Translations under genes and position numbers: made by a program | Source: Halogeometricum pallidum JCM 14848 | GTDB taxonomy: Archaea > Halobacteriota > Halobacteria > Halobacteriales > Haloferacaceae | Direction of reading: 5' to 3' | NCBI RefSeq assembly: GCF_000337095.1 | Contig: NZ_AOIV01000037.1 | Location: 1-52,569 of the forward strand | Length of the DNA: 52,569 bases | Shown: in pieces, positions 1-52,569 of the stretch | Layout: the number at the start of each line of letters is the position of its first letter | Numbering within the stretch: the first letter of the stretch is position 1 | Notes under the pieces: generated by a model | What the model saw: only the letters and a program-made list of their open reading frames with translations | Told to the model about the DNA's origin: nothing | Database searches by the model: none

Positions 1-195
1 GAAACTCGAACGAGAGGTAACAATTCTGAGACGACTCCCGGGAGGCGGGTTCCTGACAGAGAACGCCCGTTATCACGCTGTCCCGATCCGAAAGAGAGTG
101 AGAACCCTCGTCACGGATGCGTGTTGTGTCGGAACTGAGACTCATCAGCTCGGCAAAAAGTGGTATGAGTAACCACAGGATAGGAGTCAGTGTAC

Positions 196-411
196 ATGGC
201 AGTTCAAAACCCGACCCGGGACATCCCCGACTGGCGGATCAGAACGTGTCAGCCCTGCGGCGGCGAACGCGAGCACGAGGTGACGGTCCGATTCCGCACG
301 GACGCGACCCGAGAGGCGATACAGCCGCAGAACGAGGTGTTCGCGCGCCAGCCCTACCGAGTGCTGGAGTGTCTCTACTGTGGCGCATCGCGGAGCGAGC
401 GGGTCGTCTGA
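196..411 (+). CDS. Small zinc-ribbon protein (DUF7835-like)
   Basis: This 71-residue protein has two Cys-x2-Cys knuckles, CQPC near residue 18 and CLYC near residue 60. Between them is the 'ReP-YRV-eC' type strand seen in small haloarchaeal zinc beta-ribbon proteins of the DUF7835 group. I infer a single zinc-bound ribbon. No enzymatic residues are visible, so a role in nucleic-acid or protein contact is only a guess. An in-frame GTG lies six bases upstream of the ATG and could be used instead. The gene stands alone, with nothing else recognisable between the window start and position 195. Confidence 0.7.
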   Translation: MAVQNPTRDIPDWRIRTCQPCGGEREHEVTVRFRTDATREAIQPQNEVFARQPYRVLECLYCGASRSERVV

Positions 412-572
412 GACGGCGCGACGAGCGCGTGAGGGGGAAAGTGCGAACCGGGAAAGGCAGAATCCCCCTCGTTTTCAGCGGTGGGTCTCCCGGGCCACGT
501 TTCTGCTCGCTATGTAAATACGGGCGTGGGAGCCGGGAACACTCCCGGACCGCGTCTCGAACGGGTGTCGGA

Positions 573-2099
573 TTACGCGTCGTCGAGTTCTCCGAACCGT
601 TCGGGAGGACGACGGTGCCCGGACGAGCGTTCGAACCCGTACCCGAGTTCGAGGAGGCGCGGTTCGGCGAATCGCCGTCCGAGCAGTTCGACGCCCACCG
701 GCAGGCCGTCGTCGGTGAATCCGGCCGGGAGAACGATGGCGGGTAACCCCGTGTGCGCGGACAGTTCGCAGTTCATCTCCGAGAAGGGTTGGTGTTCGGG
801 TATCTCGACGGGCGGAACCGTCGACGGGGGGTAGAGGAGGGCGTCGAGGTCGTCTTCCACCATTCGCGCGAGGACGGTCTCCGCGAGTCGGTCCCGACGT
901 CGAAGGCGTCGAAGGTACCCCACGTTCTCCTCCAGCGAATCGGCGTCGACGTCGAGGATTCCCGCCCCCTCGAAGCGCGACTCGATGGAGGGAGCTATCT
1001 CGCCCGTCTCGTACACCTCGGCCAACGACCCGTGCGGCGCTGCCTCGCCGAGGCGCGCGAGGTAGCGGTCGAAGTCGCGGGCGAACTCGTACTGTAACAC
1101 GCGGGCGCTCTTGAGCAGACCGACGTCGACGACGTCGACGGGGTCGAGCACCGTCGCGCCGGCCGCCTCCATCTCCGCGATGGCCGCCTCGACGACGTCG
1201 GTCACGGCCGCGGCGTCCGCCTCGGTGACGGGCGAGTCCTCCGAGTCGCCCTGCAGGCCGAAGAACTGTCGGGCGACGCCGATGCGCGCGCCGTCGAGGC
1301 CGTCGGGGTCGAGGTGGGAGACGTAGCCGTCGTCAGGAACGGCGTCGGCGCCGGCGGCCGTCACCGGGTCCTCGGGGTCGTAGCCGGCCATCGCGTCGAG
1401 CAGTCGGGCCGCGTCGGCGACGGTTCTGGCGAGGGGGCCGGCGGTGTCCTGCGTCTCGCTCAGGGGGACGATTCCCGTCCGACTGACCAGTCCCCTCGTC
1501 GGCCGGACGCCAACGAGATTGTTGAACGCGGGCGGGGACCGGACGGACGAACAGGTGTCCGACCCCGTGCCGACGGTCGCCAGGTTCGCGGCGACGGCCG
1601 CCGCGGTTCCGCCGCTGGACCCCGAGGGCCGCCGGTCGAGGTCGTAGGCGTTCCGGGTCGCGCCGCCGAGCGAACTGATCGTGTCCACCCCGAACGACAG
1701 TTCTTGGAGGTTCGCCTTCCCGACGACGACGGCGCCGGCGTCCCGGAGTCGTTCGACCACGAACGCGTCCCGCGGCGGGACGGAGTCGGCGAGGGCGACG
1801 GACCCGGCCGTCGTCGGCATATCGTGGGTGTCCTGGTTGTCCTTCAGGAGCGTCGGGACGCCGTGAAGCGGTCCGACGAAGCCCTCCTCCTCGTACCGAG
1901 CGTCGAGGCGTCGGGCCCGTTCGCGCGCCCCGTCGTTCAGCGTCAGAATCGCGTTCAGGTCGTCGTCGTACGCGTCGATGCGCGCCAAGTAGCGGTCGAG
2001 GAGCGTCTCCGCGGTGACGCGTCCATCCGCGATGGCGGCGCGAACGTCGGCGACGGTCGTCTCTACGAGGTCGAAGGCGTCTGCGGATGGCGTGGACAT
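573..2099 (-). CDS. Amidase-signature family hydrolase
   Basis: This 508-residue enzyme has the amidase-signature fold (GatA/AtzE/urea-amidolyase relatives) and should hydrolyse a C-N amide bond. The visible triad parts are the Lys in 'LLKDN' near residue 86, the Gly/Ser-rich PSGSSGG loop with the cis-Ser near residue 160, and the Ser nucleophile in 'DTCSSVRSP' near residue 185. Full length fits the family. The gatB/gatC partners are absent, so it is probably a catabolic amidase and not the tRNA amidotransferase. It lies downstream of the MR/MLE pair on the same strand, separated by about 300 bases that contain a perfect AT-rich palindrome. The substrate cannot be told. Confidence 0.88.
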   Translation of the reverse strand: MSTPSADAFDLVETTVADVRAAIADGRVTAETLLDRYLARIDAYDDDLNAILTLNDGARERARRLDARYEEEGFVGPLHGVPTLLKDNQDTHDMPTTAGSVALADSVPPRDAFVVERLRDAGAVVVGKANLQELSFGVDTISSLGGATRNAYDLDRRPSGSSGGTAAAVAANLATVGTGSDTCSSVRSPPAFNNLVGVRPTRGLVSRTGIVPLSETQDTAGPLARTVADAARLLDAMAGYDPEDPVTAAGADAVPDDGYVSHLDPDGLDGARIGVARQFFGLQGDSEDSPVTEADAAAVTDVVEAAIAEMEAAGATVLDPVDVVDVGLLKSARVLQYEFARDFDRYLARLGEAAPHGSLAEVYETGEIAPSIESRFEGAGILDVDADSLEENVGYLRRLRRRDRLAETVLARMVEDDLDALLYPPSTVPPVEIPEHQPFSEMNCELSAHTGLPAIVLPAGFTDDGLPVGVELLGRRFAEPRLLELGYGFERSSGHRRPPERFGELDDA

Positions 2100-2301
2100 C
2101 GTCTCGGATATCTCCTGTCGAAGAATTCCGGACCACGAGCCTGAACCTTTCGCCTCTCCGAGCGTTCAAACTCCTCGTTCGGGTCGGAACTGTTCCCGTC
2201 CAACCGCCTTATCACGGTCGATGTGAGATGACTTTTTCGCGTTATGTCTCCATATCTTCGCGTTCGAATACATCTTTGCGATATATGAGTTCTCATTGTG
2301 A

Positions 2302-2319
2302 TATTTTAGAACTAAAATA
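2302..2319. promoter_or_regulatory. Perfect 8+8 AT-rich palindrome upstream of the amidase
   Basis: TATTTTAG, two A residues, then CTAAAATA form a perfect inverted repeat in the roughly 300-base gap between the amidase start (2099) and the end of the MR/MLE gene (2401). It sits about 200 bases from the amidase start, too far for a core promoter. It could be an upstream operator or a symmetrical terminator for the MR/MLE operon. The rest of the 2100-2400 gap is AT-richer than its surroundings and holds no gene. Confidence 0.4.
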
Positions 2320-2400
2320 GGTTAGGTGTTCGAAATTGTCTCGGTGTGAGCGTCTGTGCCCGATTTCGAATCCATAACATCCAGTTGCGGACGTTTATAC

Positions 2401-3618
2401 TCAGAACCCGGTCGTACCGTCAAGCAGATGCTTGTCGACGACGGACTCGTCGAGTTCGATGCCCAGTCCCGGTTTCTCGGGTACTTCGATGTGGCCGTCT
2501 CGAATCAGGGGCTCCTCGCGTGCGAGCAAGTCGTCCCACCAGTCGACTTCGAGCGCGTGGTACTCCAGCAGGTCGAAGTTCGGCGTCGCCGCCCCCAGGT
2601 GGACGCAGGCCATCGTCCCGACGGGGCTACAGACGTTGTGCGGCGACATCGGCATGTAGTTCTCCTCGGCGCGGTCGGCGACCCGCATCGTCTCGGCGAG
2701 ACCGCCCACCGTCGTCGGGTCGGGAGTCACGATATCGACCCCGTGTTCGGAGACGAGTTCAGAGAGTTCGAAGACGCGAAAGCGGTTCTCGCCGGTAGCG
2801 ACGGGCGTCCGCGTGGCCTTCGTCACCTCCTTTTGGGCGTCCATGTTCTCCGGCGGAACGAGGTCTTCGAGCCACATCAGCTTGTACTCCTCCAGTTCGT
2901 GCGCCAGCCGTTTCGCGCTCTCGACCGAGTAGTCCCAGTGGCAGTCGAAGGCGAGGTCGACGTCGTAGCCGATCTCCTCGCGCACCGCCTCGACGATTTC
3001 GCGTTTCTCCTCGATTGCGCCGTTCGTGAGGCGGCCGTTGTAGGGGTCGGGGTCGTTGTCGGCGGGTAAGTCGAGGTCGAACTTCAGGGCGGTGAACCCC
3101 ATGTCGGTGACGCGGGCCGCCTCGGCGGCGTACGCCTCGGGCGAATAGGCCTCGGCGTCGGCGTACGCCGTGGCGCCGTCCTCGACGGCGTAGGCCTCGC
3201 CGGCGTGACAATCGCAGTAGAGGCGGACCTCGTCGCGGTACTTCGACCCCAGCAACTGGTAGACCGGAAGGTCGAGAATCTTCCCGGCGGCGTCCCAGAG
3301 GGCGATTTCGATACCCGAGGCGGCCGTGACGACCTTGCCGGTCGTCCCCCCGTGTCCGGACATCTCCTGGAAGATGTAGCGGACGAGACGTTCCACGTCG
3401 AGGGGGTTCTCCCCGAGGAGGAATCGCTTCGTGTACTCGACGAGTTCCGGGACGCCGCCGCCGCGGTAGGACTCGCCGATACCGGTGACGCCGGCGTCCG
3501 TCTCGACTTTGATGAGGTTCCACTCGAAGTTCCCCTCGACCACGCAGGCCTTGATGTCGGTTATCTCCACGTCGCGGTTCGGGTCGCGGTTCGCTATCTG
3601 GTCGGAGTAGTCCCTCAT
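2401..3618 (-). CDS. Mandelate racemase/muconate lactonizing family enzyme, likely acid-sugar dehydratase
   Basis: This 405-residue enolase-superfamily protein has an N-terminal capping domain (about 1-145) and a TIM barrel. Visible barrel residues are a Lys in 'TALKFD' at the end of strand 2, metal ligands in 'AFDCHWDYS', 'LEDLVPPEN' and 'TGENRF', and the His in 'MSPHN'. This set matches the dehydratase branch of the mandelate-racemase group (galactonate/gluconate/mannonate-type dehydratases), which removes water from aldonic acids to give 2-keto-3-deoxy acids. Its start codon overlaps the upstream gene's stop (ATGA), so the two are translationally coupled. The exact sugar acid cannot be read from sequence. 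Confidence 0.82.
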   Translation of the reverse strand: MRDYSDQIANRDPNRDVEITDIKACVVEGNFEWNLIKVETDAGVTGIGESYRGGGVPELVEYTKRFLLGENPLDVERLVRYIFQEMSGHGGTTGKVVTAASGIEIALWDAAGKILDLPVYQLLGSKYRDEVRLYCDCHAGEAYAVEDGATAYADAEAYSPEAYAAEAARVTDMGFTALKFDLDLPADNDPDPYNGRLTNGAIEEKREIVEAVREEIGYDVDLAFDCHWDYSVESAKRLAHELEEYKLMWLEDLVPPENMDAQKEVTKATRTPVATGENRFRVFELSELVSEHGVDIVTPDPTTVGGLAETMRVADRAEENYMPMSPHNVCSPVGTMACVHLGAATPNFDLLEYHALEVDWWDDLLAREEPLIRDGHIEVPEKPGLGIELDESVVDKHLLDGTTGF

Positions 3619-4721
3619 TGTCTGAATTCCTCGAGTGCATCTTTATCGAGCGATACGCCGTGACCGGGGCTGTCGGGGAGCGGAATCCGACCGTCGTCGC
3701 CGGGCGAGAGCGGTTCCGCCACCACGTCGTCGAACACCTTCACGTCCATATCGCGGTAGAAATACTCCACCCAGGTTCCGTTCTCGATGGCGCCCAAGAG
3801 CGACGCGTGGAGGTTCCAGTTGTAGTGCGGCGCGACGGGGACGTCGTACGCCGCCGCGTAGTTGGCGATGCGGAGCCACTCCGTGATGCCGCCGCACACC
3901 GTCGCGTCCGGTTGGAGGATGCTCGCCGCGCCGGTGTCGCGGAGACGAGCGAAGTTGTGTCGGGTCCCCTCCAGTTCGCCGGTGGCGACGGGGTAGTCGA
4001 TGGCGTCGTTCACCGCCGCCATCGTCTCCACTTTGTCTATCATCACCGGTTCCTCCATGAAGTAGGGGTCGTAGGGCTCGAAGGCGCGACACGCGCGGAT
4101 GGCTTCCGGGGGCGAGGACCAGACGCCGTTGGCGTCCAAGAGGAGCGTTCGGTCCGGACCGATTTCGTCGCGGACGGCCGCCACGCGGTCGGCCTCCTCG
4201 CTCACCGACCGCCGGCCGACCTTCATCTTGACGACGTCGTGGCCCTCCTCGAGGTACCGTCGCATCTCCTCGCGCAGGCCCTCGTACCCCTTGTCGTCGC
4301 GGTAGTACCCGCCGCTGGCGTACGAGGGGACGTCGTCGGCGTGCCCGCCCAGCAGTTTGTACAGCGGTTCGCCGGCCGCCTTCGCCTTCAGGTCCCAGAG
4401 CGCGAGGTCGACCGTCGAGATGGCCCGCAACAGCAGGCCCGCCCGCCCGATCTGAACCGTCCCCTCGTACATCTCCTGCCACAGTCGCGCGGTATCGCGT
4501 GGGTCCTCGCCGACGAGCATCGGTTCGAGGAGCGACTCGACCGCCTCCGAGACGAGTCCGGCCCCCTCGTAGCCGAGCGAGTAACCCACGCCTTCGCGGC
4601 CGTCAGCCGTCCGAACGTACGTTATCGCGTGGTCGCGGAACGTCAGCGTCCGGTTGGAGAACGACACCGGCGAGGAGAGCGGTATCTCTATCGGAAACGA
4701 CTCCACTGCTTCGATTTCCAT
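3615..4721 (-). CDS. Mandelate racemase/muconate lactonizing family enzyme
   Basis: This is a second enolase-superfamily protein, 368 residues. It has the K-x-K motif ('KMKVG'), metal ligands in 'LLDANG', 'FMEEP' and 'TGELEG', and an 'APHYNWNLH' His motif. It is only distantly like its neighbour, so the pair is not a recent duplication. It may act as an epimerase/racemase or a second dehydratase on the same substrate. The ATG at 4721 is preferred over a codon six residues upstream, because a TATA-like element at 4747-4754 lies about 28 bases before it, as expected for a leaderless transcript. It is the first gene of the two-gene operon and is transcribed away from the LarA-like gene. Confidence 0.8.
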   Translation of the reverse strand: MEIEAVESFPIEIPLSSPVSFSNRTLTFRDHAITYVRTADGREGVGYSLGYEGAGLVSEAVESLLEPMLVGEDPRDTARLWQEMYEGTVQIGRAGLLLRAISTVDLALWDLKAKAAGEPLYKLLGGHADDVPSYASGGYYRDDKGYEGLREEMRRYLEEGHDVVKMKVGRRSVSEEADRVAAVRDEIGPDRTLLLDANGVWSSPPEAIRACRAFEPYDPYFMEEPVMIDKVETMAAVNDAIDYPVATGELEGTRHNFARLRDTGAASILQPDATVCGGITEWLRIANYAAAYDVPVAPHYNWNLHASLLGAIENGTWVEYFYRDMDVKVFDDVVAEPLSPGDDGRIPLPDSPGHGVSLDKDALEEFRQ

Positions 4722-4746
4722 ACGACAGCGCCGCGACACACGGAGT

Positions 4747-4786
4747 AATAATCCCCCGTCTCGACAATACTTACCACAGGATTATT
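4747..4786. promoter_or_regulatory. Divergent promoter with mirrored GGATTATT boxes
   Basis: AATAATCC at 4747-4754 and GGATTATT at 4779-4786 form an inverted repeat with a 24-base spacer. Each copy reads GGATTATT on the strand of the gene it faces and lies about 29-31 bases before that gene's ATG (4721 minus, 4814 plus). They are best read as the two TATA-like elements of back-to-back leaderless promoters. One regulator bound between them could control both operons. Confidence 0.55.
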
Positions 4787-4813
4787 CGTGCACCTCCACC
4801 AAGCACCGCCCGG

Positions 4814-6115
4814 ATGAACATCAACGTCCCGACGCGCGGCGACGTCGACCACCTCATAGACCCGCAACCGCTCCCGCCGTTCGCGCGGGTTCGGTACGAG
4901 CCGTCGACCGAGACCGTCTCCGCCGCGGGCGCGGCGCGAGCGGAACTAGACGGTCTCGCTCTCGGCGGATTGAACGACGGCGCGACGGTCGCTGTCGCCG
5001 TCGGGAGCCGCGGGATTCACGCCATCGACGACGTCGCGGCGGCCGTCGTCTCCTCGCTCGTCGAACGCGGATTCGACCCCGTCCTCGTGCCCGCGATGGG
5101 GAGCCACGGCGGGGCGACCGCCGAGGGACAGCGGGAGGTGTTGGGGTCGCTACGCATCACCGAAGAGCGGACGGGCGCGCCGATAGACGCGCGGATGGAC
5201 GCCGAGGAACTCGGCGCGGTGACGGTCGGCGACACGGAGATGCCGGTGTACTTCTCGACGGCGGCGCTGGAGGCCGATGCGATTCTCGTCCTCAACCGCG
5301 TCAAGGCCCACACGAACTTCTCCGGACCGGTGGAGAGCGGTCTCACGAAGATGAGCGTCGTCGGACTGGGAAAACAGCGCGGCGCGAAGTCGTTCCACTC
5401 GACGGCCATCGCCGAGGGGTACGTCGAGACGCTCCGGGCCGCCCTGTCGGTCGTCGAATCCGAGACGCCGCTCCTGGGCGGAGTCGCGCTCGTGGAGAAC
5501 TTCGAGGAGGAGATCGCCCGCGTCGAGTCGATTCCGACGGACTCCTTTCTCGACCGCGAACCCGAACTGCTCGAACTGGCTTACGAGGAGATGCCGACGC
5601 TGCCGGTCGAGGAGGTGGACCTACTCGTCGTCGACGAACTCGGCAAGGAGGTGTCCGGCGCCGGGATGGACACCAACGTCATCGGCCGCTACCGCGTGCT
5701 CAACCGGGAGGAACCCGAGACGCCGGACGTGAATCTCATCTACGCCCGCGGCCTCACCGAGGCGACGAAGGGGAACGGGAACGGCATCGGTCTCGCGGAC
5801 CTCACCCGACGGGCGGCGCTCGACCGACTCGACCTGCGGAAGACGTACGCGAACGCGCTCACGAGCGGGTCGCTCGCGAAGGCAAAGCTCCCGGTCGTCG
5901 TACCGGACGACGAGTTCGCCCTGCGGACGGCGCTGGCGGCGCTGGGCGGCTACGACCCTGAAACCGTCCGCATCCTCTGGATACGGAACACGCAGGACCT
6001 CTCGGAGATGTGGGTCTCGGAGGCCGTCCTCGCTGACCTCCCCGACGCCGCGACGGTCGTGGGGCGCGGGTCGTTCGCCTTCGACGACGGGACGGCGGTC
6101 TTCTCCGAGTCGTAG
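4814..6115 (+). CDS. LarA-superfamily (DUF2088) protein, lactate-racemase-like
   Basis: This 433-residue protein has an N-terminal DUF2088/LarA-type domain. Seen directly are 'GSHGGAT' (about 96-102), 'VKAHT' (163-167) and a conserved 'SFHSTAI' (about 193-199). These give His residues at positions where the LarA family has substrate and nickel-pincer-handling histidines. Characterised relatives are nickel-pincer racemases/epimerases of 2-hydroxy acids, but many members are uncharacterised and this one is divergent. The ATG at 4814 agrees with the TATA-like box upstream. No LarB/LarC/LarE cofactor genes are in this window. The neighbourhood suggests a 2-hydroxy-acid substrate such as a sugar acid or lactate; this is inference. 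Confidence 0.65.
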   Translation: MNINVPTRGDVDHLIDPQPLPPFARVRYEPSTETVSAAGAARAELDGLALGGLNDGATVAVAVGSRGIHAIDDVAAAVVSSLVERGFDPVLVPAMGSHGGATAEGQREVLGSLRITEERTGAPIDARMDAEELGAVTVGDTEMPVYFSTAALEADAILVLNRVKAHTNFSGPVESGLTKMSVVGLGKQRGAKSFHSTAIAEGYVETLRAALSVVESETPLLGGVALVENFEEEIARVESIPTDSFLDREPELLELAYEEMPTLPVEEVDLLVVDELGKEVSGAGMDTNVIGRYRVLNREEPETPDVNLIYARGLTEATKGNGNGIGLADLTRRAALDRLDLRKTYANALTSGSLAKAKLPVVVPDDEFALRTALAALGGYDPETVRILWIRNTQDLSEMWVSEAVLADLPDAATVVGRGSFAFDDGTAVFSES

Positions 6116-6160
6116 TGCTTCGAGGTTGCCTGTACGGAAACGTTTTCGGCGTGGACCCTG

Positions 6161-6174
6161 ATGTGATATCACAT
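6161..6174. promoter_or_regulatory. 14-bp perfect palindrome overlapping the SDR start codon
   Basis: ATGTGATATCACAT is a perfect 14-base palindrome, and the SDR ATG (6173) is formed by its last bases and those that follow. No strong TATA box is visible at the usual distance before it. A protein bound here would cover the transcription start and start codon of the SDR-cupin-FAH operon, so a repressor operator is the simplest reading. Confidence 0.45.
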
Positions 6175-6961
6175 GGACTTACAGATAGACGGTAACGCAG
6201 CGCTCGTGACAGCGTCGTCCAGCGGACTCGGAAAGGCGTCCGCGAAGGCCCTCGCCCGCGAGGGCGTCGACGTCGTCATCAACGGCCGCGACGGGGACCG
6301 ACTCGAAGAGGCGCGGGAGGAAATCGTCGAAGTCGCCGACGGCGACGTGGTCGCCCAGTCCGGTGACCTCACCGACGCCGACGACGTGACGAACCTCGTG
6401 GAGACCACCGTCGAGGAGTTCGGCCGCCTCGACCACCTCGTGACCAGCGCCGGCGGCCCGCCGTCCGGCGGCTTCCTCGACACTGACGACGAGGACTGGC
6501 AGCAGGCCTACGATCTCCTCGTGATGAGCGTCGTCAGACTCGCCCGCGAGGCCGAACCCCACCTCCGCGAGGGCGACGGCGGCACCATCGTCACCATCAC
6601 CTCCCGGAGCGTCAAGGAGGCGCTGGACAACCTCGTGCTCTCGAACTCGGTTCGGATGGGCGTCATCGGACTGGAGAAGACGCTCTCGAAGGAGTTCGCT
6701 CCCGAGGTTCGCGCGAACGCCGTCCTCCCCGGACCGCACGAGACGTCCCGGATTCAGGACCTCGTGAACGCCGCCGTCGACCGCGGCGAGTACGACTCCT
6801 ACGAGGAGGGACTGCAGGGCTGGGCCGGCAACCCGTTAGAGCGTATCGGCGACCCGATGGAGTTGGGTAACACCGTCGCGTTCCTCTCCTCGCCCGAGTC
6901 CGGATTCATCAACGGCGCCGCCGTTCCCATCGACGGCGGATCCACGGGGGCGAACCTGTGA
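6173..6961 (+). CDS. SDR-family oxidoreductase lacking the catalytic Tyr/Lys
   Basis: This 262-residue Rossmann protein has a glycine-rich 'TASSSGLGKA' loop (13-22), an 'INGRD' cofactor segment suggesting NADP(H), and a C-terminal 'INGAAVPIDGGSTG' typical of SDRs. The catalytic Ser is present (near 144). Where the Y-x3-K motif should be (157-161) the sequence is 'SNSVR', so Tyr and Lys are replaced by Ser and Arg. A divergent 3-oxoacyl-reductase-like SDR subgroup shares this change, so the mechanism cannot be assumed. It is the first gene of an overlapping operon with the cupin and FAH genes (GTGA and ATGA junctions). Confidence 0.82.
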   Translation: MDLQIDGNAALVTASSSGLGKASAKALAREGVDVVINGRDGDRLEEAREEIVEVADGDVVAQSGDLTDADDVTNLVETTVEEFGRLDHLVTSAGGPPSGGFLDTDDEDWQQAYDLLVMSVVRLAREAEPHLREGDGGTIVTITSRSVKEALDNLVLSNSVRMGVIGLEKTLSKEFAPEVRANAVLPGPHETSRIQDLVNAAVDRGEYDSYEEGLQGWAGNPLERIGDPMELGNTVAFLSSPESGFINGAAVPIDGGSTGANL

Positions 6962-7305
6962 AGCCCGTCCCGTTCGACGACGCCGAGACGTACGAACCGG
7001 AGGAGGGCTGGCGGCGCGTCTCGATGGCGGGCAGCGACCGCTTCTCCTTCGAGTGGTTCGAGAAACCGCCGGGGCACAGTTCGCCGATGCACGACCACGA
7101 GAACGAGCAGGTGTGTCTCTGCCTCGAAGGCGAACTCACCGTGGTCACCGAGGACGACGAGGTGGCGCTCGGACCGAACGATTCGGTGCTGCTCGAATCG
7201 AACGAGGCCCACCGGGTCGAGAATACCGGCGACGAACGAGCGGTCGGATTGGACGTGTTCGCGCCGGGTCGTTCGTTCGACTTCTGGACGGACCGCGAGG
7301 AATGA
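6958..7305 (+). CDS. Single-domain cupin protein
   Basis: This 115-residue protein has the two cupin motifs: 'SPMHDHENEQVCLCLEGE' with metal-ligand His/His/Glu (residues about 42-59), and 'LESNEAHRVENTGDE' supplying the third His (about 81-85). It starts at a GTG that overlaps the SDR stop codon. Single-domain cupins of this size can bind sugar-acid or keto-acid ligands, isomerise, or act as accessory proteins. The tight operon position between SDR and FAH hydrolase argues for a role in the same pathway. Confidence 0.78.
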   Translation: MKPVPFDDAETYEPEEGWRRVSMAGSDRFSFEWFEKPPGHSSPMHDHENEQVCLCLEGELTVVTEDDEVALGPNDSVLLESNEAHRVENTGDERAVGLDVFAPGRSFDFWTDREE

Positions 7306-8123
7306 AGTACCTCGCACGCACCGCGAGCGGTCGGCCGCTTCTCGGCGACGACGAGGGATTCGTCCCGCTCAAGTCGGTCGAACCCGACCTCGACGGCGTC
7401 CGCGAGGCGCTCCCGCGGGCCGCGGCGGGGACGCTCGGCGACGTCGACGACGCCCCCGCGGCGCGGGTCCCGGCCGCCGACTGCGCCTTCGGGCCGCCGC
7501 TCGAACGGTTCGGAAAGCTCTGGGGAATCGGCCTGAACTACGAGGAGCACGCGGGCGATTTGGACGAGCAGCGCCCGGACGAACCGGCGAGTTTCATGAA
7601 GCCCGCGACGGCGCTCGTCGGCCCCGGCGGCCCCATCCGTCTGCCGCCGACCTCCCAGAGCGAACGCGTGACGGCGGAGGCCGAACTGGCCGTCGTAATG
7701 GGACGAGAGTGTCGGAACGTCGACGAGGCGGACGTCCACAACGTGGTCGCCGGCTACCTCCCGGTCATCGACATGACCGCCGAGGACGTCCTCCAGCGCA
7801 ACCCTCGGTTTCTCACCCGGGCGAAGAGCTACGATACGTTCCTCGTCGTCGGCCCGGTGCTCGCCGTCCCCGAGGAACCGCCGGACCTCGACGGCGTGAC
7901 CGTCCGGACGGAGGTCAACGGGACGGTCGAGGCCGAAAACGAGGTGCGAAACATGCTGTTCCCGCCCGAGGAACTCGTCTCCTTCCACTCGGAGGTGGCG
8001 ACGCTCGAACCGGGCGACCTGTTCAGCACCGGGACGCCGGGTGCAGCGCCCATCGACGACGGCGACCGAGTGCGGACGACCGTCGAGTCGGTCGGATCCG
8101 TCGAGGCACCGGTGACGCGGTAG
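7302..8123 (+). CDS. Fumarylacetoacetate hydrolase (FAH) family protein
   Basis: This 273-residue protein has the FAH fold. Visible are 'GIGLNYEEHA' (family entry motif), metal ligands in 'EAELAVVMG' (Glu-x-Glu), the Asp in 'VIDMTAEDV', and 'LFSTGTPGA'. The family hydrolyses C-C bonds of 2,4-diketo acids or decarboxylates/hydrates related keto acids. In the haloarchaeal L-rhamnose pathway an FAH-type diketo-hydrolase follows an MR/MLE dehydratase and an SDR, and gives pyruvate plus lactate. That precedent fits this gene order. The ATG overlaps the cupin stop (ATGA), so a long upstream in-frame extension is rejected. Confidence 0.85.
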   Translation: MKYLARTASGRPLLGDDEGFVPLKSVEPDLDGVREALPRAAAGTLGDVDDAPAARVPAADCAFGPPLERFGKLWGIGLNYEEHAGDLDEQRPDEPASFMKPATALVGPGGPIRLPPTSQSERVTAEAELAVVMGRECRNVDEADVHNVVAGYLPVIDMTAEDVLQRNPRFLTRAKSYDTFLVVGPVLAVPEEPPDLDGVTVRTEVNGTVEAENEVRNMLFPPEELVSFHSEVATLEPGDLFSTGTPGAAPIDDGDRVRTTVESVGSVEAPVTR

Positions 8124-8273
8124 GAGGGTGTCTCTCGACGGCGGGCAACGCCGTCCGAGCAGCGACCCGCCGTCCGCGAACGTCGAGCGTGGCCGCTCGG
8201 CAAGATGATATAGGTAATGATTGTCGGTGTTCTAAATGAATAGATTGTTAAGCACGCCCGGTTTTTGTCATCA

Positions 8274-9392
8274 ATGGACATGCACGAAGAGGGTATGCAG
8301 CGGCGCAAGTTCTTGTATGGCGCAGCAACGGCAAGCCTCGCAGGGCTCGCCGGGTGCAGCGGCAGCGGTGGCGGTAACGGCGGCGACGGCGGCGGTAACG
8401 GCGGTAGCGACGGTAACGGCGGCGGCAGCGGCGGTGGCGGCGGCAGCGGCGACATGACGCTCCGGGTCGGCACGTCCGCCGGCGGGACTCAGGACGTCGG
8501 GCTCGCCGTCGAGCGCGCCGTCAGCCAGGAGAGCGATACCCTCGACTACTCGACCATCGAGAGCCCCGGCTACATCGGGACCATCTACCGGATGGCCCAG
8601 AGCCAGTTCAACGCCGGCATCACCGACAACAACTCCTTGAACAAGGCGCTCGACGATCGCGGTCGGTTCTCCGAGCAGTCGGTATCCCGCATCCCCCAGT
8701 ACGGGTTCGGCGCGTTCCCGTACAGCATCTACATCGTCGCTCGCGACGGCACGGGCATCGAGACGTTCGACGACCTCGCGGGGAAGAACGTCTATCCTGC
8801 CGAGCCGGGCTACTCGACGCGCGCAACGACGCTCGACGTGTGGTCGCAGGACCCGACCGCGGACGTCCACGACAAGATGAACATCCAGAATATGGGCGTC
8901 GGTGACGCGCCCGGTGCGATGGAGGAAGGCAGCATCGACGCGTCTATCGCGTACGGCTCGCCCGGCGTCCGGTACACCGGCTTCGTTCAGGAGATGGCCT
9001 CCCGCGTCGACCTTCACTACGTCAAACCGACGGACGCGCTCATCGAATCCGCGGAGTCGTACTCCGGCGCGGGGACGACCCGAACGCCCTACAGCGAATG
9101 GCCGATCGCGAACGCCGACATCGGTACCGACGAGGTGTTCACCTGGGACCTCGAGGTCAACTACACGTTCAACCCCGAGGCCAATCCCGACGCAGTCTAC
9201 GAACTCTGCCGCGTCGTTCACGAGCACAGCGACGTCATCAACAACGGCGAAGAGCAGTTCAACGACTACGACTCCGCCGAGGAGATGCTCGGGTACGCGC
9301 AGGAGCGCATCCCGGTCCACCCGGGCGCGGTGAAGTACTACAAGGAGAACGACGCCTGGGACGACAGCCTCCAAGAGGGCGACGCGGCGTAA
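8274..9392 (+). CDS. TAXI-family TRAP transporter solute-binding lipoprotein
   Basis: This protein has about 372 residues and is the extracytoplasmic receptor of a TRAP transporter of the TAXI type. The N-terminus has a twin-arginine motif ('RRKFLYG') followed by a lipobox ('LAGC'), so it is exported by Tat and lipid-anchored. A glycine/serine/asparagine linker of about 30 residues follows. The body shows 'LRVGTSAGGTQDVG', 'GAFPYSIYIVARDGTGI' and a 'VHPGAVKYYKE' C-terminus typical of TAXI receptors. TTG 8265 and ATG 8295 are alternative starts. It is followed at 75 bases by the fused permease. The ligand is unknown; TAXI members usually carry carboxylates or amino acids. Confidence 0.88.
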   Translation: MDMHEEGMQRRKFLYGAATASLAGLAGCSGSGGGNGGDGGGNGGSDGNGGGSGGGGGSGDMTLRVGTSAGGTQDVGLAVERAVSQESDTLDYSTIESPGYIGTIYRMAQSQFNAGITDNNSLNKALDDRGRFSEQSVSRIPQYGFGAFPYSIYIVARDGTGIETFDDLAGKNVYPAEPGYSTRATTLDVWSQDPTADVHDKMNIQNMGVGDAPGAMEEGSIDASIAYGSPGVRYTGFVQEMASRVDLHYVKPTDALIESAESYSGAGTTRTPYSEWPIANADIGTDEVFTWDLEVNYTFNPEANPDAVYELCRVVHEHSDVINNGEEQFNDYDSAEEMLGYAQERIPVHPGAVKYYKENDAWDDSLQEGDAA

Positions 9393-9467
9393 CCCCCGCC
9401 CCACGGCGCCGTCCCAGGTCGCGAAGAACCCAACCAAGAGTCTACTACAAACAAACCACACCAACAC

Positions 9468-11459
9468 ATGGACACACAATCCGAACGAGAGACCGGTCCC
9501 ACGGGGTGGCTACGGGGCCTCGACATCAGCGTCACGCTCGTAGCCGTCCTGTTCTGGTGCGTCGTCCTCTGGTGGGCCTACACCCAGAATTGGTCGACGG
9601 TCAAGTACGCCGTCCTGTTCGTCGGCGGCATCATGACAGTGTACGCCCTCAACGAGACGCGCGAATCGCTCGAAGAAGGAAGCTGGATAGACGCGCTGGT
9701 GTTGCTGCCGTCGGCCGGCGTGCTCATCACGGCGTCGTTTTATTTCTTCGTGAACTTCGAGACGGTGTACCTCCTGCGACAGGGGTTCGCCACCGAGCAC
9801 GAGTACATGCTCGCGCGACTCATCATCATCTCGCTTTTGTACCTCACGTGGCGCGAATTCGGGAACTTGTTCCTCGGACTCGTCATCGGCGTGATGCTGT
9901 ACGCGATGTTCGGCGACGCCGTTCCCGGCGTCCTCGGGCACGCGGGGATGTCTCAGCTGACCCTCCTACAGGCGACGGTCACGGACCTGTACGGGTTCTA
10001 CGGCTCGCTCACGCAGCTGACCGCGTCCTGGATCGCGCCGTTCCTCCTGTACGCCGGGCTGCTGTTCGCGTACGGCGCGTTCGACCTGATTCTCCGGCTC
10101 GCCATCGTCGCCGCCGGACGCATCCGCTCGGGCGTGGCACAGACGGCCGTGCTCTCCTCGGCGGTCATCGGCTCCATCAACGGTTCGTACACGGCGAACG
10201 CCGCCATGACGGGGTCGTTCACGATTCCGACGATGAAGGAGAGCGGGATGTCCGGCCACCGCGCGGCCGGCATCGAAGCCGTCGCCTCTACCGCGGGACA
10301 GGTGCTCCCGCCGGTCATGGGCGCCTCCGCGTTCGTGATGGCGTCGTACCTCGGCGTCGCGTACCTCAACATCGTCGTCGCGGGGTTGCTCCCCGCAGCG
10401 ATTCTGGTCGTGTCCATCGCCATCGCAGTCCACTATACCGCGATCAGCGACACCAGCAACCAGGACATGGAGTTCTCGGAGTTCTTCGACGACCCGCTCT
10501 CGCGCAACGAGAAGATCGCCGAGGCGCTCCGGTTCGGTATCCCGTTCGGCGTCCTGATCTACTACCTCGGCTTCGCCCAGTTCACGGTGATGACGTCCGC
10601 GATGTACACCGTGTTCGCGATGGTTCTCACGGGCGTCCTGATGCCGCCGTTCCAGCGGCTCGTCGACTCCTCTGACGCCTCGCCGGTCTCGGAGTTCGTC
10701 ACGCAGGTCAGGAACACGGTTCACGGCTTCCGCCGGGGCGCCATCATTCTCGCGCCCATCGCCATCATCCTCGTGGTCATCAGCGGCGTCGTGAACCTGT
10801 TCTCGACGACCGGCGTCCCCGCGAAGATCGCGCTGTTGATGATCAACCTCTCCGGCGGCATCCTGCTGTTCGCGGTGCTGCTCGGCATGGCCGTCGCCAT
10901 CGTAATGGGCGTCGGGATGCCGACGGTGGCCGCCTACGTCATCGTGGCCATCCTCATCGTGCCGACGTTCGTCTCCGAGTTCGGCATCGCGGAGATCACG
11001 GCTCACTACACGATGTTCTACGCCGCCATCTTGGCGGGCATCACACCGCCGGTAGCGACGGCGGCCGTGGTCGCCGCCGGCATCGCGGAGGCGAACTTCT
11101 GGCGGACCTGCGGCGCGGCGCTGAAAATCGCCGCGCCGCTGTTCGTCCTCCCCGTCGCGTTCGTCTACAACCCCGCGCTGATCACGATGTCCCCGGGCCT
11201 CAACACGCTCTTCGTCGGTCTCATGGTGATGCTGGGTGCCGTCTCCATCATCTACGGCCTGAACTACCCGTTCAGGCTGTCGCTCGGAAACCTGCTTCTC
11301 ACCCGGGCCGCGCTGGCGGTGCTCGGCGTCCTCATCATGACGTACCCGACGGCGCTCGCGAAAATTGCGGGTATCGCCGTCTTCGTCGGCGTCTTCGTCG
11401 CCGAGAAGGTGATGGTCCGCGGTCTCAGCCTGCCGTTCACCAAGGAGGTGAAACAATGA
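9468..11459 (+). CDS. TRAP transporter fused permease (DctQM-type, TAXI branch)
   Basis: This 663-residue membrane protein combines the small (DctQ) and large (DctM) TRAP subunits. An N-terminal block of several helices (about 20-180) precedes a long DctM-like core with 'SAVIGSINGSYTANAAMTGSFTIPTMKESG' spanning about 225-255, 'STAGQVLPPVMGA' and, in the second half, 'GVGMPTVAAYVI' and 'AGITPPVATAAVVAAGIAEAN'. These repeated helical-hairpin signatures are diagnostic for TRAP permeases. It uses an ion gradient to import the solute captured by the preceding lipoprotein. Its stop overlaps the next small gene (ATGA). Confidence 0.92.
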   Translation: MDTQSERETGPTGWLRGLDISVTLVAVLFWCVVLWWAYTQNWSTVKYAVLFVGGIMTVYALNETRESLEEGSWIDALVLLPSAGVLITASFYFFVNFETVYLLRQGFATEHEYMLARLIIISLLYLTWREFGNLFLGLVIGVMLYAMFGDAVPGVLGHAGMSQLTLLQATVTDLYGFYGSLTQLTASWIAPFLLYAGLLFAYGAFDLILRLAIVAAGRIRSGVAQTAVLSSAVIGSINGSYTANAAMTGSFTIPTMKESGMSGHRAAGIEAVASTAGQVLPPVMGASAFVMASYLGVAYLNIVVAGLLPAAILVVSIAIAVHYTAISDTSNQDMEFSEFFDDPLSRNEKIAEALRFGIPFGVLIYYLGFAQFTVMTSAMYTVFAMVLTGVLMPPFQRLVDSSDASPVSEFVTQVRNTVHGFRRGAIILAPIAIILVVISGVVNLFSTTGVPAKIALLMINLSGGILLFAVLLGMAVAIVMGVGMPTVAAYVIVAILIVPTFVSEFGIAEITAHYTMFYAAILAGITPPVATAAVVAAGIAEANFWRTCGAALKIAAPLFVLPVAFVYNPALITMSPGLNTLFVGLMVMLGAVSIIYGLNYPFRLSLGNLLLTRAALAVLGVLIMTYPTALAKIAGIAVFVGVFVAEKVMVRGLSLPFTKEVKQ

Positions 11460-11698
11460 GTCCGAGCAGAGAAGCCCCCGAAGACCAGGTCGACACGTCC
11501 GACGTCGGCGGTCTCGGGGAGATCATCCCGGATCCTCTGATTCCGGTCTGGCGCCGGATCGAACGGATTCAGTCGTTCCGGGAGACGCACGGCAACACCT
11601 ACGTCACGGCGCTGGAGGCGCTGACGGCCATCGCGTTGGCCGTCGGCTACGTCTGGTGGGTGTACCTCTACTTCTACGGCGGCGCCGTCAGCCTGTAG
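11456..11698 (+). CDS. Small single-helix protein coupled to the TRAP permease
   Basis: This 80-residue protein has an acidic, hydrophilic N-terminal half and one predicted membrane helix (about 52-77, rich in Ala/Val/Tyr/Trp). Its ATG overlaps the permease stop, so it is translationally coupled to it. No known domain is recognised. Position and topology suggest an accessory subunit that stabilises or regulates the TAXI permease; this is inference. The DctQ portion is already fused within the permease, so it is not simply the missing small subunit. Confidence 0.7.
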   Translation: MSPSREAPEDQVDTSDVGGLGEIIPDPLIPVWRRIERIQSFRETHGNTYVTALEALTAIALAVGYVWWVYLYFYGGAVSL

Positions 11699-11726
11699 GC
11701 GCCGTCCTACGGGCTGTTCTTCCGCG

Positions 11727-13205
11727 CTACTCGTGCCACTCGGCGGCGCGCCGAACGTCGTGCGGGATGTGGCTGTCCTGCTCGCAGACGTCGTCAAGGT
11801 ACGAACGTAGTTCCGGCGCGAACTCGGGGTGAGCGCAGTGCTCGATTATCCGCTCGGCGCGTTCGACCGGCGAGAGTCCGCGCACGTCGGCGACGCCCTG
11901 TTCGGTGACGAAGACGTCGATATCGTGTTCGGTGTGGTCGACGTGGAACGTCATCGGGACCACCCGCGAGACGTCGCCGCCGTCCAGCGTCGACGGGAGC
12001 GCGCAGACGGACACGAGCGAGTTGCGGTTGAAATCCGCTGAGCCGCCGACGCCGTTTATCATCCGCGTGCCGCCGACGTGCGTGGAGTTGACGTTGCCGT
12101 AGATGTCGAACTCGATGGCGCTGTTGACGCCGACGACGCCGAACTGGTTGATGAGTCCCGGGTGGTTCGCCACGTCGGCCGGTCGGAGGACGACGTCCTC
12201 GGCGTAGCGCTCGACGTTCTCGAACAGTCGCGTCTGGCCCTCCTCGGTGAGCGCCATCGACGTGGCGCTCGCGCACCTGAGTCGGCCGGCGTCGAGCATG
12301 TCGAGGAGGCCGTCCTGGATGAGTTCGCCGAAGTACGCTACGTCGCGGTCCCCGAAGTCGAGTTCCTTCAGTTCGCCCATGAGCGCGTTGCCGAGCGACC
12401 CGACGCCGAACTGGAGGTGAATCGCGTCGTCGAACACCGGCGAGCGCTCCATCTCAGCCGACAGGAACGACCCGAGGTTGGCCGCGATGGCCAGGTCGTC
12501 GTCCGTCGGGTCGCGGAAGGAGTACGTCGAGTCCGCGATGTCCGTCTCCACGACACCGAGCAGTTTCTCGGGGTCGAACCGACAGTGATTCGTCCCGATG
12601 CGCTCGCCCGGTTCGGAGAGCGGCACGGGCTCTCGGTTCGGGGGGCTCGCGGGTCGGTAGACGTCGTGAAGCGCCTGCAGTTCGAGCGGTTGCGCTCGGT
12701 TCAGTTCGACGAGGAGGGTGTCGGCGGCCTCGACGAAGGCCGGGACCTGCCCGAGCGAGGTCGACGGGACGAACCAGTCCTCGCCGACGGCGACGGCCTC
12801 GACGACCGCGACGTCGGGGTCGACCAGCCCGCCGTACTGCACCTCGTCGCCGATGGCCGACGCGTTCCGGTCGCTGAACGCTATCTCTCGCCTGTTCGTC
12901 GCGCCCCGGGCCGCGCTGGAGAACTGATAAGAGAACCGACGGGCGACGGCGCCCGACTCGACGAGGTCGACGTCTATCTCCTCGCCGACGTTCCCGCTGT
13001 GGACCAACGTGAGTTCGAGGTCGCGGTCGTCTTCGGCCAACGCGAGCGGTATCGCCTTCGGGTAGCCGACGCTCCCGAACCCGCTGGTGAGCACCGTCGC
13101 GTCCGCCGAGATGCTCGCTGCGGCGGCGGCCGCGTCGACGACGGGGAGGTCGCCTCGGATGCGACGCTCGATCGGTCCGGCCGGCGCGGACGTTTCGCCC
13201 GTCAT
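11727..13205 (-). CDS. Acetyl-CoA hydrolase/CoA-transferase family protein
   Basis: This 492-residue protein has the two-domain acetyl-CoA hydrolase/transferase architecture (Cat1/succinyl-CoA:acetate CoA-transferase relatives). Recognisable parts are 'LTSGFGSVGYPKAIPLAL' near residue 40, 'LQFGVGSLGNALMGEL' and the C-terminal 'INGVGGSADFNRNS'. It would move CoA between carboxylates or hydrolyse acyl-CoA, activating an acid for the downstream beta-oxidation-like genes. The ATG at 13205 is chosen because the in-frame sequence upstream of it is Arg-rich and unlike haloarchaeal protein. It is divergent from the enoyl-CoA hydratase gene. Confidence 0.85.
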   Translation of the reverse strand: MTGETSAPAGPIERRIRGDLPVVDAAAAAASISADATVLTSGFGSVGYPKAIPLALAEDDRDLELTLVHSGNVGEEIDVDLVESGAVARRFSYQFSSAARGATNRREIAFSDRNASAIGDEVQYGGLVDPDVAVVEAVAVGEDWFVPSTSLGQVPAFVEAADTLLVELNRAQPLELQALHDVYRPASPPNREPVPLSEPGERIGTNHCRFDPEKLLGVVETDIADSTYSFRDPTDDDLAIAANLGSFLSAEMERSPVFDDAIHLQFGVGSLGNALMGELKELDFGDRDVAYFGELIQDGLLDMLDAGRLRCASATSMALTEEGQTRLFENVERYAEDVVLRPADVANHPGLINQFGVVGVNSAIEFDIYGNVNSTHVGGTRMINGVGGSADFNRNSLVSVCALPSTLDGGDVSRVVPMTFHVDHTEHDIDVFVTEQGVADVRGLSPVERAERIIEHCAHPEFAPELRSYLDDVCEQDSHIPHDVRRAAEWHE

Positions 13206-13378
13206 AGCGAGGTCCTCTCCGTGTTCCGGCGGGAGAAGGAGAGCGCCCGCGTGTCGGTTCCGTCGCCGGTGGCGGCCTTCGCGCCGTCGTCCGTCGAGTG
13301 AGACATTGGTCGGAGTTCCGTATCTGAGACAATAAATCGTTGGGGTCGCGTCGCCGGGAGACGGCGGCGCGAGCCCCA

Positions 13379-13386
13379 CCTATATG
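13379..13386 (+). promoter_or_regulatory. TATA box of the enoyl-CoA hydratase gene
   Basis: CCTATATG is centred about 28 bases before the ATG at 13411. This fits a leaderless haloarchaeal promoter and decides against an in-frame ATG at 13384 that lies inside the box. Confidence 0.6.
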
Positions 13387-13410
13387 TGCGGCCCGACCGA
13401 TAGCGGAGGC

Positions 13411-14199
13411 ATGGAACGGTACGACGACGTAAGCTACGCCGTGACCGACGGTATCGCGACGATCACCATCGAACGTCCGGACGTGTACAACGCCTTCACT
13501 CGGAACACGATCCTCGAACTCAACGACGCCGCCCGAACGGCCGAGGCCGACGACGGCGTATACGCGGTCGTGCTGACGGGCGACGGGAAGGGCTTCTGTT
13601 CGGGCGCCGACACCACCGAGATGCCCGACTGGGACGAGCAGTCCCCCGAGGAGTACGGCGCCTTTCTCTGGCTGATCCAGCAGTTCGTCTACAACCTCAG
13701 GACGATGGCGACGCCCTCGGTCGCGGCGGTCAACGGTCCGGCCATCGGTGCCGGCTGCGACTTCGCGCTGGCCTGTGACCTCCGCGTCGTCGGGGAGGAG
13801 GGCGTCATGCGCGAGGGGTTCGTCAACGTCGGTCTGGTTCCCGGCGACGGAGGCGCGTGGCTCCTGCCCCGACTCGTCGGCGAGTCCAAGGCCCGCGAGT
13901 ACCTGCTCACCGGGCGCGACATCACGCCCGCGGACGCCGTCGACATCGGTCTCGCGGTCGAACGGGCCGACGACGCGCTGGAGGCGGCGGGCGCCCTCGC
14001 CGCGGAGATTCGGGACAAGCCCGCGACCGCGGTCCAGCACACGAACCGCCTCGTCGACCCGCAGCGGAGCTTCGAGGAGTACTGCCGGAAGGCGGCCGAG
14101 TACCAGTGGGACTGCGTCGTCGACGCCGAGCATCAGGAGGCCGTGGCCGCGTTCAACGAGGGACGAGCGCCCGCGTTCGACCGTTCGTACGACGACTGA
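13411..14199 (+). CDS. Enoyl-CoA hydratase/isomerase family protein
   Basis: This 262-residue crotonase-fold protein has the oxyanion-hole segments 'GDGKGFCSGADTTEM' (about 59-73) and 'NGPAIGAGCDFALACDLRV' (about 109-127). 'REGFVNVGLVPGDGGAWLLPRLVG' spans 131-154 and holds the region where the catalytic acids usually lie; the second conventional Glu position reads Gly-Asp here, so hydratase chemistry is probable but not certain. It would hydrate or isomerise an enoyl-CoA. It lies between the CoA-transferase and the acyl-CoA dehydrogenase, transcribed against both. Confidence 0.85.
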   Translation: MERYDDVSYAVTDGIATITIERPDVYNAFTRNTILELNDAARTAEADDGVYAVVLTGDGKGFCSGADTTEMPDWDEQSPEEYGAFLWLIQQFVYNLRTMATPSVAAVNGPAIGAGCDFALACDLRVVGEEGVMREGFVNVGLVPGDGGAWLLPRLVGESKAREYLLTGRDITPADAVDIGLAVERADDALEAAGALAAEIRDKPATAVQHTNRLVDPQRSFEEYCRKAAEYQWDCVVDAEHQEAVAAFNEGRAPAFDRSYDD

Positions 14200-14239
14200 C
14201 CGCAGCCATCCGGCGTGTCGCGCGAGATGCGGGGGCCAG

Positions 14240-15379
14240 TTAGCGTTCGGAGACGGCCGGGAGCCCGCGTTCTTCGAGTGCGCGGGCGATGGTGTTCAAC
14301 TGCATCTCGTCGGTGCCCGCGGCGATGCGTCTGCTCCGGGCGAACCGGTAGAGATACTCTAACGGGTGGCCCTGCTGGTACGCTCGTGCGCCGACTATCT
14401 GGACGGCCTCGCTGACCACCTCTTCGGCCACCCTCGAACAGTGGAGCTTCGCCGTCGACGTCTGGAGACGCGGCGGCGCCCGTTCGTGCCCCTCCGCCCC
14501 TGCCGCGGACGCGTACGCCAGCGAGGCGGCGGTCTCGACCTGTCGATACATCTCGGCGAGTTTCCACTCGATACCCTGGAACTCGTCTATCGTCCGCCCG
14601 AACTGTTCTCGCTCGCTCGCGTACGACAGCGCCCGCTCCAGCGCCGCTTCGGCCCACGCGACGGTGAGAATAGAGCTTCCCAGCCGCTCCCAGTTGAGCG
14701 ACACTAGCTGCTCTTTGAACGCCTCCTGGCCACGGGTGAGGACGCGACGCTCCGGGACGACCACGTCGTCGATGGTAAAGTGCGTCTGGGAGTAACCGGC
14801 CATATTCGTGTACACCTCCTGTATCTCGACCCCGGGGTCGTCGTACGGAATGACGACGGACCCCAGTCCCTCCGGGAACCGGACCCACGTCACCGCCGCG
14901 TCGCCGAACGGGACGCCCCCGACCCACGTCTTCTCGCCGTTGCAGACCAATCGACCGTCCTCCTCGGTCACCTCCGTCGTCATCGACCCCACGTCCGACC
15001 CGGCCTCGGGTTCGGAGATGGCGATGGAAACGAAGCTCTCGCCCGCCGTCACCGCCGGAAGGAACTCCTCTTTGACGGAGTCCGAGCCGAACAGGTCGAT
15101 AGCTCGTGGAGCGACCATGCTCTGCATGTAGGTGAACCAGCCGGTGTCTGGACACTCGCGGCCGACGGCTTCCGTCAGGAGCATCGCCGTCAAGTCGGAC
15201 AGTCCCTGCCCGCCGTACTCTTCGGAGATAGACGGACAGTAGAGGTCGGCCTCGGCCAGTTCTTCGAGATTCTCCCACGGGACGTCCCCGTGCCACGTGT
15301 AAGCGTCGTCGGTGAACTCCGCGGCGACCGACTCGGCGCGTTCGGCGAACTCACGCTGTTCCGCTGTCAGGGCTCGCAT
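14240..15379 (-). CDS. Acyl-CoA dehydrogenase, isovaleryl-CoA-dehydrogenase-like active site
   Basis: This 379-residue flavoprotein has the acyl-CoA dehydrogenase fold: 'ISEPEAGSDVGSM' (FAD-binding strand, 121-133), 'EREQFGRTIDEFQGIEWKLAEM' in the third domain, and a C-terminal 'GTDEMQLNTIAR'. The usual catalytic Glu of the 'YEGT' motif is absent (here 'IAAGT'). A Glu at 231 in 'NWERLGSS' matches the alternative base position of isovaleryl-CoA and long-chain dehydrogenases. It should oxidise a short or branched acyl-CoA to an enoyl-CoA. A TATA-like box lies 28 bases before the ATG. Confidence 0.88.
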   Translation of the reverse strand: MRALTAEQREFAERAESVAAEFTDDAYTWHGDVPWENLEELAEADLYCPSISEEYGGQGLSDLTAMLLTEAVGRECPDTGWFTYMQSMVAPRAIDLFGSDSVKEEFLPAVTAGESFVSIAISEPEAGSDVGSMTTEVTEEDGRLVCNGEKTWVGGVPFGDAAVTWVRFPEGLGSVVIPYDDPGVEIQEVYTNMAGYSQTHFTIDDVVVPERRVLTRGQEAFKEQLVSLNWERLGSSILTVAWAEAALERALSYASEREQFGRTIDEFQGIEWKLAEMYRQVETAASLAYASAAGAEGHERAPPRLQTSTAKLHCSRVAEEVVSEAVQIVGARAYQQGHPLEYLYRFARSRRIAAGTDEMQLNTIARALEERGLPAVSER

Positions 15380-15402
15380 GTCTACCGTTCGGAAACAAAC
15401 CC

Positions 15403-15410
15403 GGATAAAT
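15403..15410 (-). promoter_or_regulatory. TATA box of the acyl-CoA dehydrogenase gene
   Basis: On the minus strand ATTTATCC is centred about 28 bases before the start at 15379, consistent with a leaderless transcript. Confidence 0.55.
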
Positions 15411-15494
15411 GGATTGGCTCCGCTTCTGCGTCGCTCGCGGTAGGCGGGTCCAGCACATTGAGTTCGTGCCGTCCGTCGCGGCGTCGGCGGGCAC

Positions 15495-16697
15495 TCAGAC
15501 GTTCGCGGCGAGGGTCTTGGCGATGTGGTCGCCGAAGGGGAGCGAGGAGGTCAGACCGGGGGACACCGCGTTGAGGATGTGGACCGCGTCTTCCCGCTCG
15601 ATGAACAGCGGGTCTTCGACCAGTTCGCCCTCGTCGCTGACGAGTTGGGCGCGGATGCCGGCGTAACTCTCCGTCAGGTCGCCGCCGCGCACCTCCGGAA
15701 CCAAGCGCTGTGAGGCCTCGGTGAATTTCCGCTTCCGGTAGGATTTGTTCAGTTCCTCCCACGCCGCCGACAGCATCGTCTTGGAGGCGAGGAGCTTTCT
15801 GAACCCCTCGTACCGGAGCGTCTCGACGAGTTCGGCCGGGTCGACGTCCGTGTTGTCGTAGGCCTCGCGCCCGAAGGCCAACACCGCGTTCGGACCGACG
15901 ATGACCTTCCCGTCCGTCCGCCGGGTGTAGTGGACGCCGAGGAACGGGAGGTCCGGGTCCGGAGTCGGATAGATCATCGTCCGACAGAGGTCGGCCCGTT
16001 CCGGCGTGAGTTCGTAGTACTCGCCCCGAAACGGGACGACTTGGTACGACTCGCCCACGCCGACCTGATGGGCCAGCGTGTCGGCGTGCAGGCCCGCCGC
16101 GTTCACCAGGTACGACGCCTCGACGTCGCTGTTGCTCGTCGCGAGACGATAGCCGTCGTCGGTACGTTCGACCCGCGAGACGGCGTGACCCGTGTACAGC
16201 GAGACGCCGGCCCGCTGAATCTCCCGCGTGAGCGCGTACACGTACTGCTGTGAGTCCACCGACGCGGCCTCGGGGGCGTGGAGGGCGGCCCGTCCGACGG
16301 CGTGGGGTTCGTGCTCGCGAATCTCGTCTCGGGAGTCCAGCAGTTCGTACTCGACGCCGTTGGCCTCGGCCCGTTCGGCGAGAGTTTCGAGATGTGCCGC
16401 CTCGCGGTCCGTCTGCGCCACGACGAGGACCCCTCGCTCCTCGCAGGGCACGTCGTGGGCCGCGCAGTACTCCTTCATTCGTCGGGTCCCCTCGGTGGCG
16501 AAGCGCGCCTTCTCCGAGTCGGGCGGGTAGTTGAAGCCGGGATGGAGGACGCCGGAATTCCGGCCGCTCTGGTGTGCCGCGAGATGGTACTCCTTCTCGA
16601 GAACGGCGACGTCGAGGTTCGTCCGCGCCGCGAGGTGCTTCGCGACGGACAGACCGACGCAACCGCCGCCGACGATGGCGACGTCGTGACGTATCAT
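15495..16697 (-). CDS. lhgO: L-2-hydroxyglutarate oxidase-like FAD-dependent oxidoreductase
   Basis: This 400-residue protein is of the glycine-oxidase/L-2-hydroxyglutarate dehydrogenase family. The N-terminal Rossmann motif 'VAIVGGGCVGLSVAKHL' binds FAD, followed by 'AAHQSGRNSGVLHPGFNY' (about 40-57), which is characteristic of LhgO/L2HGDH. Later landmarks are 'VNAAGLHADTLA' and 'PFLGVHYTRRTDGKVIVGPNAVLA'. It would oxidise L-2-hydroxyglutarate or a similar 2-hydroxy acid to the keto acid. Immediately downstream, 115 bases away, is the acyl-CoA dehydrogenase on the same strand. The symbol is by family resemblance only. Confidence 0.85.
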   Translation of the reverse strand: MIRHDVAIVGGGCVGLSVAKHLAARTNLDVAVLEKEYHLAAHQSGRNSGVLHPGFNYPPDSEKARFATEGTRRMKEYCAAHDVPCEERGVLVVAQTDREAAHLETLAERAEANGVEYELLDSRDEIREHEPHAVGRAALHAPEAASVDSQQYVYALTREIQRAGVSLYTGHAVSRVERTDDGYRLATSNSDVEASYLVNAAGLHADTLAHQVGVGESYQVVPFRGEYYELTPERADLCRTMIYPTPDPDLPFLGVHYTRRTDGKVIVGPNAVLAFGREAYDNTDVDPAELVETLRYEGFRKLLASKTMLSAAWEELNKSYRKRKFTEASQRLVPEVRGGDLTESYAGIRAQLVSDEGELVEDPLFIEREDAVHILNAVSPGLTSSLPFGDHIAKTLAANV

Positions 16698-16818
16698 TGC
16701 TAACTCGTAGCGCGATTTGCCGGCTGAGGACTTAGGCGTACCGCTTTCGGGGATTCGACCGGAGAAAGAGAAGTACCGTGCGTCCGAAAGCGTCTGAAAG
16801 CGTTCGGAACGACGGGTC

Positions 16819-17577
16819 CTACGCGTACGCGATACGGAGTTCGAGTTCGTTCGCCGACCCCAGAATCAGGTCGGGAATCTTGGAGGTGAACCACTCGCCT
16901 TTCATTCGATTCGACGGGCCGGACACGCTGAGGACGCCGATGAGTTCGTCGTCGTCGTTGGTCACCGGGGCCGCGGCGGCGCACAGACCCTTGATATTCT
17001 CCTCCCGATTGAAGGCGTACCCCTGTTCCGAAATTTCGGCTAACTCCTCGTCGAGGACGGTTCGGTCCGTGATGGTCCGGTCGGTTTCCGGTGTGAGTCC
17101 CTGCGCGTCGAGAATGTCGTCGACCCGGTCGTCTGGTAAGTGCGTGAGAATAACTTTTCCCGCGGCCGTCGAATGGAGTCGAATCCGCTTGCCGACGCTG
17201 TGACCGGTCTGCACCGCGTGCTCGCTGGTTTCGACGTACAGATAGACGCCGCGGCCGTGTTCTTCGACGACGAACTGGGCGCGTTCCTGCGTCTCCTCGG
17301 CGAGTTGTTCGACGGTGGCTTCCGCGAGTTCGTACGATTCCCGCTGAGTCCGGGCGTACTCGGCGAGTTCGAGAAATCGGAATCCGACCTCGTACCGCCC
17401 GTCGTCCGTGCGGACGAAGCTATGTTCGGCCAGCGTCGAGAGGTGGCGGTGTACCGTACTCTTCGGGGCGTCCAACTCCGCGGCGAGTTCCGCTAACGTC
17501 GCACCCCGCAGTCGCTGCAGTGCGAACACGACTTCGAGCGATTTCTCGGTCGTCGACACGCGGTCTTTTATGGACAT
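16819..17577 (-). CDS. IclR-family transcriptional regulator
   Basis: This 252-residue protein has an N-terminal winged helix-turn-helix (about 10-65, 'ATLAELAAELDAPKSTVHRHL') and a C-terminal IclR effector-binding domain (about 80-250) with 'RLHSTAAGKVILTHLPDD' and 'GLCAAAAPV'. IclR regulators in haloarchaea commonly control adjacent catabolic genes in response to a small carboxylate. It lies at the far end of the catabolic island, so it is the best candidate regulator for it. Its promoter is well formed (TATA at 17601-17608) and is abutted by a partly symmetrical element that may be its own operator. Confidence 0.9.
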   Translation of the reverse strand: MSIKDRVSTTEKSLEVVFALQRLRGATLAELAAELDAPKSTVHRHLSTLAEHSFVRTDDGRYEVGFRFLELAEYARTQRESYELAEATVEQLAEETQERAQFVVEEHGRGVYLYVETSEHAVQTGHSVGKRIRLHSTAAGKVILTHLPDDRVDDILDAQGLTPETDRTITDRTVLDEELAEISEQGYAFNREENIKGLCAAAAPVTNDDDELIGVLSVSGPSNRMKGEWFTSKIPDLILGSANELELRIAYA

Positions 17578-18579
17578 TACAACTGGATCTCCCTCGATAG
17601 TCTATAAGCGTTCCGAAATATGGGATGGAAATAGCTGAGTAATAGAGCCGAATATAGTTTGTATCGACTTCAGACATCCCTGCTATTCGGTATATACTGT
17701 TTTCATAATATGGGACTCTCTAAGTGGGAGTGTGAAAGCCGACAAAGCCGATGTATCGGGTACAAGCCATTTTTCGCACCGTTTTCGAATCCCACATATC
17801 GATACCGGCCCGATTGTCGCTTTTCGGACGACAGGTGCGTTGAGAGTCGAAAATAATCGTATATGCTCGTTAATTGTGTTCCGTTTTTCGGAAGGATGTT
17901 GTTACAGTAATAGATATGTAATGGTTAGGTTCGTTTGAACGACTCGTCGATAGCGGATACCGCGGGTCGGCGGTGTCGCCAGCGAACGCATACGGCCTTA
18001 CGAACGCCGACCGACAACTGTACCCTTCGCCGCCGGCGGGTGACTATCGGCGTCGAAAGCCCTGGCGTCCGACTCGTTCCCGTCCACGTCATCGTCGGTC
18101 GTCGGCGCATTTCGTCCTTACGTCGCACCGGAACCGGAATCGACGGAATATCGCCTCGAATCGTATTCGTTACCTCATAGTATTTTTCTGTGGCTGTTTT
18201 TGAGGATTTTGTAGTCATGATCCGGGTTTGTGCAGTTCAATCGACTCGGTATCTCGTCTTCGGTCGTCTTTACGCTAAATCCCGCGAAAGAGAGATATCC
18301 CGTTTATCTCTCGATAGTGGTACGAGGTCGATCGAACTCGATTAATCAGAATATCGGGTCGTGCGCCATCCGTTCGACGTTCGTACGCTCTCACGTCACG
18401 GGTATTCGGTGGATCACTCGTGTGTAGCTCTAAAGGACCATTATCATACTTGAATAGCAGTATTGGGTGTTAAATACGTCCGATATAAATTCGTATCATT
18501 CTATTTATGTTCACTGAAACGGTTTTATCGAGATATCGGTACGAGCGGTCGATGACTCACCGTCGATGTCGTGCATTCG
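17578..18579. other. Gene-poor, AT-richer stretch of about 1 kb
   Basis: Only short open frames occur here and their translations are Arg/Ser-rich and basic, unlike the acidic haloarchaeal proteome, so none is called. Base composition is visibly more AT-rich than in the flanking genes, especially 17640-17930 and 18400-18540. Apart from the IclR promoter and its repeated ATATGGGA-like motifs I see no RNA gene, insertion sequence end or clear remnant of a protein. It may be the scar of a lost element or an unrecognised non-coding locus. Confidence 0.5.
17601..17630 (-). promoter_or_regulatory. IclR promoter and possible auto-operator
   Basis: Minus-strand CTTATAGA (17601-17608) is 28 bases before the IclR ATG. 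Directly upstream, 17611-17630 reads TTCCGAAATATGGGATGGAA on the plus strand, bounded by TTCC/GGAA. An AATATGGGA core like the one here recurs at about 17707-17715, and a related inverted copy lies near 17783-17797. Confidence 0.45.
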
Positions 18580-18837
18580 TCACTCTCCGGTCTCCAACCA
18601 CTCTCGAAGCGTGTCCTCATCGCGAACGACGAACTCCTTCGTTCGGGTTCGGAACCGTCCGTCGCGACGGATAGTGACGAGAAGATGAGTCGAACTCGCC
18701 GGAACCTCGTCTCCGGTCGCCTCACAGACGAACGTCTCGTCGGAGACGAGCGAGCGCCGGGCAACCGCCGCGACCGTCCACTCGTCGCTTCGGCCGGGAA
18801 CGGCGGCCCCCCGGTACCACGGTGTCGAACTATCCAT
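18580..18837 (-). CDS. Small haloarchaeal protein of unknown function
   Basis: This 85-residue acidic protein is not recognised. The C-terminal part reads as a small beta domain ('FVCEATGDEVPASSTHLLVTI', residues 36-56) followed by 'TKEFVVRDEDTLREWLE', a pattern of short haloarchaeal orphan proteins with one Cys. Codon use is normal for the window, which supports it being real. It stands alone between the gene-poor stretch and the membrane-protein pair. Confidence 0.55.
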   Translation of the reverse strand: MDSSTPWYRGAAVPGRSDEWTVAAVARRSLVSDETFVCEATGDEVPASSTHLLVTIRRDGRFRTRTKEFVVRDEDTLREWLETGE

Positions 18838-19227
18838 CCCCGGACACTCCGTCAGCGTCGCACCGAGAATCGCGGCTTTCAGCTCCTTTCGGTGGCATCG
18901 GGTAAGGATCCGACGGCGACTCCTTAGTTCTACTCGCGGTGGAAGCGTGAACGGAGAAGTTCAGTTCCAGTTTCGCAGATCGACCGTCTACCGAACGCGA
19001 CGGCCCGGAGCCTCCTGATTACCCGTAAACGTCATGATGATATATCGACTTCTCGGGCCATGACCGTCACGGTTCAAGGTAGAACCTCTCTCGTTTCGTC
19101 TGGGCGGATGCAAGGGGAAGATAGTCGAAACCAGTGACCGAGATTCGCCGAAATCCGTCCTGGTCCCGTCGGAACGATTCGGGAGAGATACGACGCGGTG
19201 AGCGGTCTGCAACGACCGGCGAGCGGC
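18838..19227. other. Intergenic stretch without a recognisable gene
   Basis: About 390 bases between the 85-residue gene and the end of the small membrane protein, both on the minus strand. It should contain the promoter of the former. A TATA-like ATATATCG occurs near 19039, but no element has the standard distance to the start at 18837. No RNA gene seen. Confidence 0.5.
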
Positions 19228-19545
19228 CTACCCCCGCGAGTGCAACGAGTACGCGATTAGCAGGACGCCGAGGAACTGAAACAGTCGCGTGAGGAGCGTG
19301 AGCGGTTGCTGGTATCCCAGACCGAGGTATCCCTCCCGGAGGAGCAGCGAACCGACGAAGGCGATGCCGAACGCGACGGCCGTGAGGAAAAACAGGCCTA
19401 ACGAGAGCGCTCGCATGGGTCGGCTATCGTGGCGGCGGTACCCGCGATAGGCCTGATACCCCACGTAGGCACCGACGAGCGTCGAACCGAAGGCGAGTGC
19501 AATGATGGCCCAGTCAATCGCGACGCCGACGGAGACGGGTGCCAT
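19228..19545 (-). CDS. Small membrane protein (DUF7521-like)
   Basis: This 105-residue protein has three predicted membrane helices (about 8-30, 44-66 and 78-102) and a short basic loop 'AYRGYRRHDS' after the first. It resembles the DUF7521 group of haloarchaeal membrane proteins, which is commonly encoded beside a winged-helix gene. Here the start ATG is separated by a single base from the stop of such a gene, so the two are co-transcribed. A membrane sensor/regulator partnership is plausible but unproven. The in-frame upstream extension is inside the neighbouring gene and is rejected. Confidence 0.7.
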   Translation of the reverse strand: MAPVSVGVAIDWAIIALAFGSTLVGAYVGYQAYRGYRRHDSRPMRALSLGLFFLTAVAFGIAFVGSLLLREGYLGLGYQQPLTLLTRLFQFLGVLLIAYSLHSRG

Positions 19546-19546
19546 C

Positions 19547-19918
19547 TCAGAGGTCCTCCCACATCTTGGTAAATCGGTCGGCGGTATCACTCTCCCCCTC
19601 ACCGGGGAACGACTCCTCGTCCGTACACTGTAAGGCTGCCTCGAAAGTTCCGGCGTTCAGCGTGATGGACACTTCCGAGAGGGTGGCCGTGTAGACGCTG
19701 TAGTTGTTGTTGCTGGTCCGAACCTTGGTCTGTTCTTCGAGGAGTCCGTGCGCTCGGAGTCGTTCCACCCGGCGGTAGACCGTCGGTTTAGACATCTCGC
19801 ATTCGTCGGCAAGCTGTTGTGCGGACATTGGTTTGATACTCGTCGCTGCGAGGATATCCCGGGCGTACTCGTCGCTGAGAACGTCTAGAAGCTCACCCAG
19901 TGCGGAATCCTCACTCAC
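19547..19918 (-). CDS. Winged helix-turn-helix regulator
   Basis: This 123-residue protein is an ArsR/MarR-like winged helix: 'LLDVLSDEYARDILAAT' (helix 1), 'MSAQQLADECEMSKPTVYRRVERLRAHGLLEEQTKV' spanning 31-66 (recognition helix and wing), then a short C-terminal strand-helix region. No metal-binding cysteines are visible in the recognition helix, so a thiol/metal sensor role is unlikely. It is the first gene of the pair with the DUF7521-like membrane protein, which it may act with or control. Confidence 0.8.
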   Translation of the reverse strand: MSEDSALGELLDVLSDEYARDILAATSIKPMSAQQLADECEMSKPTVYRRVERLRAHGLLEEQTKVRTSNNNYSVYTATLSEVSITLNAGTFEAALQCTDEESFPGEGESDTADRFTKMWEDL

Positions 19919-20214
19919 GTTTCAGTCGAACGGCCTCCCGCCGGATTAATAGAACCGTAGATGTCGAACGCGGACGGTCGCGGCGACCGATGCTGGACGT
20001 GCCGGGACGGCGTCCGAGCAGTACGGTGGTACTGAGGGAGGGCTGATGCGTCAACGGCAGGCGATGGGAAGTGTCGTGCTGTCAGAGGCACATCACCAGA
20101 CGACTGGTGCGGGAGCACGTCGTTAGCTCCGTCGAAGCCCATCGCGTCTCGACCGACGACCCGGCCGACAATATACGGCCGGGGCGAGTTTCTGACCCAG
20201 AAATTCGCACGACT

Positions 20215-21396
20215 TCAGGCCGAGCAACCCACCGACCGACCGACTTCGATCAGTCGCTTCGTTTGCACGCCGGTCCCCCGAACCGTGTAGCCGCGGTTCT
20301 CGCAGTTCCAGGAGAGCGAGAGAGTCGGTCCGTAATCGAAGGTCGCGGGTCGGCCGTCGAGCGTCACGTCGCGTTCGGCGGGGTCGATATCGAGGGTGTA
20401 GTCGAACTTCGCGACCGTGAGTTCGCGTCCGCCGGCGACGTAGCGAAGTCCGACCCCGTTAATACGGCCGGTCGTGCGCGTGGCGTAGACCAACTCGAAT
20501 GCGGGCGGGACAGTCGGGTTAGGAACCGTCATCGAACTCCGGGAGGCCAACTCGGCGATGCTCCGGTACAACTCCGTTTCGGGGACGTCGGGTCGACGGA
20601 CCGTCGTCTCGGCGTCTAGCCGGGGTCGGAACGTGTCCGCCGATACCTGCGCGTCGAACGCCACGTCGGTGTACGTCGTCGTTATCGACCGCCGGACGTC
20701 GTCGGCGACCCAGACCGTCTGCTGGCGCAGCGGATAGAACCGCTCGGTGTCGAGCCACAGTCGCTGTCGGTACCGAGTCTCGCTTCGGTTGGTCTCGGGT
20801 GCAACGTCAAGGACGTAGGCGGATCGGTCACCGACGGTCCCCGTCTTGACGAACTCGACGGTGTAGCCGCGAGCGTCAACTCGGGGGGCGACGCCGCTGT
20901 GTCGGGGGACGACAGGCAACGGCGATACTCCGATAGACTGCGGTCGCCCCAGGTCGTCGGTCAGTCCCGCGGCAGCGACAAGTCGCCGGAGTCGAACGGC
21001 CGTGAGCGAGTCGGTCGGCGGACCCGTCAACTCGATGGCGGTTACGGCGTTTCGGTCGGTGTCGCGAAGCCAGAGCATCGACCCGTTCGAGACCTGCACC
21101 TCGTACCGTCGGTCCGACTCACCGCGAAAGCGGACTCGTTTCCGGTCGGTTTCCGGAACGAGCGTGACGTTGGCGACGCTCCGGGACGTGACGGTCCCAT
21201 TTGTGCGCATCGCGACCGTCTGCGTTCCGGTGAGAGCGCCGATGGAGCGGTAGCGCTCGGTCACGTTCGCGTCGACTGAGGGATTCGTGGCCCCTATCGT
21301 ACCACCGGAGACCCACAGAAGCGCCGGAAGGACGACGCCGAGGAGCAAGAGCGCGGCGAGTACGCGTCGGTCGAGTCGAGAGAGAAGAGCGGTCAT
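20215..21396 (-). CDS. LolA-like secreted/anchored protein
   Basis: This 393-residue protein has one N-terminal hydrophobic helix (about 10-32) acting as signal anchor. An extracellular beta-rich body follows, resembling the LolA/LppX-type outer-membrane lipoprotein-sorting fold used by haloarchaeal surface proteins: repeated strands such as 'KRVRFRGESDRRYEVQVSNGS', 'YRQRLWLDTERFYPLRQQTVW' (each about 20 residues) and 'SITTTYTDVAFDAQVSADTF'. No lipobox is seen. Archaea lack an outer membrane, so the role is probably binding of a hydrophobic ligand at the cell surface. The ATG at 21396 is chosen because the anchor helix follows it directly. Confidence 0.65.
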   Translation of the reverse strand: MTALLSRLDRRVLAALLLLGVVLPALLWVSGGTIGATNPSVDANVTERYRSIGALTGTQTVAMRTNGTVTSRSVANVTLVPETDRKRVRFRGESDRRYEVQVSNGSMLWLRDTDRNAVTAIELTGPPTDSLTAVRLRRLVAAAGLTDDLGRPQSIGVSPLPVVPRHSGVAPRVDARGYTVEFVKTGTVGDRSAYVLDVAPETNRSETRYRQRLWLDTERFYPLRQQTVWVADDVRRSITTTYTDVAFDAQVSADTFRPRLDAETTVRRPDVPETELYRSIAELASRSSMTVPNPTVPPAFELVYATRTTGRINGVGLRYVAGGRELTVAKFDYTLDIDPAERDVTLDGRPATFDYGPTLSLSWNCENRGYTVRGTGVQTKRLIEVGRSVGCSA

Positions 21397-21742
21397 ACTG
21401 ATAGTACCCTGAACTGTTTGCCTCTGTGTGAGAGAGTTGGTAAACTCTTCCGGACGCCGGCCACCCGGGTTTGACGGGGATCCGGGGCGGGAGAGCCGCC
21501 AACGGCCCCAGAACAAAGTTAGCGACCGCGAGCAGTTCATGGCGGCCTTCCGCTTCGGTCTGGCCGAACGGAGCGTTCAGATAGTCGTCCAATAAAATTA
21601 AAAATCATATGCAGTTCTTCTTTTATGTATATAGGATAAGAAAGTCCAGAGGACAAATTATAGTTACACTATAGTGAGCCGATTCTCGCGTAGCTATGTG
21701 TATACGCACAACTTCGATTCCCCCAGAACCGAATGGGAGAGT
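21397..21742. other. Intergenic region with an AT-rich island
   Basis: About 346 bases between divergent genes. The segment 21590-21690 is clearly AT-rich and contains a perfect 10-base palindrome CACTATAGTG at 21667-21676. It should hold the promoters of the LolA-like gene and the small helix-turn-helix gene. No other feature is recognised. Confidence 0.45.
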
Positions 21743-21916
21743 ATGTACACGAAAGCAGAACTCGTCGACGAATTCAGGCCGATAGATGCGGACGAATGCG
21801 CCGAGATGCGTTTGGCCTCGGAATTAGGCTACTCGATGGAGTCGCTCGCGGCGTGCTTCAGTTTCGACGAGGCACCCGTCCGATACCACCTCAGCGGGTG
21901 CTGTTCGCACCACTGA
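21743..21916 (+). CDS. Very small helix-turn-helix-like protein
   Basis: This 57-residue protein is compatible with a minimal helix-turn-helix: 'AECAEMRLASELGYSMESLA'-like helix followed by 'FDEAPVRYHLSG' as a possible recognition helix, and a C-terminal 'CCSHH' that could bind a metal. A GTG at 21674 would add 23 residues. The family is not recognised. Composition and codon use fit a real haloarchaeal gene, but the small size keeps confidence moderate. Confidence 0.45.
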   Translation: MYTKAELVDEFRPIDADECAEMRLASELGYSMESLAACFSFDEAPVRYHLSGCCSHH

Positions 21917-22084
21917 TCGCCGCGTTCTCCGAGATGGGGCCGCGTGTCCGCGAGAGAGCGAACGCGGTTAGGTTCGGAAGACGGTAGAGAAGACCAGACC
22001 GCTCGCCGGCCACCGGCGACCGTGACAACGGTCAAGACGGTCGCCGTAGACTACGATACAGCGGCAGAGACGCAAGCGAAACTC

Positions 22085-22498
22085 ATGACTTCAGGAACGG
22101 ACTCGAACGCCGACGACATCGACGAACTCGAAGAAGAGATCGAGAGCCTTGAGTTCCAACAGCGGACGGAGGAAATCTCCGCAGAGGACGAACGCGAACT
22201 CGTCGAGCGGATCGAGACGAAGCGCGAAGTTCTCCGGCAGAAGCGACGGATCGCGAGCGGGGACGGTCCACCCATCGCGCGCGGCCAGACCGTTCACATC
22301 CGCTCCCGCGAACCGATACTCGTCACGCGAGCGGGTGGGTCCCGGAAGTACGGCGCGTGGGACGCCGAGGACGGCGAACCCGTCGGCGAGGCGTGGTCGC
22401 TTTCGGAGACTGCGGTGCGGGGGCTAATGCGACGGTACGACTGGATGCAGGTCGACGGCGAGGCGATGGCGTCCGTCGTGGGTGATGAGGACGAGTAA
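22085..22498 (+). CDS. Haloarchaeal coiled-coil protein of unknown function
   Basis: This 137-residue acidic protein has residues about 10-62 predicted as a charged coiled coil ('DDIDELEEEIESLEFQQRTE' and following). A compact beta domain of about 60 residues follows ('TVHIRSREPILVTRAGGSRK', 'YGAWDAEDGEPVGEAWSLSE'), ending in an acidic tail. The reading frame is open for 47 codons before the ATG at 22085, but that part has basic, non-haloarchaeal composition. Function is unknown. The C-terminal domain resembles small ligand or RNA-contact modules only vaguely. Confidence 0.6.
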   Translation: MTSGTDSNADDIDELEEEIESLEFQQRTEEISAEDERELVERIETKREVLRQKRRIASGDGPPIARGQTVHIRSREPILVTRAGGSRKYGAWDAEDGEPVGEAWSLSETAVRGLMRRYDWMQVDGEAMASVVGDEDE

Positions 22499-22636
22499 GC
22501 CGCCAAAAAGAGGCGACCAAGAGCGCGTGCTGCCGAAACAGAACGAGCTACGGTCGCTCCCTTAAGCGGCTGCGATGTTTCTGACGGGTCGCGGAAAGTA
22601 GTTTTGTGCGTCGCACCGCTCTTCCGAAGGGAACTA

Positions 22637-23326
22637 ATGGAGGACCGACCGAGCGACTCCGAGACGACTCGCGGTGTGAACCCGCGGCACGGTTCGGACG
22701 GCCGCGTCGCCTCGACCGGAACCGCGGCGATAGTTGGCGCACTGCTCTGGGCGGCGGCGCCGTGGGCGAAACGCGCCGTCTACGGCGACCGACCGTACGT
22801 CGGGACAGAGTTCGACCTCCTCTCGTTCGTCTGCCTCGTCGCCGTGGGAGTCGGAGTCGCCGGCTTCCGGGCGTCGTTCCGGCCGGAGTACGGACGGCTC
22901 GGAGCCGTCGGCGTCGCGTCGACGGGTGCGGGCGTCGCCTTACTCGCGGCACTCGCCGGACGGTCGGCGCTCGCCGTCGTCACCGCCGGGTTCCGAGCGG
23001 TCCCGGCGATGGGCGAAGACCCGGTCGGCCTTATACTGACGTTCGCGTCCGTGGCGGGACTCGGACTCGCGACTCTCGGGGCGGGCGCTCTCGGCGCCGC
23101 GCTTCGTCGACTGACCGATCGGTGGACCCTCGCCGCCGCGTCGCTCCTGTCCGGACTCGCCGTCCCGGTTCTCGTGCTCGTCCTCCGAGCGCTGTCGCTT
23201 CTCCCCCTCTCGGTCGGAACGCTCGTCGTTCGAACGAACGTCGCCTTCTTACCGCTGAGTCTCGGGTGGGTCGCACTCGGTGCGGCGGTTCGGTCGCGAA
23301 CGCGGGTCGACGAGTCGGGCGGATAG
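22637..23326 (+). CDS. Multi-pass membrane protein of unknown function
   Basis: This 229-residue protein has about six hydrophobic helices from residue 25 to the C-terminus, separated by short loops containing Arg. No transporter or enzyme motif is seen. The ATG at 22637 is preferred over the GTG at 22604 because the first residues then read as an acidic cytoplasmic tail. The 96-base gap to the KptA gene suggests separate transcription. Confidence 0.6.
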   Translation: MEDRPSDSETTRGVNPRHGSDGRVASTGTAAIVGALLWAAAPWAKRAVYGDRPYVGTEFDLLSFVCLVAVGVGVAGFRASFRPEYGRLGAVGVASTGAGVALLAALAGRSALAVVTAGFRAVPAMGEDPVGLILTFASVAGLGLATLGAGALGAALRRLTDRWTLAAASLLSGLAVPVLVLVLRALSLLPLSVGTLVVRTNVAFLPLSLGWVALGAAVRSRTRVDESGG

Positions 23327-23421
23327 TTATAGTCGGTTGCAAGCGATTGGCTGATCGGGAGTCGGCCGCAACCGGCCAAGTAGCCGACAGTCAGTAGTCG
23401 CCAGGGTGGCTACGTGTCGGC

Positions 23422-24054
23422 GTGATTCGCGTCTGCGAGGACCACGGCTACTTCGAGGGCGGCGACTGTCCCGCGTGCGGTGACGGCGGGCGGGAGGTGC
23501 TCGACGACGGGCGCCGCACACGCCTCTCGAAGTTCGTCAGCGGAGCGCTGCGTCACTTCCCCGACGACGCCGGACTGTCCGTCGACGACCGGGGATGGAT
23601 CGGATACGAAGAACTCCTCGAGGCGGTCACGGAGCGCTACTCGTGGGCGGAACCGGAACACGTCGAAGCGGTGACCGCCACCGACTCGAAGGGTCGCTTC
23701 GAGCGTCGCGGGAAGCGGATTCGCGCGGCGTACGGTCACTCGATAGACGTGGCGTTGGAAGCGACGGAATCCGCCGTTCCAGGGCGTCTCTACCACGGGA
23801 CCGCTCCCCGGAACCTCGGATCAATACTCGATGAGGGGCTCAAACCGATGAACCGCCAGCAGGTCCATCTCTCGGCGACGGCCGACGAGGCGCGCGAGGT
23901 GGGGCGGAGACACGCCGACGACCCGGTGCTTCTCGCAGTCGACGCGGAGGCGATGGAACGCGACGGGTTCGAGGTGGACCGACGGGGGACCGGAACGTAC
24001 ACCGTCGCCCGCGTCCCGCCCGACTACGTCGAAGAGGTGAACGTCGAAGAGTGA
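23422..24054 (+). CDS. kptA: RNA 2'-phosphotransferase (Tpt1/KptA) with N-terminal zinc knuckle
   Basis: This 210-residue protein transfers a 2'-phosphate from RNA to NAD+. The N-terminal 20 residues hold a Cys/His set (C5, H8, C16, C19) likely to bind zinc. The core shows 'RLSKFVSGALRH' (conserved Arg/His of the RNA-binding lobe), 'DDRGWIGYEELLEAV', 'LYHGTAPRNLGSILDEGLKP' (NAD-binding His-Gly-Thr) and 'QVHLSAT'. These are the hallmarks of KptA. It starts with GTG. In archaea the natural substrate is unclear because their tRNA splicing does not leave a 2'-phosphate. Confidence 0.9.
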   Translation: MIRVCEDHGYFEGGDCPACGDGGREVLDDGRRTRLSKFVSGALRHFPDDAGLSVDDRGWIGYEELLEAVTERYSWAEPEHVEAVTATDSKGRFERRGKRIRAAYGHSIDVALEATESAVPGRLYHGTAPRNLGSILDEGLKPMNRQQVHLSATADEAREVGRRHADDPVLLAVDAEAMERDGFEVDRRGTGTYTVARVPPDYVEEVNVEE

Positions 24055-24130
24055 GCCCTACGACGGAGCGAAGGCGGCAAACGAGGGTGAGTCCGGTGCC
24101 TATTCGGGCAGTGGCGGAGAAATCTTTCCC

Positions 24131-24553
24131 GTGACAGAACTCAGTGCACATCACGTCGGCGTCACCGTCGCGGACCTCGAACAGGCCGTCGAGTTCTACC
24201 AGGACACGCTCGGATTCCCCGTCGAGAACGAGTTCTCTATCTCGGGTGAGGCGTTCGAGACGGCCGTCGACGTCGAGGACGCCACCGGTCGGTTCGCCCA
24301 TCTCGACGCCGGCGGCGTCCGCGTCGAACTCGTGGAGTACGGACCGGAGGGGGAACCGCAGACGACGTCGTCGGTGAACTGTCCCGGTGCGAAACATCTC
24401 GGGTTCTCCGTCGACGACGTCGACTCGCTGTACGAGTCGTTGGAGGGGGATGTCGAGATGCTCAGCGAACCCCAGACAACAGAAACGGGCTCTCGAATCC
24501 TGTTCGTCCGAGACCCGGAGGGTAACCTCGTCGAACTGCTGGAGACGTCGTAA
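24131..24553 (+). CDS. VOC-family protein (glyoxalase/epimerase fold)
   Basis: This 140-residue protein contains two beta-alpha-beta-beta-beta modules: 'AHHVGVTVADLEQAVEFYQD' at the N-terminus and 'GAKHLGFSVDDVDSLYESLE' in the second half. It ends with 'FVRDPEGNLVELLE', the classic VOC signature. Metal ligands His-8 (or nearby), Glu in 'VRVELVEY', His in 'KHLGF' and the final Glu are present. It could be a methylmalonyl-CoA epimerase-like or glyoxalase-like enzyme. The specific reaction is not resolvable. Starts at GTG. It borders the replication origin. Confidence 0.8.
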   Translation: MTELSAHHVGVTVADLEQAVEFYQDTLGFPVENEFSISGEAFETAVDVEDATGRFAHLDAGGVRVELVEYGPEGEPQTTSSVNCPGAKHLGFSVDDVDSLYESLEGDVEMLSEPQTTETGSRILFVRDPEGNLVELLETS

Positions 24554-24656
24554 ACGGTTCGTCTCCACGTCTGCCGGATCGTTTCTCGGTTACCCTACCG
24601 TCTCCTTCCTTCTCTGCCTCCGTTCCTTATTCATCGTCTTCGGGGATTCCCCTGGT

Positions 24657-24677
24657 CCCCCCGTGTTTCCGTCGTTC
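24657..24677 (-). repeat. ORB 1, left arm, minus orientation
   Basis: Plus-strand reading CCCCCCGTGTTTCCGTCGTT (24657-24676) is the reverse complement of the consensus box. A partial plus-strand copy (AACGTCGGAAG) follows at 24710-24720. Confidence 0.8.
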
Positions 24678-24780
24678 TTCTCGTGGCTGCCATCCCGCAA
24701 GAACGGGCGAACGTCGGAAGATAATACGAACGCCTCTCTTCTTCTCGTCTCTGTCGTTGTCGATGGCGGGGAACACACCC

Positions 24781-24799
24781 ACCCCACGTTTCCGTCGTT
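24781..24799 (-). repeat. ORB 2, left arm, minus orientation
   Basis: ACCCCACGTTTCCGTCGTT is a full reverse-complement box adjacent to the G-run and AT-rich segment. Confidence 0.85.
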
Positions 24800-24812
24800 A
24801 ATCGTCTCGAGC

Positions 24813-24825
24813 GGGGGGGGGGGGG
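24813..24825 (+). repeat. Run of 13 G beside the unwinding element
   Basis: An uninterrupted G tract lies between ORB 2 and the AT-rich segment. G-strings beside ORBs have been described at haloarchaeal origins. The exact length is prone to sequencing error. Confidence 0.7.
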
Positions 24826-24846
24826 AGGCACGATGCGCCTCCCCTG

Positions 24847-24952
24847 TTACAACTTGTAAAACGGCTACTGGACTATTCGATGCTAATCTATATTAAATGT
24901 ACCTATGCTAGCACTAGTGTTTCTTAGACAACAACAATCAAACTAGGCTAGT
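24847..24952. other. AT-rich segment, candidate DNA unwinding element
   Basis: About 106 bases are far richer in A and T than the rest of the window and contain no gene. The segment lies between the oppositely oriented ORB arms, the expected position of the melting site. Confidence 0.7.
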
Positions 24953-25038
24953 CGTGCGTGAGTTCAATCGAGAGAAGAGGGAGCGAGAAGGGATAGAAGA
25001 GCAGTTGCAACGACGAGTCGGACCCCTCTCCTCGGAGA

Positions 25039-25058
25039 AACGACGGAAACACGGGGTG
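25039..25058 (+). repeat. ORB 3, right arm
   Basis: AACGACGGAAACACGGGGTG, full box in plus orientation. Confidence 0.88.
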
Positions 25059-25098
25059 CGGGTGTTCGTGGTAGTCCCCTCACCCCTTCGATACGGAG

Positions 25099-25118
25099 AA
25101 CGTCGGAAACGCGGGGTG
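25099..25118 (+). repeat. ORB 4, right arm
   Basis: AACGTCGGAAACGCGGGGTG, followed by a G/T-rich tail. Confidence 0.88.
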
Positions 25119-25155
25119 GGTGGGTGAGTAAAGCGGGCAACGGAGGCGTGAGTGG

Positions 25156-25175
25156 AACGACGGAAACGCGGGGTG
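25156..25175 (+). repeat. ORB 5, right arm
   Basis: AACGACGGAAACGCGGGGTG, the consensus copy. Confidence 0.9.
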
Positions 25176-25365
25176 GGAGGGTCGAGAGGTGGAGAAAGGT
25201 CGGGTAGCAGGCGGGTAACGAGCCGAACTGGCGATGTTATGTCGGAAGAATACTCAATATACAATGTAATTCTTTCAGAAGAGGTTGTATGAACGATCGC
25301 TCCTCGGAGAATGTGTTCACGGGTCATCGTCGAACTATCTGAGTGACCCCTCCCTTCCGACCCGG

Positions 25366-25385
25366 AACGACGGAAACGTGGGGTG
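25366..25385 (+). repeat. ORB 6, right arm
   Basis: AACGACGGAAACGTGGGGTG, followed by GTGTGTGT. Confidence 0.88.
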
Positions 25386-25395
25386 TGTGTGTCGA

Positions 25396-25414
25396 AACGG
25401 CGGAAATGCGGTAT
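25396..25414 (+). repeat. ORB 7, degenerate
   Basis: AACGGCGGAAATGCGGTAT keeps the CGGAAA core but has lost the GGGGT half. Confidence 0.55.
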
Positions 25415-25472
25415 CTAATAGACGAACGGTAAAACGCCAAATACGGCACCGAGAGAGTTCGACACAGAGAGA

Positions 25473-25491
25473 AACGTCGGAAATTCGGGGG
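25473..25491 (+). repeat. ORB 8, orc1-proximal, degenerate
   Basis: AACGTCGGAAATTCGGGGG lies about 20 bases before the orc1 TATA box, so binding of Orc1 here could also repress its own gene. Confidence 0.65.
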
Positions 25492-25506
25492 CTGCGTTGG
25501 GATGGA

Positions 25507-25514
25507 TTTATATA
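25507..25514 (+). promoter_or_regulatory. orc1 TATA box
   Basis: TTTATATA is centred 26 bases before the orc1 ATG (25537), predicting a leaderless transcript. ORB 8 is immediately upstream. Confidence 0.75.
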
Positions 25515-25536
25515 GGATGGCTCTCACGACACTGTC

Positions 25537-26796
25537 ATGGAGAAAGATGGGTCACAGGATATCGCCGCGGAGATTTTCGCTCAGGAAGACCCCATCTTCA
25601 GGAACAAATCCCTCGTGGAGGTAGAACACGTCCCGAGCCCCGAACGGATCGTCGGCCGCGACGACGAGATACGCGCCCTCTCGACGGAACTGCGGTCGGC
25701 GGTCAACGGCGACTCGCCGGAGAACGTCATCCTGTACGGTGAGACGGGGACCGGAAAGAGCCTCGTCGCCAAACACGTCGCGAAGGCGGCCAAGTCGAAC
25801 GCCGGCGACGTCCGCATCGGGACCGTTTACGTGGATTGCTCGACCGACGATACCGAGACGCAGGCTATCTCCAGCATCGCCCGGACGCTCAACGACGAGG
25901 CGGTAACCGACATCCGCGTCCCGGAGACGGGACTCGCGAAGGCGGCGTACTACACGCGTCTGTACGCCATCCTCGACCAGCAGTACGACGTGGTCATCAT
26001 CATCCTCGACGAGGCGGACATGCATCCGGACGACCAGATTCTCATGTCGCTCTCGCGGGCCGTCGAGACGGGCAAGACCGACTGCCGCATCGGACTCATC
26101 GCCATCAGCAACAAGGTCCGCTGGGCCGAGGACCTGAACGACCGGGTGAAGTCGTCGCTCCAACCGCGCGAGCTCAACTTCCACTCCTACGACGCCAATC
26201 AACTCCGCGCGATACTCAGTCACCGGCGCGACGCGTTCCGCGAGGGAGTTCTCTCCGACGACGTGGTCCCTCTCTGTGCCGCTTACGCGGCGCAGGACCA
26301 CGGCGACGCCCGTCAGGCCATCGACGTCCTCCGGAACGCGGGGATGCTCGCCCAACGGGACGGGTCGAACGTCGTCACCCGCGACCACGTCGAGGACGCG
26401 AAGATGGAGGCCGAGAAGGACCGCTTTCGGGACCTCATCGGCGGTCTCACCGTCCAGAAGAAACTCGTCCTCTCGGCGGTGACCGCGCTCCACAAGGGGA
26501 CCGACGACGACGAGTTCTCGATGGCGCAGATCATCGAAACCTACACCCAACTCTGCGAGGCGACCGGTACGTCGACGCGGTCGGACCGCCGCGTCCGCGA
26601 CTTCGTCCGGCGGTTGGCGTTCCTCGATATCCTCGAACTCCGGAAGCAGAACCTCGGCCGCGCGGGCGGCATCACCATCTACGCCCGCCTCCAACCCGAT
26701 CACGACCTCGACATCGTTCACCAGACGGCGATGGACGACGAACAGTTCGTCGTCGCTGACTCCGACGCCGAGAACGCCTCGCTCGACTCCTTCTGA
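25537..26796 (+). CDS. orc1: Orc1/Cdc6 replication initiator
   Basis: This 419-residue AAA+ initiator should bind the adjacent ORBs and load the replicative helicase. Seen are Walker A GETGTGKS (68-75), Walker B 'IIILDEAD' (154-161), a sensor-1 Asn in 'AISNK' (189-193) and sensor 2 'GDARQAID' (256-263). A C-terminal winged-helix domain (about 300-400) follows, for DNA binding. Length matches haloarchaeal Orc1/Cdc6 proteins. Haloarchaea carry several orc genes, each matched to its own origin; its place inside an ORB array makes this the initiator of this origin. The upstream ORB 8 and the leaderless TATA box suggest autoregulation. The number of the paralogue (orc2, orc3 and so on) cannot be assigned. 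Confidence 0.96.
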   Translation: MEKDGSQDIAAEIFAQEDPIFRNKSLVEVEHVPSPERIVGRDDEIRALSTELRSAVNGDSPENVILYGETGTGKSLVAKHVAKAAKSNAGDVRIGTVYVDCSTDDTETQAISSIARTLNDEAVTDIRVPETGLAKAAYYTRLYAILDQQYDVVIIILDEADMHPDDQILMSLSRAVETGKTDCRIGLIAISNKVRWAEDLNDRVKSSLQPRELNFHSYDANQLRAILSHRRDAFREGVLSDDVVPLCAAYAAQDHGDARQAIDVLRNAGMLAQRDGSNVVTRDHVEDAKMEAEKDRFRDLIGGLTVQKKLVLSAVTALHKGTDDDEFSMAQIIETYTQLCEATGTSTRSDRRVRDFVRRLAFLDILELRKQNLGRAGGITIYARLQPDHDLDIVHQTAMDDEQFVVADSDAENASLDSF

Positions 26797-26835
26797 GGCG
26801 TCGCCGCACTGTCTCGGTTCACCCCCGGTCGATCT

Positions 26836-26855
26836 CACCCCGAGTTTCCGACGTT
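26836..26855 (-). repeat. ORB 9, downstream of orc1
   Basis: CACCCCGAGTTTCCGACGTT is a reverse-orientation box about 40 bases after the orc1 stop. The gap 26797-27168 otherwise holds no gene. Confidence 0.75.
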
Positions 26856-26910
26856 TTCCGACCCGTTGGTCGCTCTCTCGACGCCTGCGGACCGCTCTCC
26901 TCTCGGGAGT

Positions 26911-26928
26911 CCCCGCGTTTCCGTCGTT
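26911..26928 (-). repeat. ORB 10, downstream of orc1
   Basis: CCCCGCGTTTCCGTCGTT is a reverse-orientation box, so orc1 is bracketed by plus boxes upstream and minus boxes downstream. Confidence 0.8.
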
Positions 26929-27168
26929 CTTCACCGTCTATCTTTTCCGCCTCTTCCCGATCGATCCTTCTTCGTTCGCCGTTCGTCCAGTTCCAATCGA
27001 CCTCCGAACTCGGGTTCGCTAAGTCGCCGTCTCCGCGATGAACCGGAGTTCGGCCGTCGTCCGACACTGGCGGATTAAGGAACGGGGAATACCTCGACGC
27101 GCCGGTGGTAGACGACGCCTGGCGGCTCTTTTTCCTCCGAACGTGCGCAGTCAGAACTAGACCGTCGT

Positions 27169-28812
27169 TCAGTAGGACATCTGCGGGTGTCGATTCGCGG
27201 GGCCGTCGCCATCCGAACCGTCCCCATCTGACTCACCGTCCTCGGGGGCGTCTCCGCTCGCATCGTCTGCCCCACCGCACGCCGTCTCGGCGTTCCCCCG
27301 TTCGTCGTGCGGGGACGCCGCTTCGACGGCGGCGCGAACGTGCCGCGCCGAGATGGGCCGTCTGCTCCCCGCGTCGTACGTCTCCGCTATCGCCCGTCTC
27401 GCCGCCTCGTTCGCCGCCGATTCGAGGTCGCTCGCGCTGAATCCCTCGGTCGCGGCGACTACGTCGGCCAACTCGTCGGCACCGAGTTCCGTCGGTCGCC
27501 CGTCGAGGTGGTACTGCAGTATCGACCGCCTGGACTCGGCGTCCGGGAGGGGGACGGCTATCCACTCGTCGAACCGACCCGTTCGGACGAGGGCCTCGTC
27601 GAGTTCCTCCAGTTTGTTCGTCGCGCCGATGACGACGACGTCCTCGGCGTCCAACTCCGCGAGTTCCATCAACAGTTGGTTCTGCATCTGCCGTTCGCTT
27701 TGGGTGTTATGGGTGGCGCCGCGGTCGGTTCCGAGGGCGTCGAGTTCGTCGATGAAGACGATGCTCGGTTGGTGCGCGCGAGCGACGTCGAAGATTTTGG
27801 CGACGTTGTCGGCGCTTTCTCCGACGAATTTGCTGGTCACGTTCGCGGGGGTGATCCGGAGGAACGGCCTCCCGAGTTCGCCCGCGAGCGCGCGACTCAG
27901 ATACGTCTTCCCGGTCCCCGGCGGTCCATGTAGCAAAATACCGTTTATCGTTCCGAGTCCGTACTCCTCGAACAGTTCTGGGTCGGAGAGCGGGTTCAGG
28001 ACGGTCTGTCTGAGTCGCTCTTTCACCTCGTGCATCGCGGCCACGTCCTCGAACGTGGTATCGGGTTCGCACAGCCACTGTTCGGCGTCGTCGCCTCCGG
28101 AACCGCTCGACTCCCCGGACGCGCCGTCGTCGGACCCGTCGCCTCGAGACGGACGGACCGCCTTGGACATCTCGTCGGTCACGTCGTCGGCCGTCGTCGG
28201 TCCCTCCCGGTCGCCCTGTTGAAACCGAACCACGCCGCTGACGCGTTCCGGCGTCAGGTTGGCGACGACGGTTGCGTCCGCGTCGGACGCCCACTCGAAC
28301 TCGTCTATCAGAGAGTCCCGGAGGCCGGCGTGGAAACCGCTCGGCAGCGACTGTGTGAACCGGCCGTTCCGTCCGATGGGCGTCCGTTGCCGGTCCAACC
28401 CCCAGTAGAGATGCTCGGCCGCCCCGCGGGCGGCGTTGTTCACGAACTCGGCTAGCGCCGCGGCGTGCGACCGCAGGGCCGTCGGGTCGCACCGCGCCGC
28501 CGCCTCCGTGGAGATGGTCTCCGGACGACGCTCGCACGCGTCGGCGAAGGTGCCGATGTATTCGGCCTCTACGGCGCGTTCGAAGTGGAGTGTCGCGGCG
28601 ACGTTCGCCGCGACCATCTGCTCGTCGCGGACCAGAAATCCGGCGGAGGTGACGTACTCGCGTCGCTCACCGTCGTCGGTCGTTCGGTCCCACGCGTACT
28701 GGATGCGTCCGAGGCTCCGTATCGCCTGCGCATCGCAGAGGCGATATCCCTGCCTCACGGTGCCGTCCGCGCAGAGATATGCCATGTCTTCCGCTCGCCC
28801 CCCTACTATCAC
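27169..28812 (-). CDS. AAA+ ATPase with unrecognised N-terminal domain, replication-locus neighbour
   Basis: This 547-residue protein has three parts. Residues 1-210 form a domain I do not recognise (Cys at 14 and 26, then mostly helical, 'LAEFVNNAARGAAEHLYWGLD'), followed by an acidic Gly/Ser linker (215-245). A classical AAA module follows: Walker A GPPGTGKT (296-303), Walker B 'VFIDELD' (352-358), sensor 'GATN' (396-399) and arginine-finger 'RTGRFD' (410-415). A low-complexity acidic tail ends it. The AAA part resembles Cdc48/proteasome-type ATPases, so protein remodelling is likely. It converges on orc1 across ORBs 9-10. The GTG at 28812 fits the TATA-like element; ATG 28785 is the alternative. 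Confidence 0.85.
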   Translation of the reverse strand: MIVGGRAEDMAYLCADGTVRQGYRLCDAQAIRSLGRIQYAWDRTTDDGERREYVTSAGFLVRDEQMVAANVAATLHFERAVEAEYIGTFADACERRPETISTEAAARCDPTALRSHAAALAEFVNNAARGAAEHLYWGLDRQRTPIGRNGRFTQSLPSGFHAGLRDSLIDEFEWASDADATVVANLTPERVSGVVRFQQGDREGPTTADDVTDEMSKAVRPSRGDGSDDGASGESSGSGGDDAEQWLCEPDTTFEDVAAMHEVKERLRQTVLNPLSDPELFEEYGLGTINGILLHGPPGTGKTYLSRALAGELGRPFLRITPANVTSKFVGESADNVAKIFDVARAHQPSIVFIDELDALGTDRGATHNTQSERQMQNQLLMELAELDAEDVVVIGATNKLEELDEALVRTGRFDEWIAVPLPDAESRRSILQYHLDGRPTELGADELADVVAATEGFSASDLESAANEAARRAIAETYDAGSRRPISARHVRAAVEAASPHDERGNAETACGGADDASGDAPEDGESDGDGSDGDGPANRHPQMSY

Positions 28813-28834
28813 GACCTTCCCTTGGCGAACCCCG

Positions 28835-28938
28835 GTTAAAAATTCGATTCCTCGTTCTCACTGCTGATACCGTCGTTTTCCGAGGAGGTGGGCCGTTGCG
28901 GAGACGGCACGCCGCGCCGACGGCTACAACGCTTATCC
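28835..28938. promoter_or_regulatory. Divergent promoters of the AAA+ and winged-helix genes
   Basis: Minus-strand AATTTTTAAC (28835-28844) is about 28 bases before the GTG at 28812. Plus-strand CTTATCC (28932-28938) is 27 bases before the ATG at 28962. Both fit leaderless transcription from a shared intergenic region. Confidence 0.5.
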
Positions 28939-28961
28939 GATTCACCGCCGCAGGTACCGAC

Positions 28962-29360
28962 ATGACGATGGACTCCTCGACGACCGACGACTCGCTTCCG
29001 TCGGACCTCGAAGACATCCTCTCACCATCGAACGACCGGACGTTCGACGACTACCTGGCCATGCAGGACGCCATCGGCGACCGGACGCGCTTTCTCGTCG
29101 TCTACCTCCTCGCGCACGACGACCCGCACACCTCGACGCGGTTGGCCGACCGGGTGGGCGTCCGCCCGAACACGCTCCACTACCACCTCAACAAACTCGA
29201 AGACGTCGGCTTAGTGCGGAAACAGCCCGAAGCGACGAACGGGGCGGACGTCCGGGACACTCACTACGAGGCCACCGCCGCCGGGCGGGAGATACTCGAA
29301 CACGGCGTCGTCCGTCTCATCCGCCGAACCGACGACTCCGTCGAAGACTCCGATCCGTAG
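28962..29360 (+). CDS. ArsR-like winged helix-turn-helix protein
   Basis: This 132-residue protein has an acidic N-terminal lead followed by a winged helix: 'MQDAIGDRTRFLVVYLLAHD' (helix 1), 'TRLADRVGVRPNTLHYHLNKLEDVGLVRK' spanning 60-88 (recognition helix and turn) and a wing with 'THYEATAAGREILEHG'. No Cys metal site. It is divergent from the AAA+ ATPase and may regulate it; position between ORB 10 and an ORB-like element puts it inside the replication locus. Confidence 0.8.
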   Translation: MTMDSSTTDDSLPSDLEDILSPSNDRTFDDYLAMQDAIGDRTRFLVVYLLAHDDPHTSTRLADRVGVRPNTLHYHLNKLEDVGLVRKQPEATNGADVRDTHYEATAAGREILEHGVVRLIRRTDDSVEDSDP

Positions 29361-29364
29361 CGCT

Positions 29365-29386
29365 CTCACGTCGAGTTTCCGTCGTT
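29365..29386 (-). repeat. ORB-like element beyond the winged-helix gene
   Basis: The 22 bases match ORB 9 at about 20 of 22 positions, the differences falling in the CCCC half and one core base. It lies directly after the winged-helix stop codon. Confidence 0.5.
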
Positions 29387-29608
29387 TCCTCTCTCCGTCC
29401 TCCGGATTCTCCCGTCTCTCTCAGAGACCCCTTGCCGTCCTTCCCGGTCCCCCAGCGTTGTTGCTGTTGCTGGTTTTCTCCCCGGATGACGAGCGAATCG
29501 AGACTCCGTCGCGCCACCCTGACCAACGGCGGACGAGCGGCTGCTTATATAGAGCTTGAAAATACAGCCACATTTCCCATCCCCCTTTCGACCGAATCGG
29601 ATATCCGC

Positions 29609-29848
29609 ATGGCGACCACGATAACGGACGACGAAACCGGCAAGCGAGTCGTCGACAGCAACGGAAACCAGGTCGGTGTCGTCTCGTCGGTCGAGCACGG
29701 GACCGCGATCGTAGACCCCGACCCCGGCATCACCGACAAACTCCTCGCCAAACTCGGCTGGGACAACTCGGACGAGGAAGATTACCCGCTTCAGGAAGCG
29801 CGCATCGACACCATCACCGACGACGAAATCCGCCTCCGCAGCCTCTGA
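29609..29848 (+). CDS. PRC-barrel-domain protein
   Basis: This 79-residue protein is one small beta-barrel: 'GKRVVDSNGNQVGVVSSVEHG' (21 residues at most, about 11-31), 'TAIVDPDPG' and 'DEEDYPLQEARIDTITDDEI', the arrangement of haloarchaeal PRC-barrel proteins. PRC barrels mediate protein contacts in RNA processing, photosynthesis and cell-division partners (CdpB proteins). TATA-like CTTATATAG near 29552-29560 predicts a short leader of about 25 bases. No operon partner. Confidence 0.75.
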   Translation: MATTITDDETGKRVVDSNGNQVGVVSSVEHGTAIVDPDPGITDKLLAKLGWDNSDEEDYPLQEARIDTITDDEIRLRSL

Positions 29849-29934
29849 ACCGAATCCGACTCGACTCCGTTCCCACTAACTGAGAACCGACAGACCGAGC
29901 CGAAACTGTGGGCGAGGTGTCGCCTCGCTCGCTC

Positions 29935-30423
29935 TCAGCGTTCTTCTTCGAGGCGAGAGCGAACGTCCTCGGCGTCGAGTTCGTCGACCGCCTCCAATCC
30001 GAGCGAGACGACGAGCGGGTAGAAGTGCCGGTTCTTCTCGAACGGTTCCTCGTATTCGTACTCGTACTCGGCCTTGAGGATGGAGTAGGCGCGGTCCAAA
30101 TCGCGGCGAACCCCGTGCGGGAGGTACATGTACGTCGGCTTCTGTTCGTCCTTGACCGACGGTTTCGGCCCCGTGTCCTCCTTCGCTTCGTCCGATTCGC
30201 CCGTCTCTCCCGTCTCGTCCGATTCACCTGTCTCGTCCGGTTTTGCTGTCTCGTCCGGTTTTGCCGTCCCGCCCAGCGCTTCCGATTCGGCTGGTTCGTC
30301 CGTCTCGGTCGCTCCCTCGGCGTTCTCCGACTCCTCCGATTCCCCGGACTCGCCGGTCAGCGCCCGGTCCCGGGAGCGTTGACGCCGGCGGCGGAGTCGG
30401 TCGGCGCGGTCCTCGCCGCTCAT
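29935..30423 (-). CDS. Acidic ParA-operon partner protein, possible centromere-binding protein
   Basis: This 162-residue protein begins with a basic stretch rich in Arg ('RADRLRRRRQRSRDR'). It continues with an acidic low-complexity repeat region (about 22-82, units such as KPDET and GESDE), and ends with a folded-looking domain (about 90-162, 'YMYLPHGVRRDLDRAYSIL' and 'RHFYPLVVSLGLEAVDELD'). Its ATG overlaps the parA stop (ATGA), so the two are translationally coupled. It has no ParB Spo0J/HTH signature. Position makes it the candidate DNA-binding adaptor of the ParA system. That function is inference; the C-terminal domain family is not recognised. Confidence 0.8.
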   Translation of the reverse strand: MSGEDRADRLRRRRQRSRDRALTGESGESEESENAEGATETDEPAESEALGGTAKPDETAKPDETGESDETGETGESDEAKEDTGPKPSVKDEQKPTYMYLPHGVRRDLDRAYSILKAEYEYEYEEPFEKNRHFYPLVVSLGLEAVDELDAEDVRSRLEEER

Positions 30424-31220
30424 GCCTGGACCTCCACGTCCTCGATGCCGAACTGCTCGTCGAGGTCGGCGGCGATGTCGCGGAACACCTCGCACATGTC
30501 GCACTCGGGATTGAACTCTAGGAGCGAGACGCCCGCGTCGAGGGCCTTCTGCACGTCCGCGCGTTCGCGAATCTGCCACACGGGCACGTCGTCGAAGGCC
30601 GCGTTTATCCACTCTACCATCTCGCGCGCCTGCGTCTTCCGCACGTCGATGCGGTTGACGACGACGCCGCGGTCGTGGATGTCTATCTCGTAGTCGTACT
30701 CTAAGGCGTCCACGTGGTCGAACAGCAGCTCGAACGCCCGCTTGGATGTCGACTCCGCGAGGGCTGGGATGAGGACGTTCTGCGTGGCGAACAGTGCGTT
30801 GTCCATGAGGTTGCCGAGGTTGGGCGGGCAGTCGACGATGACGTAGTCGTAGTCGTCTTCCACCTCGCGCAGCACGAGCGAGAGCTGCTCGCCGCTCCGA
30901 CGCGACAGCGTCAGTTCGGGTTCGGCGGCCGTCATGTCGATGTTCGACGGAATGACGTCCATCTCCTCGTGTTCGCGGACGATGTCGGCCACCGTCTCTC
31001 GGTGTTCGGGGTCCGTGAGACAGTCGAACAGCGTCGGTGGTTCGTCGTCGTACGCGTCCATCAGACCGAGGTTCTCCGTCGCGTTCCCCTGCGGATCCAA
31101 GTCGACGAACAGCACGTCGTGCCCGCGGGCGCTTATCGCGCCGGCGACGTTGATGGCGATGGTCGTCTTTCCGACACCGCCCTTCTGGTTCGAGACGCAC
31201 AGTTTTGCCGGGCCACTCAT
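30420..31220 (-). CDS. parA: ParA-family partition ATPase
   Basis: This 266-residue ATPase has the deviant Walker A 'KGGVGKTT' (13-20), 'FVDLDPQGNAT' (about 38-48) and 'YVIVDCPPNLGNLMDNAL', the switch-II region. It lacks an N-terminal DNA-binding domain, so it is a small (type Ib-like or Soj-like) ParA that would position the replicon on the nucleoid. The ATG at 31220 is chosen over an upstream in-frame ATG because TATA-like AGTATAAG lies 28 bases before it. Phased 9-bp repeats lie just upstream of that promoter. It is the first gene of the two-gene operon. Confidence 0.93.
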   Translation of the reverse strand: MSGPAKLCVSNQKGGVGKTTIAINVAGAISARGHDVLFVDLDPQGNATENLGLMDAYDDEPPTLFDCLTDPEHRETVADIVREHEEMDVIPSNIDMTAAEPELTLSRRSGEQLSLVLREVEDDYDYVIVDCPPNLGNLMDNALFATQNVLIPALAESTSKRAFELLFDHVDALEYDYEIDIHDRGVVVNRIDVRKTQAREMVEWINAAFDDVPVWQIRERADVQKALDAGVSLLEFNPECDMCEVFRDIAADLDEQFGIEDVEVQA

Positions 31221-31243
31221 ACGATACGGCTTGCCCATCAAAA

Positions 31244-31251
31244 CTTATACT
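31244..31251 (-). promoter_or_regulatory. parA TATA box
   Basis: Minus-strand AGTATAAG is centred 28 bases before the parA ATG. TCAAAACTT (31238-31246) overlaps it and resembles the arm of the palindrome at 40792-40816. Confidence 0.65.
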
Positions 31252-31262
31252 TTCCGACAAAG

Positions 31263-31304
31263 ACAGTTTATACAGTCTGTACAGTTTTGCTAGTTTTGCT
31301 GGCA
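31263..31304. repeat. Phased 9-bp repeats upstream of parA (site A)
   Basis: Four consecutive 9-mers occur in perfect register: ACAGTTTAT, ACAGTCTGT, ACAGTTTTG and CTAGTTTTG, followed by CTGGCA. They lie 12-60 bases upstream of the parA TATA box and in the divergent region shared with the ribbon-helix-helix gene. Arrays of this kind next to parA genes act as centromere (parS-like) and/or operator sites in many plasmids. A longer, highly similar block occurs at 47366-47410. Confidence 0.7.
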
Positions 31305-31436
31305 CGCTTCGGCCGGACGCTTTCCCTCGTGGGCGGACGCTGAAGCGCGATAAGAGATAACCGGCACCACGGGCGCGAACGCGGCGTGAACCCCCGCGGT
31401 CGGGCTTCCGTTCTCGCACCGACTCGTCTGCAAACC

Positions 31437-31443
31437 GTATAAG
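31437..31443 (+). promoter_or_regulatory. TATA box of the ribbon-helix-helix gene
   Basis: GTATAAG, about 25 bases before the ATG at 31465. Confidence 0.55.
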
Positions 31444-31464
31444 GCTCCTCCGCCAGTGGGGAGT

Positions 31465-32010
31465 ATGGTCACGAATCGCATCACGGTTTCTCTCGACGCG
31501 GACGCTCAAACCGCCCTGGACAGTCTGACCGACCGTACCGGGAAACCGCAGAGCGAACTCGTCCGCGAGGCGCTGGTCTTCTACGCGGCGAACTTCGAGG
31601 CGGCGACGACGGACGCCGGACCGAACCTCGAAACCTACCACCGGATGCTCGCAAGCGGCGAACACGTCCTCCTCGACGTGGACTTTCTGCACTGCTTTCT
31701 CGACTACGTCGAGGACGAAAACGGCACCCCCGACCCCGAGTTCGTCGAGGCGGCGAACCGGGTCGCGGCGTTCCACGCCCGCGAGTACGAAGACCGCTTC
31801 GAGTCGCTCGGCGAACTCCTCGATTGGCTCTCCTTTTGCGGGTTTCTCACCGTCCGATCATCGGATGACGACGCCTACCACGTCGTCTTCCCCACCGAGT
31901 CGGTCAAGTGGTTCATGACGCAGTTCATCCGGCGCAGCATCGAACCGTTGGCGTTCGATATCGAAATCGAGGAGGGCGTCTCGAAGGTGCTCCTCCGGGA
32001 GGTTCGGTGA
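31465..32010 (+). CDS. Ribbon-helix-helix protein with C-terminal domain
   Basis: This 181-residue protein opens with a CopG/MetJ-type ribbon-helix-helix: strand 'NRITVSLDADAQTALDSLTD' (4-23) and helix B 'GKPQSELVREALVFYAAN'. The remaining 130 residues ('LDVDFLHCFLDYVEDE', 'DRFESLGELLDWLSFCGFL', 'YHVVFPTESVKWFMTQFI') resemble a ligand-binding V4R/heme-NO-like accessory domain, though the match is weak. Divergent from parA with the 9-bp repeats between them, it is an alternative candidate for the protein that binds those repeats. The ATG is preferred over the codon at 31456 because of TATA spacing. Confidence 0.78.
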   Translation: MVTNRITVSLDADAQTALDSLTDRTGKPQSELVREALVFYAANFEAATTDAGPNLETYHRMLASGEHVLLDVDFLHCFLDYVEDENGTPDPEFVEAANRVAAFHAREYEDRFESLGELLDWLSFCGFLTVRSSDDDAYHVVFPTESVKWFMTQFIRRSIEPLAFDIEIEEGVSKVLLREVR

Positions 32011-32144
32011 CGGCTCTCGCATCCGCTCACACGCTTTCGTACTCCTTCACACTCGTTCGCACCGCCGCAGACTCCCGTACGCGCCGTTCTCAAGCGGGTT
32101 TTAACACGGGCGGTCTGATATGCCAAACCACCTCATAGAGATTC

Positions 32145-33362
32145 ATGCATCTACTAGATCGGCTGAAGTCGATCGGTCCGGGCGCGATGGTCGCCGCCGC
32201 GTTCATCGGTCCCGGGACGGTCACGACGGCGAGCGTAACGGGGGCGCGGTTCGGTTACGCGCTCATCTGGACGATAGCGTTCTCGATGGTCGCGACCATC
32301 GTCCTCCAGGAGATGAGCGCGCGGTTGGGGCTGGTCTCCCGCGAGGGGCTCGGAGAGGCGCTCCGAGGCCAGTTCGACAATCCCGTGGCGTCGGCGCTCA
32401 GCGTCGCGTTGGTCGTCAGCGCCATCGGTATCGGGACGGCCGCCTACGAGACGGGGAACATCTTCGGCGGCGCGGCCGGACTGGAAGGACTCACGGGAAT
32501 CAGCGCGAACCTCTGGGGACCGGCGATGGGACTCATCGCCGGTGCGCTCCTCTGGACCGGCAAGTACGACCTCATCGAGAAGGCGCTCGTCGCTCTCGTC
32601 TCGCTGATGGCGCTGTCGTTCCTCGTCGATGCCACCATCATCGGACCGGACCTCGGCGCCCTGGCGATGGGGTTCGTCCCGAGCGTCCCCGAGGGCTCGA
32701 CGTTCCTCATCACGGGACTCATCGGAACGACCGTCGTCGGCTACAACCTCTTCCTGCACGCCGGAAGCGTCCAGGAGCGGTGGGCCGGCCCCGATGAGCT
32801 GGGCGAATCGCGGGTCGACACCGTCCTCTCCATCCTCGTCGGCGGTTTCATCACCATCGCTATCCTCGTCACCGCCGCGGCGGCGTTCCCCGTGGGGACG
32901 AGCATCGAGAACGTCAGCACGATGGCCGAGCAGATAGAACCGCTCGTCGGGACGCACGCGAAGGTGCTGTTCGGTATCGGCCTGTTCGCCGCGGGGTTCA
33001 CGAGCGCGACCACCGCGCCGCTGGCGGGCGCCTACGCGACGGCCGGCGCCCTCGGGTGGGACACCGACCTGCGGTCGACGAAGTTCCGCGCGGTCTGGGG
33101 GACCATCCTCGCCGTCGGTATCGTCTTCTCGGCGCTCGGGTACAGCCCCGTGCAGGCCATCCTCTTCGCGCAGGTGGCCAACGGGATACTGTTACCCATC
33201 CTCGCCGTCTTCCTCATCTACGTGATGAACGACCGCGACATCCTCGGATCGTACGCGAACAGCACGCTCCAGAACGTCGTCGGCGGTGCCGTGACGCTCG
33301 TCGTCATCTGGCTCGGTCTCCGGACGCTCTACACGGTCGCCGGCGACCTGGGGGTGTTCTGA
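32145..33362 (+). CDS. NRAMP-related transporter lacking the metal-binding residues
   Basis: This 405-residue protein has about eleven membrane helices and the LeuT-like NRAMP fold. The helix-1 motif DPGN is replaced by 'GPGTVTT' (22-28). The helix-6 MPHN motif reads VGYN (198-201) within 'VVGYNLFLHAGSVQER'. The Asp, Asn and Met that bind the transition metal are therefore absent, so it is unlikely to carry manganese or iron. NRAMP-related YcsG of Bacillus is encoded with 5-oxoprolinase genes, and here the next genes are HyuA/HyuB. Transport of 5-oxoproline, hydantoin or a similar amide is the working inference. The next gene starts directly at its stop. Confidence 0.8.
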   Translation: MHLLDRLKSIGPGAMVAAAFIGPGTVTTASVTGARFGYALIWTIAFSMVATIVLQEMSARLGLVSREGLGEALRGQFDNPVASALSVALVVSAIGIGTAAYETGNIFGGAAGLEGLTGISANLWGPAMGLIAGALLWTGKYDLIEKALVALVSLMALSFLVDATIIGPDLGALAMGFVPSVPEGSTFLITGLIGTTVVGYNLFLHAGSVQERWAGPDELGESRVDTVLSILVGGFITIAILVTAAAAFPVGTSIENVSTMAEQIEPLVGTHAKVLFGIGLFAAGFTSATTAPLAGAYATAGALGWDTDLRSTKFRAVWGTILAVGIVFSALGYSPVQAILFAQVANGILLPILAVFLIYVMNDRDILGSYANSTLQNVVGGAVTLVVIWLGLRTLYTVAGDLGVF

Positions 33363-35372
33363 GTGGCCGACGAGACGCGCGTCGGCGTCGACGTGGGCGG
33401 GACGTTCACCGACGTCGCGCTCCTGACCGCCGAGGACCGACTCGTGACCGCGAAGGTGCCCAGCACGGCCGACCAGAGCGTCGGCGTCGTCGACGGAATC
33501 GAGAAGGCCTGCGCCGAGGCCGGCGTCGACCCGCGGGAGGTGGGCGCGTTCACACACGCGATGACCGTCTCGGTCAACGCCCTGCTCGAAGCTGACGGCG
33601 CGAGGACGGCGCTCGTCACCACCGAGGGCTTCCGGGACGTGCTCGAAATCGGGCGACAGGCCCGCCCCGACCTGTACGACCTGAGCGTGGAACGGCCCGC
33701 GCCGCTCGTACCCCGCCGCCGCCGCTTCGAGGTGACCGAGCGCGCGACCGAAGCGGGTATCGAGACGCCGGTCGACGAGGAGGAGGTCCGCGAACTCGCC
33801 GACGAGATTCGAGCGTGCGGGGCCGAGAGCGTCGCAGTCTCCCTGCTTCACGCCTACCGACACCCCGAGAACGAACGCGCCGTCGCCGAGGTGCTCCGCG
33901 AGGAACTCGACGCGCCCGTCTCGGCCTCCCACGAGGTGCTCGCGGAGTTCCGCGAGTTCGAGCGCACCTCCACCACCGCGGTCGACGCGTACGTGACGCC
34001 GGCCATCGACGCCTACATCGGCCGCCTCGAAGAGCGAGCCGCGGAGTTGGGCGTCCCCACGCCGCGGATCATGCAGGCCAACGGCGGCCTCGCGTCCGCC
34101 TCGACGGTACGCGAACACGCGGTGACGACCACCATGTCCGGCCCCGCCGCGGGCGTCGTCGGCGCCGCGCAGACGGAGACGACGGACGATCTCGCGGGCC
34201 TCGTCACGTTCGATATGGGCGGCACGTCGAGCGACGTGAGCCTCGTCCGCGACGGCGAGGGCGAACGCACGACGGACGCCGAGATAAACGGGCACCCCAT
34301 CAGGTCGCCGATGGTCGACGTGAACACCGTCGGCGCCGGCGGCGGGTCCATCGCGTGGGTCGACGCGGGCAACGCCCTCCGCGTCGGACCGCGCTCCTCG
34401 GGTGCGGACCCCGGTCCGGCCTGCTACGGACGCGGCGGCACCGAACCCACGGTGACCGACGCGAACGTCGTCCTCGGCTACATCGGTGGCAGTTCCGCGC
34501 TCGGCGGCGAACTCTCCTTGGACGTGGAGGCCGCACACGACGCCTTGGCCGGCCTCGCCGACGAGGCCGGACTCGACGACGCCCTGGCGGCCGCCCGCGG
34601 CGTCTACCGCGTCGCCAACGCGAACATGGCGCGCGCGATTCGCTCCGTGACGGTCGAACGGGGACACGATCCCCGTCGGTTCGGCCTCGTCGCCTTCGGC
34701 GGCGCCGGCCCCATGCACGCCGCCGCCCTCGCCGACGGCCTCGACATCGGCACCGTCGTCGTCCCGCGGGCCTGCGGCGTCCTCTCGGCATACGGCCTCC
34801 TCGCGGCGGACGAGAAACACGACTCCGTGCGGACGCTCCGGAGTCCGCTCGCGGCCGTCGACGTGGCGGCCGTCGAGGCCGCGTACGACGGCCTCTGCGA
34901 CGACGTGCTCGCGGACGTGCAGACGCCCGCGGACGCGGCGGTGTCGCGCGCGGCCGACCTCCGGTACGACGGCCAGAGCTTCGAACTCACCGTCCCGGTC
35001 GGCGAGACGTTCGACCCCGACGCGGTCGCCGAGCGGTTCCACGAGGCTCACGAGAGCGCCTACGGCTACCGGCTCTCGGACCCCGTGGAACTGGTCAATC
35101 TCCGCTCGACTTCCGTCGTCGAACGCGGGACGCTCGACGTGACGTACGGCGCCGTCGGCGAGGCGCGAAAGGACACCCGCGAAGCATTCTTCGACGACGG
35201 TTTCCGCGAGACCCCGGTGTACGCCCGCGAAGGACTCGACGTCGGCGACGACGTCTCCGGTCCGGCCGTCCTCGAACAGCACGAGAGCACCGTCGTCGTC
35301 CCGCCGGCGTGGCGGGGGACGGTCGGGGCCGACGGAACGCTCACCCTGACCCGAGGGGGTGACGAACGGTGA
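33363..35372 (+). CDS. hyuA: Hydantoinase/oxoprolinase subunit A (HyuA)
   Basis: This 669-residue protein has an actin-like ATPase fold of the HyuA type: 'VGVDVGGTFTDVAL' (7-20), 'AFTHAMTVSVNALLE', 'VTFDMGGTSSDVSLV' (phosphate-binding loop 2) and 'PSSGADPGPACYGRGG'-like spacing before 'FGGAGPMHA'. It couples ATP hydrolysis to ring opening of cyclic amides (5-oxoproline, hydantoins) or to acetone-type carboxylation in related families. Begins with a GTG placed directly after the transporter's stop. The subunit B gene overlaps its end (GTGA). Confidence 0.9.
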   Translation: MADETRVGVDVGGTFTDVALLTAEDRLVTAKVPSTADQSVGVVDGIEKACAEAGVDPREVGAFTHAMTVSVNALLEADGARTALVTTEGFRDVLEIGRQARPDLYDLSVERPAPLVPRRRRFEVTERATEAGIETPVDEEEVRELADEIRACGAESVAVSLLHAYRHPENERAVAEVLREELDAPVSASHEVLAEFREFERTSTTAVDAYVTPAIDAYIGRLEERAAELGVPTPRIMQANGGLASASTVREHAVTTTMSGPAAGVVGAAQTETTDDLAGLVTFDMGGTSSDVSLVRDGEGERTTDAEINGHPIRSPMVDVNTVGAGGGSIAWVDAGNALRVGPRSSGADPGPACYGRGGTEPTVTDANVVLGYIGGSSALGGELSLDVEAAHDALAGLADEAGLDDALAAARGVYRVANANMARAIRSVTVERGHDPRRFGLVAFGGAGPMHAAALADGLDIGTVVVPRACGVLSAYGLLAADEKHDSVRTLRSPLAAVDVAAVEAAYDGLCDDVLADVQTPADAAVSRAADLRYDGQSFELTVPVGETFDPDAVAERFHEAHESAYGYRLSDPVELVNLRSTSVVERGTLDVTYGAVGEARKDTREAFFDDGFRETPVYAREGLDVGDDVSGPAVLEQHESTVVVPPAWRGTVGADGTLTLTRGGDER

Positions 35373-36973
35373 GCGACGTGGACGCGGTCATGCTCGAAAT
35401 CATGCGCAATCAGTTGGAGAGCGTCGCCGAGGAGATGGGGCAGGTGCTCATTACCTCCTCGTACTCCCCGAACATCAAGGAGCGACGCGACTGCTCGACG
35501 GCGCTGTTCGACGCGGAGGGGCGTCTCGTCGCGCAGGCCGAGCACATCCCGGTCCACCTCGGGGCGATGCCCGAAGCCGTGGAGACGGTTCTGGGGTACG
35601 ACCCCGAACCGGGCGACGTGTTCGTCCTGAACGACCCCTTCGAGGGCGGCACGCACCTGCCCGACGTGACGATGGTGTCGCCGCTGGCGATAGACGGCGA
35701 GATACTCGGATTCGCCGTCTCCCGAGCCCACCACGCCGACGTGGGCGGGATGACGCCGGGCAGCATGCCCGCGGGCGCGCGCGAGATATATCAGGAGGGT
35801 CTCCGCCTCCCGCCGGTACGGTTGGTGTCGGGCGGCGAGACGAACGACGACGTGCTGTCGCTCCTCCTGGCGAACGTCCGGAACCCCGGCGAACGCCGCG
35901 CCGACGTCCGCGCGCAGATAGCCGCGAACGACCGCGCCGAGGAGCGTCTCGCCGACCTCGTGGCCGAACACGGCAGAGAGCAAATCGTCGCGGCGTTCGA
36001 CGCCGTCATCGACTACTCGCGCGAGCGGGTCACCGCGGAACTGCGCGACCTGCCGGACGGCGAATACCGCGCCCGCGACGTGCTCGAAGGAGACGGTCTG
36101 ACCGACGAGGACATCCCCGTCGCGGTGACGGCGACGGTCGACGGCGGTACCGTCGCGTTCGACTTCGAGGGGACCGCCTCACAGGTGCCCGGCAACGTCA
36201 ACGCGCCGTTGGCGGTGGCCAAGAGCGCCGTCTACTTCGTCGTTCGGTGCGTGACCGACCCCGAGATTCCGCCGAATCAGGGCTGTTACGACCCCATAAC
36301 CGTCTCGGTGCCGGAGGGGTCGCTGTTGAATCCGCGCGCGCCCGCCGCCGTCGTCGGCGGCAACGTCGAGACGAGTCAGCGCGTGACCGACGTGGTGTTC
36401 ACCGCCCTCGCGGACGCCGCTCCCGAACGCGTCCCCGCGCAGGGGCAGGGGACGATGAACAACCTCACCATCGGCAGTCGCGCGGGCGGGTCGGACGGCT
36501 TCACCTACTACGAGACCATCGGCGGCGGGTCCGGCGGCCGCGCCGGTGGCGACGGCACCGACGGCGCGCAGGTCGGGATGACGAACACGCTCAACACGCC
36601 CATCGAAGCGCTGGAGGCCGAGTACCCGCTGTTCGTCGAGGAGTACGGTCTCCGCGCGGGCAGCGGCGGCGACGGCGAGCACCGGGGCGGACTCGGCATC
36701 GTCCGCTCGGTCACCGTCGGGGTCGACGCCACCGTCTCGCTGCTCACCGAGCGTCGCCGGGTCGCGCCGAGGGGTATCGCCGGCGGCGCGGACGGCGCGA
36801 CGGGCGAGAACCTCCTCGACGGGTCGCCGGTCCCCGCGAAGACGACGCGGGACGTGCCGGCGGGGACGACGGTCACCGTCCGAACGCCCGGCGGCGGCGG
36901 CTACGGCGACCCCGAGGACCGGAGCGACGAGGACCGCGAACGGGACCGCGCCGACGGGAAGGAGGAGCGGTAA
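35369..36973 (+). CDS. hyuB: Hydantoinase/oxoprolinase subunit B (HyuB)
   Basis: This 534-residue partner of HyuA is recognised by 'MRNQLESVAEEMGQVLITSS'-like start (about 10-30), 'DFSTALFDAEG'-type segment, 'HADVGGMTPGSMP' (metal/His-rich loop), 'NQGCYDPI', 'GGNVETSQRV' and 'GGGSGGRAGGDGTDG'. Together with HyuA it forms an ATP-dependent cyclic-amide hydrolase. The stop codon overlaps the next ATG (TAATG), keeping the operon translationally linked. Substrate choice among oxoproline, hydantoin and others is open. Confidence 0.9.
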   Translation: MSDVDAVMLEIMRNQLESVAEEMGQVLITSSYSPNIKERRDCSTALFDAEGRLVAQAEHIPVHLGAMPEAVETVLGYDPEPGDVFVLNDPFEGGTHLPDVTMVSPLAIDGEILGFAVSRAHHADVGGMTPGSMPAGAREIYQEGLRLPPVRLVSGGETNDDVLSLLLANVRNPGERRADVRAQIAANDRAEERLADLVAEHGREQIVAAFDAVIDYSRERVTAELRDLPDGEYRARDVLEGDGLTDEDIPVAVTATVDGGTVAFDFEGTASQVPGNVNAPLAVAKSAVYFVVRCVTDPEIPPNQGCYDPITVSVPEGSLLNPRAPAAVVGGNVETSQRVTDVVFTALADAAPERVPAQGQGTMNNLTIGSRAGGSDGFTYYETIGGGSGGRAGGDGTDGAQVGMTNTLNTPIEALEAEYPLFVEEYGLRAGSGGDGEHRGGLGIVRSVTVGVDATVSLLTERRRVAPRGIAGGADGATGENLLDGSPVPAKTTRDVPAGTTVTVRTPGGGGYGDPEDRSDEDRERDRADGKEER

Positions 36974-37548
36974 TGCGTGGCTGGCGCGCCCGACTCGGGG
37001 CGGTCGTCCCCTCCTCGAACACCTCCGTCGAGGGGGAGTTCGGTGCGTACGCACCCGACGGCGTGAGCGTTCACGCCGCCCGGATGCCGCTGGAGTCGGT
37101 CACCCCGACGGCGCTCGACGAGATGGCCGAGGCGGCGGTCGACCGCGCCGAGTCGCTCTCGCACGCCGCCGTCGACGCGGTCGCCTACGCCTGCACCACC
37201 GGGAGCCTCCTGCACGGCCCGGGGTTCGACCGCGAACTCGAAGCCGACATCGCGGAGGCGGCCGGCGTCCCCGCAGTGGCGACGGCGCTGTCCGTGAAAC
37301 GAGCGCTCCGAGCGCTCGACGCCGAGCGATTAATCGTGGCGACGCCCTACGCGGAAGAGTTCGACCGACGCGAGGCCGACTACCTCGACGCGGCCGGGTT
37401 CGAGGTTCTCAACGTCGACGGCCTCGGTCTCGAAGCCGACCGCGGCGTCCCGGTGGTCACGAGCAACGGGGCGACGCTGTGGGACGCGCTCCGACGCGCG
37501 GGCGTCTCGACGGCGAGCGTCCCGGGACGACTCGGAGGGGAGCGGTAA
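36973..37548 (+). CDS. Asp/Glu racemase-family protein (maleate isomerase/AMDase-like) with an internal deletion
   Basis: This 191-residue protein resembles maleate isomerase/arylmalonate decarboxylase, whose members are about 240-250 residues. Present: 'VVPSSNTSVEGEF' (11-23), the first catalytic Cys (C74) in 'AYACTTGS', 'VATPYAEEFDRREADYL' and 'VVTSNGATLWDALRRAG' (161-177). Between 'NVDGLGLEAD' (148-157) and 'RGVPVVTSN' the stretch carrying the second catalytic Cys ('SCTN' region) is missing, about 45-50 residues, without a frame break. It may be inactive, or a different activity. It ends the transporter-HyuAB operon. Confidence 0.78.
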   Translation: MRGWRARLGAVVPSSNTSVEGEFGAYAPDGVSVHAARMPLESVTPTALDEMAEAAVDRAESLSHAAVDAVAYACTTGSLLHGPGFDRELEADIAEAAGVPAVATALSVKRALRALDAERLIVATPYAEEFDRREADYLDAAGFEVLNVDGLGLEADRGVPVVTSNGATLWDALRRAGVSTASVPGRLGGER

Positions 37549-37589
37549 CCCGACGAGTCGATTCGAGAAAAATTCGGTTCGTAATTCGA

Positions 37590-38252
37590 CTACTGGCCGG
37601 GCTGGAACTCCTCGTACGGTTGGATGACGACGAACCCGCCCTCCCCTGCGAACTCCAGTTGGAACGTCTCACCGGAGGAGCGTCCGAGCAGCCCCTTGAT
37701 GTTGATGTCGCGCTTCGCGTTCGGCGAGACGTCGCTGCTCCAGGCGACGGTGGCGTTGGGGTCGGTGCTGACGGGCGTCGGAACGACCAGCGGCTTGCCG
37801 TGCGTCGTGATGGCGATGTGACCCGGACCCTTCAGGTAGACGTTGAACAACCCCCCGGAGGAGGCGCCCGCGATGCTGTTCATCATCTTGATGTCCCAGT
37901 CGACGCTCTCCTCGAACGCGAGCACGTCGTTGCCGTTGACGCTTATCTCGTCGGTCTCGCTCAGTTCGAGTATCTGCACCTCTTTGCCCTGATCGGCGAG
38001 ATAGAGGTTGCCTTCGCCCGTCGCCTGCATCATCACGGTGCCCTCCCCGGTGGCCCGCTTCTTCAGCATCCCGGTGAGACCGCCCTCGGACTTCCGCTCG
38101 AAGGAGATGTCGCCCGTGTAGCCGACCATCGACCCCGCCTTCGCCATGACACTGCCGTTCACGGCGACATCGAGAAGCTTCGAGTTCTCGAGTTGGAACG
38201 TTTCTCCTCCCGATTCCGGTGCGTGCGCGTTAACGAATTCGTCAAGATTCAT
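37590..38252 (-). CDS. AIM24-family protein
   Basis: This 220-residue beta-rich protein has the AIM24 (TRAP-like beta-helix) pattern: 'LDVAVNGSVMAKAGSMVGYTG' (within 28-48), 'GEGTVMMQATGEGNLYLAD', 'GLFNVYLKGPGHIAITTHGK' and 'GETFQLEFAGEGGFVVIQP'. Found across prokaryotes and in mitochondria, its biochemical role is not settled. The ATG at 38252 is chosen because the in-frame part upstream is basic and unlike haloarchaeal protein. Transcribed toward the racemase-family gene, with convergent ends. Confidence 0.88.
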   Translation of the reverse strand: MNLDEFVNAHAPESGGETFQLENSKLLDVAVNGSVMAKAGSMVGYTGDISFERKSEGGLTGMLKKRATGEGTVMMQATGEGNLYLADQGKEVQILELSETDEISVNGNDVLAFEESVDWDIKMMNSIAGASSGGLFNVYLKGPGHIAITTHGKPLVVPTPVSTDPNATVAWSSDVSPNAKRDINIKGLLGRSSGETFQLEFAGEGGFVVIQPYEEFQPGQ

Positions 38253-38531
38253 GGTTTGTTTCGAGCCGCCACCGCGGTGACTCTCGTACGGGTGACTGTC
38301 GCGTGAGACCATAACTGTAGAGCCGTCTCCGGAGTACGCGTTCAGTCCGCACTCGCCCGTTCCCTTCCGTTTTGGCTTCCCGTCGAAACCGGGTCTGGGG
38401 CCGTTCGTGTTCCTCCCCGACCTGTTCGTCGGTGCAGCCACCGCGGTGCTGTACTACCAGAGTCGAACGTAGGGCGACGGGCGAGCGGCGGAGAATCGAG
38501 GGTGTGCGGGCGGTTCGTCTTCTCGGCTCGG

Positions 38532-40136
38532 TCAGTAGGAGCGCTCCACCACGAGGTCACCGGCCTCGTCGTACACCGAGACGGTGTCGCCGTCGTCGTT
38601 CCAGACGTTCCGCTCACGTCCCCAGTGGAGTGTCATCCCGTCGTCGCCCTCGCCCGTCAGGAGACGGACGGTCGCGCCCGCCGGAACGACCGTTCCCTCG
38701 GGAAATTCGTACGTCGCCCCGGCCTCGTCGGCCACCGTCCACCCCGAGAGGTCCACCGGAGCGTCGCTCGCGTTCGCGAACGAGACGGACTCGCCGGTCC
38801 CCGAGTCGCCGCCCGAGGCGTCGACGTTCGAGACGGTGAGCGGCGACGCCGGCGTTGCGTCGGGCGTCACCGGTCCGAACAGGTCGAACGAGTCGTCGAA
38901 GTTCGACGTGCGGGGAAGCGTCTCGTCGTCGTTCAGGTTCGACTCCTCGTCCGCGATTTCGTCGTCGCTCAGTCGCAGGTCCGACCCGAGAGCCTCGGCG
39001 ACGCGGTTCAGGTGCTCTCGCGCCTCCGCGGGCATTCCCTCGGCGCCGTGACCGAGGAGGAGGACCGCTCCGCCGCCGTCGGCGAACGACCGGATCGCGG
39101 ACAACTCCGGGTCGGTGTACGCGGTAGCGGGCGCGCAGACGATGAGGGCGTCGCCGTCGATTCCTTCACCGATTTCGTTCTGCTGGGTGAGCGCGGCGTC
39201 CTGCCCCTCCAGATACCGGAGGTAGTAGGCCATGTCCTCACAGGAGAGGGCGTACTCGGCGTTGAACTGTCCGTGACCGCCGTCGACGACGACGCGTTCG
39301 GGCCGTTCGGACGCCTCCGAGAGGGACCCAACGAGGTTCGTCGCGAACGGGTAGTTTCCGAAACGACTGGTGTCCGCCGAGAACCCCTCCGCCTCCTCGT
39401 ACCGTTCGTCGAGGAGGGGGCCGCCGACCATCGCCACGCCCGCCGCCTCGTCCACGGCGACGAGCGGAATCCGGTCTTCGTAACTCACTTCGCCGCCCGA
39501 CTGCGTCGCGGACGGCGAGGCCAAGACCGGCACCCTGTCGTCAGGGACCGCTCCCGACGCCGTCCGAACGCTCGCCGCTTTCGGCACGAACAGCCGTTCC
39601 ACCTCCCGGTCTCTGATTTCGGGCGACTGCGCGGGGTCGCTGCGCTTCCACACTCGCGTGCGCCCCTCCCGGGCGGAGCGCTCCCGTTCGAGGTAGTCGT
39701 CGTGGCGGGCGAACCCGGAGTCGTACACCCGGGCGTACCCCTCTTCCACCGCCACTCGGTTGTACACCGTCGGCGCGTCGCCGGCGTCGTTCTCGCCGTC
39801 TCCCTCGCCCTCCTCACTGCCGGTCCGGGAGTAGCGCACGTAGCGGAGAAGCCGTCCGAAACTCCCGCGGTCGGGCTCGTTCGCGTCCGCTTCGAGTTCG
39901 ACCGACGCGTCCGTCAACTCCCGCTTCGCGAACTCGCTCGCTCTGTCCCCCCAGCGTCCGAGGTACGAGAGGTTCTCGATTCCCTCCCACTCGGCGCGGC
40001 GTTCCGCCCCGCCGTTGTCCGTCGTCTCGGGGGTGTCTATCCCGAGGATGCGAACGCGCTCTTCGCTCCCGTCGTCGAGTCGGACGTCGACGGTGTCGCC
40101 GTCGACGACGTCGATCACCGTCGCAGTCTCTCCCAT
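38532..40136 (-). CDS. Thermonuclease-GATase-like-lamin-tail fusion protein
   Basis: This 534-residue protein joins three modules. (1) Residues 1-165 are a staphylococcal-nuclease fold with 'VVDGDTVDVRL', the Arg/Asp/Glu cluster in 'RILGIDTPET' (29-37) and 'GRLLRYV' (94-100), the catalytic and nucleotide-binding residues. (2) About 195-425 is an alpha/beta domain ('ERVVVDGGHGQFNAEY', 'GDALIVCAPATAYTDPEL', 'AVLLLGHGAEGM') resembling the DUF4350/GATase-like domains of surface proteins. (3) About 430-534 is a lamin-tail (LTD) immunoglobulin-like domain ('VDLSGWTVADEAG'). No signal peptide is seen at the chosen ATG, so export is uncertain. Confidence 0.85.
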   Translation of the reverse strand: MGETATVIDVVDGDTVDVRLDDGSEERVRILGIDTPETTDNGGAERRAEWEGIENLSYLGRWGDRASEFAKRELTDASVELEADANEPDRGSFGRLLRYVRYSRTGSEEGEGDGENDAGDAPTVYNRVAVEEGYARVYDSGFARHDDYLERERSAREGRTRVWKRSDPAQSPEIRDREVERLFVPKAASVRTASGAVPDDRVPVLASPSATQSGGEVSYEDRIPLVAVDEAAGVAMVGGPLLDERYEEAEGFSADTSRFGNYPFATNLVGSLSEASERPERVVVDGGHGQFNAEYALSCEDMAYYLRYLEGQDAALTQQNEIGEGIDGDALIVCAPATAYTDPELSAIRSFADGGGAVLLLGHGAEGMPAEAREHLNRVAEALGSDLRLSDDEIADEESNLNDDETLPRTSNFDDSFDLFGPVTPDATPASPLTVSNVDASGGDSGTGESVSFANASDAPVDLSGWTVADEAGATYEFPEGTVVPAGATVRLLTGEGDDGMTLHWGRERNVWNDDGDTVSVYDEAGDLVVERSY

Positions 40137-40262
40137 ACGTTCGACTCTCGGCCGCGCCGTATTACCTTTAGTTCCGGTGTGCTATGGTCGGTATTTACGA
40201 TTCAGAGCAGAGAGGGACGTGACAGCAAAGACGGTTTTTCGGTCTTTGCTCTCGGGTCGTCT

Positions 40263-40706
40263 TTACTCGTCGGTGTATCGACCCACGAGAGAGGTCATCT
40301 CCATCTCGTAGAGCGTCAGGTCGATATCGTCGACGTCCTCGTCGAACACCCGGAGCGGACCGAACCGCTCGTTGATTTCGGCGGCGTCGTACGCTTCGCG
40401 TTCGTCGCCGGACAGTCTCCGAAGCGGCCCGGCGGCGACGACGCTCCAGGAGGCGTCGGGACCGTCGACGCCGAAGAGGGCGAACGACGCCTCCGCAGTC
40501 GCCTCCGCGAAGTCGAGTTTCTTGCTGTCGTCGTCGTCCGAGAGGCGGAACAGGAGTGAGTCGCCGTCGTAGGAGTAGGAGACCGGCACCCCGTACGCGA
40601 CGCCGTCGTCGGCCAGCGACAGTACGCCCGCCGACTCCGACCGAAGCCGTTCGTCCACCTCGTCGTCGGTCATCCCGAACGTGTACACGTACTCGATGTG
40701 GTCCAT
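40263..40706 (-). CDS. Pyridoxamine 5'-phosphate oxidase-family flavin-binding protein
   Basis: This 147-residue split-barrel protein has 'GVLSLADDGVAYGVPVSYSY' (27-46), 'LLFRLSDDDDSKKLDFAEAT' (51-70) and 'WSVVAAGPLRRLSGDE', the layout of the PPOX/general-stress FMN- or F420-binding family common in haloarchaea. Likely an oxidoreductase or flavin-binding protein of unknown substrate. Monocistronic. The gap to the next gene contains a CTAGTTTTG palindrome (40792-40816). Confidence 0.85.
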   Translation of the reverse strand: MDHIEYVYTFGMTDDEVDERLRSESAGVLSLADDGVAYGVPVSYSYDGDSLLFRLSDDDDSKKLDFAEATAEASFALFGVDGPDASWSVVAAGPLRRLSGDEREAYDAAEINERFGPLRVFDEDVDDIDLTLYEMEMTSLVGRYTDE

Positions 40707-40791
40707 TGTGCTCGCTCGACCCTACGTCGCCTCGCGGTATCAAACCGCGTACGCCGTTCGGGCGGTCGTCGAATACAAGATGGTTCTTCTA

Positions 40792-40816
40792 TCAAAACTC
40801 TCCCTGCTAGTTTTGA
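40792..40816. repeat. CTAGTTTTG palindrome (site B)
   Basis: TCAAAACT (40792-40799) and AGTTTTGA (40809-40816) form an 8-bp inverted repeat with a 9-base spacer. The right arm includes CTAGTTTTG, the same 9-mer as in the parA-upstream block and the 47.4-kb block. It lies between the PPOX gene start and the MFS gene end. Confidence 0.5.
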
Positions 40817-40931
40817 CAAGCGAGCCGTGAGGGACGATCACCGACTCGACGGCGTGTGACGGAGAACGAGGTGCCACGTCCCTGCCGCCGTCGGGCGACC
40901 TGACGTGCGGCGGCCATCGCGTCGACTGGGC

Positions 40932-42242
40932 TCAGTCAGCCGTGACAGCCTTCGACTCCTCGGATTTCTGGCCGGCCGGCGGCCGGAGCACCAGCGCACC
41001 GAGGCCGGCGACGAGCGCCAACGCGCCGCCGAGTCGGAACGTGGTCGTCCAGTTCGTAGCGACGACGAGCCATCCGGTGACGGCGCCGCCGAACACGCCA
41101 CCCCACATCTTTCCGGAGTAGACGAGCGCGTAGTTCGCCGAGGAGTGTTCCACGCCGTAGTAGTCCGCGACGAGGCTCGGGAACAGCGTGTACTGCGGGC
41201 TCCAGAAGAACGTCGCCACCACGACGGCGGCGAGGAACGCCAACGTCGCCCGCGACTGCGCGAAGGCGACGACGGCGAACAGCCCCACCCCGCACAGCGA
41301 AAACGAGAGGGTCATCGCGTGCCGGCGGTTGAGCCGGTCGGAGAGCCAGCCGATGAGTAGTCGGCCCGCCCCGCCGGCCAGGGGGAGCAGGATGGCCGAG
41401 ACGGTGGCCGTCGCGGCGTCCAACTCCATCGCCTGCGCGAAGGAGATGAGCTTCGCCGTCAGCATCAGCCCCGCGCCGCTCACGCCGACGAACATCGCGT
41501 ACATCACCCAGAACTGCCACGTTCCGAGCATCTCGCGCCACGTGTACTGTCTGCCGCCAGCCGGCTTCGAGTCGTCCCCGTCGTCGGCGTCTGCGCCGGT
41601 GTGCTCGTACCACGACTCGGGCGGGTCGCGGAGGACGACGGCGGCGACGAGGATGGCGAGTCCGATGATGACGCCCATCGCGCGGAGCACGTCGCCGTAC
41701 GCCTCGACCGTCGCGTTCGCGCGCACGAACGGGACGAACAACGCCGCGCCGGCCGAGAACGCCATCGTCCCGAGACCGGTCGTCAGCCCCCGGTAGTCGG
41801 GAAACCACTTGATGGCGGTGTTGACCGCGACGGTGTAGACGATGCCGACGCCGAGCGCACCCAGCGAGTACAGCGCGTAGAGCTGCCAGACCGCGGTTGC
41901 GTACGCCAGCAGGAAGTACGCGCCGCCGGCGAGGACGGCCGCCAGGAACGTCACCGCTCGGGGACCGTGCCGGTCGCGCCACCAACCGACGGGGAACTGC
42001 GACCCCGACTGGACGATGACGAACAGCGTGAACACGAACCCCAACTGCGGCAGCGGGAGGCCCAGGTCCGACGCAATGGGGCCCTCGATGGACGACCAAA
42101 CGTACTGGTAGGGGCTGATGACGGCCATCGCGAGGACGGCCGCGACGACGAGCCACCACCGCGAGAATCCGAGGTGCTCGCGGGCGCGGTCGGCGCGTCT
42201 CGGGTCGTCACTGGTCGAGTCGCCGCCCGGTTCTCCGCTCAT
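40932..42242 (-). CDS. MFS transporter, OFA (oxalate/formate antiporter-like) family
   Basis: This 436-residue protein has twelve predicted helices. The first-half signature 'FPVGWWRDRHGPRAV' and 'LYSLGALGVGIVYTVAVNTA' (about 20 residues), and 'WFPDYRGLTTGLGTMAFSAG', are typical of the OFA family, which exchanges carboxylates. The large central loop is acidic. Its ATG overlaps the stop of the upstream gamma-glutamyltransferase gene by one base (TGATG), so the pair is coupled. A carboxylate or gamma-glutamyl-derived product is the plausible cargo. Confidence 0.88.
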   Translation of the reverse strand: MSGEPGGDSTSDDPRRADRAREHLGFSRWWLVVAAVLAMAVISPYQYVWSSIEGPIASDLGLPLPQLGFVFTLFVIVQSGSQFPVGWWRDRHGPRAVTFLAAVLAGGAYFLLAYATAVWQLYALYSLGALGVGIVYTVAVNTAIKWFPDYRGLTTGLGTMAFSAGAALFVPFVRANATVEAYGDVLRAMGVIIGLAILVAAVVLRDPPESWYEHTGADADDGDDSKPAGGRQYTWREMLGTWQFWVMYAMFVGVSGAGLMLTAKLISFAQAMELDAATATVSAILLPLAGGAGRLLIGWLSDRLNRRHAMTLSFSLCGVGLFAVVAFAQSRATLAFLAAVVVATFFWSPQYTLFPSLVADYYGVEHSSANYALVYSGKMWGGVFGGAVTGWLVVATNWTTTFRLGGALALVAGLGALVLRPPAGQKSEESKAVTAD

Positions 42243-43858
42243 CAGTACGTCCCGACGTGGCCGTCCTTCCGCGGTTCGGTCGCGCCCGAGAGCGTTCCCC
42301 CGTCGTTCCGGACGAGTTGCGCGCCCCCGAACATCCCCGTGTGGAGGACGGACACGTCGTGACCCCGTCGGTTCAGCGCCGCGCCGACCGACCCGGCCAG
42401 CGCCGGTTCGAGCGCCAGGTCCCCGTCCTCGCGGTACCGCCACCGCGGGGCGTCCAGCGCCGCCTGAATCGGCATGTCGTAGTCGACGATGTTCGAGACG
42501 ACCTGCACGTGCCCCTGCGGTTGCATGTAACCGCCCATGACGCCAAACGCCGCCCAGTCGTCCTCGCCGAATTTCGCGAGGGCGGGGACGAGCGTGTGGA
42601 ACGGTCGCTTCCCCGGTTCCAGCCGGTTGGGGTGGTCGTCGTCGAGCGAGAACGACGCCCCCCGGTTCTGGAGTGCGATGCCGGTGTCGCCGGCGACGAG
42701 GCCGGAGCCGAACCCGGCGAACCGGGAGTTGATGTAGGAGACGACGTTACCCTCGTCGTCGGCGACGCAGAGCAGGACCGTATCGGCGTCCTCGGCGTGC
42801 GCCCCCGGCACGCCGAAGGAGACGTCGCTCGGTTCGTCGGTGATGTCGGCCGCGCGCTCTCTGGCGTACTCCTTCGAGGCCAACGGCGGAATCTCCTCGT
42901 ACTCGGGGTCGGTGATGTAGCGGTGGCCGTCGTGGAACGCCCGCTTCATCGCCTCGCCGAAGTAGTGAACGCGCTCCGCGGAGTCGTAGTCGCTGTCCCC
43001 CGCGGCTATCTCCTCGGCGATGTTGAGCGCCTCCAACGCGATGAGCCCCTGGTTGTTCGGCGGGAGTTCGTACACCTCGGTCCCCCGGTACGTCGCGCTC
43101 ACGGGGTCGAGGAACTCCGGTTCGAAGGCGGCGAGGTCGTCGACGGTCATGAAGCCGCCCTTCGACTGCACCTCGTCGGCTATCTTCTCGGCGATGTCGC
43201 CCTCGTACACGGCGTCGGCGCCCTCCTCGGCGACGGTCCGCAGCGACCGGCCGAGTCGCGGGAGCGTCATCGTCTCGCCGACCGTTGGCGGTCGGCCCGC
43301 CGGCAGGAACGCCTCCCGGGCGTGCGCGTCGGTGAACAGTTCGTCGCCGTGTTCCCACTGCGCCGCGACGACTTCGGTCACCGGATAGCCCTCCGTGGCG
43401 TACCGAATCGCCGGCCCGAGGTTCTCCCCGAGACTCCGTCGCCCGAGTTCGCGCGTCGTCGTCTCCCACCCGCGCGCCGTCCCGGGGACGGTCACGGTGT
43501 GCGGTCCCTGCATGGGCATCTCCGCTTCCTCGGGCGCTTCGTCCTCATCGGCGACCGCTTCGCGAACGCGCTCGCGGGTCGCACCGCTCGGCGCGCCGCC
43601 GCAGGCGCGCATCGCGCCCACGTCGCCGTCTGCGGTGCGGTAGAGGGCGAACACGTCGCCGCCGAGGCCCGTCGACGTGGGTTCGACGACGTTCAGCGCG
43701 GCCGCCGTCGCGACGGCCGCGTCGAAGGCGTTGCCGCCGTCGCGGAGCGTCTCGATACCTGCCTGCGCGGCCAGCGGTTGGCTCGTCGCCACCACGCCGG
43801 ACTGACCGTACACGGTCGACCGCCGGGAGGCGAACTCGTCTAGATTCGGCTCGCTCAT
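42242..43858 (-). CDS. ggt: Gamma-glutamyltransferase family protein
   Basis: This 538-residue Ntn hydrolase contains 'GVVATSQPLAAQAGIETLRD' (21-40), 'GGNAFDAAVATAAALNVVEP' and 'TGLGGDVFALYR' from the large subunit. The autocleavage site lies at the Thr of 'DTVLLCVAD' preceding 'EGNVVSYINSRFAGFGSG'. The active-site Arg is present near residue 100 ('MRACGGAPSGA'). It transfers or hydrolyses gamma-glutamyl groups. No signal peptide is visible, so it may be cytoplasmic. The ATG at 43858 is preferred over an in-frame codon 41 residues upstream that would cross the divergent promoter. First gene of a two-gene operon with the OFA transporter. Confidence 0.88.
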   Translation of the reverse strand: MSEPNLDEFASRRSTVYGQSGVVATSQPLAAQAGIETLRDGGNAFDAAVATAAALNVVEPTSTGLGGDVFALYRTADGDVGAMRACGGAPSGATRERVREAVADEDEAPEEAEMPMQGPHTVTVPGTARGWETTTRELGRRSLGENLGPAIRYATEGYPVTEVVAAQWEHGDELFTDAHAREAFLPAGRPPTVGETMTLPRLGRSLRTVAEEGADAVYEGDIAEKIADEVQSKGGFMTVDDLAAFEPEFLDPVSATYRGTEVYELPPNNQGLIALEALNIAEEIAAGDSDYDSAERVHYFGEAMKRAFHDGHRYITDPEYEEIPPLASKEYARERAADITDEPSDVSFGVPGAHAEDADTVLLCVADDEGNVVSYINSRFAGFGSGLVAGDTGIALQNRGASFSLDDDHPNRLEPGKRPFHTLVPALAKFGEDDWAAFGVMGGYMQPQGHVQVVSNIVDYDMPIQAALDAPRWRYREDGDLALEPALAGSVGAALNRRGHDVSVLHTGMFGGAQLVRNDGGTLSGATEPRKDGHVGTY

Positions 43859-43881
43859 AGATGATGTAGTCTCGTCTCCCC

Positions 43882-43988
43882 GCAAAGTACCCCCCCCGGA
43901 TATATCCGCCCTCTCGGCTCGGCGGTGAGGTGAAGTGATACGTTCAATCGTTCCACCAAACGTATCCGGCCCGACGGGCATACTTTGC
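43882..43988. promoter_or_regulatory. Divergent ggt/bat-type control region with mirrored TACTTTGC
   Basis: GCAAAGTA (43882-43889) and TACTTTGC (43981-43988) form a long-range inverted repeat, each reading TACTTTGC on the coding strand of the gene it precedes. Between them, 43897-43908 is the perfect palindrome CGGATATATCCG, a likely TATA element for ggt. Candidate binding sites for the divergent Bat-type regulator. Confidence 0.5.
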
Positions 43989-43992
43989 GAGT

Positions 43993-44691
43993 ATGAGCAT
44001 GCGAGAGGTGGTTCTCCTGGTGAGACACAACGGCGAACCGGAGAGCGACCTCAGCGCGAAACACCCCTCGGTCACGCTCCGCTCCCGTTCGTCGCTGACG
44101 GGTCGGTCCAGCGACCGGCGGCGCATCATCGAGGTGGACGGTCCGGCGGACGACGTGGCGGCCTTCGTCGAGGAGTTCGGCGAGGCCGACTCCATCGTCG
44201 AGCTAGAGGCGTTGACGCCGCTCGGACGGGACCGGGTGTTCATCGCCGTCACCATCGACGTCGGCCGGTGGGACAGCATCGCCGAACGCCTCTCGGACAT
44301 CGGCGTCCACCACCGCAGTGGAACGGTGATTCAGGCCGGCTGGGAGCGGTGGACGCTGTATCTCGACTCCGACGAGAGCCTCTCGGCCATCGTCGAGTCC
44401 TTGGAGGAGGCGGGCAACGCGACGGAACTCAGACGCGACGTCGAACTCCGACATCTGGAGGCGAACGACCAGTTGAACCTCACAAGATTGGCGCACGAAC
44501 TGACCGCACGGCAGACGGAGGTGCTGACCACCGCCATCGAGATGGACTACTACGAGCCGAGCAGAGGGGCGTCCATCGAGGAGGTGGGCGAGGCGCTCGG
44601 TATCTCGCGTTCGACGGCGTGGGAGCATCTCAATCGCGCCGAGCGCAAGGTGATGCGGGAGATACGCTCGTTCCTTCGTACCCGGTCCTGA
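43993..44691 (+). CDS. Bat-type helix-turn-helix regulator (HTH_10)
   Basis: This 232-residue protein has an N-terminal alpha/beta region (about 1-150) of the sort found in haloarchaeal bacterio-opsin-activator-like regulators. A C-terminal HTH_10 domain follows: 'LTARQTEVLTTAIEMDYYEP', then 'ASIEEVGEALGISRSTAWEHLNRAERKVM' spanning about 197-225, with the recognition helix at 'SRSTAWEHL'. No PAS/GAF sensor is obvious. Divergence from ggt-OFA suggests it controls that operon. It lacks a strong TATA box but has TACTTTGC five bases before the ATG. Confidence 0.88.
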   Translation: MSMREVVLLVRHNGEPESDLSAKHPSVTLRSRSSLTGRSSDRRRIIEVDGPADDVAAFVEEFGEADSIVELEALTPLGRDRVFIAVTIDVGRWDSIAERLSDIGVHHRSGTVIQAGWERWTLYLDSDESLSAIVESLEEAGNATELRRDVELRHLEANDQLNLTRLAHELTARQTEVLTTAIEMDYYEPSRGASIEEVGEALGISRSTAWEHLNRAERKVMREIRSFLRTRS

Positions 44692-44850
44692 GTCGACGCT
44701 TCGAGTCCGTTCCGTCGTCGATCCGAACCCCGGCCATCGGGGGTGTCACCGCTTCACACCGCCGAAACGGCGATAAGCTATTTCCACGTGACGGCAGAAA
44801 AACTGGCCACCACGAGCAGGTGCGATACCTGTCTCCGAATCCACCCAACC

Positions 44851-45975
44851 ATGTCTTCGAAAACTACGGACTCCCTGCACGACCGAATCGAAGCGGTATC
44901 GAACGCGGAAGCCGACGGCGAGCAACTCGTCTCCGTCGCCATCCCGCCGGAGGAGTCGCTCGAAGCGACGCGGCGGCGCGTCGAGGAGGACCACGCCGAG
45001 GCGGAGTACCTCGACGTCCGCGAGGAGGTCCGCAAGCCGCTCAAGCGAGCGCTCGAAGAGACCCGTCGCGTCCTCCACGAGTACGAGGAGACGCCCGAGA
45101 ACGGGCTGGCCGCCTACGTGGGCGTCGTCGACACCGACCTCGTGACGCACGTGTTCGACGACCTGCCGACGCCCGTCTCGGAGGGGACGTACGGCTACGC
45201 CAACGAGTTTGACACGGACCCGCTCACGCCCGCGGCCGAGCGGACCGATACGTACGGCCTCCTCGTCGTCTCCCGCGACAGCGCGACGCTGGGGCGGTAC
45301 GACGGCGAGACCATCGAGCACGTCGACACCGTCGAGAGCGACGTGCCGAGCAAGCAGACCGCCGCGGGCGGCGACGAGGACGGCTTCCATGGTCGGAGCC
45401 AAGAGCGCGCGGACGAGTTCTACGACGAGGTCGGCGAGGCCGCGGCGCGCGTGTTCCTCGACGACGCGCCGCCGGACGCCGTCGACGACGCGTCCCCCGG
45501 CACCCAGTTCGAGGGCGAGGCGCTCCTCGTGGCCGGCAGCGAGGTGACCGCCGAGCGATTCCTGGAGGGCGACCACCTCTCGGAACCGCTCGCCGACGCC
45601 GCCGTCGGCCCGTTCGACGCGGAGTACGCCTCCGAGCAGGGTCTCCGGGAACTCGTCGACGCAGCCGAGGAGGCGGGCGAACTCGGTACGACCGACGCCC
45701 GCGGGGCGCTCGAACGGTTCTTCGAGGCGCTCGACGACGACGAGGAGACCGCTATCGGCGGACGCGAGGACGTTGACCGAGCGCTCGAACTCGACGCGGT
45801 CGACACGCTCGTCGTCGCCGACTCGCTTCCGGAGGAAGAGGTGCAGTCGCTGGCCGAACGCGTCGAAGAACAGGGCGGCGAGAGCGTCGTCGCGCCCGAG
45901 GGACTCGACCGGACGGAGCGACTCGAAGCGGCGTTCGACGGCGTCGGCGCGCTGCTTCGGTTCCCGATAGAGTAG
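44851..45975 (+). CDS. aRF1/eRF1-related protein lacking NIKS and GGQ
   Basis: This 374-residue protein aligns by eye with archaeal release factor 1 over all three domains: 'LVSVAIPPEESLEATRRRVE' (26-45), 'HEYEETPENGLAAYVG' (76-91), 'YGLLVVSRDSATLGRYDGE', 'ERADEFYDEVGEAAARVFLD' and a C-terminal domain ending 'GVGALLRFPIE'. The stop-codon-reading NIKS is replaced around 53-56 (YLDV). The peptidyl-hydrolysis GGQ is replaced by GGD (173-175). It is therefore not a normal release factor. eRF1-family paralogues (Vms1/Pelota-like and prokaryotic ones) act in ribosome rescue or quality control; a related role is possible. The 36 codons upstream of the ATG are of poor composition. Confidence 0.8.
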   Translation: MSSKTTDSLHDRIEAVSNAEADGEQLVSVAIPPEESLEATRRRVEEDHAEAEYLDVREEVRKPLKRALEETRRVLHEYEETPENGLAAYVGVVDTDLVTHVFDDLPTPVSEGTYGYANEFDTDPLTPAAERTDTYGLLVVSRDSATLGRYDGETIEHVDTVESDVPSKQTAAGGDEDGFHGRSQERADEFYDEVGEAAARVFLDDAPPDAVDDASPGTQFEGEALLVAGSEVTAERFLEGDHLSEPLADAAVGPFDAEYASEQGLRELVDAAEEAGELGTTDARGALERFFEALDDDEETAIGGREDVDRALELDAVDTLVVADSLPEEEVQSLAERVEEQGGESVVAPEGLDRTERLEAAFDGVGALLRFPIE

Positions 45976-46074
45976 CGCCGCGCACCACCCGTCGCTGACC
46001 GTCTTCGGTTCCGGTCCCGGTCTCTGTTCGGCCCGTCTTCTCCGTTCCGCACTCGCTCTCGTTTTCGTCCCCGC

Positions 46075-46932
46075 TCACCGCTTGGGGGCGAGGAACTCGC
46101 CGAGCCGCCGGTCGAGTCGAGAGACCTCCACGTCGCCGCTCCTGACGGTGACGACCGCGTTTTCGCACAGCGACTGGACGACTTCGGTCGTCGACCCGCC
46201 GACGAACTCCCGGAGTCGACCCTTCTTCGGGGCGCCGATGACCGTCGCGCCGTAGTACGACGACTGGTCTACGATAGCCTGCGCGGGCGACTCGTCCCCC
46301 TCTCTCTCGTAGCGCCAGGTGTCGAAGTTCGCGAACCCGAGCAGCCGATCCGAGCAGTACTCGAACAGGTCGTCGACGTCGCCCTCCGTCTCCCCCTCCT
46401 CGACGACGTGAAACAGGTCGACCCAGGCGTCGTCCGATTCGGCGAGTGCGCGCGCCATATCGAGCGTCGAGTCGAGGTGCGGTCCGCGCGCGACGGGGAC
46501 GAGCACCGAGGAGATACCGTCGAGTTCCGAACCCCGCGTCACCGTGACGTGGCTCCCGCCCGAGGCGAGGGCCAGTTCGCCGCCGCCGAGCATCGACTTC
46601 CGGTCGCGGATGTCGAAGATGACGGTGATGTCGAAGCGGTCGACGACGTCCGTCACCCACTCGGCGGTCACCGTCGGCGGCCGTTCGAGAAAGCGCGTCT
46701 CGTAGTCGGCCGTCGCGTCCGACGACGACGGCTTCAGCGACTCGGCGACGGTCGCGTCCCGTACGGGGACGACGAACCGGCCGCCGTCCGCCAAGGACTC
46801 GGCTACCTGCAGGAACTGTCCGTCCGCCGGTTCTCCGGGGTCGAACAGACAGAGCACCCGCTCGCTCGTCGTCCGTCCGCCGTCCGAGGAGGCGTACCCG
46901 ACGGTCTGACTCCCCTCGAAACGGTTAGGCAT
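46075..46932 (-). CDS. Universal-stress-protein-like protein with two Usp-type halves
   Basis: This 285-residue protein consists of two alpha/beta halves. The first ('VLCLFDPGEPADGQFLQVAE') is degenerate. The second has the Usp pattern 'GISSVLVPVARGPHLDSTLD', 'DLFHVVEEGETEGDVDD', 'YYGATVIGAPKKGRLREFVGG' and 'TTEVVQSLCENAVVTVRSGD', with the G-x2-G-x9-G(S/T) nucleotide loop only partly kept. Haloarchaea carry many Usp-type proteins near transporters and channels. The ATG at 46932 is preferred to that at 46947 because of a TATA-like TTATTACC about 25 bases before it. Confidence 0.75.
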   Translation of the reverse strand: MPNRFEGSQTVGYASSDGGRTTSERVLCLFDPGEPADGQFLQVAESLADGGRFVVPVRDATVAESLKPSSSDATADYETRFLERPPTVTAEWVTDVVDRFDITVIFDIRDRKSMLGGGELALASGGSHVTVTRGSELDGISSVLVPVARGPHLDSTLDMARALAESDDAWVDLFHVVEEGETEGDVDDLFEYCSDRLLGFANFDTWRYEREGDESPAQAIVDQSSYYGATVIGAPKKGRLREFVGGSTTEVVQSLCENAVVTVRSGDVEVSRLDRRLGEFLAPKR

Positions 46933-46989
46933 GGGCGACTGTTGCATCGAGAGGTAATAAACCTCCGTCCCGGTCAGCCCGTGCGACGT

Positions 46990-47202
46990 TCACTCCTCGG
47001 GGGAGAAATCGTTACCCCGCCAGCGGGCCAGTACGACGCGTTCTGCGCGTTCGAGGCCGGTGTCGTCGACCCACGCCTCGGCGTCCGGCTTCGAACAGGA
47101 CCGAAGTTCCATGACGGCCGCCACGAGGTCGGCGTACGGACGGGGCTCGACCGGGTCGTCGCTCACGTCCAACTCGTCGACGGACGGCGGCGGAACGGGC
47201 AT
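46990..47202 (-). CDS. Small acidic hypothetical protein
   Basis: This 70-residue acidic protein is unrecognised. It has a proline-rich start and a helix-turn-helix-like C-terminal half ('PDAEAWVDDTGLERAERVVL'), ending 'WRGNDFSPEE'. The start ATG at 47202 is chosen over an upstream in-frame codon because the acidic composition begins there. The 9-bp repeat block C is about 165 bases upstream of its start. Confidence 0.5.
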   Translation of the reverse strand: MPVPPPSVDELDVSDDPVEPRPYADLVAAVMELRSCSKPDAEAWVDDTGLERAERVVLARWRGNDFSPEE

Positions 47203-47365
47203 CGTCGACGCTACGCCCGCAGCGTTCAACAGTGGTTCGGCCGACGGTTCGGCGCCGCGCCGGTCGCGCTCACTCGTCGGGGTCGGCGTAGAGCTATCTA
47301 CGGGGCTGAACGCGCGGTTCGAGCGCCGAACCGAATCGACCGACGGTCGAGGACGGACCTCAAAG

Positions 47366-47410
47366 GCAGTTTGGGCAGTTTTGCTAGAAAGTCTAGTTTT
47401 GCTGGCAAAG
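47366..47410. repeat. Phased 9-bp repeats (site C), matching the parA-upstream block
   Basis: Five consecutive 9-mers: GCAGTTTGG, GCAGTTTTG, CTAGAAAGT, CTAGTTTTG and CTGGCAAAG. The order CAGTTTTG - (9-mer) - CTAGTTTTG - CTGGCA is the same as at 31282-31304, with one extra 9-bp unit inserted. It lies in the gap between the small acidic gene and the nucleoside hydrolase, about 16 kb from parA. Confidence 0.7.
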
Positions 47411-47469
47411 ATAGATTTCCTGTCCCGCTCGCGACCGCTTCGCCGAGCGACGGCCCCGCCGCCCAGGGC

Positions 47470-48423
47470 CTACAGCGACCGTTCCGGGTCGCCGTGGCGA
47501 AGCAAGTCGAGGAACATCGTCTCGAAGCGGTCGGCGTCGACGGACTCGACGACGCGGGCGTTCGGTTCCCCGTCGGTGACGCCGAGTTCGTCGACGAGGC
47601 TGTAGCCGCGCGTCATCCCTTCACGTTCGTCCACGTCGACGTGGTACTCGCCGGATTCGGTGACGAGGTCGGGGTGGAGTGCGCACGCGACCGCCAGCGA
47701 GTCGGGTTGGCTCGTCGTCTCCTCGCCGTACTGTTCGACGGCGAACTCGCGGGCGCGTTCCATGATGGTGGTGAAAAATCCCGCGTAGTCGGTGTCCATC
47801 GCATCTATCTCTTCGAGGACGTCGGCGTCGAACGTCCCGTCGCGGAGCGTGAGGCCCCAGTCGACGAGCGTTACGTCGAGTTCGTCGACGACGACTTTCG
47901 CCGCGTCGGGATCGACCCAGAAGTTGAACTCCGCCGAGGGAGTGTCGTTGCCGAGCGTGTTCACCGCGCCGCCCATCACGAACACCTCGTCGACGAGTTC
48001 GTTCAGTTCCGGTTCGAGGCGGAGGGCGAGGGCGACGTTCGTCAGCGGACCGATGCAGACCAGTGATATTTCGCCGGGCGACTCGCGGACGCGTTCGACG
48101 ATGGCGTTCGCGCCGTGGCCCTCGGCGGAGTCGACCCCCGTCACCGGGTGGAGTTCGCCGCCCAACCCGCCCTCGCCGTGGACCTGGTCGGCGTGGTCGT
48201 GGTCCTTCACGAGGGGCGTGCGCGCGCCTTCGTAGACGGGCACGTCCGTCGCGTCTGCCACGCCGAGCGCGTGCTTCGCGTTTTCGACTTCCCGCTCGAA
48301 CTCGACGTTGCCGGCGACCATCGTCAGCGCTTCGAGGTCGATAGCGTCCGCCGAGGCGGCGAGGAGAATCGCCATGGCGTCGTCGCCCGCGGTGTCGGTG
48401 TCGAGGATGACTCGTCTGCTCAT
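47470..48423 (-). CDS. Nucleoside hydrolase (IUNH family)
   Basis: This 317-residue enzyme has the calcium-binding Asp cluster near the N-terminus ('ILDTDTAGDDAMA', D8, D10, D14, D15), 'VFVMGGAVNTLGNDTPSAEFNFWVDPDAA' (about 150-178, with conserved Asn/Glu/Asn/Asp) and the His/Asp region toward the C-terminus. It should cleave ribonucleosides to base and ribose. A divergent ribokinase lies across the TnpB insertion, so the two make a complete ribose salvage step. A TATA-like GTTAAACG lies about 25 bases before its ATG, and the insertion sits upstream of it. Confidence 0.92.
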   Translation of the reverse strand: MSRRVILDTDTAGDDAMAILLAASADAIDLEALTMVAGNVEFEREVENAKHALGVADATDVPVYEGARTPLVKDHDHADQVHGEGGLGGELHPVTGVDSAEGHGANAIVERVRESPGEISLVCIGPLTNVALALRLEPELNELVDEVFVMGGAVNTLGNDTPSAEFNFWVDPDAAKVVVDELDVTLVDWGLTLRDGTFDADVLEEIDAMDTDYAGFFTTIMERAREFAVEQYGEETTSQPDSLAVACALHPDLVTESGEYHVDVDEREGMTRGYSLVDELGVTDGEPNARVVESVDADRFETMFLDLLRHGDPERSL

Positions 48424-48465
48424 GTGCCCCTTTTCTTGCGGCGTCGTTTAACTGTGTTCAGGTAC

Positions 48466-50047
48466 TAAGTTCTCTTCCTCAAGGAGCAACGCAGGGAGCG
48501 AAGCGACCGAGTGGTGCAGTAGGGAAGGAATACAGCGCCGTCATTGCTTCCAAACACTTTGAGGCGACCAGCCTACAGACCCACGTAATCGAAACACTCA
48601 CTTTGTAGTTTGTGTACAATCTGGTGTGGAAATGCGAAAGAATATCTCATCCGTGATGACTAAAAGGAGTGAATTCAGGACAATCACCTGAAGCTTTCCT
48701 CGTTCGTCCAAGAAAAATTGAACGAACTTATTGAGGAACAAGAGTTATATATGCACTACAACTACCGACTCGACCCACCGAAAGCCCTCATCGAGACGCT
48801 CCTGCATCACGTTGATACTTGTAGGCAACTCTACAATCACGTCCTCTACAAACTCAACGAGGTGGACGAGATTCCAGCACGCTACGAGGTACAAGGACAA
48901 CTTCCTGACCTCAAAACGTGGTGGGACGACCTCGGAAACGTTCACTCGAAAGTTCTCCAGATGGTCGTCAAGCGCGTCTACGACAACCTCTCTACGCTCA
49001 AAGCGCAGAAAGAGAACGGACGCACTGTTGGAATGCTCAAGTGGAAGCCTCCTCGAGACTATCGGTCGCTCACCTACAACCAGTCCGGCTTCAAACTCAA
49101 GAATACGAGTGGTCGGCCCGTGTTGTGGTTGAGCAAGATTGGTGAGGTTCCGATTCACCTCCACCGAGACATCCCCGAGAACGCGACCATCAAACAGGTC
49201 ACGGTCAAGCAAGAACCCACGGGCGAATGGTTCGCCACGTTCGGTATCGACGTGGACGAAGACACGCCCGAGAAACCGGAGACTCCCGAGAAGGTCGTTG
49301 GTGTCGATGTAGGAATTCTCAGATACGCTCACGACACCGACGGTTATGCCATCGAGAGTCCCGACTTCACTAACGAGCGCGAACGGTTGGAACGCGCCCA
49401 ACGTGACCTCTCGCGGAAAGAACACGGCTCGAACAATTGGGAGAAACAGCGGAAGGTCGTGGCCGAACGCCACGCCGACCTGAAGCGGAAGCGACGAGAC
49501 TTCCTTCACAAGTTGTCGAACTACTATGCCACCGAGTACGACTTGGTGGCGGTCGAAGACTTGGATGCGAAGGGATTGGTCGAACTTCCGGGGAACTCTC
49601 GGAACCGAGCGGGGGCGGCGTGGGGGACGTTCCTGCGGATGCTCGAATACAAGTGCGAATGCAAAGGAACGCACTTCATCGCCGTGAATCCTCGCGGAAC
49701 GACCAAAGAATGCGCGTCGTGCGGAACGGAGACGGACAAACCGCTGTGGGTACGTGAGCATTCGTGTCCATCGTGTGGCTTCGAGGCAGACAGAGATGCA
49801 AATGCGGCGTGGAACATCCTTTCTCGCAGTCTCAAAGACGTAGGAGTGGGACACTCCGAATCAACGTCCTCAGAAACGCCACGCGTTTCTGATGTGCGGA
49901 CGAGAGCGAAGCTCTCGTCAACGCCTGTGGAGACCACGCTCCCTGTGGATACGCCCGTATCTGCAAAGCGCATCGTAGAAACAGGAAGCCACACCCTCAA
50001 GGAGCGAACCGCGTCAGCGGTGAGCGAGTAGGGCGGGGTAGTTCACT
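48466..50047 (+). mobile_element. IS200/IS605-family (IS1341-type) solo tnpB element, approximate ends
   Basis: A tnpB gene is present without a TnpA transposase. Left side: a hairpin TTCAGG-acaatca-CCTGAA (48674-48692). A 10-base direct repeat CTCAAGGAGC occurs near the left end (48478-48487) and again in the 3' region (49996-50005). Right side: ACCGC-gtca-GCGGT hairpin (50008-50021) followed by GGCGGGGTAGTTCAC, the usual right-end string of haloarchaeal members. Exact boundaries are estimated. Without TnpA it moves only in trans, if at all. Confidence 0.75.
48751..50031 (+). CDS. tnpB: RNA-guided endonuclease TnpB
   Basis: This protein of about 426 residues (numbering below from a TTG 11 codons upstream) has the RuvC-like active site complete: Asp in 'VVGVDVGILRYA' (D197), Glu in 'LVAVEDLDAKGL' (E280) and Asp in 'ADRDANAAWNI' (D360). 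Between them is a zinc ribbon, CASC and CPSC (C332, C335, C350, C353). All catalytic and metal residues are intact, so it could be active. The C-terminal tail after residue 375 overlaps the predicted omega-RNA region at the right end. It lies in the nucleoside hydrolase-ribokinase intergenic region and reads toward ribokinase. Confidence 0.92.
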   Translation: MHYNYRLDPPKALIETLLHHVDTCRQLYNHVLYKLNEVDEIPARYEVQGQLPDLKTWWDDLGNVHSKVLQMVVKRVYDNLSTLKAQKENGRTVGMLKWKPPRDYRSLTYNQSGFKLKNTSGRPVLWLSKIGEVPIHLHRDIPENATIKQVTVKQEPTGEWFATFGIDVDEDTPEKPETPEKVVGVDVGILRYAHDTDGYAIESPDFTNERERLERAQRDLSRKEHGSNNWEKQRKVVAERHADLKRKRRDFLHKLSNYYATEYDLVAVEDLDAKGLVELPGNSRNRAGAAWGTFLRMLEYKCECKGTHFIAVNPRGTTKECASCGTETDKPLWVREHSCPSCGFEADRDANAAWNILSRSLKDVGVGHSESTSSETPRVSDVRTRAKLSSTPVETTLPVDTPVSAKRIVETGSHTLKERTASAVSE

Positions 50048-50109
50048 CGCACGGGAACGGAGCGGACGCCGAACTGAAGTGACTTATCCCACCCGCCTCT
50101 CTGGCGAGT

Positions 50110-51048
50110 ATGGGCCGCGTCGTGAGTCTCGGGAGCATCAACGTCGACCACGTGGAGTACACCTCGACCGAGTGGATCCGGTCGGCGGCGGAGCGCTACG
50201 AGTGGTTCCCCTCGCCGGGCGAGACGGTGGCCGTCGAATCGGTGCCCGACTCGCTCCGGGAGGCGTACGGGGAGACGTATCTCGGCGGAAAAGGGGCCAA
50301 CCAGGCCGTCGCGGCGGCGGCGGCCGGCGCCGAGACGGGACTGCTCGGGATGGTCGGCGACGACGAGACGCGGTACGACGTGCTCGACTCGCTGTCGGAC
50401 CGCGGCGTGGACGTGACCGGCGTAGCCCGCACCGACGGGCCGACCGGCGCGGCGTACGTCGCCGTCGACGAGACGGGGGAGAACTACATCGCCATCCTCG
50501 CCGGCGCGAACGGCCGCGTCGACGACGCCTACGTCGCCGACCGCCTCGCCGCCTGCGCCGCCGCCGACTGCCTCCTCGTGCAGAACGAACTTCCGCCGGA
50601 GACCGTCCGCGCGGCGCTCGACCGATTGGCCGGCCGGCCGGACCGACCGACGGTCGTCTACGACCCGGCGCCCGCGGCAGGCGCCGCGGATATTCTCGCC
50701 CACGACTGCGTCGACGTGGTGACGCCGAACGAGGGCGAGTACGACCGCCTCGGCGACGAACTCGACGCGTTCGAGGGAACCGTCGTCCGCACGCGGGGAG
50801 CGGACGGCGTCGTCGTCGACGGCGAGGGGTCTCGACTCTCCGTCGACCCGCCCGCCGTGGACCCCGTCGACACGACGGGCGCGGGCGACGTGTTCGTCGG
50901 CTACCTCGGCGCCGAGTTGGCGGCCGGGGCCGACTTCGAGGCGGCCGTCAGACTGGCCACCGTCGCCGGTGCGCTCTCGACCGAACGCGAGGGCGTGCAG
51001 TCCGCCGCTCCGTCGCGCGAGGCGGTCGAATCGGTCGTGGTGCGGTAG
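50110..51048 (+). CDS. Ribokinase/PfkB-family sugar kinase
   Basis: This 312-residue kinase has the PfkB signatures: 'GETYLGGKGANQAVAAA' (54-70, sugar-binding GGKGAN) and the catalytic 'DTTGAGD' (254-260) with Asp260 as base, followed by the anion-hole Gly. 'YDPAPAAG' and 'VVTPNEGEY' line the ATP site. It would phosphorylate ribose or a related sugar, matching the nucleoside hydrolase that releases ribose. TATA-like CTTATCC lies about 24 bases before the ATG and outside the TnpB element, so its promoter survived the insertion. Confidence 0.9.
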   Translation: MGRVVSLGSINVDHVEYTSTEWIRSAAERYEWFPSPGETVAVESVPDSLREAYGETYLGGKGANQAVAAAAAGAETGLLGMVGDDETRYDVLDSLSDRGVDVTGVARTDGPTGAAYVAVDETGENYIAILAGANGRVDDAYVADRLAACAAADCLLVQNELPPETVRAALDRLAGRPDRPTVVYDPAPAAGAADILAHDCVDVVTPNEGEYDRLGDELDAFEGTVVRTRGADGVVVDGEGSRLSVDPPAVDPVDTTGAGDVFVGYLGAELAAGADFEAAVRLATVAGALSTEREGVQSAAPSREAVESVVVR

Positions 51049-51073
51049 TTCTCCTCCTTTCCTCCTCTCTTGC

Positions 51074-51778
51074 TCACTCCAGGAGGACGCTGAACCCCCA
51101 AGTGAAGGAGGACTGCTCTTGCTCGCCCGCCTCGTCCATTATCGAGAACGTCGACTCGAAGCGGGACTCGCCCACGGGGAGACAGACGTCCTCTTGGGTG
51201 GGTGCGCCGTACAGCCCCAGTTCCTGGCTCGTCGACTCGCCGGGTTCGAGCGTCACCGTCCGATACTCCTCGGTGACGGAGATACCGTCTGTGAGGCGCC
51301 AGCACCCCGGTTCGGCCGGATAGTCGCCGTCGGCCGGCAGGAGCATCAGGTGGTCTTCGGTGTCGTACCGGTAGGCGAAGACGATGGCGCGTCCCTCGCC
51401 GAGCGTCACCGCCTGGTCGCTTTCGTTCGTCACCGTCGCGCGGAGCATCGGCGGGTGCTCTTCGGTGGCCGCCTCCTCGGTCACCTCGATGGCGGGCCGG
51501 ACGGGGGCGTCTGGGGCGTCGTCCGTCGACGCGATGATGACGCCGGGGCCGCCGGTTCCGGAGGGTCGAGTGCCGCCGGTTTCGTTGTCCGTACCGTTGT
51601 CGGTCAGCGCCTCCGTTTCCGTCTCGGTCGGTGACGCGGTTTCGGTCGACGTCTCGGTGCCGGTGGCCGTCTCCGTCTCGGTGTCGGTGTTTCCGTCCGT
51701 GCCGCCCATGCATCCGGCGAGGAGGGCGAGCGTTCCGATGCCGCAGGTAGCGACGAGCGACCGTCGTGTCGTGTTCAC
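51074..51778 (-). CDS. Haloarchaeal lipoprotein with Thr/Glu-rich linker
   Basis: This 234-residue protein begins with a Tat-type signal ('TTRRSLVATCGIG') and a lipobox 'LLAGC', so it is likely exported and lipid-anchored. A repetitive Thr/Glu linker follows (about 25-70, units TET/TATGTET). The C-terminal domain (about 85-234) is beta-rich, with 'MLRATVTNESDQAVTLGEGR' (110-129) and 'VTLEPGESTSQELGLYG', the immunoglobulin-like pattern of haloarchaeal surface lipoproteins. It is convergent with the ribokinase gene. No enzymatic residues. Confidence 0.82.
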   Translation of the reverse strand: MNTTRRSLVATCGIGTLALLAGCMGGTDGNTDTETETATGTETSTETASPTETETEALTDNGTDNETGGTRPSGTGGPGVIIASTDDAPDAPVRPAIEVTEEAATEEHPPMLRATVTNESDQAVTLGEGRAIVFAYRYDTEDHLMLLPADGDYPAEPGCWRLTDGISVTEEYRTVTLEPGESTSQELGLYGAPTQEDVCLPVGESRFESTFSIMDEAGEQEQSSFTWGFSVLLE

Positions 51779-51885
51779 GTCAGGTGTATCGACCCCGAGG
51801 GGGATAATCGCAGCGTAGACTCAAGCGAGCGTTTGTTCCACTCTCCGACCGTCGGACCGCGGCGGACCGGTGGAGTTATACAGAA

Positions 51886-51899
51886 TTAGGCAAGCCTAA
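51886..51899. promoter_or_regulatory. DtxR-type iron-box palindrome
   Basis: TTAGGC-AA-GCCTAA is a perfect 6+6 palindrome. It lies between a TATA-like TTATACA (51876-51882) and the ATG at 51904. The sequence matches the TTAGG...CCTAA type recognised by DtxR-family iron repressors (SirR/Idr proteins in haloarchaea). A bound repressor would block the transcription start, so iron repression is predicted. Confidence 0.72.
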
Positions 51900-51903
51900 A
51901 AAT

Positions 51904-52569
51904 ATGGACGGAGAGACTGCGGCGGCGGGCGACGCGGCGCAGGCGGGAGAGGCCGAGGCGGCGCAAACGGACGAAACGGTGCGGGACGACGACGGTGCCG
52001 GCGTCGCCGCCCCCGCCGACGTTGCCGTCGTGGGCGGCGGTCCGGCGGGATGCTCGACGGCCGTCTTCGCCGCGCGGTACGGCCTCGACACCGTCGTCTT
52101 CGACCGCGGTCGGTCGTCGATTCGGCAGTGCGGCTATCTGGAGAACTACCTCGGCTTTCCGGGCGGTATCGACGTCGACGCGTTCTACGACCTGATGCAC
52201 GCCCACGTCGCCGAGGCGGGCGCGGACCTCGTCCCCGAACTCGTCGAGTCCGTCGAAGCGGTCGACTCGGACGGAGAGGGCGACGCGGGAGGGCTCGGAG
52301 AGTTTTGCGTCGAGACGGAGGAGGGAACGTCTCTCCGCGCGTCCCGCGTCGTCGCGGCGACGAAGTACGACGCGGACTACCTGGCCGGCGTCGACGAGGC
52401 GATGTTCGTCGCCGACGGTCACGGGGGCGAGACACTCGACCCCGACTACCCCTCGGACGACGGGGCGACGCCCGTCGACGGCCTGTACGTCGCCGGCCCC
52501 CTCTCGGGCGTCCCCGACCAAGCCGTCGTGGCGGCCGGGCACGGCGGGCGGGTCGGCGGGCGCGTCGTC
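51904..52569 (+). CDS. FAD-dependent oxidoreductase, thioredoxin-reductase-like, cut by the window end
   Basis: The visible 222 residues start with an acidic Ala/Glu/Asp-rich leader (1-37), then a Rossmann motif 'DVAVVGGGPAGCSTAVFAARYGLDTV' (39-64). 'QCGYLENYLGFPGG' follows (a single Cys where thioredoxin reductase-like proteins have a motif), then after a short linker 'VDGLYVAGPLSGVPDQAVVAAGHGGRVGG'. The FAD-domain C-terminal motif appears within about 220 residues, so the central NAD(P)H-binding domain of ordinary thioredoxin reductases seems absent. The 3' end lies outside the window. The iron box before the start suggests a role in iron limitation. Confidence 0.8.
   Translation, partial: MDGETAAAGDAAQAGEAEAAQTDETVRDDDGAGVAAPADVAVVGGGPAGCSTAVFAARYGLDTVVFDRGRSSIRQCGYLENYLGFPGGIDVDAFYDLMHAHVAEAGADLVPELVESVEAVDSDGEGDAGGLGEFCVETEEGTSLRASRVVAATKYDADYLAGVDEAMFVADGHGGETLDPDYPSDDGATPVDGLYVAGPLSGVPDQAVVAAGHGGRVGGRVV

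Follow-up and report, generated by a model that had tools for sequence, protein, structure and literature searches.

The DNA around an orc1 gene is very probably the main origin from which a Halogeometricum megaplasmid replicates. Origin recognition boxes (ORBs) and the gene would together form an initiator-replicator cassette, of a kind known from haloarchaeal orc/cdc6-adjacent origins; its activity is a prediction. An origin with its own Orc1-ORB pair had been predicted for this locus from the letters alone, and the follow-up supports this, since the boxes accompany orthologous orc genes across genera, the orthologous gene is the sole orc1/cdc6 locus on circular replicons of relatives, and the GC skew peaks on the origin. 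The origin type is already known, and the new details are its conserved accessory parts. Our literature search found no experiment on this particular origin. Throughout, the window is the whole stretch of 52,569 nucleotides that was analysed.

The box array and the orc1 gene

The ORB was defined by the consensus AACGWCGGAAAYNYGGGGTG, with the 18-base core AACGWCGGAAAYNYGGGG. Exact copies of this core occur nine times in the window, against 0.0002 expected from a first-order Markov model built on the window's own dinucleotides. The same kind of model gives an expectation of 0.019 for the whole genome (4.38 Mb, 45 contigs), and a genome-wide search for identical boxes scattered elsewhere returned the same nine, all at the orc1 locus, and no other. 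Across the five Halogeometricum genomes exact boxes were likewise confined to the orc1 locus, apart from one match within a 1284-codon open frame of H. limi (genome G025); a reversed control pattern gave no match in the exact search across the genus. The box array at the orc1 locus is far above chance. The elements of the locus are as follows, with offsets in parentheses counted from orc1 and with G063 and G075 denoting two related genomes.

24657-24676, minus strand: outer left ORB (-878 to -885, kept in G063 and G075)
24780-24799, minus strand: inner left ORB, followed by a G-rich tail
24813-24825, plus strand: run of 13 G
24822-24844, no strand: inverted repeat rich in G and C, GGGGAGGC-ACGATGC-GCCTCCCC, immediately inward of the left ORB
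24847-24946, no strand: AT-rich segment, presumed unwinding element
24863-24877, plus strand: box GGCTACTGGACTATT, on the border of the AT-rich segment
25039-25058, plus strand: ORB
25099-25118, plus strand: ORB
25156-25175, plus strand: ORB
25221-25300, no strand: second, weaker AT-rich patch, 60% AT
25366-25385, plus strand: ORB, first of the promoter-proximal triad (-171)
25396-25415, plus strand: G-string-less ORB variant (-141), conserved, with the next ORB 77 bp on
25473-25492, plus strand: promoter-proximal ORB (-64), 14 bases upstream of the TATA-like element
25507-25514, plus strand: TATA-like TTTATATA, its centre about 26 bases upstream of the ATG, kept in G063 and G075
25537-26796, plus strand: orc1/cdc6 initiator gene, 419 aa, with AAA+ and winged-helix domains
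26836-26855, minus strand: ORB downstream of orc1
26909-26928, minus strand: ORB downstream of orc1

Upstream of orc1 the boxes with a G-string comprise two reverse and five forward copies, i.e. inverted ORB repeats. The original prediction had placed two reverse and at least four strong forward boxes here, all of which were recovered. Within the interval that it had drawn (24657-25491) the boxes are real, but two strong reverse ORBs (26836 and 26909) lie outside it, and the copy at 25396 that it had called degenerate is a conserved variant without G-string rather than a decayed box. The AT-rich segment and the G-run were both confirmed. The 100 bases from 24847 are 66% AT, compared with about 35% for the window, which places them in the top 0.2% of the window's 100-base stretches, and they sit between the inverted ORBs. 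Two additional boxes were seen farther away. One is a weaker box, AACGACGGAAACTCGACGTG, with two mismatches, on the minus strand at window 29367-29386, apparently intergenic and some 2.5 kb downstream of orc1. The other is a lone box with a full G-string, AACGTCGGAAACGAGGGGGGGTGGG, at G000:C37:156193-156210 on the same contig, about 130 kb from the origin and upstream of a likely gene start; it is possibly a remote Orc1 site.

The intergenic region with the array directly adjoins an orc/cdc6 gene of more than 300 aa. Its product matches AAA_16 (AAA+), Cdc6_lid and Cdc6_C (winged helix) and clears the curated cut-off of TIGR02928, the orc1/cdc6 subfamily model; the closest named orthologue is a 97% identical protein of H. 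limi. The promoter fits a leaderless transcript open to autorepression. By analogy, the ORB 14 bases upstream of the TATA element may let Orc1 repress its own gene. With regard to replication, Orc1 would bind the ORB set that is private to it and inherited together with it. The AT-rich segment is flanked by two reverse and several forward ORBs that point towards each other, and, as at known archaeal origins, its melting would allow MCM helicases to be loaded in both directions. The two downstream ORBs may titrate Orc1 and thereby damp initiation, as measured at oriC2D of Haloarcula hispanica.

The boxes might instead be an operator array that regulates orc1 transcription and starts no replication, given that one box abuts the orc1 promoter and that the triad at -171/-141/-64 is the most invariant part of the array. 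We consider this highly improbable, because the inverted boxes reach 880 bp upstream around the AT-rich segment and occur downstream of orc1 as well, because in the corresponding Haloferax loci the AT-rich core and the orc promoter are on opposite sides of the gene, and because the GC skew peaks at the locus.

The replicon and its GC skew

Each of four congeners has this origin, with an Orc1 that is 97-99% identical. In two of these relatives it is found on separate contigs of 299 and 444 kb with circular end overlaps, not on the main chromosome, where oriC1, the ancestral chromosomal origin, resides. The 443,649-bp contig G075:C4 has ends that overlap by 103 identical bases, and the window DNA is collinear across the joint; the 298,930-bp contig G047:C4 has an exact 89-base end overlap. 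On G075:C4, G047:C4 and G063:C4 the orthologue of the window's orc1 is the sole TIGR02928 (orc1/cdc6) gene. The 387-kb H. limi contig, which carries a second orc gene, starts and ends within this origin, as would be expected of a circle broken at its repeats. We infer that the replicon is a megaplasmid, 0.3-0.44 Mb in the relatives, of which the window's own contig is a 162-kb piece. A search for the RepH protein of pNRC100, run without a positive control, gave no match in five genomes.

Extra chromosomal origins of Haloarcula have been proposed to be captured plasmid origins, and the origin described here could likewise have been integrated into this strain's main chromosome. Two observations would be compatible with such an event: the contig that carries the window is incomplete, and the origin has metabolic genes around it. 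The flanking DNA is, however, collinear with G075:C4 and G063:C4 (91% identity in the longest blocks), and G075:C4 looks circular and has no other orc gene, so that we regard integration as very unlikely and retain the megaplasmid assignment. As for the gene content of this probable megaplasmid, window 573-16697 holds a catabolic run with an amidase, two enolase-superfamily genes, an FAA hydrolase, a TRAP-type DctM transporter and an acyl-CoA dehydrogenase, and the minus strand at 38532-40136 encodes a 534-aa protein with staphylococcal-nuclease-like and lamin tail domains.

The cumulative G minus C skew reached its maximum within 1 kb of the origin in three of the four relatives' replicons: at 429 kb in G075 (origin at 429.9), at 246 kb in G047 (origin at 247) and at 166 kb in G063 (origin at 165.2). 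In H. limi the peak was 36 kb off the origin, and on the window's own contig it was found at 26 kb. In G075 and G047 the skew minimum lies near the opposite side of the replicon. The skew range exceeded that of 5-kb block shuffles in all four relatives' replicons (P ≤ 0.0008). Since the skew peaks at the origin, it provides independent, if proxy, evidence of a long-standing replication start at this locus. The extreme at the origin is a maximum and not a minimum in G075:C4, G047:C4, G063:C4 and the window (20000-30000), which makes the leading strand C-rich, the reverse of the polarity usual in bacteria.

These data also bear on whether the locus is a real ORB-Orc module that is dormant or secondary, with the replicon normally starting from another site. 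Some ORB-bearing haloarchaeal origins are reported to be dormant in the laboratory (PMC3528665, PMC4595724), and the H. limi contig combines a second orc gene with the displaced skew peak. Nevertheless, with no other orc1/cdc6 gene on G047:C4, G063:C4 and G075:C4 and with skew peaks within 1 kb, we judge a dormant or secondary role unlikely.

The Orc lineage and related origins

ORBs identical in type surround the orthologous orc genes on Haloferax plasmids and the orc4 gene of Halobacterium (pNRC200) with its many relatives. In the complete 35,465-base Haloferax plasmid pHG4 this orc is the only annotated initiator. In the Orc protein tree the window's clade and the Haloferax plasmid clade were joined at full support, while the ten other Orc proteins of the strain's own genome fell elsewhere. 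The window's ORBs were absent at these ten other orc loci, two of which have clearly different boxes (TTCACCGGAAACCCGGTGTG and TTTACTGGAAATAGTGGGG). ORB sequence thus tracks Orc lineage, the boxes being present at all orthologues and absent from the strain's ten further orc loci. When compared at the DNA level with the plasmids, the intergenic region gave short box matches only. A viral origin was rejected, as the only viral match was a 28% identical Orc in one Natrinema virus. Two of the strain's other orc loci (L007:1289-1468 and L004:2660-2835) have, beside the gene, duplicated stretches of 90 and 84 bases whose copies match exactly or almost so and start 90 and 92 bases apart.

The layout agrees with that of the haloarchaeal orc/cdc6-adjacent origins described by Wu et al. 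2012 (PMC3528665), which have G-string ORBs in inverted arms, an AT-rich segment and an adjoining orc/cdc6 gene, with each Orc lineage having its own ORB sequence and some genes having ORBs on both flanks. The main text of that paper does not name the window's ORB sequence or orc lineage, nor does it mention the G-string-less box, the hairpin formed by the inverted repeat, or the GGCTACTGGACTATT box. In our own tabulation, ORBs downstream of the gene were present at 13 of 14 loci. The oriC2-cdc6E/oriC2D locus of Haloarcula hispanica (PMC3936714) is similar in having an origin upstream of the gene and separate ORBs downstream of it, which lower origin activity, probably via titration of Cdc6E. 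It differs in being chromosomal and in having 11 downstream ORBs in 722 bp at oriC2D, whereas the window has two; a construct of oriC2 with two downstream ORBs showed intermediate behaviour (PMC3936714).

The orc4 (and orc2) locus on pNRC200 of Halobacterium NRC-1 shares with the window the ORB sequence, the two-sided layout, a G/C-rich hairpin between inverted ORBs and a G-less box followed 78 bp later by the next ORB. Its Orc4 shares 51% identity and branches outside the window's clade, and four forward boxes follow orc4. In Halobacterium, viability requires Orc2 (PMC1906834), which is more than 90% identical to Orc4, and orc4 itself could be deleted. Closer relatives are the Haloferax loci on pHG4, pHl5678-1, pBNX82-3 and an H. 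mucosum contig, with a 71% identical Orc, window-type ORBs and the hairpin, to which the H. mucosum contig adds an identical GGCTACTGGACTATT box. Unlike in the window, where the core is upstream, the AT-rich core, hairpin and box of the Haloferax loci lie downstream of orc, as if the gene had been inverted within one common layout.

Fixed geometry and accessory elements

The boxes upstream of orc1 stand at -878/-755 (reverse), -498/-438/-381 (forward) and -171/-141/-64 (triad), and these offsets are alike in the window, G063 and G075 to within some 16 bases, with the triad identical. The middle box of the triad (25396) has no G-string. A box of this G-less type was followed by the next box 76-80 bp later in every one of the 18 upstream regions that we examined. 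These regions come from Halogeometricum, Haloferax, further genomes of the family and the orc4 group, and amount to about five lineages and not to 18 independent cases. Between lineages, the spacers after the G-less box aligned little or no better than shuffled sequence. Because the spacing is constant while the spacers have diverged, box geometry has been kept though sequence has not.

Between the left boxes and the AT-rich segment stand the hairpin and the GGCTACTGGACTATT box. The G-run at 24813-24825 continues into the inverted repeat at 24822-24844 and so forms part of the hairpin, and G-rich runs occur at the corresponding place in G063, G075, G047, G025 and G006. The hairpin's letters differ in other Halogeometricum (GAGGCAC-GAA-GTGCCTC; GAGAAGCAC-AGA-GTGCTTCTC), and its place within the genus is constant, 20-30 bases inside the left box. 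At this position Haloferax mucosum has a perfect 12-bp stem, and in the NRC-1 orc4 origin a stem of 11 bp lies further in. Four Haloferax plasmids have an imperfect hairpin, and G044 has none. A gene terminator is a disfavoured reading of the hairpin, since its position with respect to the origin core is the same even in Haloferax, where orc is turned round.

In every Halogeometricum genome and in H. mucosum the distance from the left ORB inwards to the GGCTACTGGACTATT box is 60-71 bp. The box is part of a 17-base exact match with H. mucosum; shuffled sequences never gave matches above 12. Across the strain's other orc loci and the whole genome the only exact match was the one at this origin. 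In the origins of pHG4, larsenii, Q22, NRC-1 and G006 the box was unrecognisable or only weakly recognisable, and we therefore do not claim it as lineage-wide. We class both the G-rich hairpin and the GGCTACTGGACTATT box as conserved elements with a putative accessory role.

We tentatively suggest that these parts belong to one lineage-wide module of fixed geometry, undescribed before, though we would put this at somewhat less than an even chance. It would consist of a full ORB, a G-string-less ORB 30-35 bp on (75 in the orc4 group) and another ORB 76-80 bp further, together with a G-rich, cruciform-forming repeat and GGCTACTGGACTATT flanking the unwinding region. In such a module Orc1 would be bound differently at the G-less ORB, and GGCTACTGGACTATT would bind a second protein or the melted strand. 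In the literature consulted, the G-less box at fixed spacing, the hairpin and the GGCTACTGGACTATT element seem to be unreported. The geometry of the G-less ORB is worth testing, since G-strings were reported to be essential at oriC1 of Haloarcula hispanica (PMC3936714).

Altogether, the locus is the probable replicator of a megaplasmid conserved in Halogeometricum. Its compact Orc-ORB pair recurs from a 35-kb plasmid to replicons of 0.44 Mb, and would be useful for vectors and for tests of Orc specificity. With a conserved G-less ORB at fixed spacing across a diverged spacer, the geometry of archaeal initiator assembly becomes testable.

Follow-up and report, generated by a model that had tools for sequence, protein, structure and literature searches.

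Phased 9-bp repeat arrays as probable centromere sites of a ParA/adaptor partition system on a Halogeometricum megaplasmid

The window analysed here, a stretch of 52,569 nucleotides from Halogeometricum pallidum JCM 14848 (contig NZ_AOIV01000037.1, positions 1 to 52,569), carries a parA gene followed by an unannotated gene, which we call the adaptor gene (Table). The ParA protein scored 145.5 bits against Pfam AAA_31 (cut-off 27), identifying it as a ParA-type partition ATPase, and 100.6 bits against NCBIfam ParA_partition, which is under the equivalog cut-off of 180. Orthologs of parA (65-97%) are found in four congeners (G001-G004) and in G010, G011, G020 and G022, and the TATA box is conserved in the congeners, mostly as GGAAAGTATAAGTTTTGA. 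On the same strand, a gene for an AAA ATPase of 547 aa (27169-28812) stays beside parA and the adaptor gene in G001, G002 and G003, and further 9-bp arrays are located between the adaptor gene and this ATPase gene in the congeners. A CopG/RHH-type gene (31456-32010, forward strand) is divergent from parA.

Table. Coordinates of the genes and repeat features at the parA locus (window positions, strand) and contigs matched by the repeat sequence
Feature	Position	Strand	Remarks
parA, 266 aa, Walker ATPase, leaderless-like promoter	30420..31220	-	Pfam AAA_31, E 2.1e-42
Adaptor gene, 162 aa, unannotated; start overlaps parA stop by 4 bp	29935..30423	-	candidate centromere-binding protein
Linker-coding 9-bp (3-codon) array, CAAAAC units: GGCAAAACC GGACGAGAC AGCAAAACC GGACGAGAC	30182..30290	-	candidate coding array
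parA TATA box, abuts array 1	31245..31249	-	read from sequence, 27 bp before ATG at 31220
Array 1, unspaced 9-bp units directly 5' of parA TATA box	31246..31304	-	PWM scores 31.9, 30.9; shuffles at most 13.5
Array 1 units, coding sense	31246..31304	-	CAAAACTAG CAAAACTGT ACAGACTGT ATAAACTGT CTTTGTCGG AAAGTATAA
Palindromic site TCAAAACT-N9-AGTTTTGA	40792..40816	.	intergenic, same 9-bp register as the blocks
Array 2, 9-bp units as in array 1	47360..47420	+	PWM scores 34.1, 32.7
parA-bearing contigs matched by CAAAACTNGCAAAACT	C37; G001:C4; G002:C7; G003:C4; G004:C4; G011:C5		

Two repeat blocks and a palindrome share a 9-bp register. Block 1 (31264-31304) reads CAGTTTATA CAGTCTGTA CAGTTTTGC TAGTTTTGC TGGCA and block 2 (47367-47411) reads CAGTTTGGG CAGTTTTGC TAGAAAGTC TAGTTTTGC TGGCAAAGA. 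The initial annotation of this DNA had described the same ordered 9-mers in both blocks, with one additional 9-bp unit in the second, and had placed a related palindrome at 40792-40816; both observations hold, the extra unit being TAGAAAGTC and the palindrome, TCAAAACT-CTCCCTGCT-AGTTTTGA, falling into the register of the blocks as TATCAAAAC TCTCCCTGC TAGTTTTGA. All three sites are intergenic, as had been stated. Block 1 itself was correctly recognized at 31263-31304, but its end point was not, as the array runs on in register along the coding strand to the TATA box of parA, to 31246 (CAAAACTAG CAAAACTGT ACAGACTGT ATAAACTGT CTTTGTCGG). Similarly, the three 9-mers quoted as the shared feature do recur, but what is shared is not limited to them and is instead a degenerate 9-bp unit. 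The 15-mer CTAGTTTTGCTGGCA has two copies in the 4.38-Mb genome, both within the window, compared to an expectation of 0.0024, and CTAGTTTTG has three exact copies in the window, in block 1, block 2 and the palindrome.

The unit has the consensus YRKYTTTGM in a position matrix, and units abut without spacer, in both orientations and in a single register. This matrix was built with local background, as a free-running EM without it drifts to AT-rich DNA. Arrays were called at a PWM score of at least 14, with shuffles peaking at 13.5; a site at 40207-40249 (score 13.0) is inside the shuffle range and was not counted. A second matrix was trained on 58 non-coding units only. Upstream of parA, the arrays of the four congeners G001-G004 vary in length by whole 9-bp units, a pattern to be expected from selection for the 9-bp step itself.

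A scan of 1.44 Mb of parA replicons revealed about 37 arrays scoring at least 14, whereas none reached this score in 600 kb of control contigs, where the non-coding-unit matrix gave two weak matches (best 15.2). With up to two mismatches allowed, CAAAACTNGCAAAACT matches C37 and C38 only within this genome and, across Halogeometricum and G011, is nearly confined to the parA-bearing contig, apart from two matches on G002:C3 and single ones on G004:C5 and C38; G002 is Halogeometricum limi (contig NZ_FOYS01000005.1). Because a 61-kb stretch of C38 is collinear with G003:C4, C38 is probably part of the parA replicon. Searching for the palindrome across relatives yielded much the same replicon picture, including a near-identical palindrome 5' of parA in G011. 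The initial annotation had proposed such a genome-wide search and had taken random spread, or spread over other replicons, as evidence against its centromere. The motif withstood this test: the arrays are all but confined to the replicon with parA, where they occupy conserved intergenic positions, and they occur likewise on the matching replicons of the four congeners and one related genus.

Thirty of 33 merged arrays are located outside predicted genes, though coding sequence makes up about 80% of the DNA; the count is approximate, as genes were predicted by a simple GC3 rule, which overlooked the adaptor gene on two or more replicons. In the congeners, a cluster of arrays near parA is accompanied by two or three distant sites, and in the held-out congener G004 the matrix scan detected five arrays within the 40 kb surrounding parA, plus a strong array at about 277 kb that scored 41.6. 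Several sites have counterparts at orthologous places. Exact arms of the palindrome are present at the same spot in G003, though no alignment is possible for the intergenic DNA around them; array 2 corresponds to a degenerate array in G003 (188051-188104), and the array at 151380-151448 of C37 has a counterpart at the orthologous intergenic place of that genome. On C38, the array pair at 107801-107863 and 108977-109039 has counterparts at orthologous intergenic sites in G003, and also in G001. The blocks could be remnants or termini of mobile elements, since their similarity ends at the block edges, or chance low-complexity DNA from 9-bp slippage, which could yield short repeats with extra 9-bp units. 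This explanation is already disfavoured and hardly credible: the units are degenerate rather than identical, their consensus recurs across genera, they occupy orthologous positions with diverged flanks, and chromosomal controls are without arrays.

The placement of the three sites in the window could also point to operators of a small plasmid regulon, by which the adaptor or another plasmid regulator would control parA and a few genes with no centromere role. Array 1 abuts the TATA box of parA, the palindrome is found about 90 bp (87-110 bp) 5' of the start of a pyridoxamine-oxidase-like gene, and array 2, 16 kb from parA in the intergenic region between the 3' end of a nucleoside hydrolase gene and a small ORF, lies 165 bp 5' of an ORF. 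However, in several cases (C38 108977-109039, G003 31833-31931 and G002 8334-8378) the neighbouring genes converge on the array and no gene start is close, so that a promoter would be unexpected there; others, as candidate coding arrays, are inside the adaptor coding sequence, and the genes flanking the arrays have no obvious common function. Moreover, one DNA can serve as operator and centromere, as in pSM19035 (PMC9499535). We thus consider a purely regulatory role unlikely, and regard array 1 as a candidate for both centromere and operator.

The 9-bp rhythm extends beyond the genus. A motif-free test, the autocorrelation of the 500 bp 5' of parA at 21 loci outside Halogeometricum, ranked lags 9, 18, 27 and 36 first to fourth (z 12.6, 11.0, 10.6 and 7.0). 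Because undetected genes raise all multiples of 3, the contrast was taken as multiples of 9 versus other multiples of 3; the regions upstream of parA gave 0.048, compared to -0.0001 for 113 intergenic regions used as controls (p 8.7e-9, Mann-Whitney test). The 9-bp phasing on which the initial annotation had insisted is thereby borne out, with the same period recurring 5' of the same parA in other genera. In line with this, the top match of the Halogeometricum matrix is the par locus on three held-out plasmids of other genera: just 5' of parA (348-374) on the 196-kb contig G020:C3 of Halobaculum, at the par locus of G022:C12, and, as the two best matches, in the linker of the adaptor OE_RS13300 and the parA promoter of Halobacterium salinarum R1 pHS4 (40.9 kb, NC_010367). 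On pHS4, a 147-bp hypothetical gene (36852-36998) carries an automatic call as mupirocin resistance, which is doubtful by its length and context. The matrix scan does not single out the par locus on the Halomarina BND7 plasmid (NZ_CP100459). Just 5' of parA, at about 95350-95660, this plasmid carries arrays of GAGAGGTAC and AGATGGAGGAGGGAGAAG (9 and 18 bp), which suggests that the step is constant while the unit sequence changes, possibly reflecting a different incompatibility type.

Short direct repeats are also typical of iterons, and orc1/cdc6 is encoded near parA on some haloarchaeal plasmids (e.g., orc1 at 3077 and parA at 116 on Halomarina BND7), so that the arrays might belong to the replication origin of the megaplasmid, as iterons or as initiator sites. 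We consider this very improbable, as the arrays are scattered over the entire replicon, at distances from parA of up to about 160 kb, and their tie across genera is to parA and the adaptor; an unsystematic look noticed no initiator gene beside the arrays of the window. There is good support for the arrays and their phase, for their replicon specificity and conserved positions, and for the family-wide tie to parA and the adaptor. Because phased sites are scattered over the plasmid and the same rhythm recurs beside the same partition gene pair, the arrays probably function as a plasmid centromere.

The initial annotation had looked for the binder in two places, a ribbon-helix-helix protein and the partition adaptor. 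The first was not borne out. A search with the RHH gene at 31456-32010 gave no match on the G001, G002, G003 and G011 sister replicons, and 5' of parA in G003 and G004 no more than remnants of its start region are seen; the gene is therefore not the conserved partner and was rejected as binder. From this distribution it looks recently acquired, or decaying elsewhere. A partition adaptor remains the best candidate, but this is the unannotated frame at 29935-30423, concealed within a longer frame in the mechanical ORF list. Its product has an Arg-rich N-terminus, an acidic, low-complexity and disordered linker, and a conserved C-terminal domain (SVKDEQ..TYMYLP..FEKNRHFYPLVV..GL in the window). 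Relatives share the motifs MS(D/G)..RA.RLR.RR and SVKDEQ..TYMYLP..(F/L)EKNRHF(Y/F)PLVV..GL. Sequence searches of Pfam, NCBIfam and PDB returned no match to the adaptor. Two modest structure models show a helix, disorder and further helices; the best, built from three sequences, has a mean pLDDT of 75 and no strand. Fold searches gave no match that would place the C-terminal domain in a DNA-binding fold, a point that speaks against the centromere reading. The sequence order TYMYLP, helix, helix is compatible with that of a ribbon-helix-helix domain. We consider it likely that the adaptor binds the arrays.

The pair of ParA and adaptor is widespread on haloarchaeal plasmids. Among 243 genomes of the order, 106 encode the adaptor, and 43 of 78 genera are represented. 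It is also present on 72 plasmid records, on which it is labelled hypothetical protein, and the 4-bp overlap with parA is seen in nearly all loci extracted. No relatives were found on viral contigs. A second ParA/adaptor pair of the H. pallidum genome (G000:C34 7185-8374) encodes a ParA that is 41% identical to the one described here; a matrix scan of the first 20 kb of C34 did not reveal arrays of the YRKYTTTGM kind.

We consider it likely that a ParA/adaptor partition system of a haloarchaeal megaplasmid uses the blocks as its centromere (parS) sites; for this system we infer the identity of the binder, its cooperativity, ParA stimulation, autoregulation and partition as follows. The adaptor would bind the unspaced 9-bp units cooperatively, in either orientation and one register, probably as one dimer per unit, and assemble into a filament along an array, which comprises about 2 to 12 units. 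Its Arg-rich N-terminus would stimulate ParA on the nucleoid, leading to movement of the plasmid, and adaptor bound to the array at the parA promoter would repress its own operon. Arrays within about 16 kb of parA, together with two or three far off, would constitute a dispersed centromere.

The six parS sites of pSM19035 overlap promoters and consist of 7-bp units without spacers, to which the RHH protein Omega binds; activation of ParA requires four or more such units in a contiguous row (PMC9499535). The best reading by analogy is that the ParA/adaptor arrays work like these delta/omega heptads, outside the heptad family. As in pSM19035 (ParA Delta, ParB Omega), a small ParB-like adaptor is combined with several arrays per plasmid that overlap par promoters and consist of contiguous, unspaced short repeats, direct and inverted, abutting the parA promoter; a dual role as operator and centromere is proposed here as well. 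In contrast to the heptad WATCACW, the period is 9 and the consensus YRKYTTTGM, the system is archaeal, and the arrays are spread over the replicon and partly within the adaptor coding sequence. Moreover, unlike Omega, the adaptor has a long disordered linker and shows no detectable relation to that protein.

Among archaeal systems, SegAB of Sulfolobales and Euryarchaeota also combines a ParA-type ATPase with an overlapping downstream partner gene, here for a putative DNA binder, and has many sites across the replicon that are denser near the genes, one of them just 5' of segA (PMC12284271). However, SegB recognizes a 13-bp palindrome, TCTAGA-S-TCTAGA, with 39 ChIP peaks at mostly intragenic, chromosomal sites (PMC12284271), whereas we observe largely intergenic 9-bp arrays on plasmids, a comparison drawn from the description of SegB. 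The AspA-ParB-ParA system of pNOB8 likewise mediates partition of an archaeal plasmid, and its DNA-binding protein forms a left-handed helix on DNA (PMC5120986); in contrast to its three genes with a winged-helix AspA and a large chimaeric ParB, our system comprises two genes and no ParB. TP228 ParF/ParG and related small-RHH systems resemble it in the flexible basic N-terminus of the adaptor, the C-terminal DNA-binding domain (putative here) and the repeats beside the par operon (PMC7308502). TP228 differs in being bacterial, in its single centromere next to the operon and in its repeat length, and homology was not detected.

Haloarchaea are highly polyploid and harbor many large plasmids. 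To our knowledge, how they keep these plasmids is largely open, and our literature search found no paper describing a haloarchaeal plasmid centromere or the adaptor. If the proposed system exists, it would provide ParA on roughly 100 plasmid records with the cis site and the DNA-binding partner that it has so far lacked, extend the known repeat-array centromeres by one with a 9-bp step and mean that dispersed plasmid centromeres exist in archaea. The array sequence could then be used to predict plasmid incompatibility.

The stretch at 30182-30290, which encodes part of the adaptor linker, is the strongest 9-bp-periodic stretch of the entire 162-kb contig, and the linker coding sequence takes the same rank on most par replicons scanned. 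A coding centromere in the linker is plausible but not established. It would form part of a broader picture, that of a widespread haloarchaeal plasmid partition family whose dispersed nonad centromere is in part written into the codons of its binder's own disordered linker, the same DNA being linker gene and centromere; we regard this as tentative, somewhat short of an even chance. If the partition system is as proposed, it becomes testable whether the coding sequence of a binder can harbor the binder's own centromere. Linker DNA did not match the upstream array of its own plasmid better than the arrays of other plasmids (p 0.31), and the argument for a coding array is therefore carried by the codon tests, whose loci are partly dependent. 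Codon choice was tested because a three-residue protein repeat alone would give a 9-bp periodicity. Outside the genus, linkers scored a mean of 12.2 with the non-coding matrix, compared to 5.5 after synonymous recoding and 9.6 after permutation of their own codons (Fisher p 1.5e-10 and 7e-5, respectively, a significance that is overstated given 21 related loci). Codon choice in the linkers thus favours array units beyond amino-acid need, and lysine is encoded by AAA at 42 of 57 positions in the linkers compared to 48 of 126 elsewhere in the adaptor gene.
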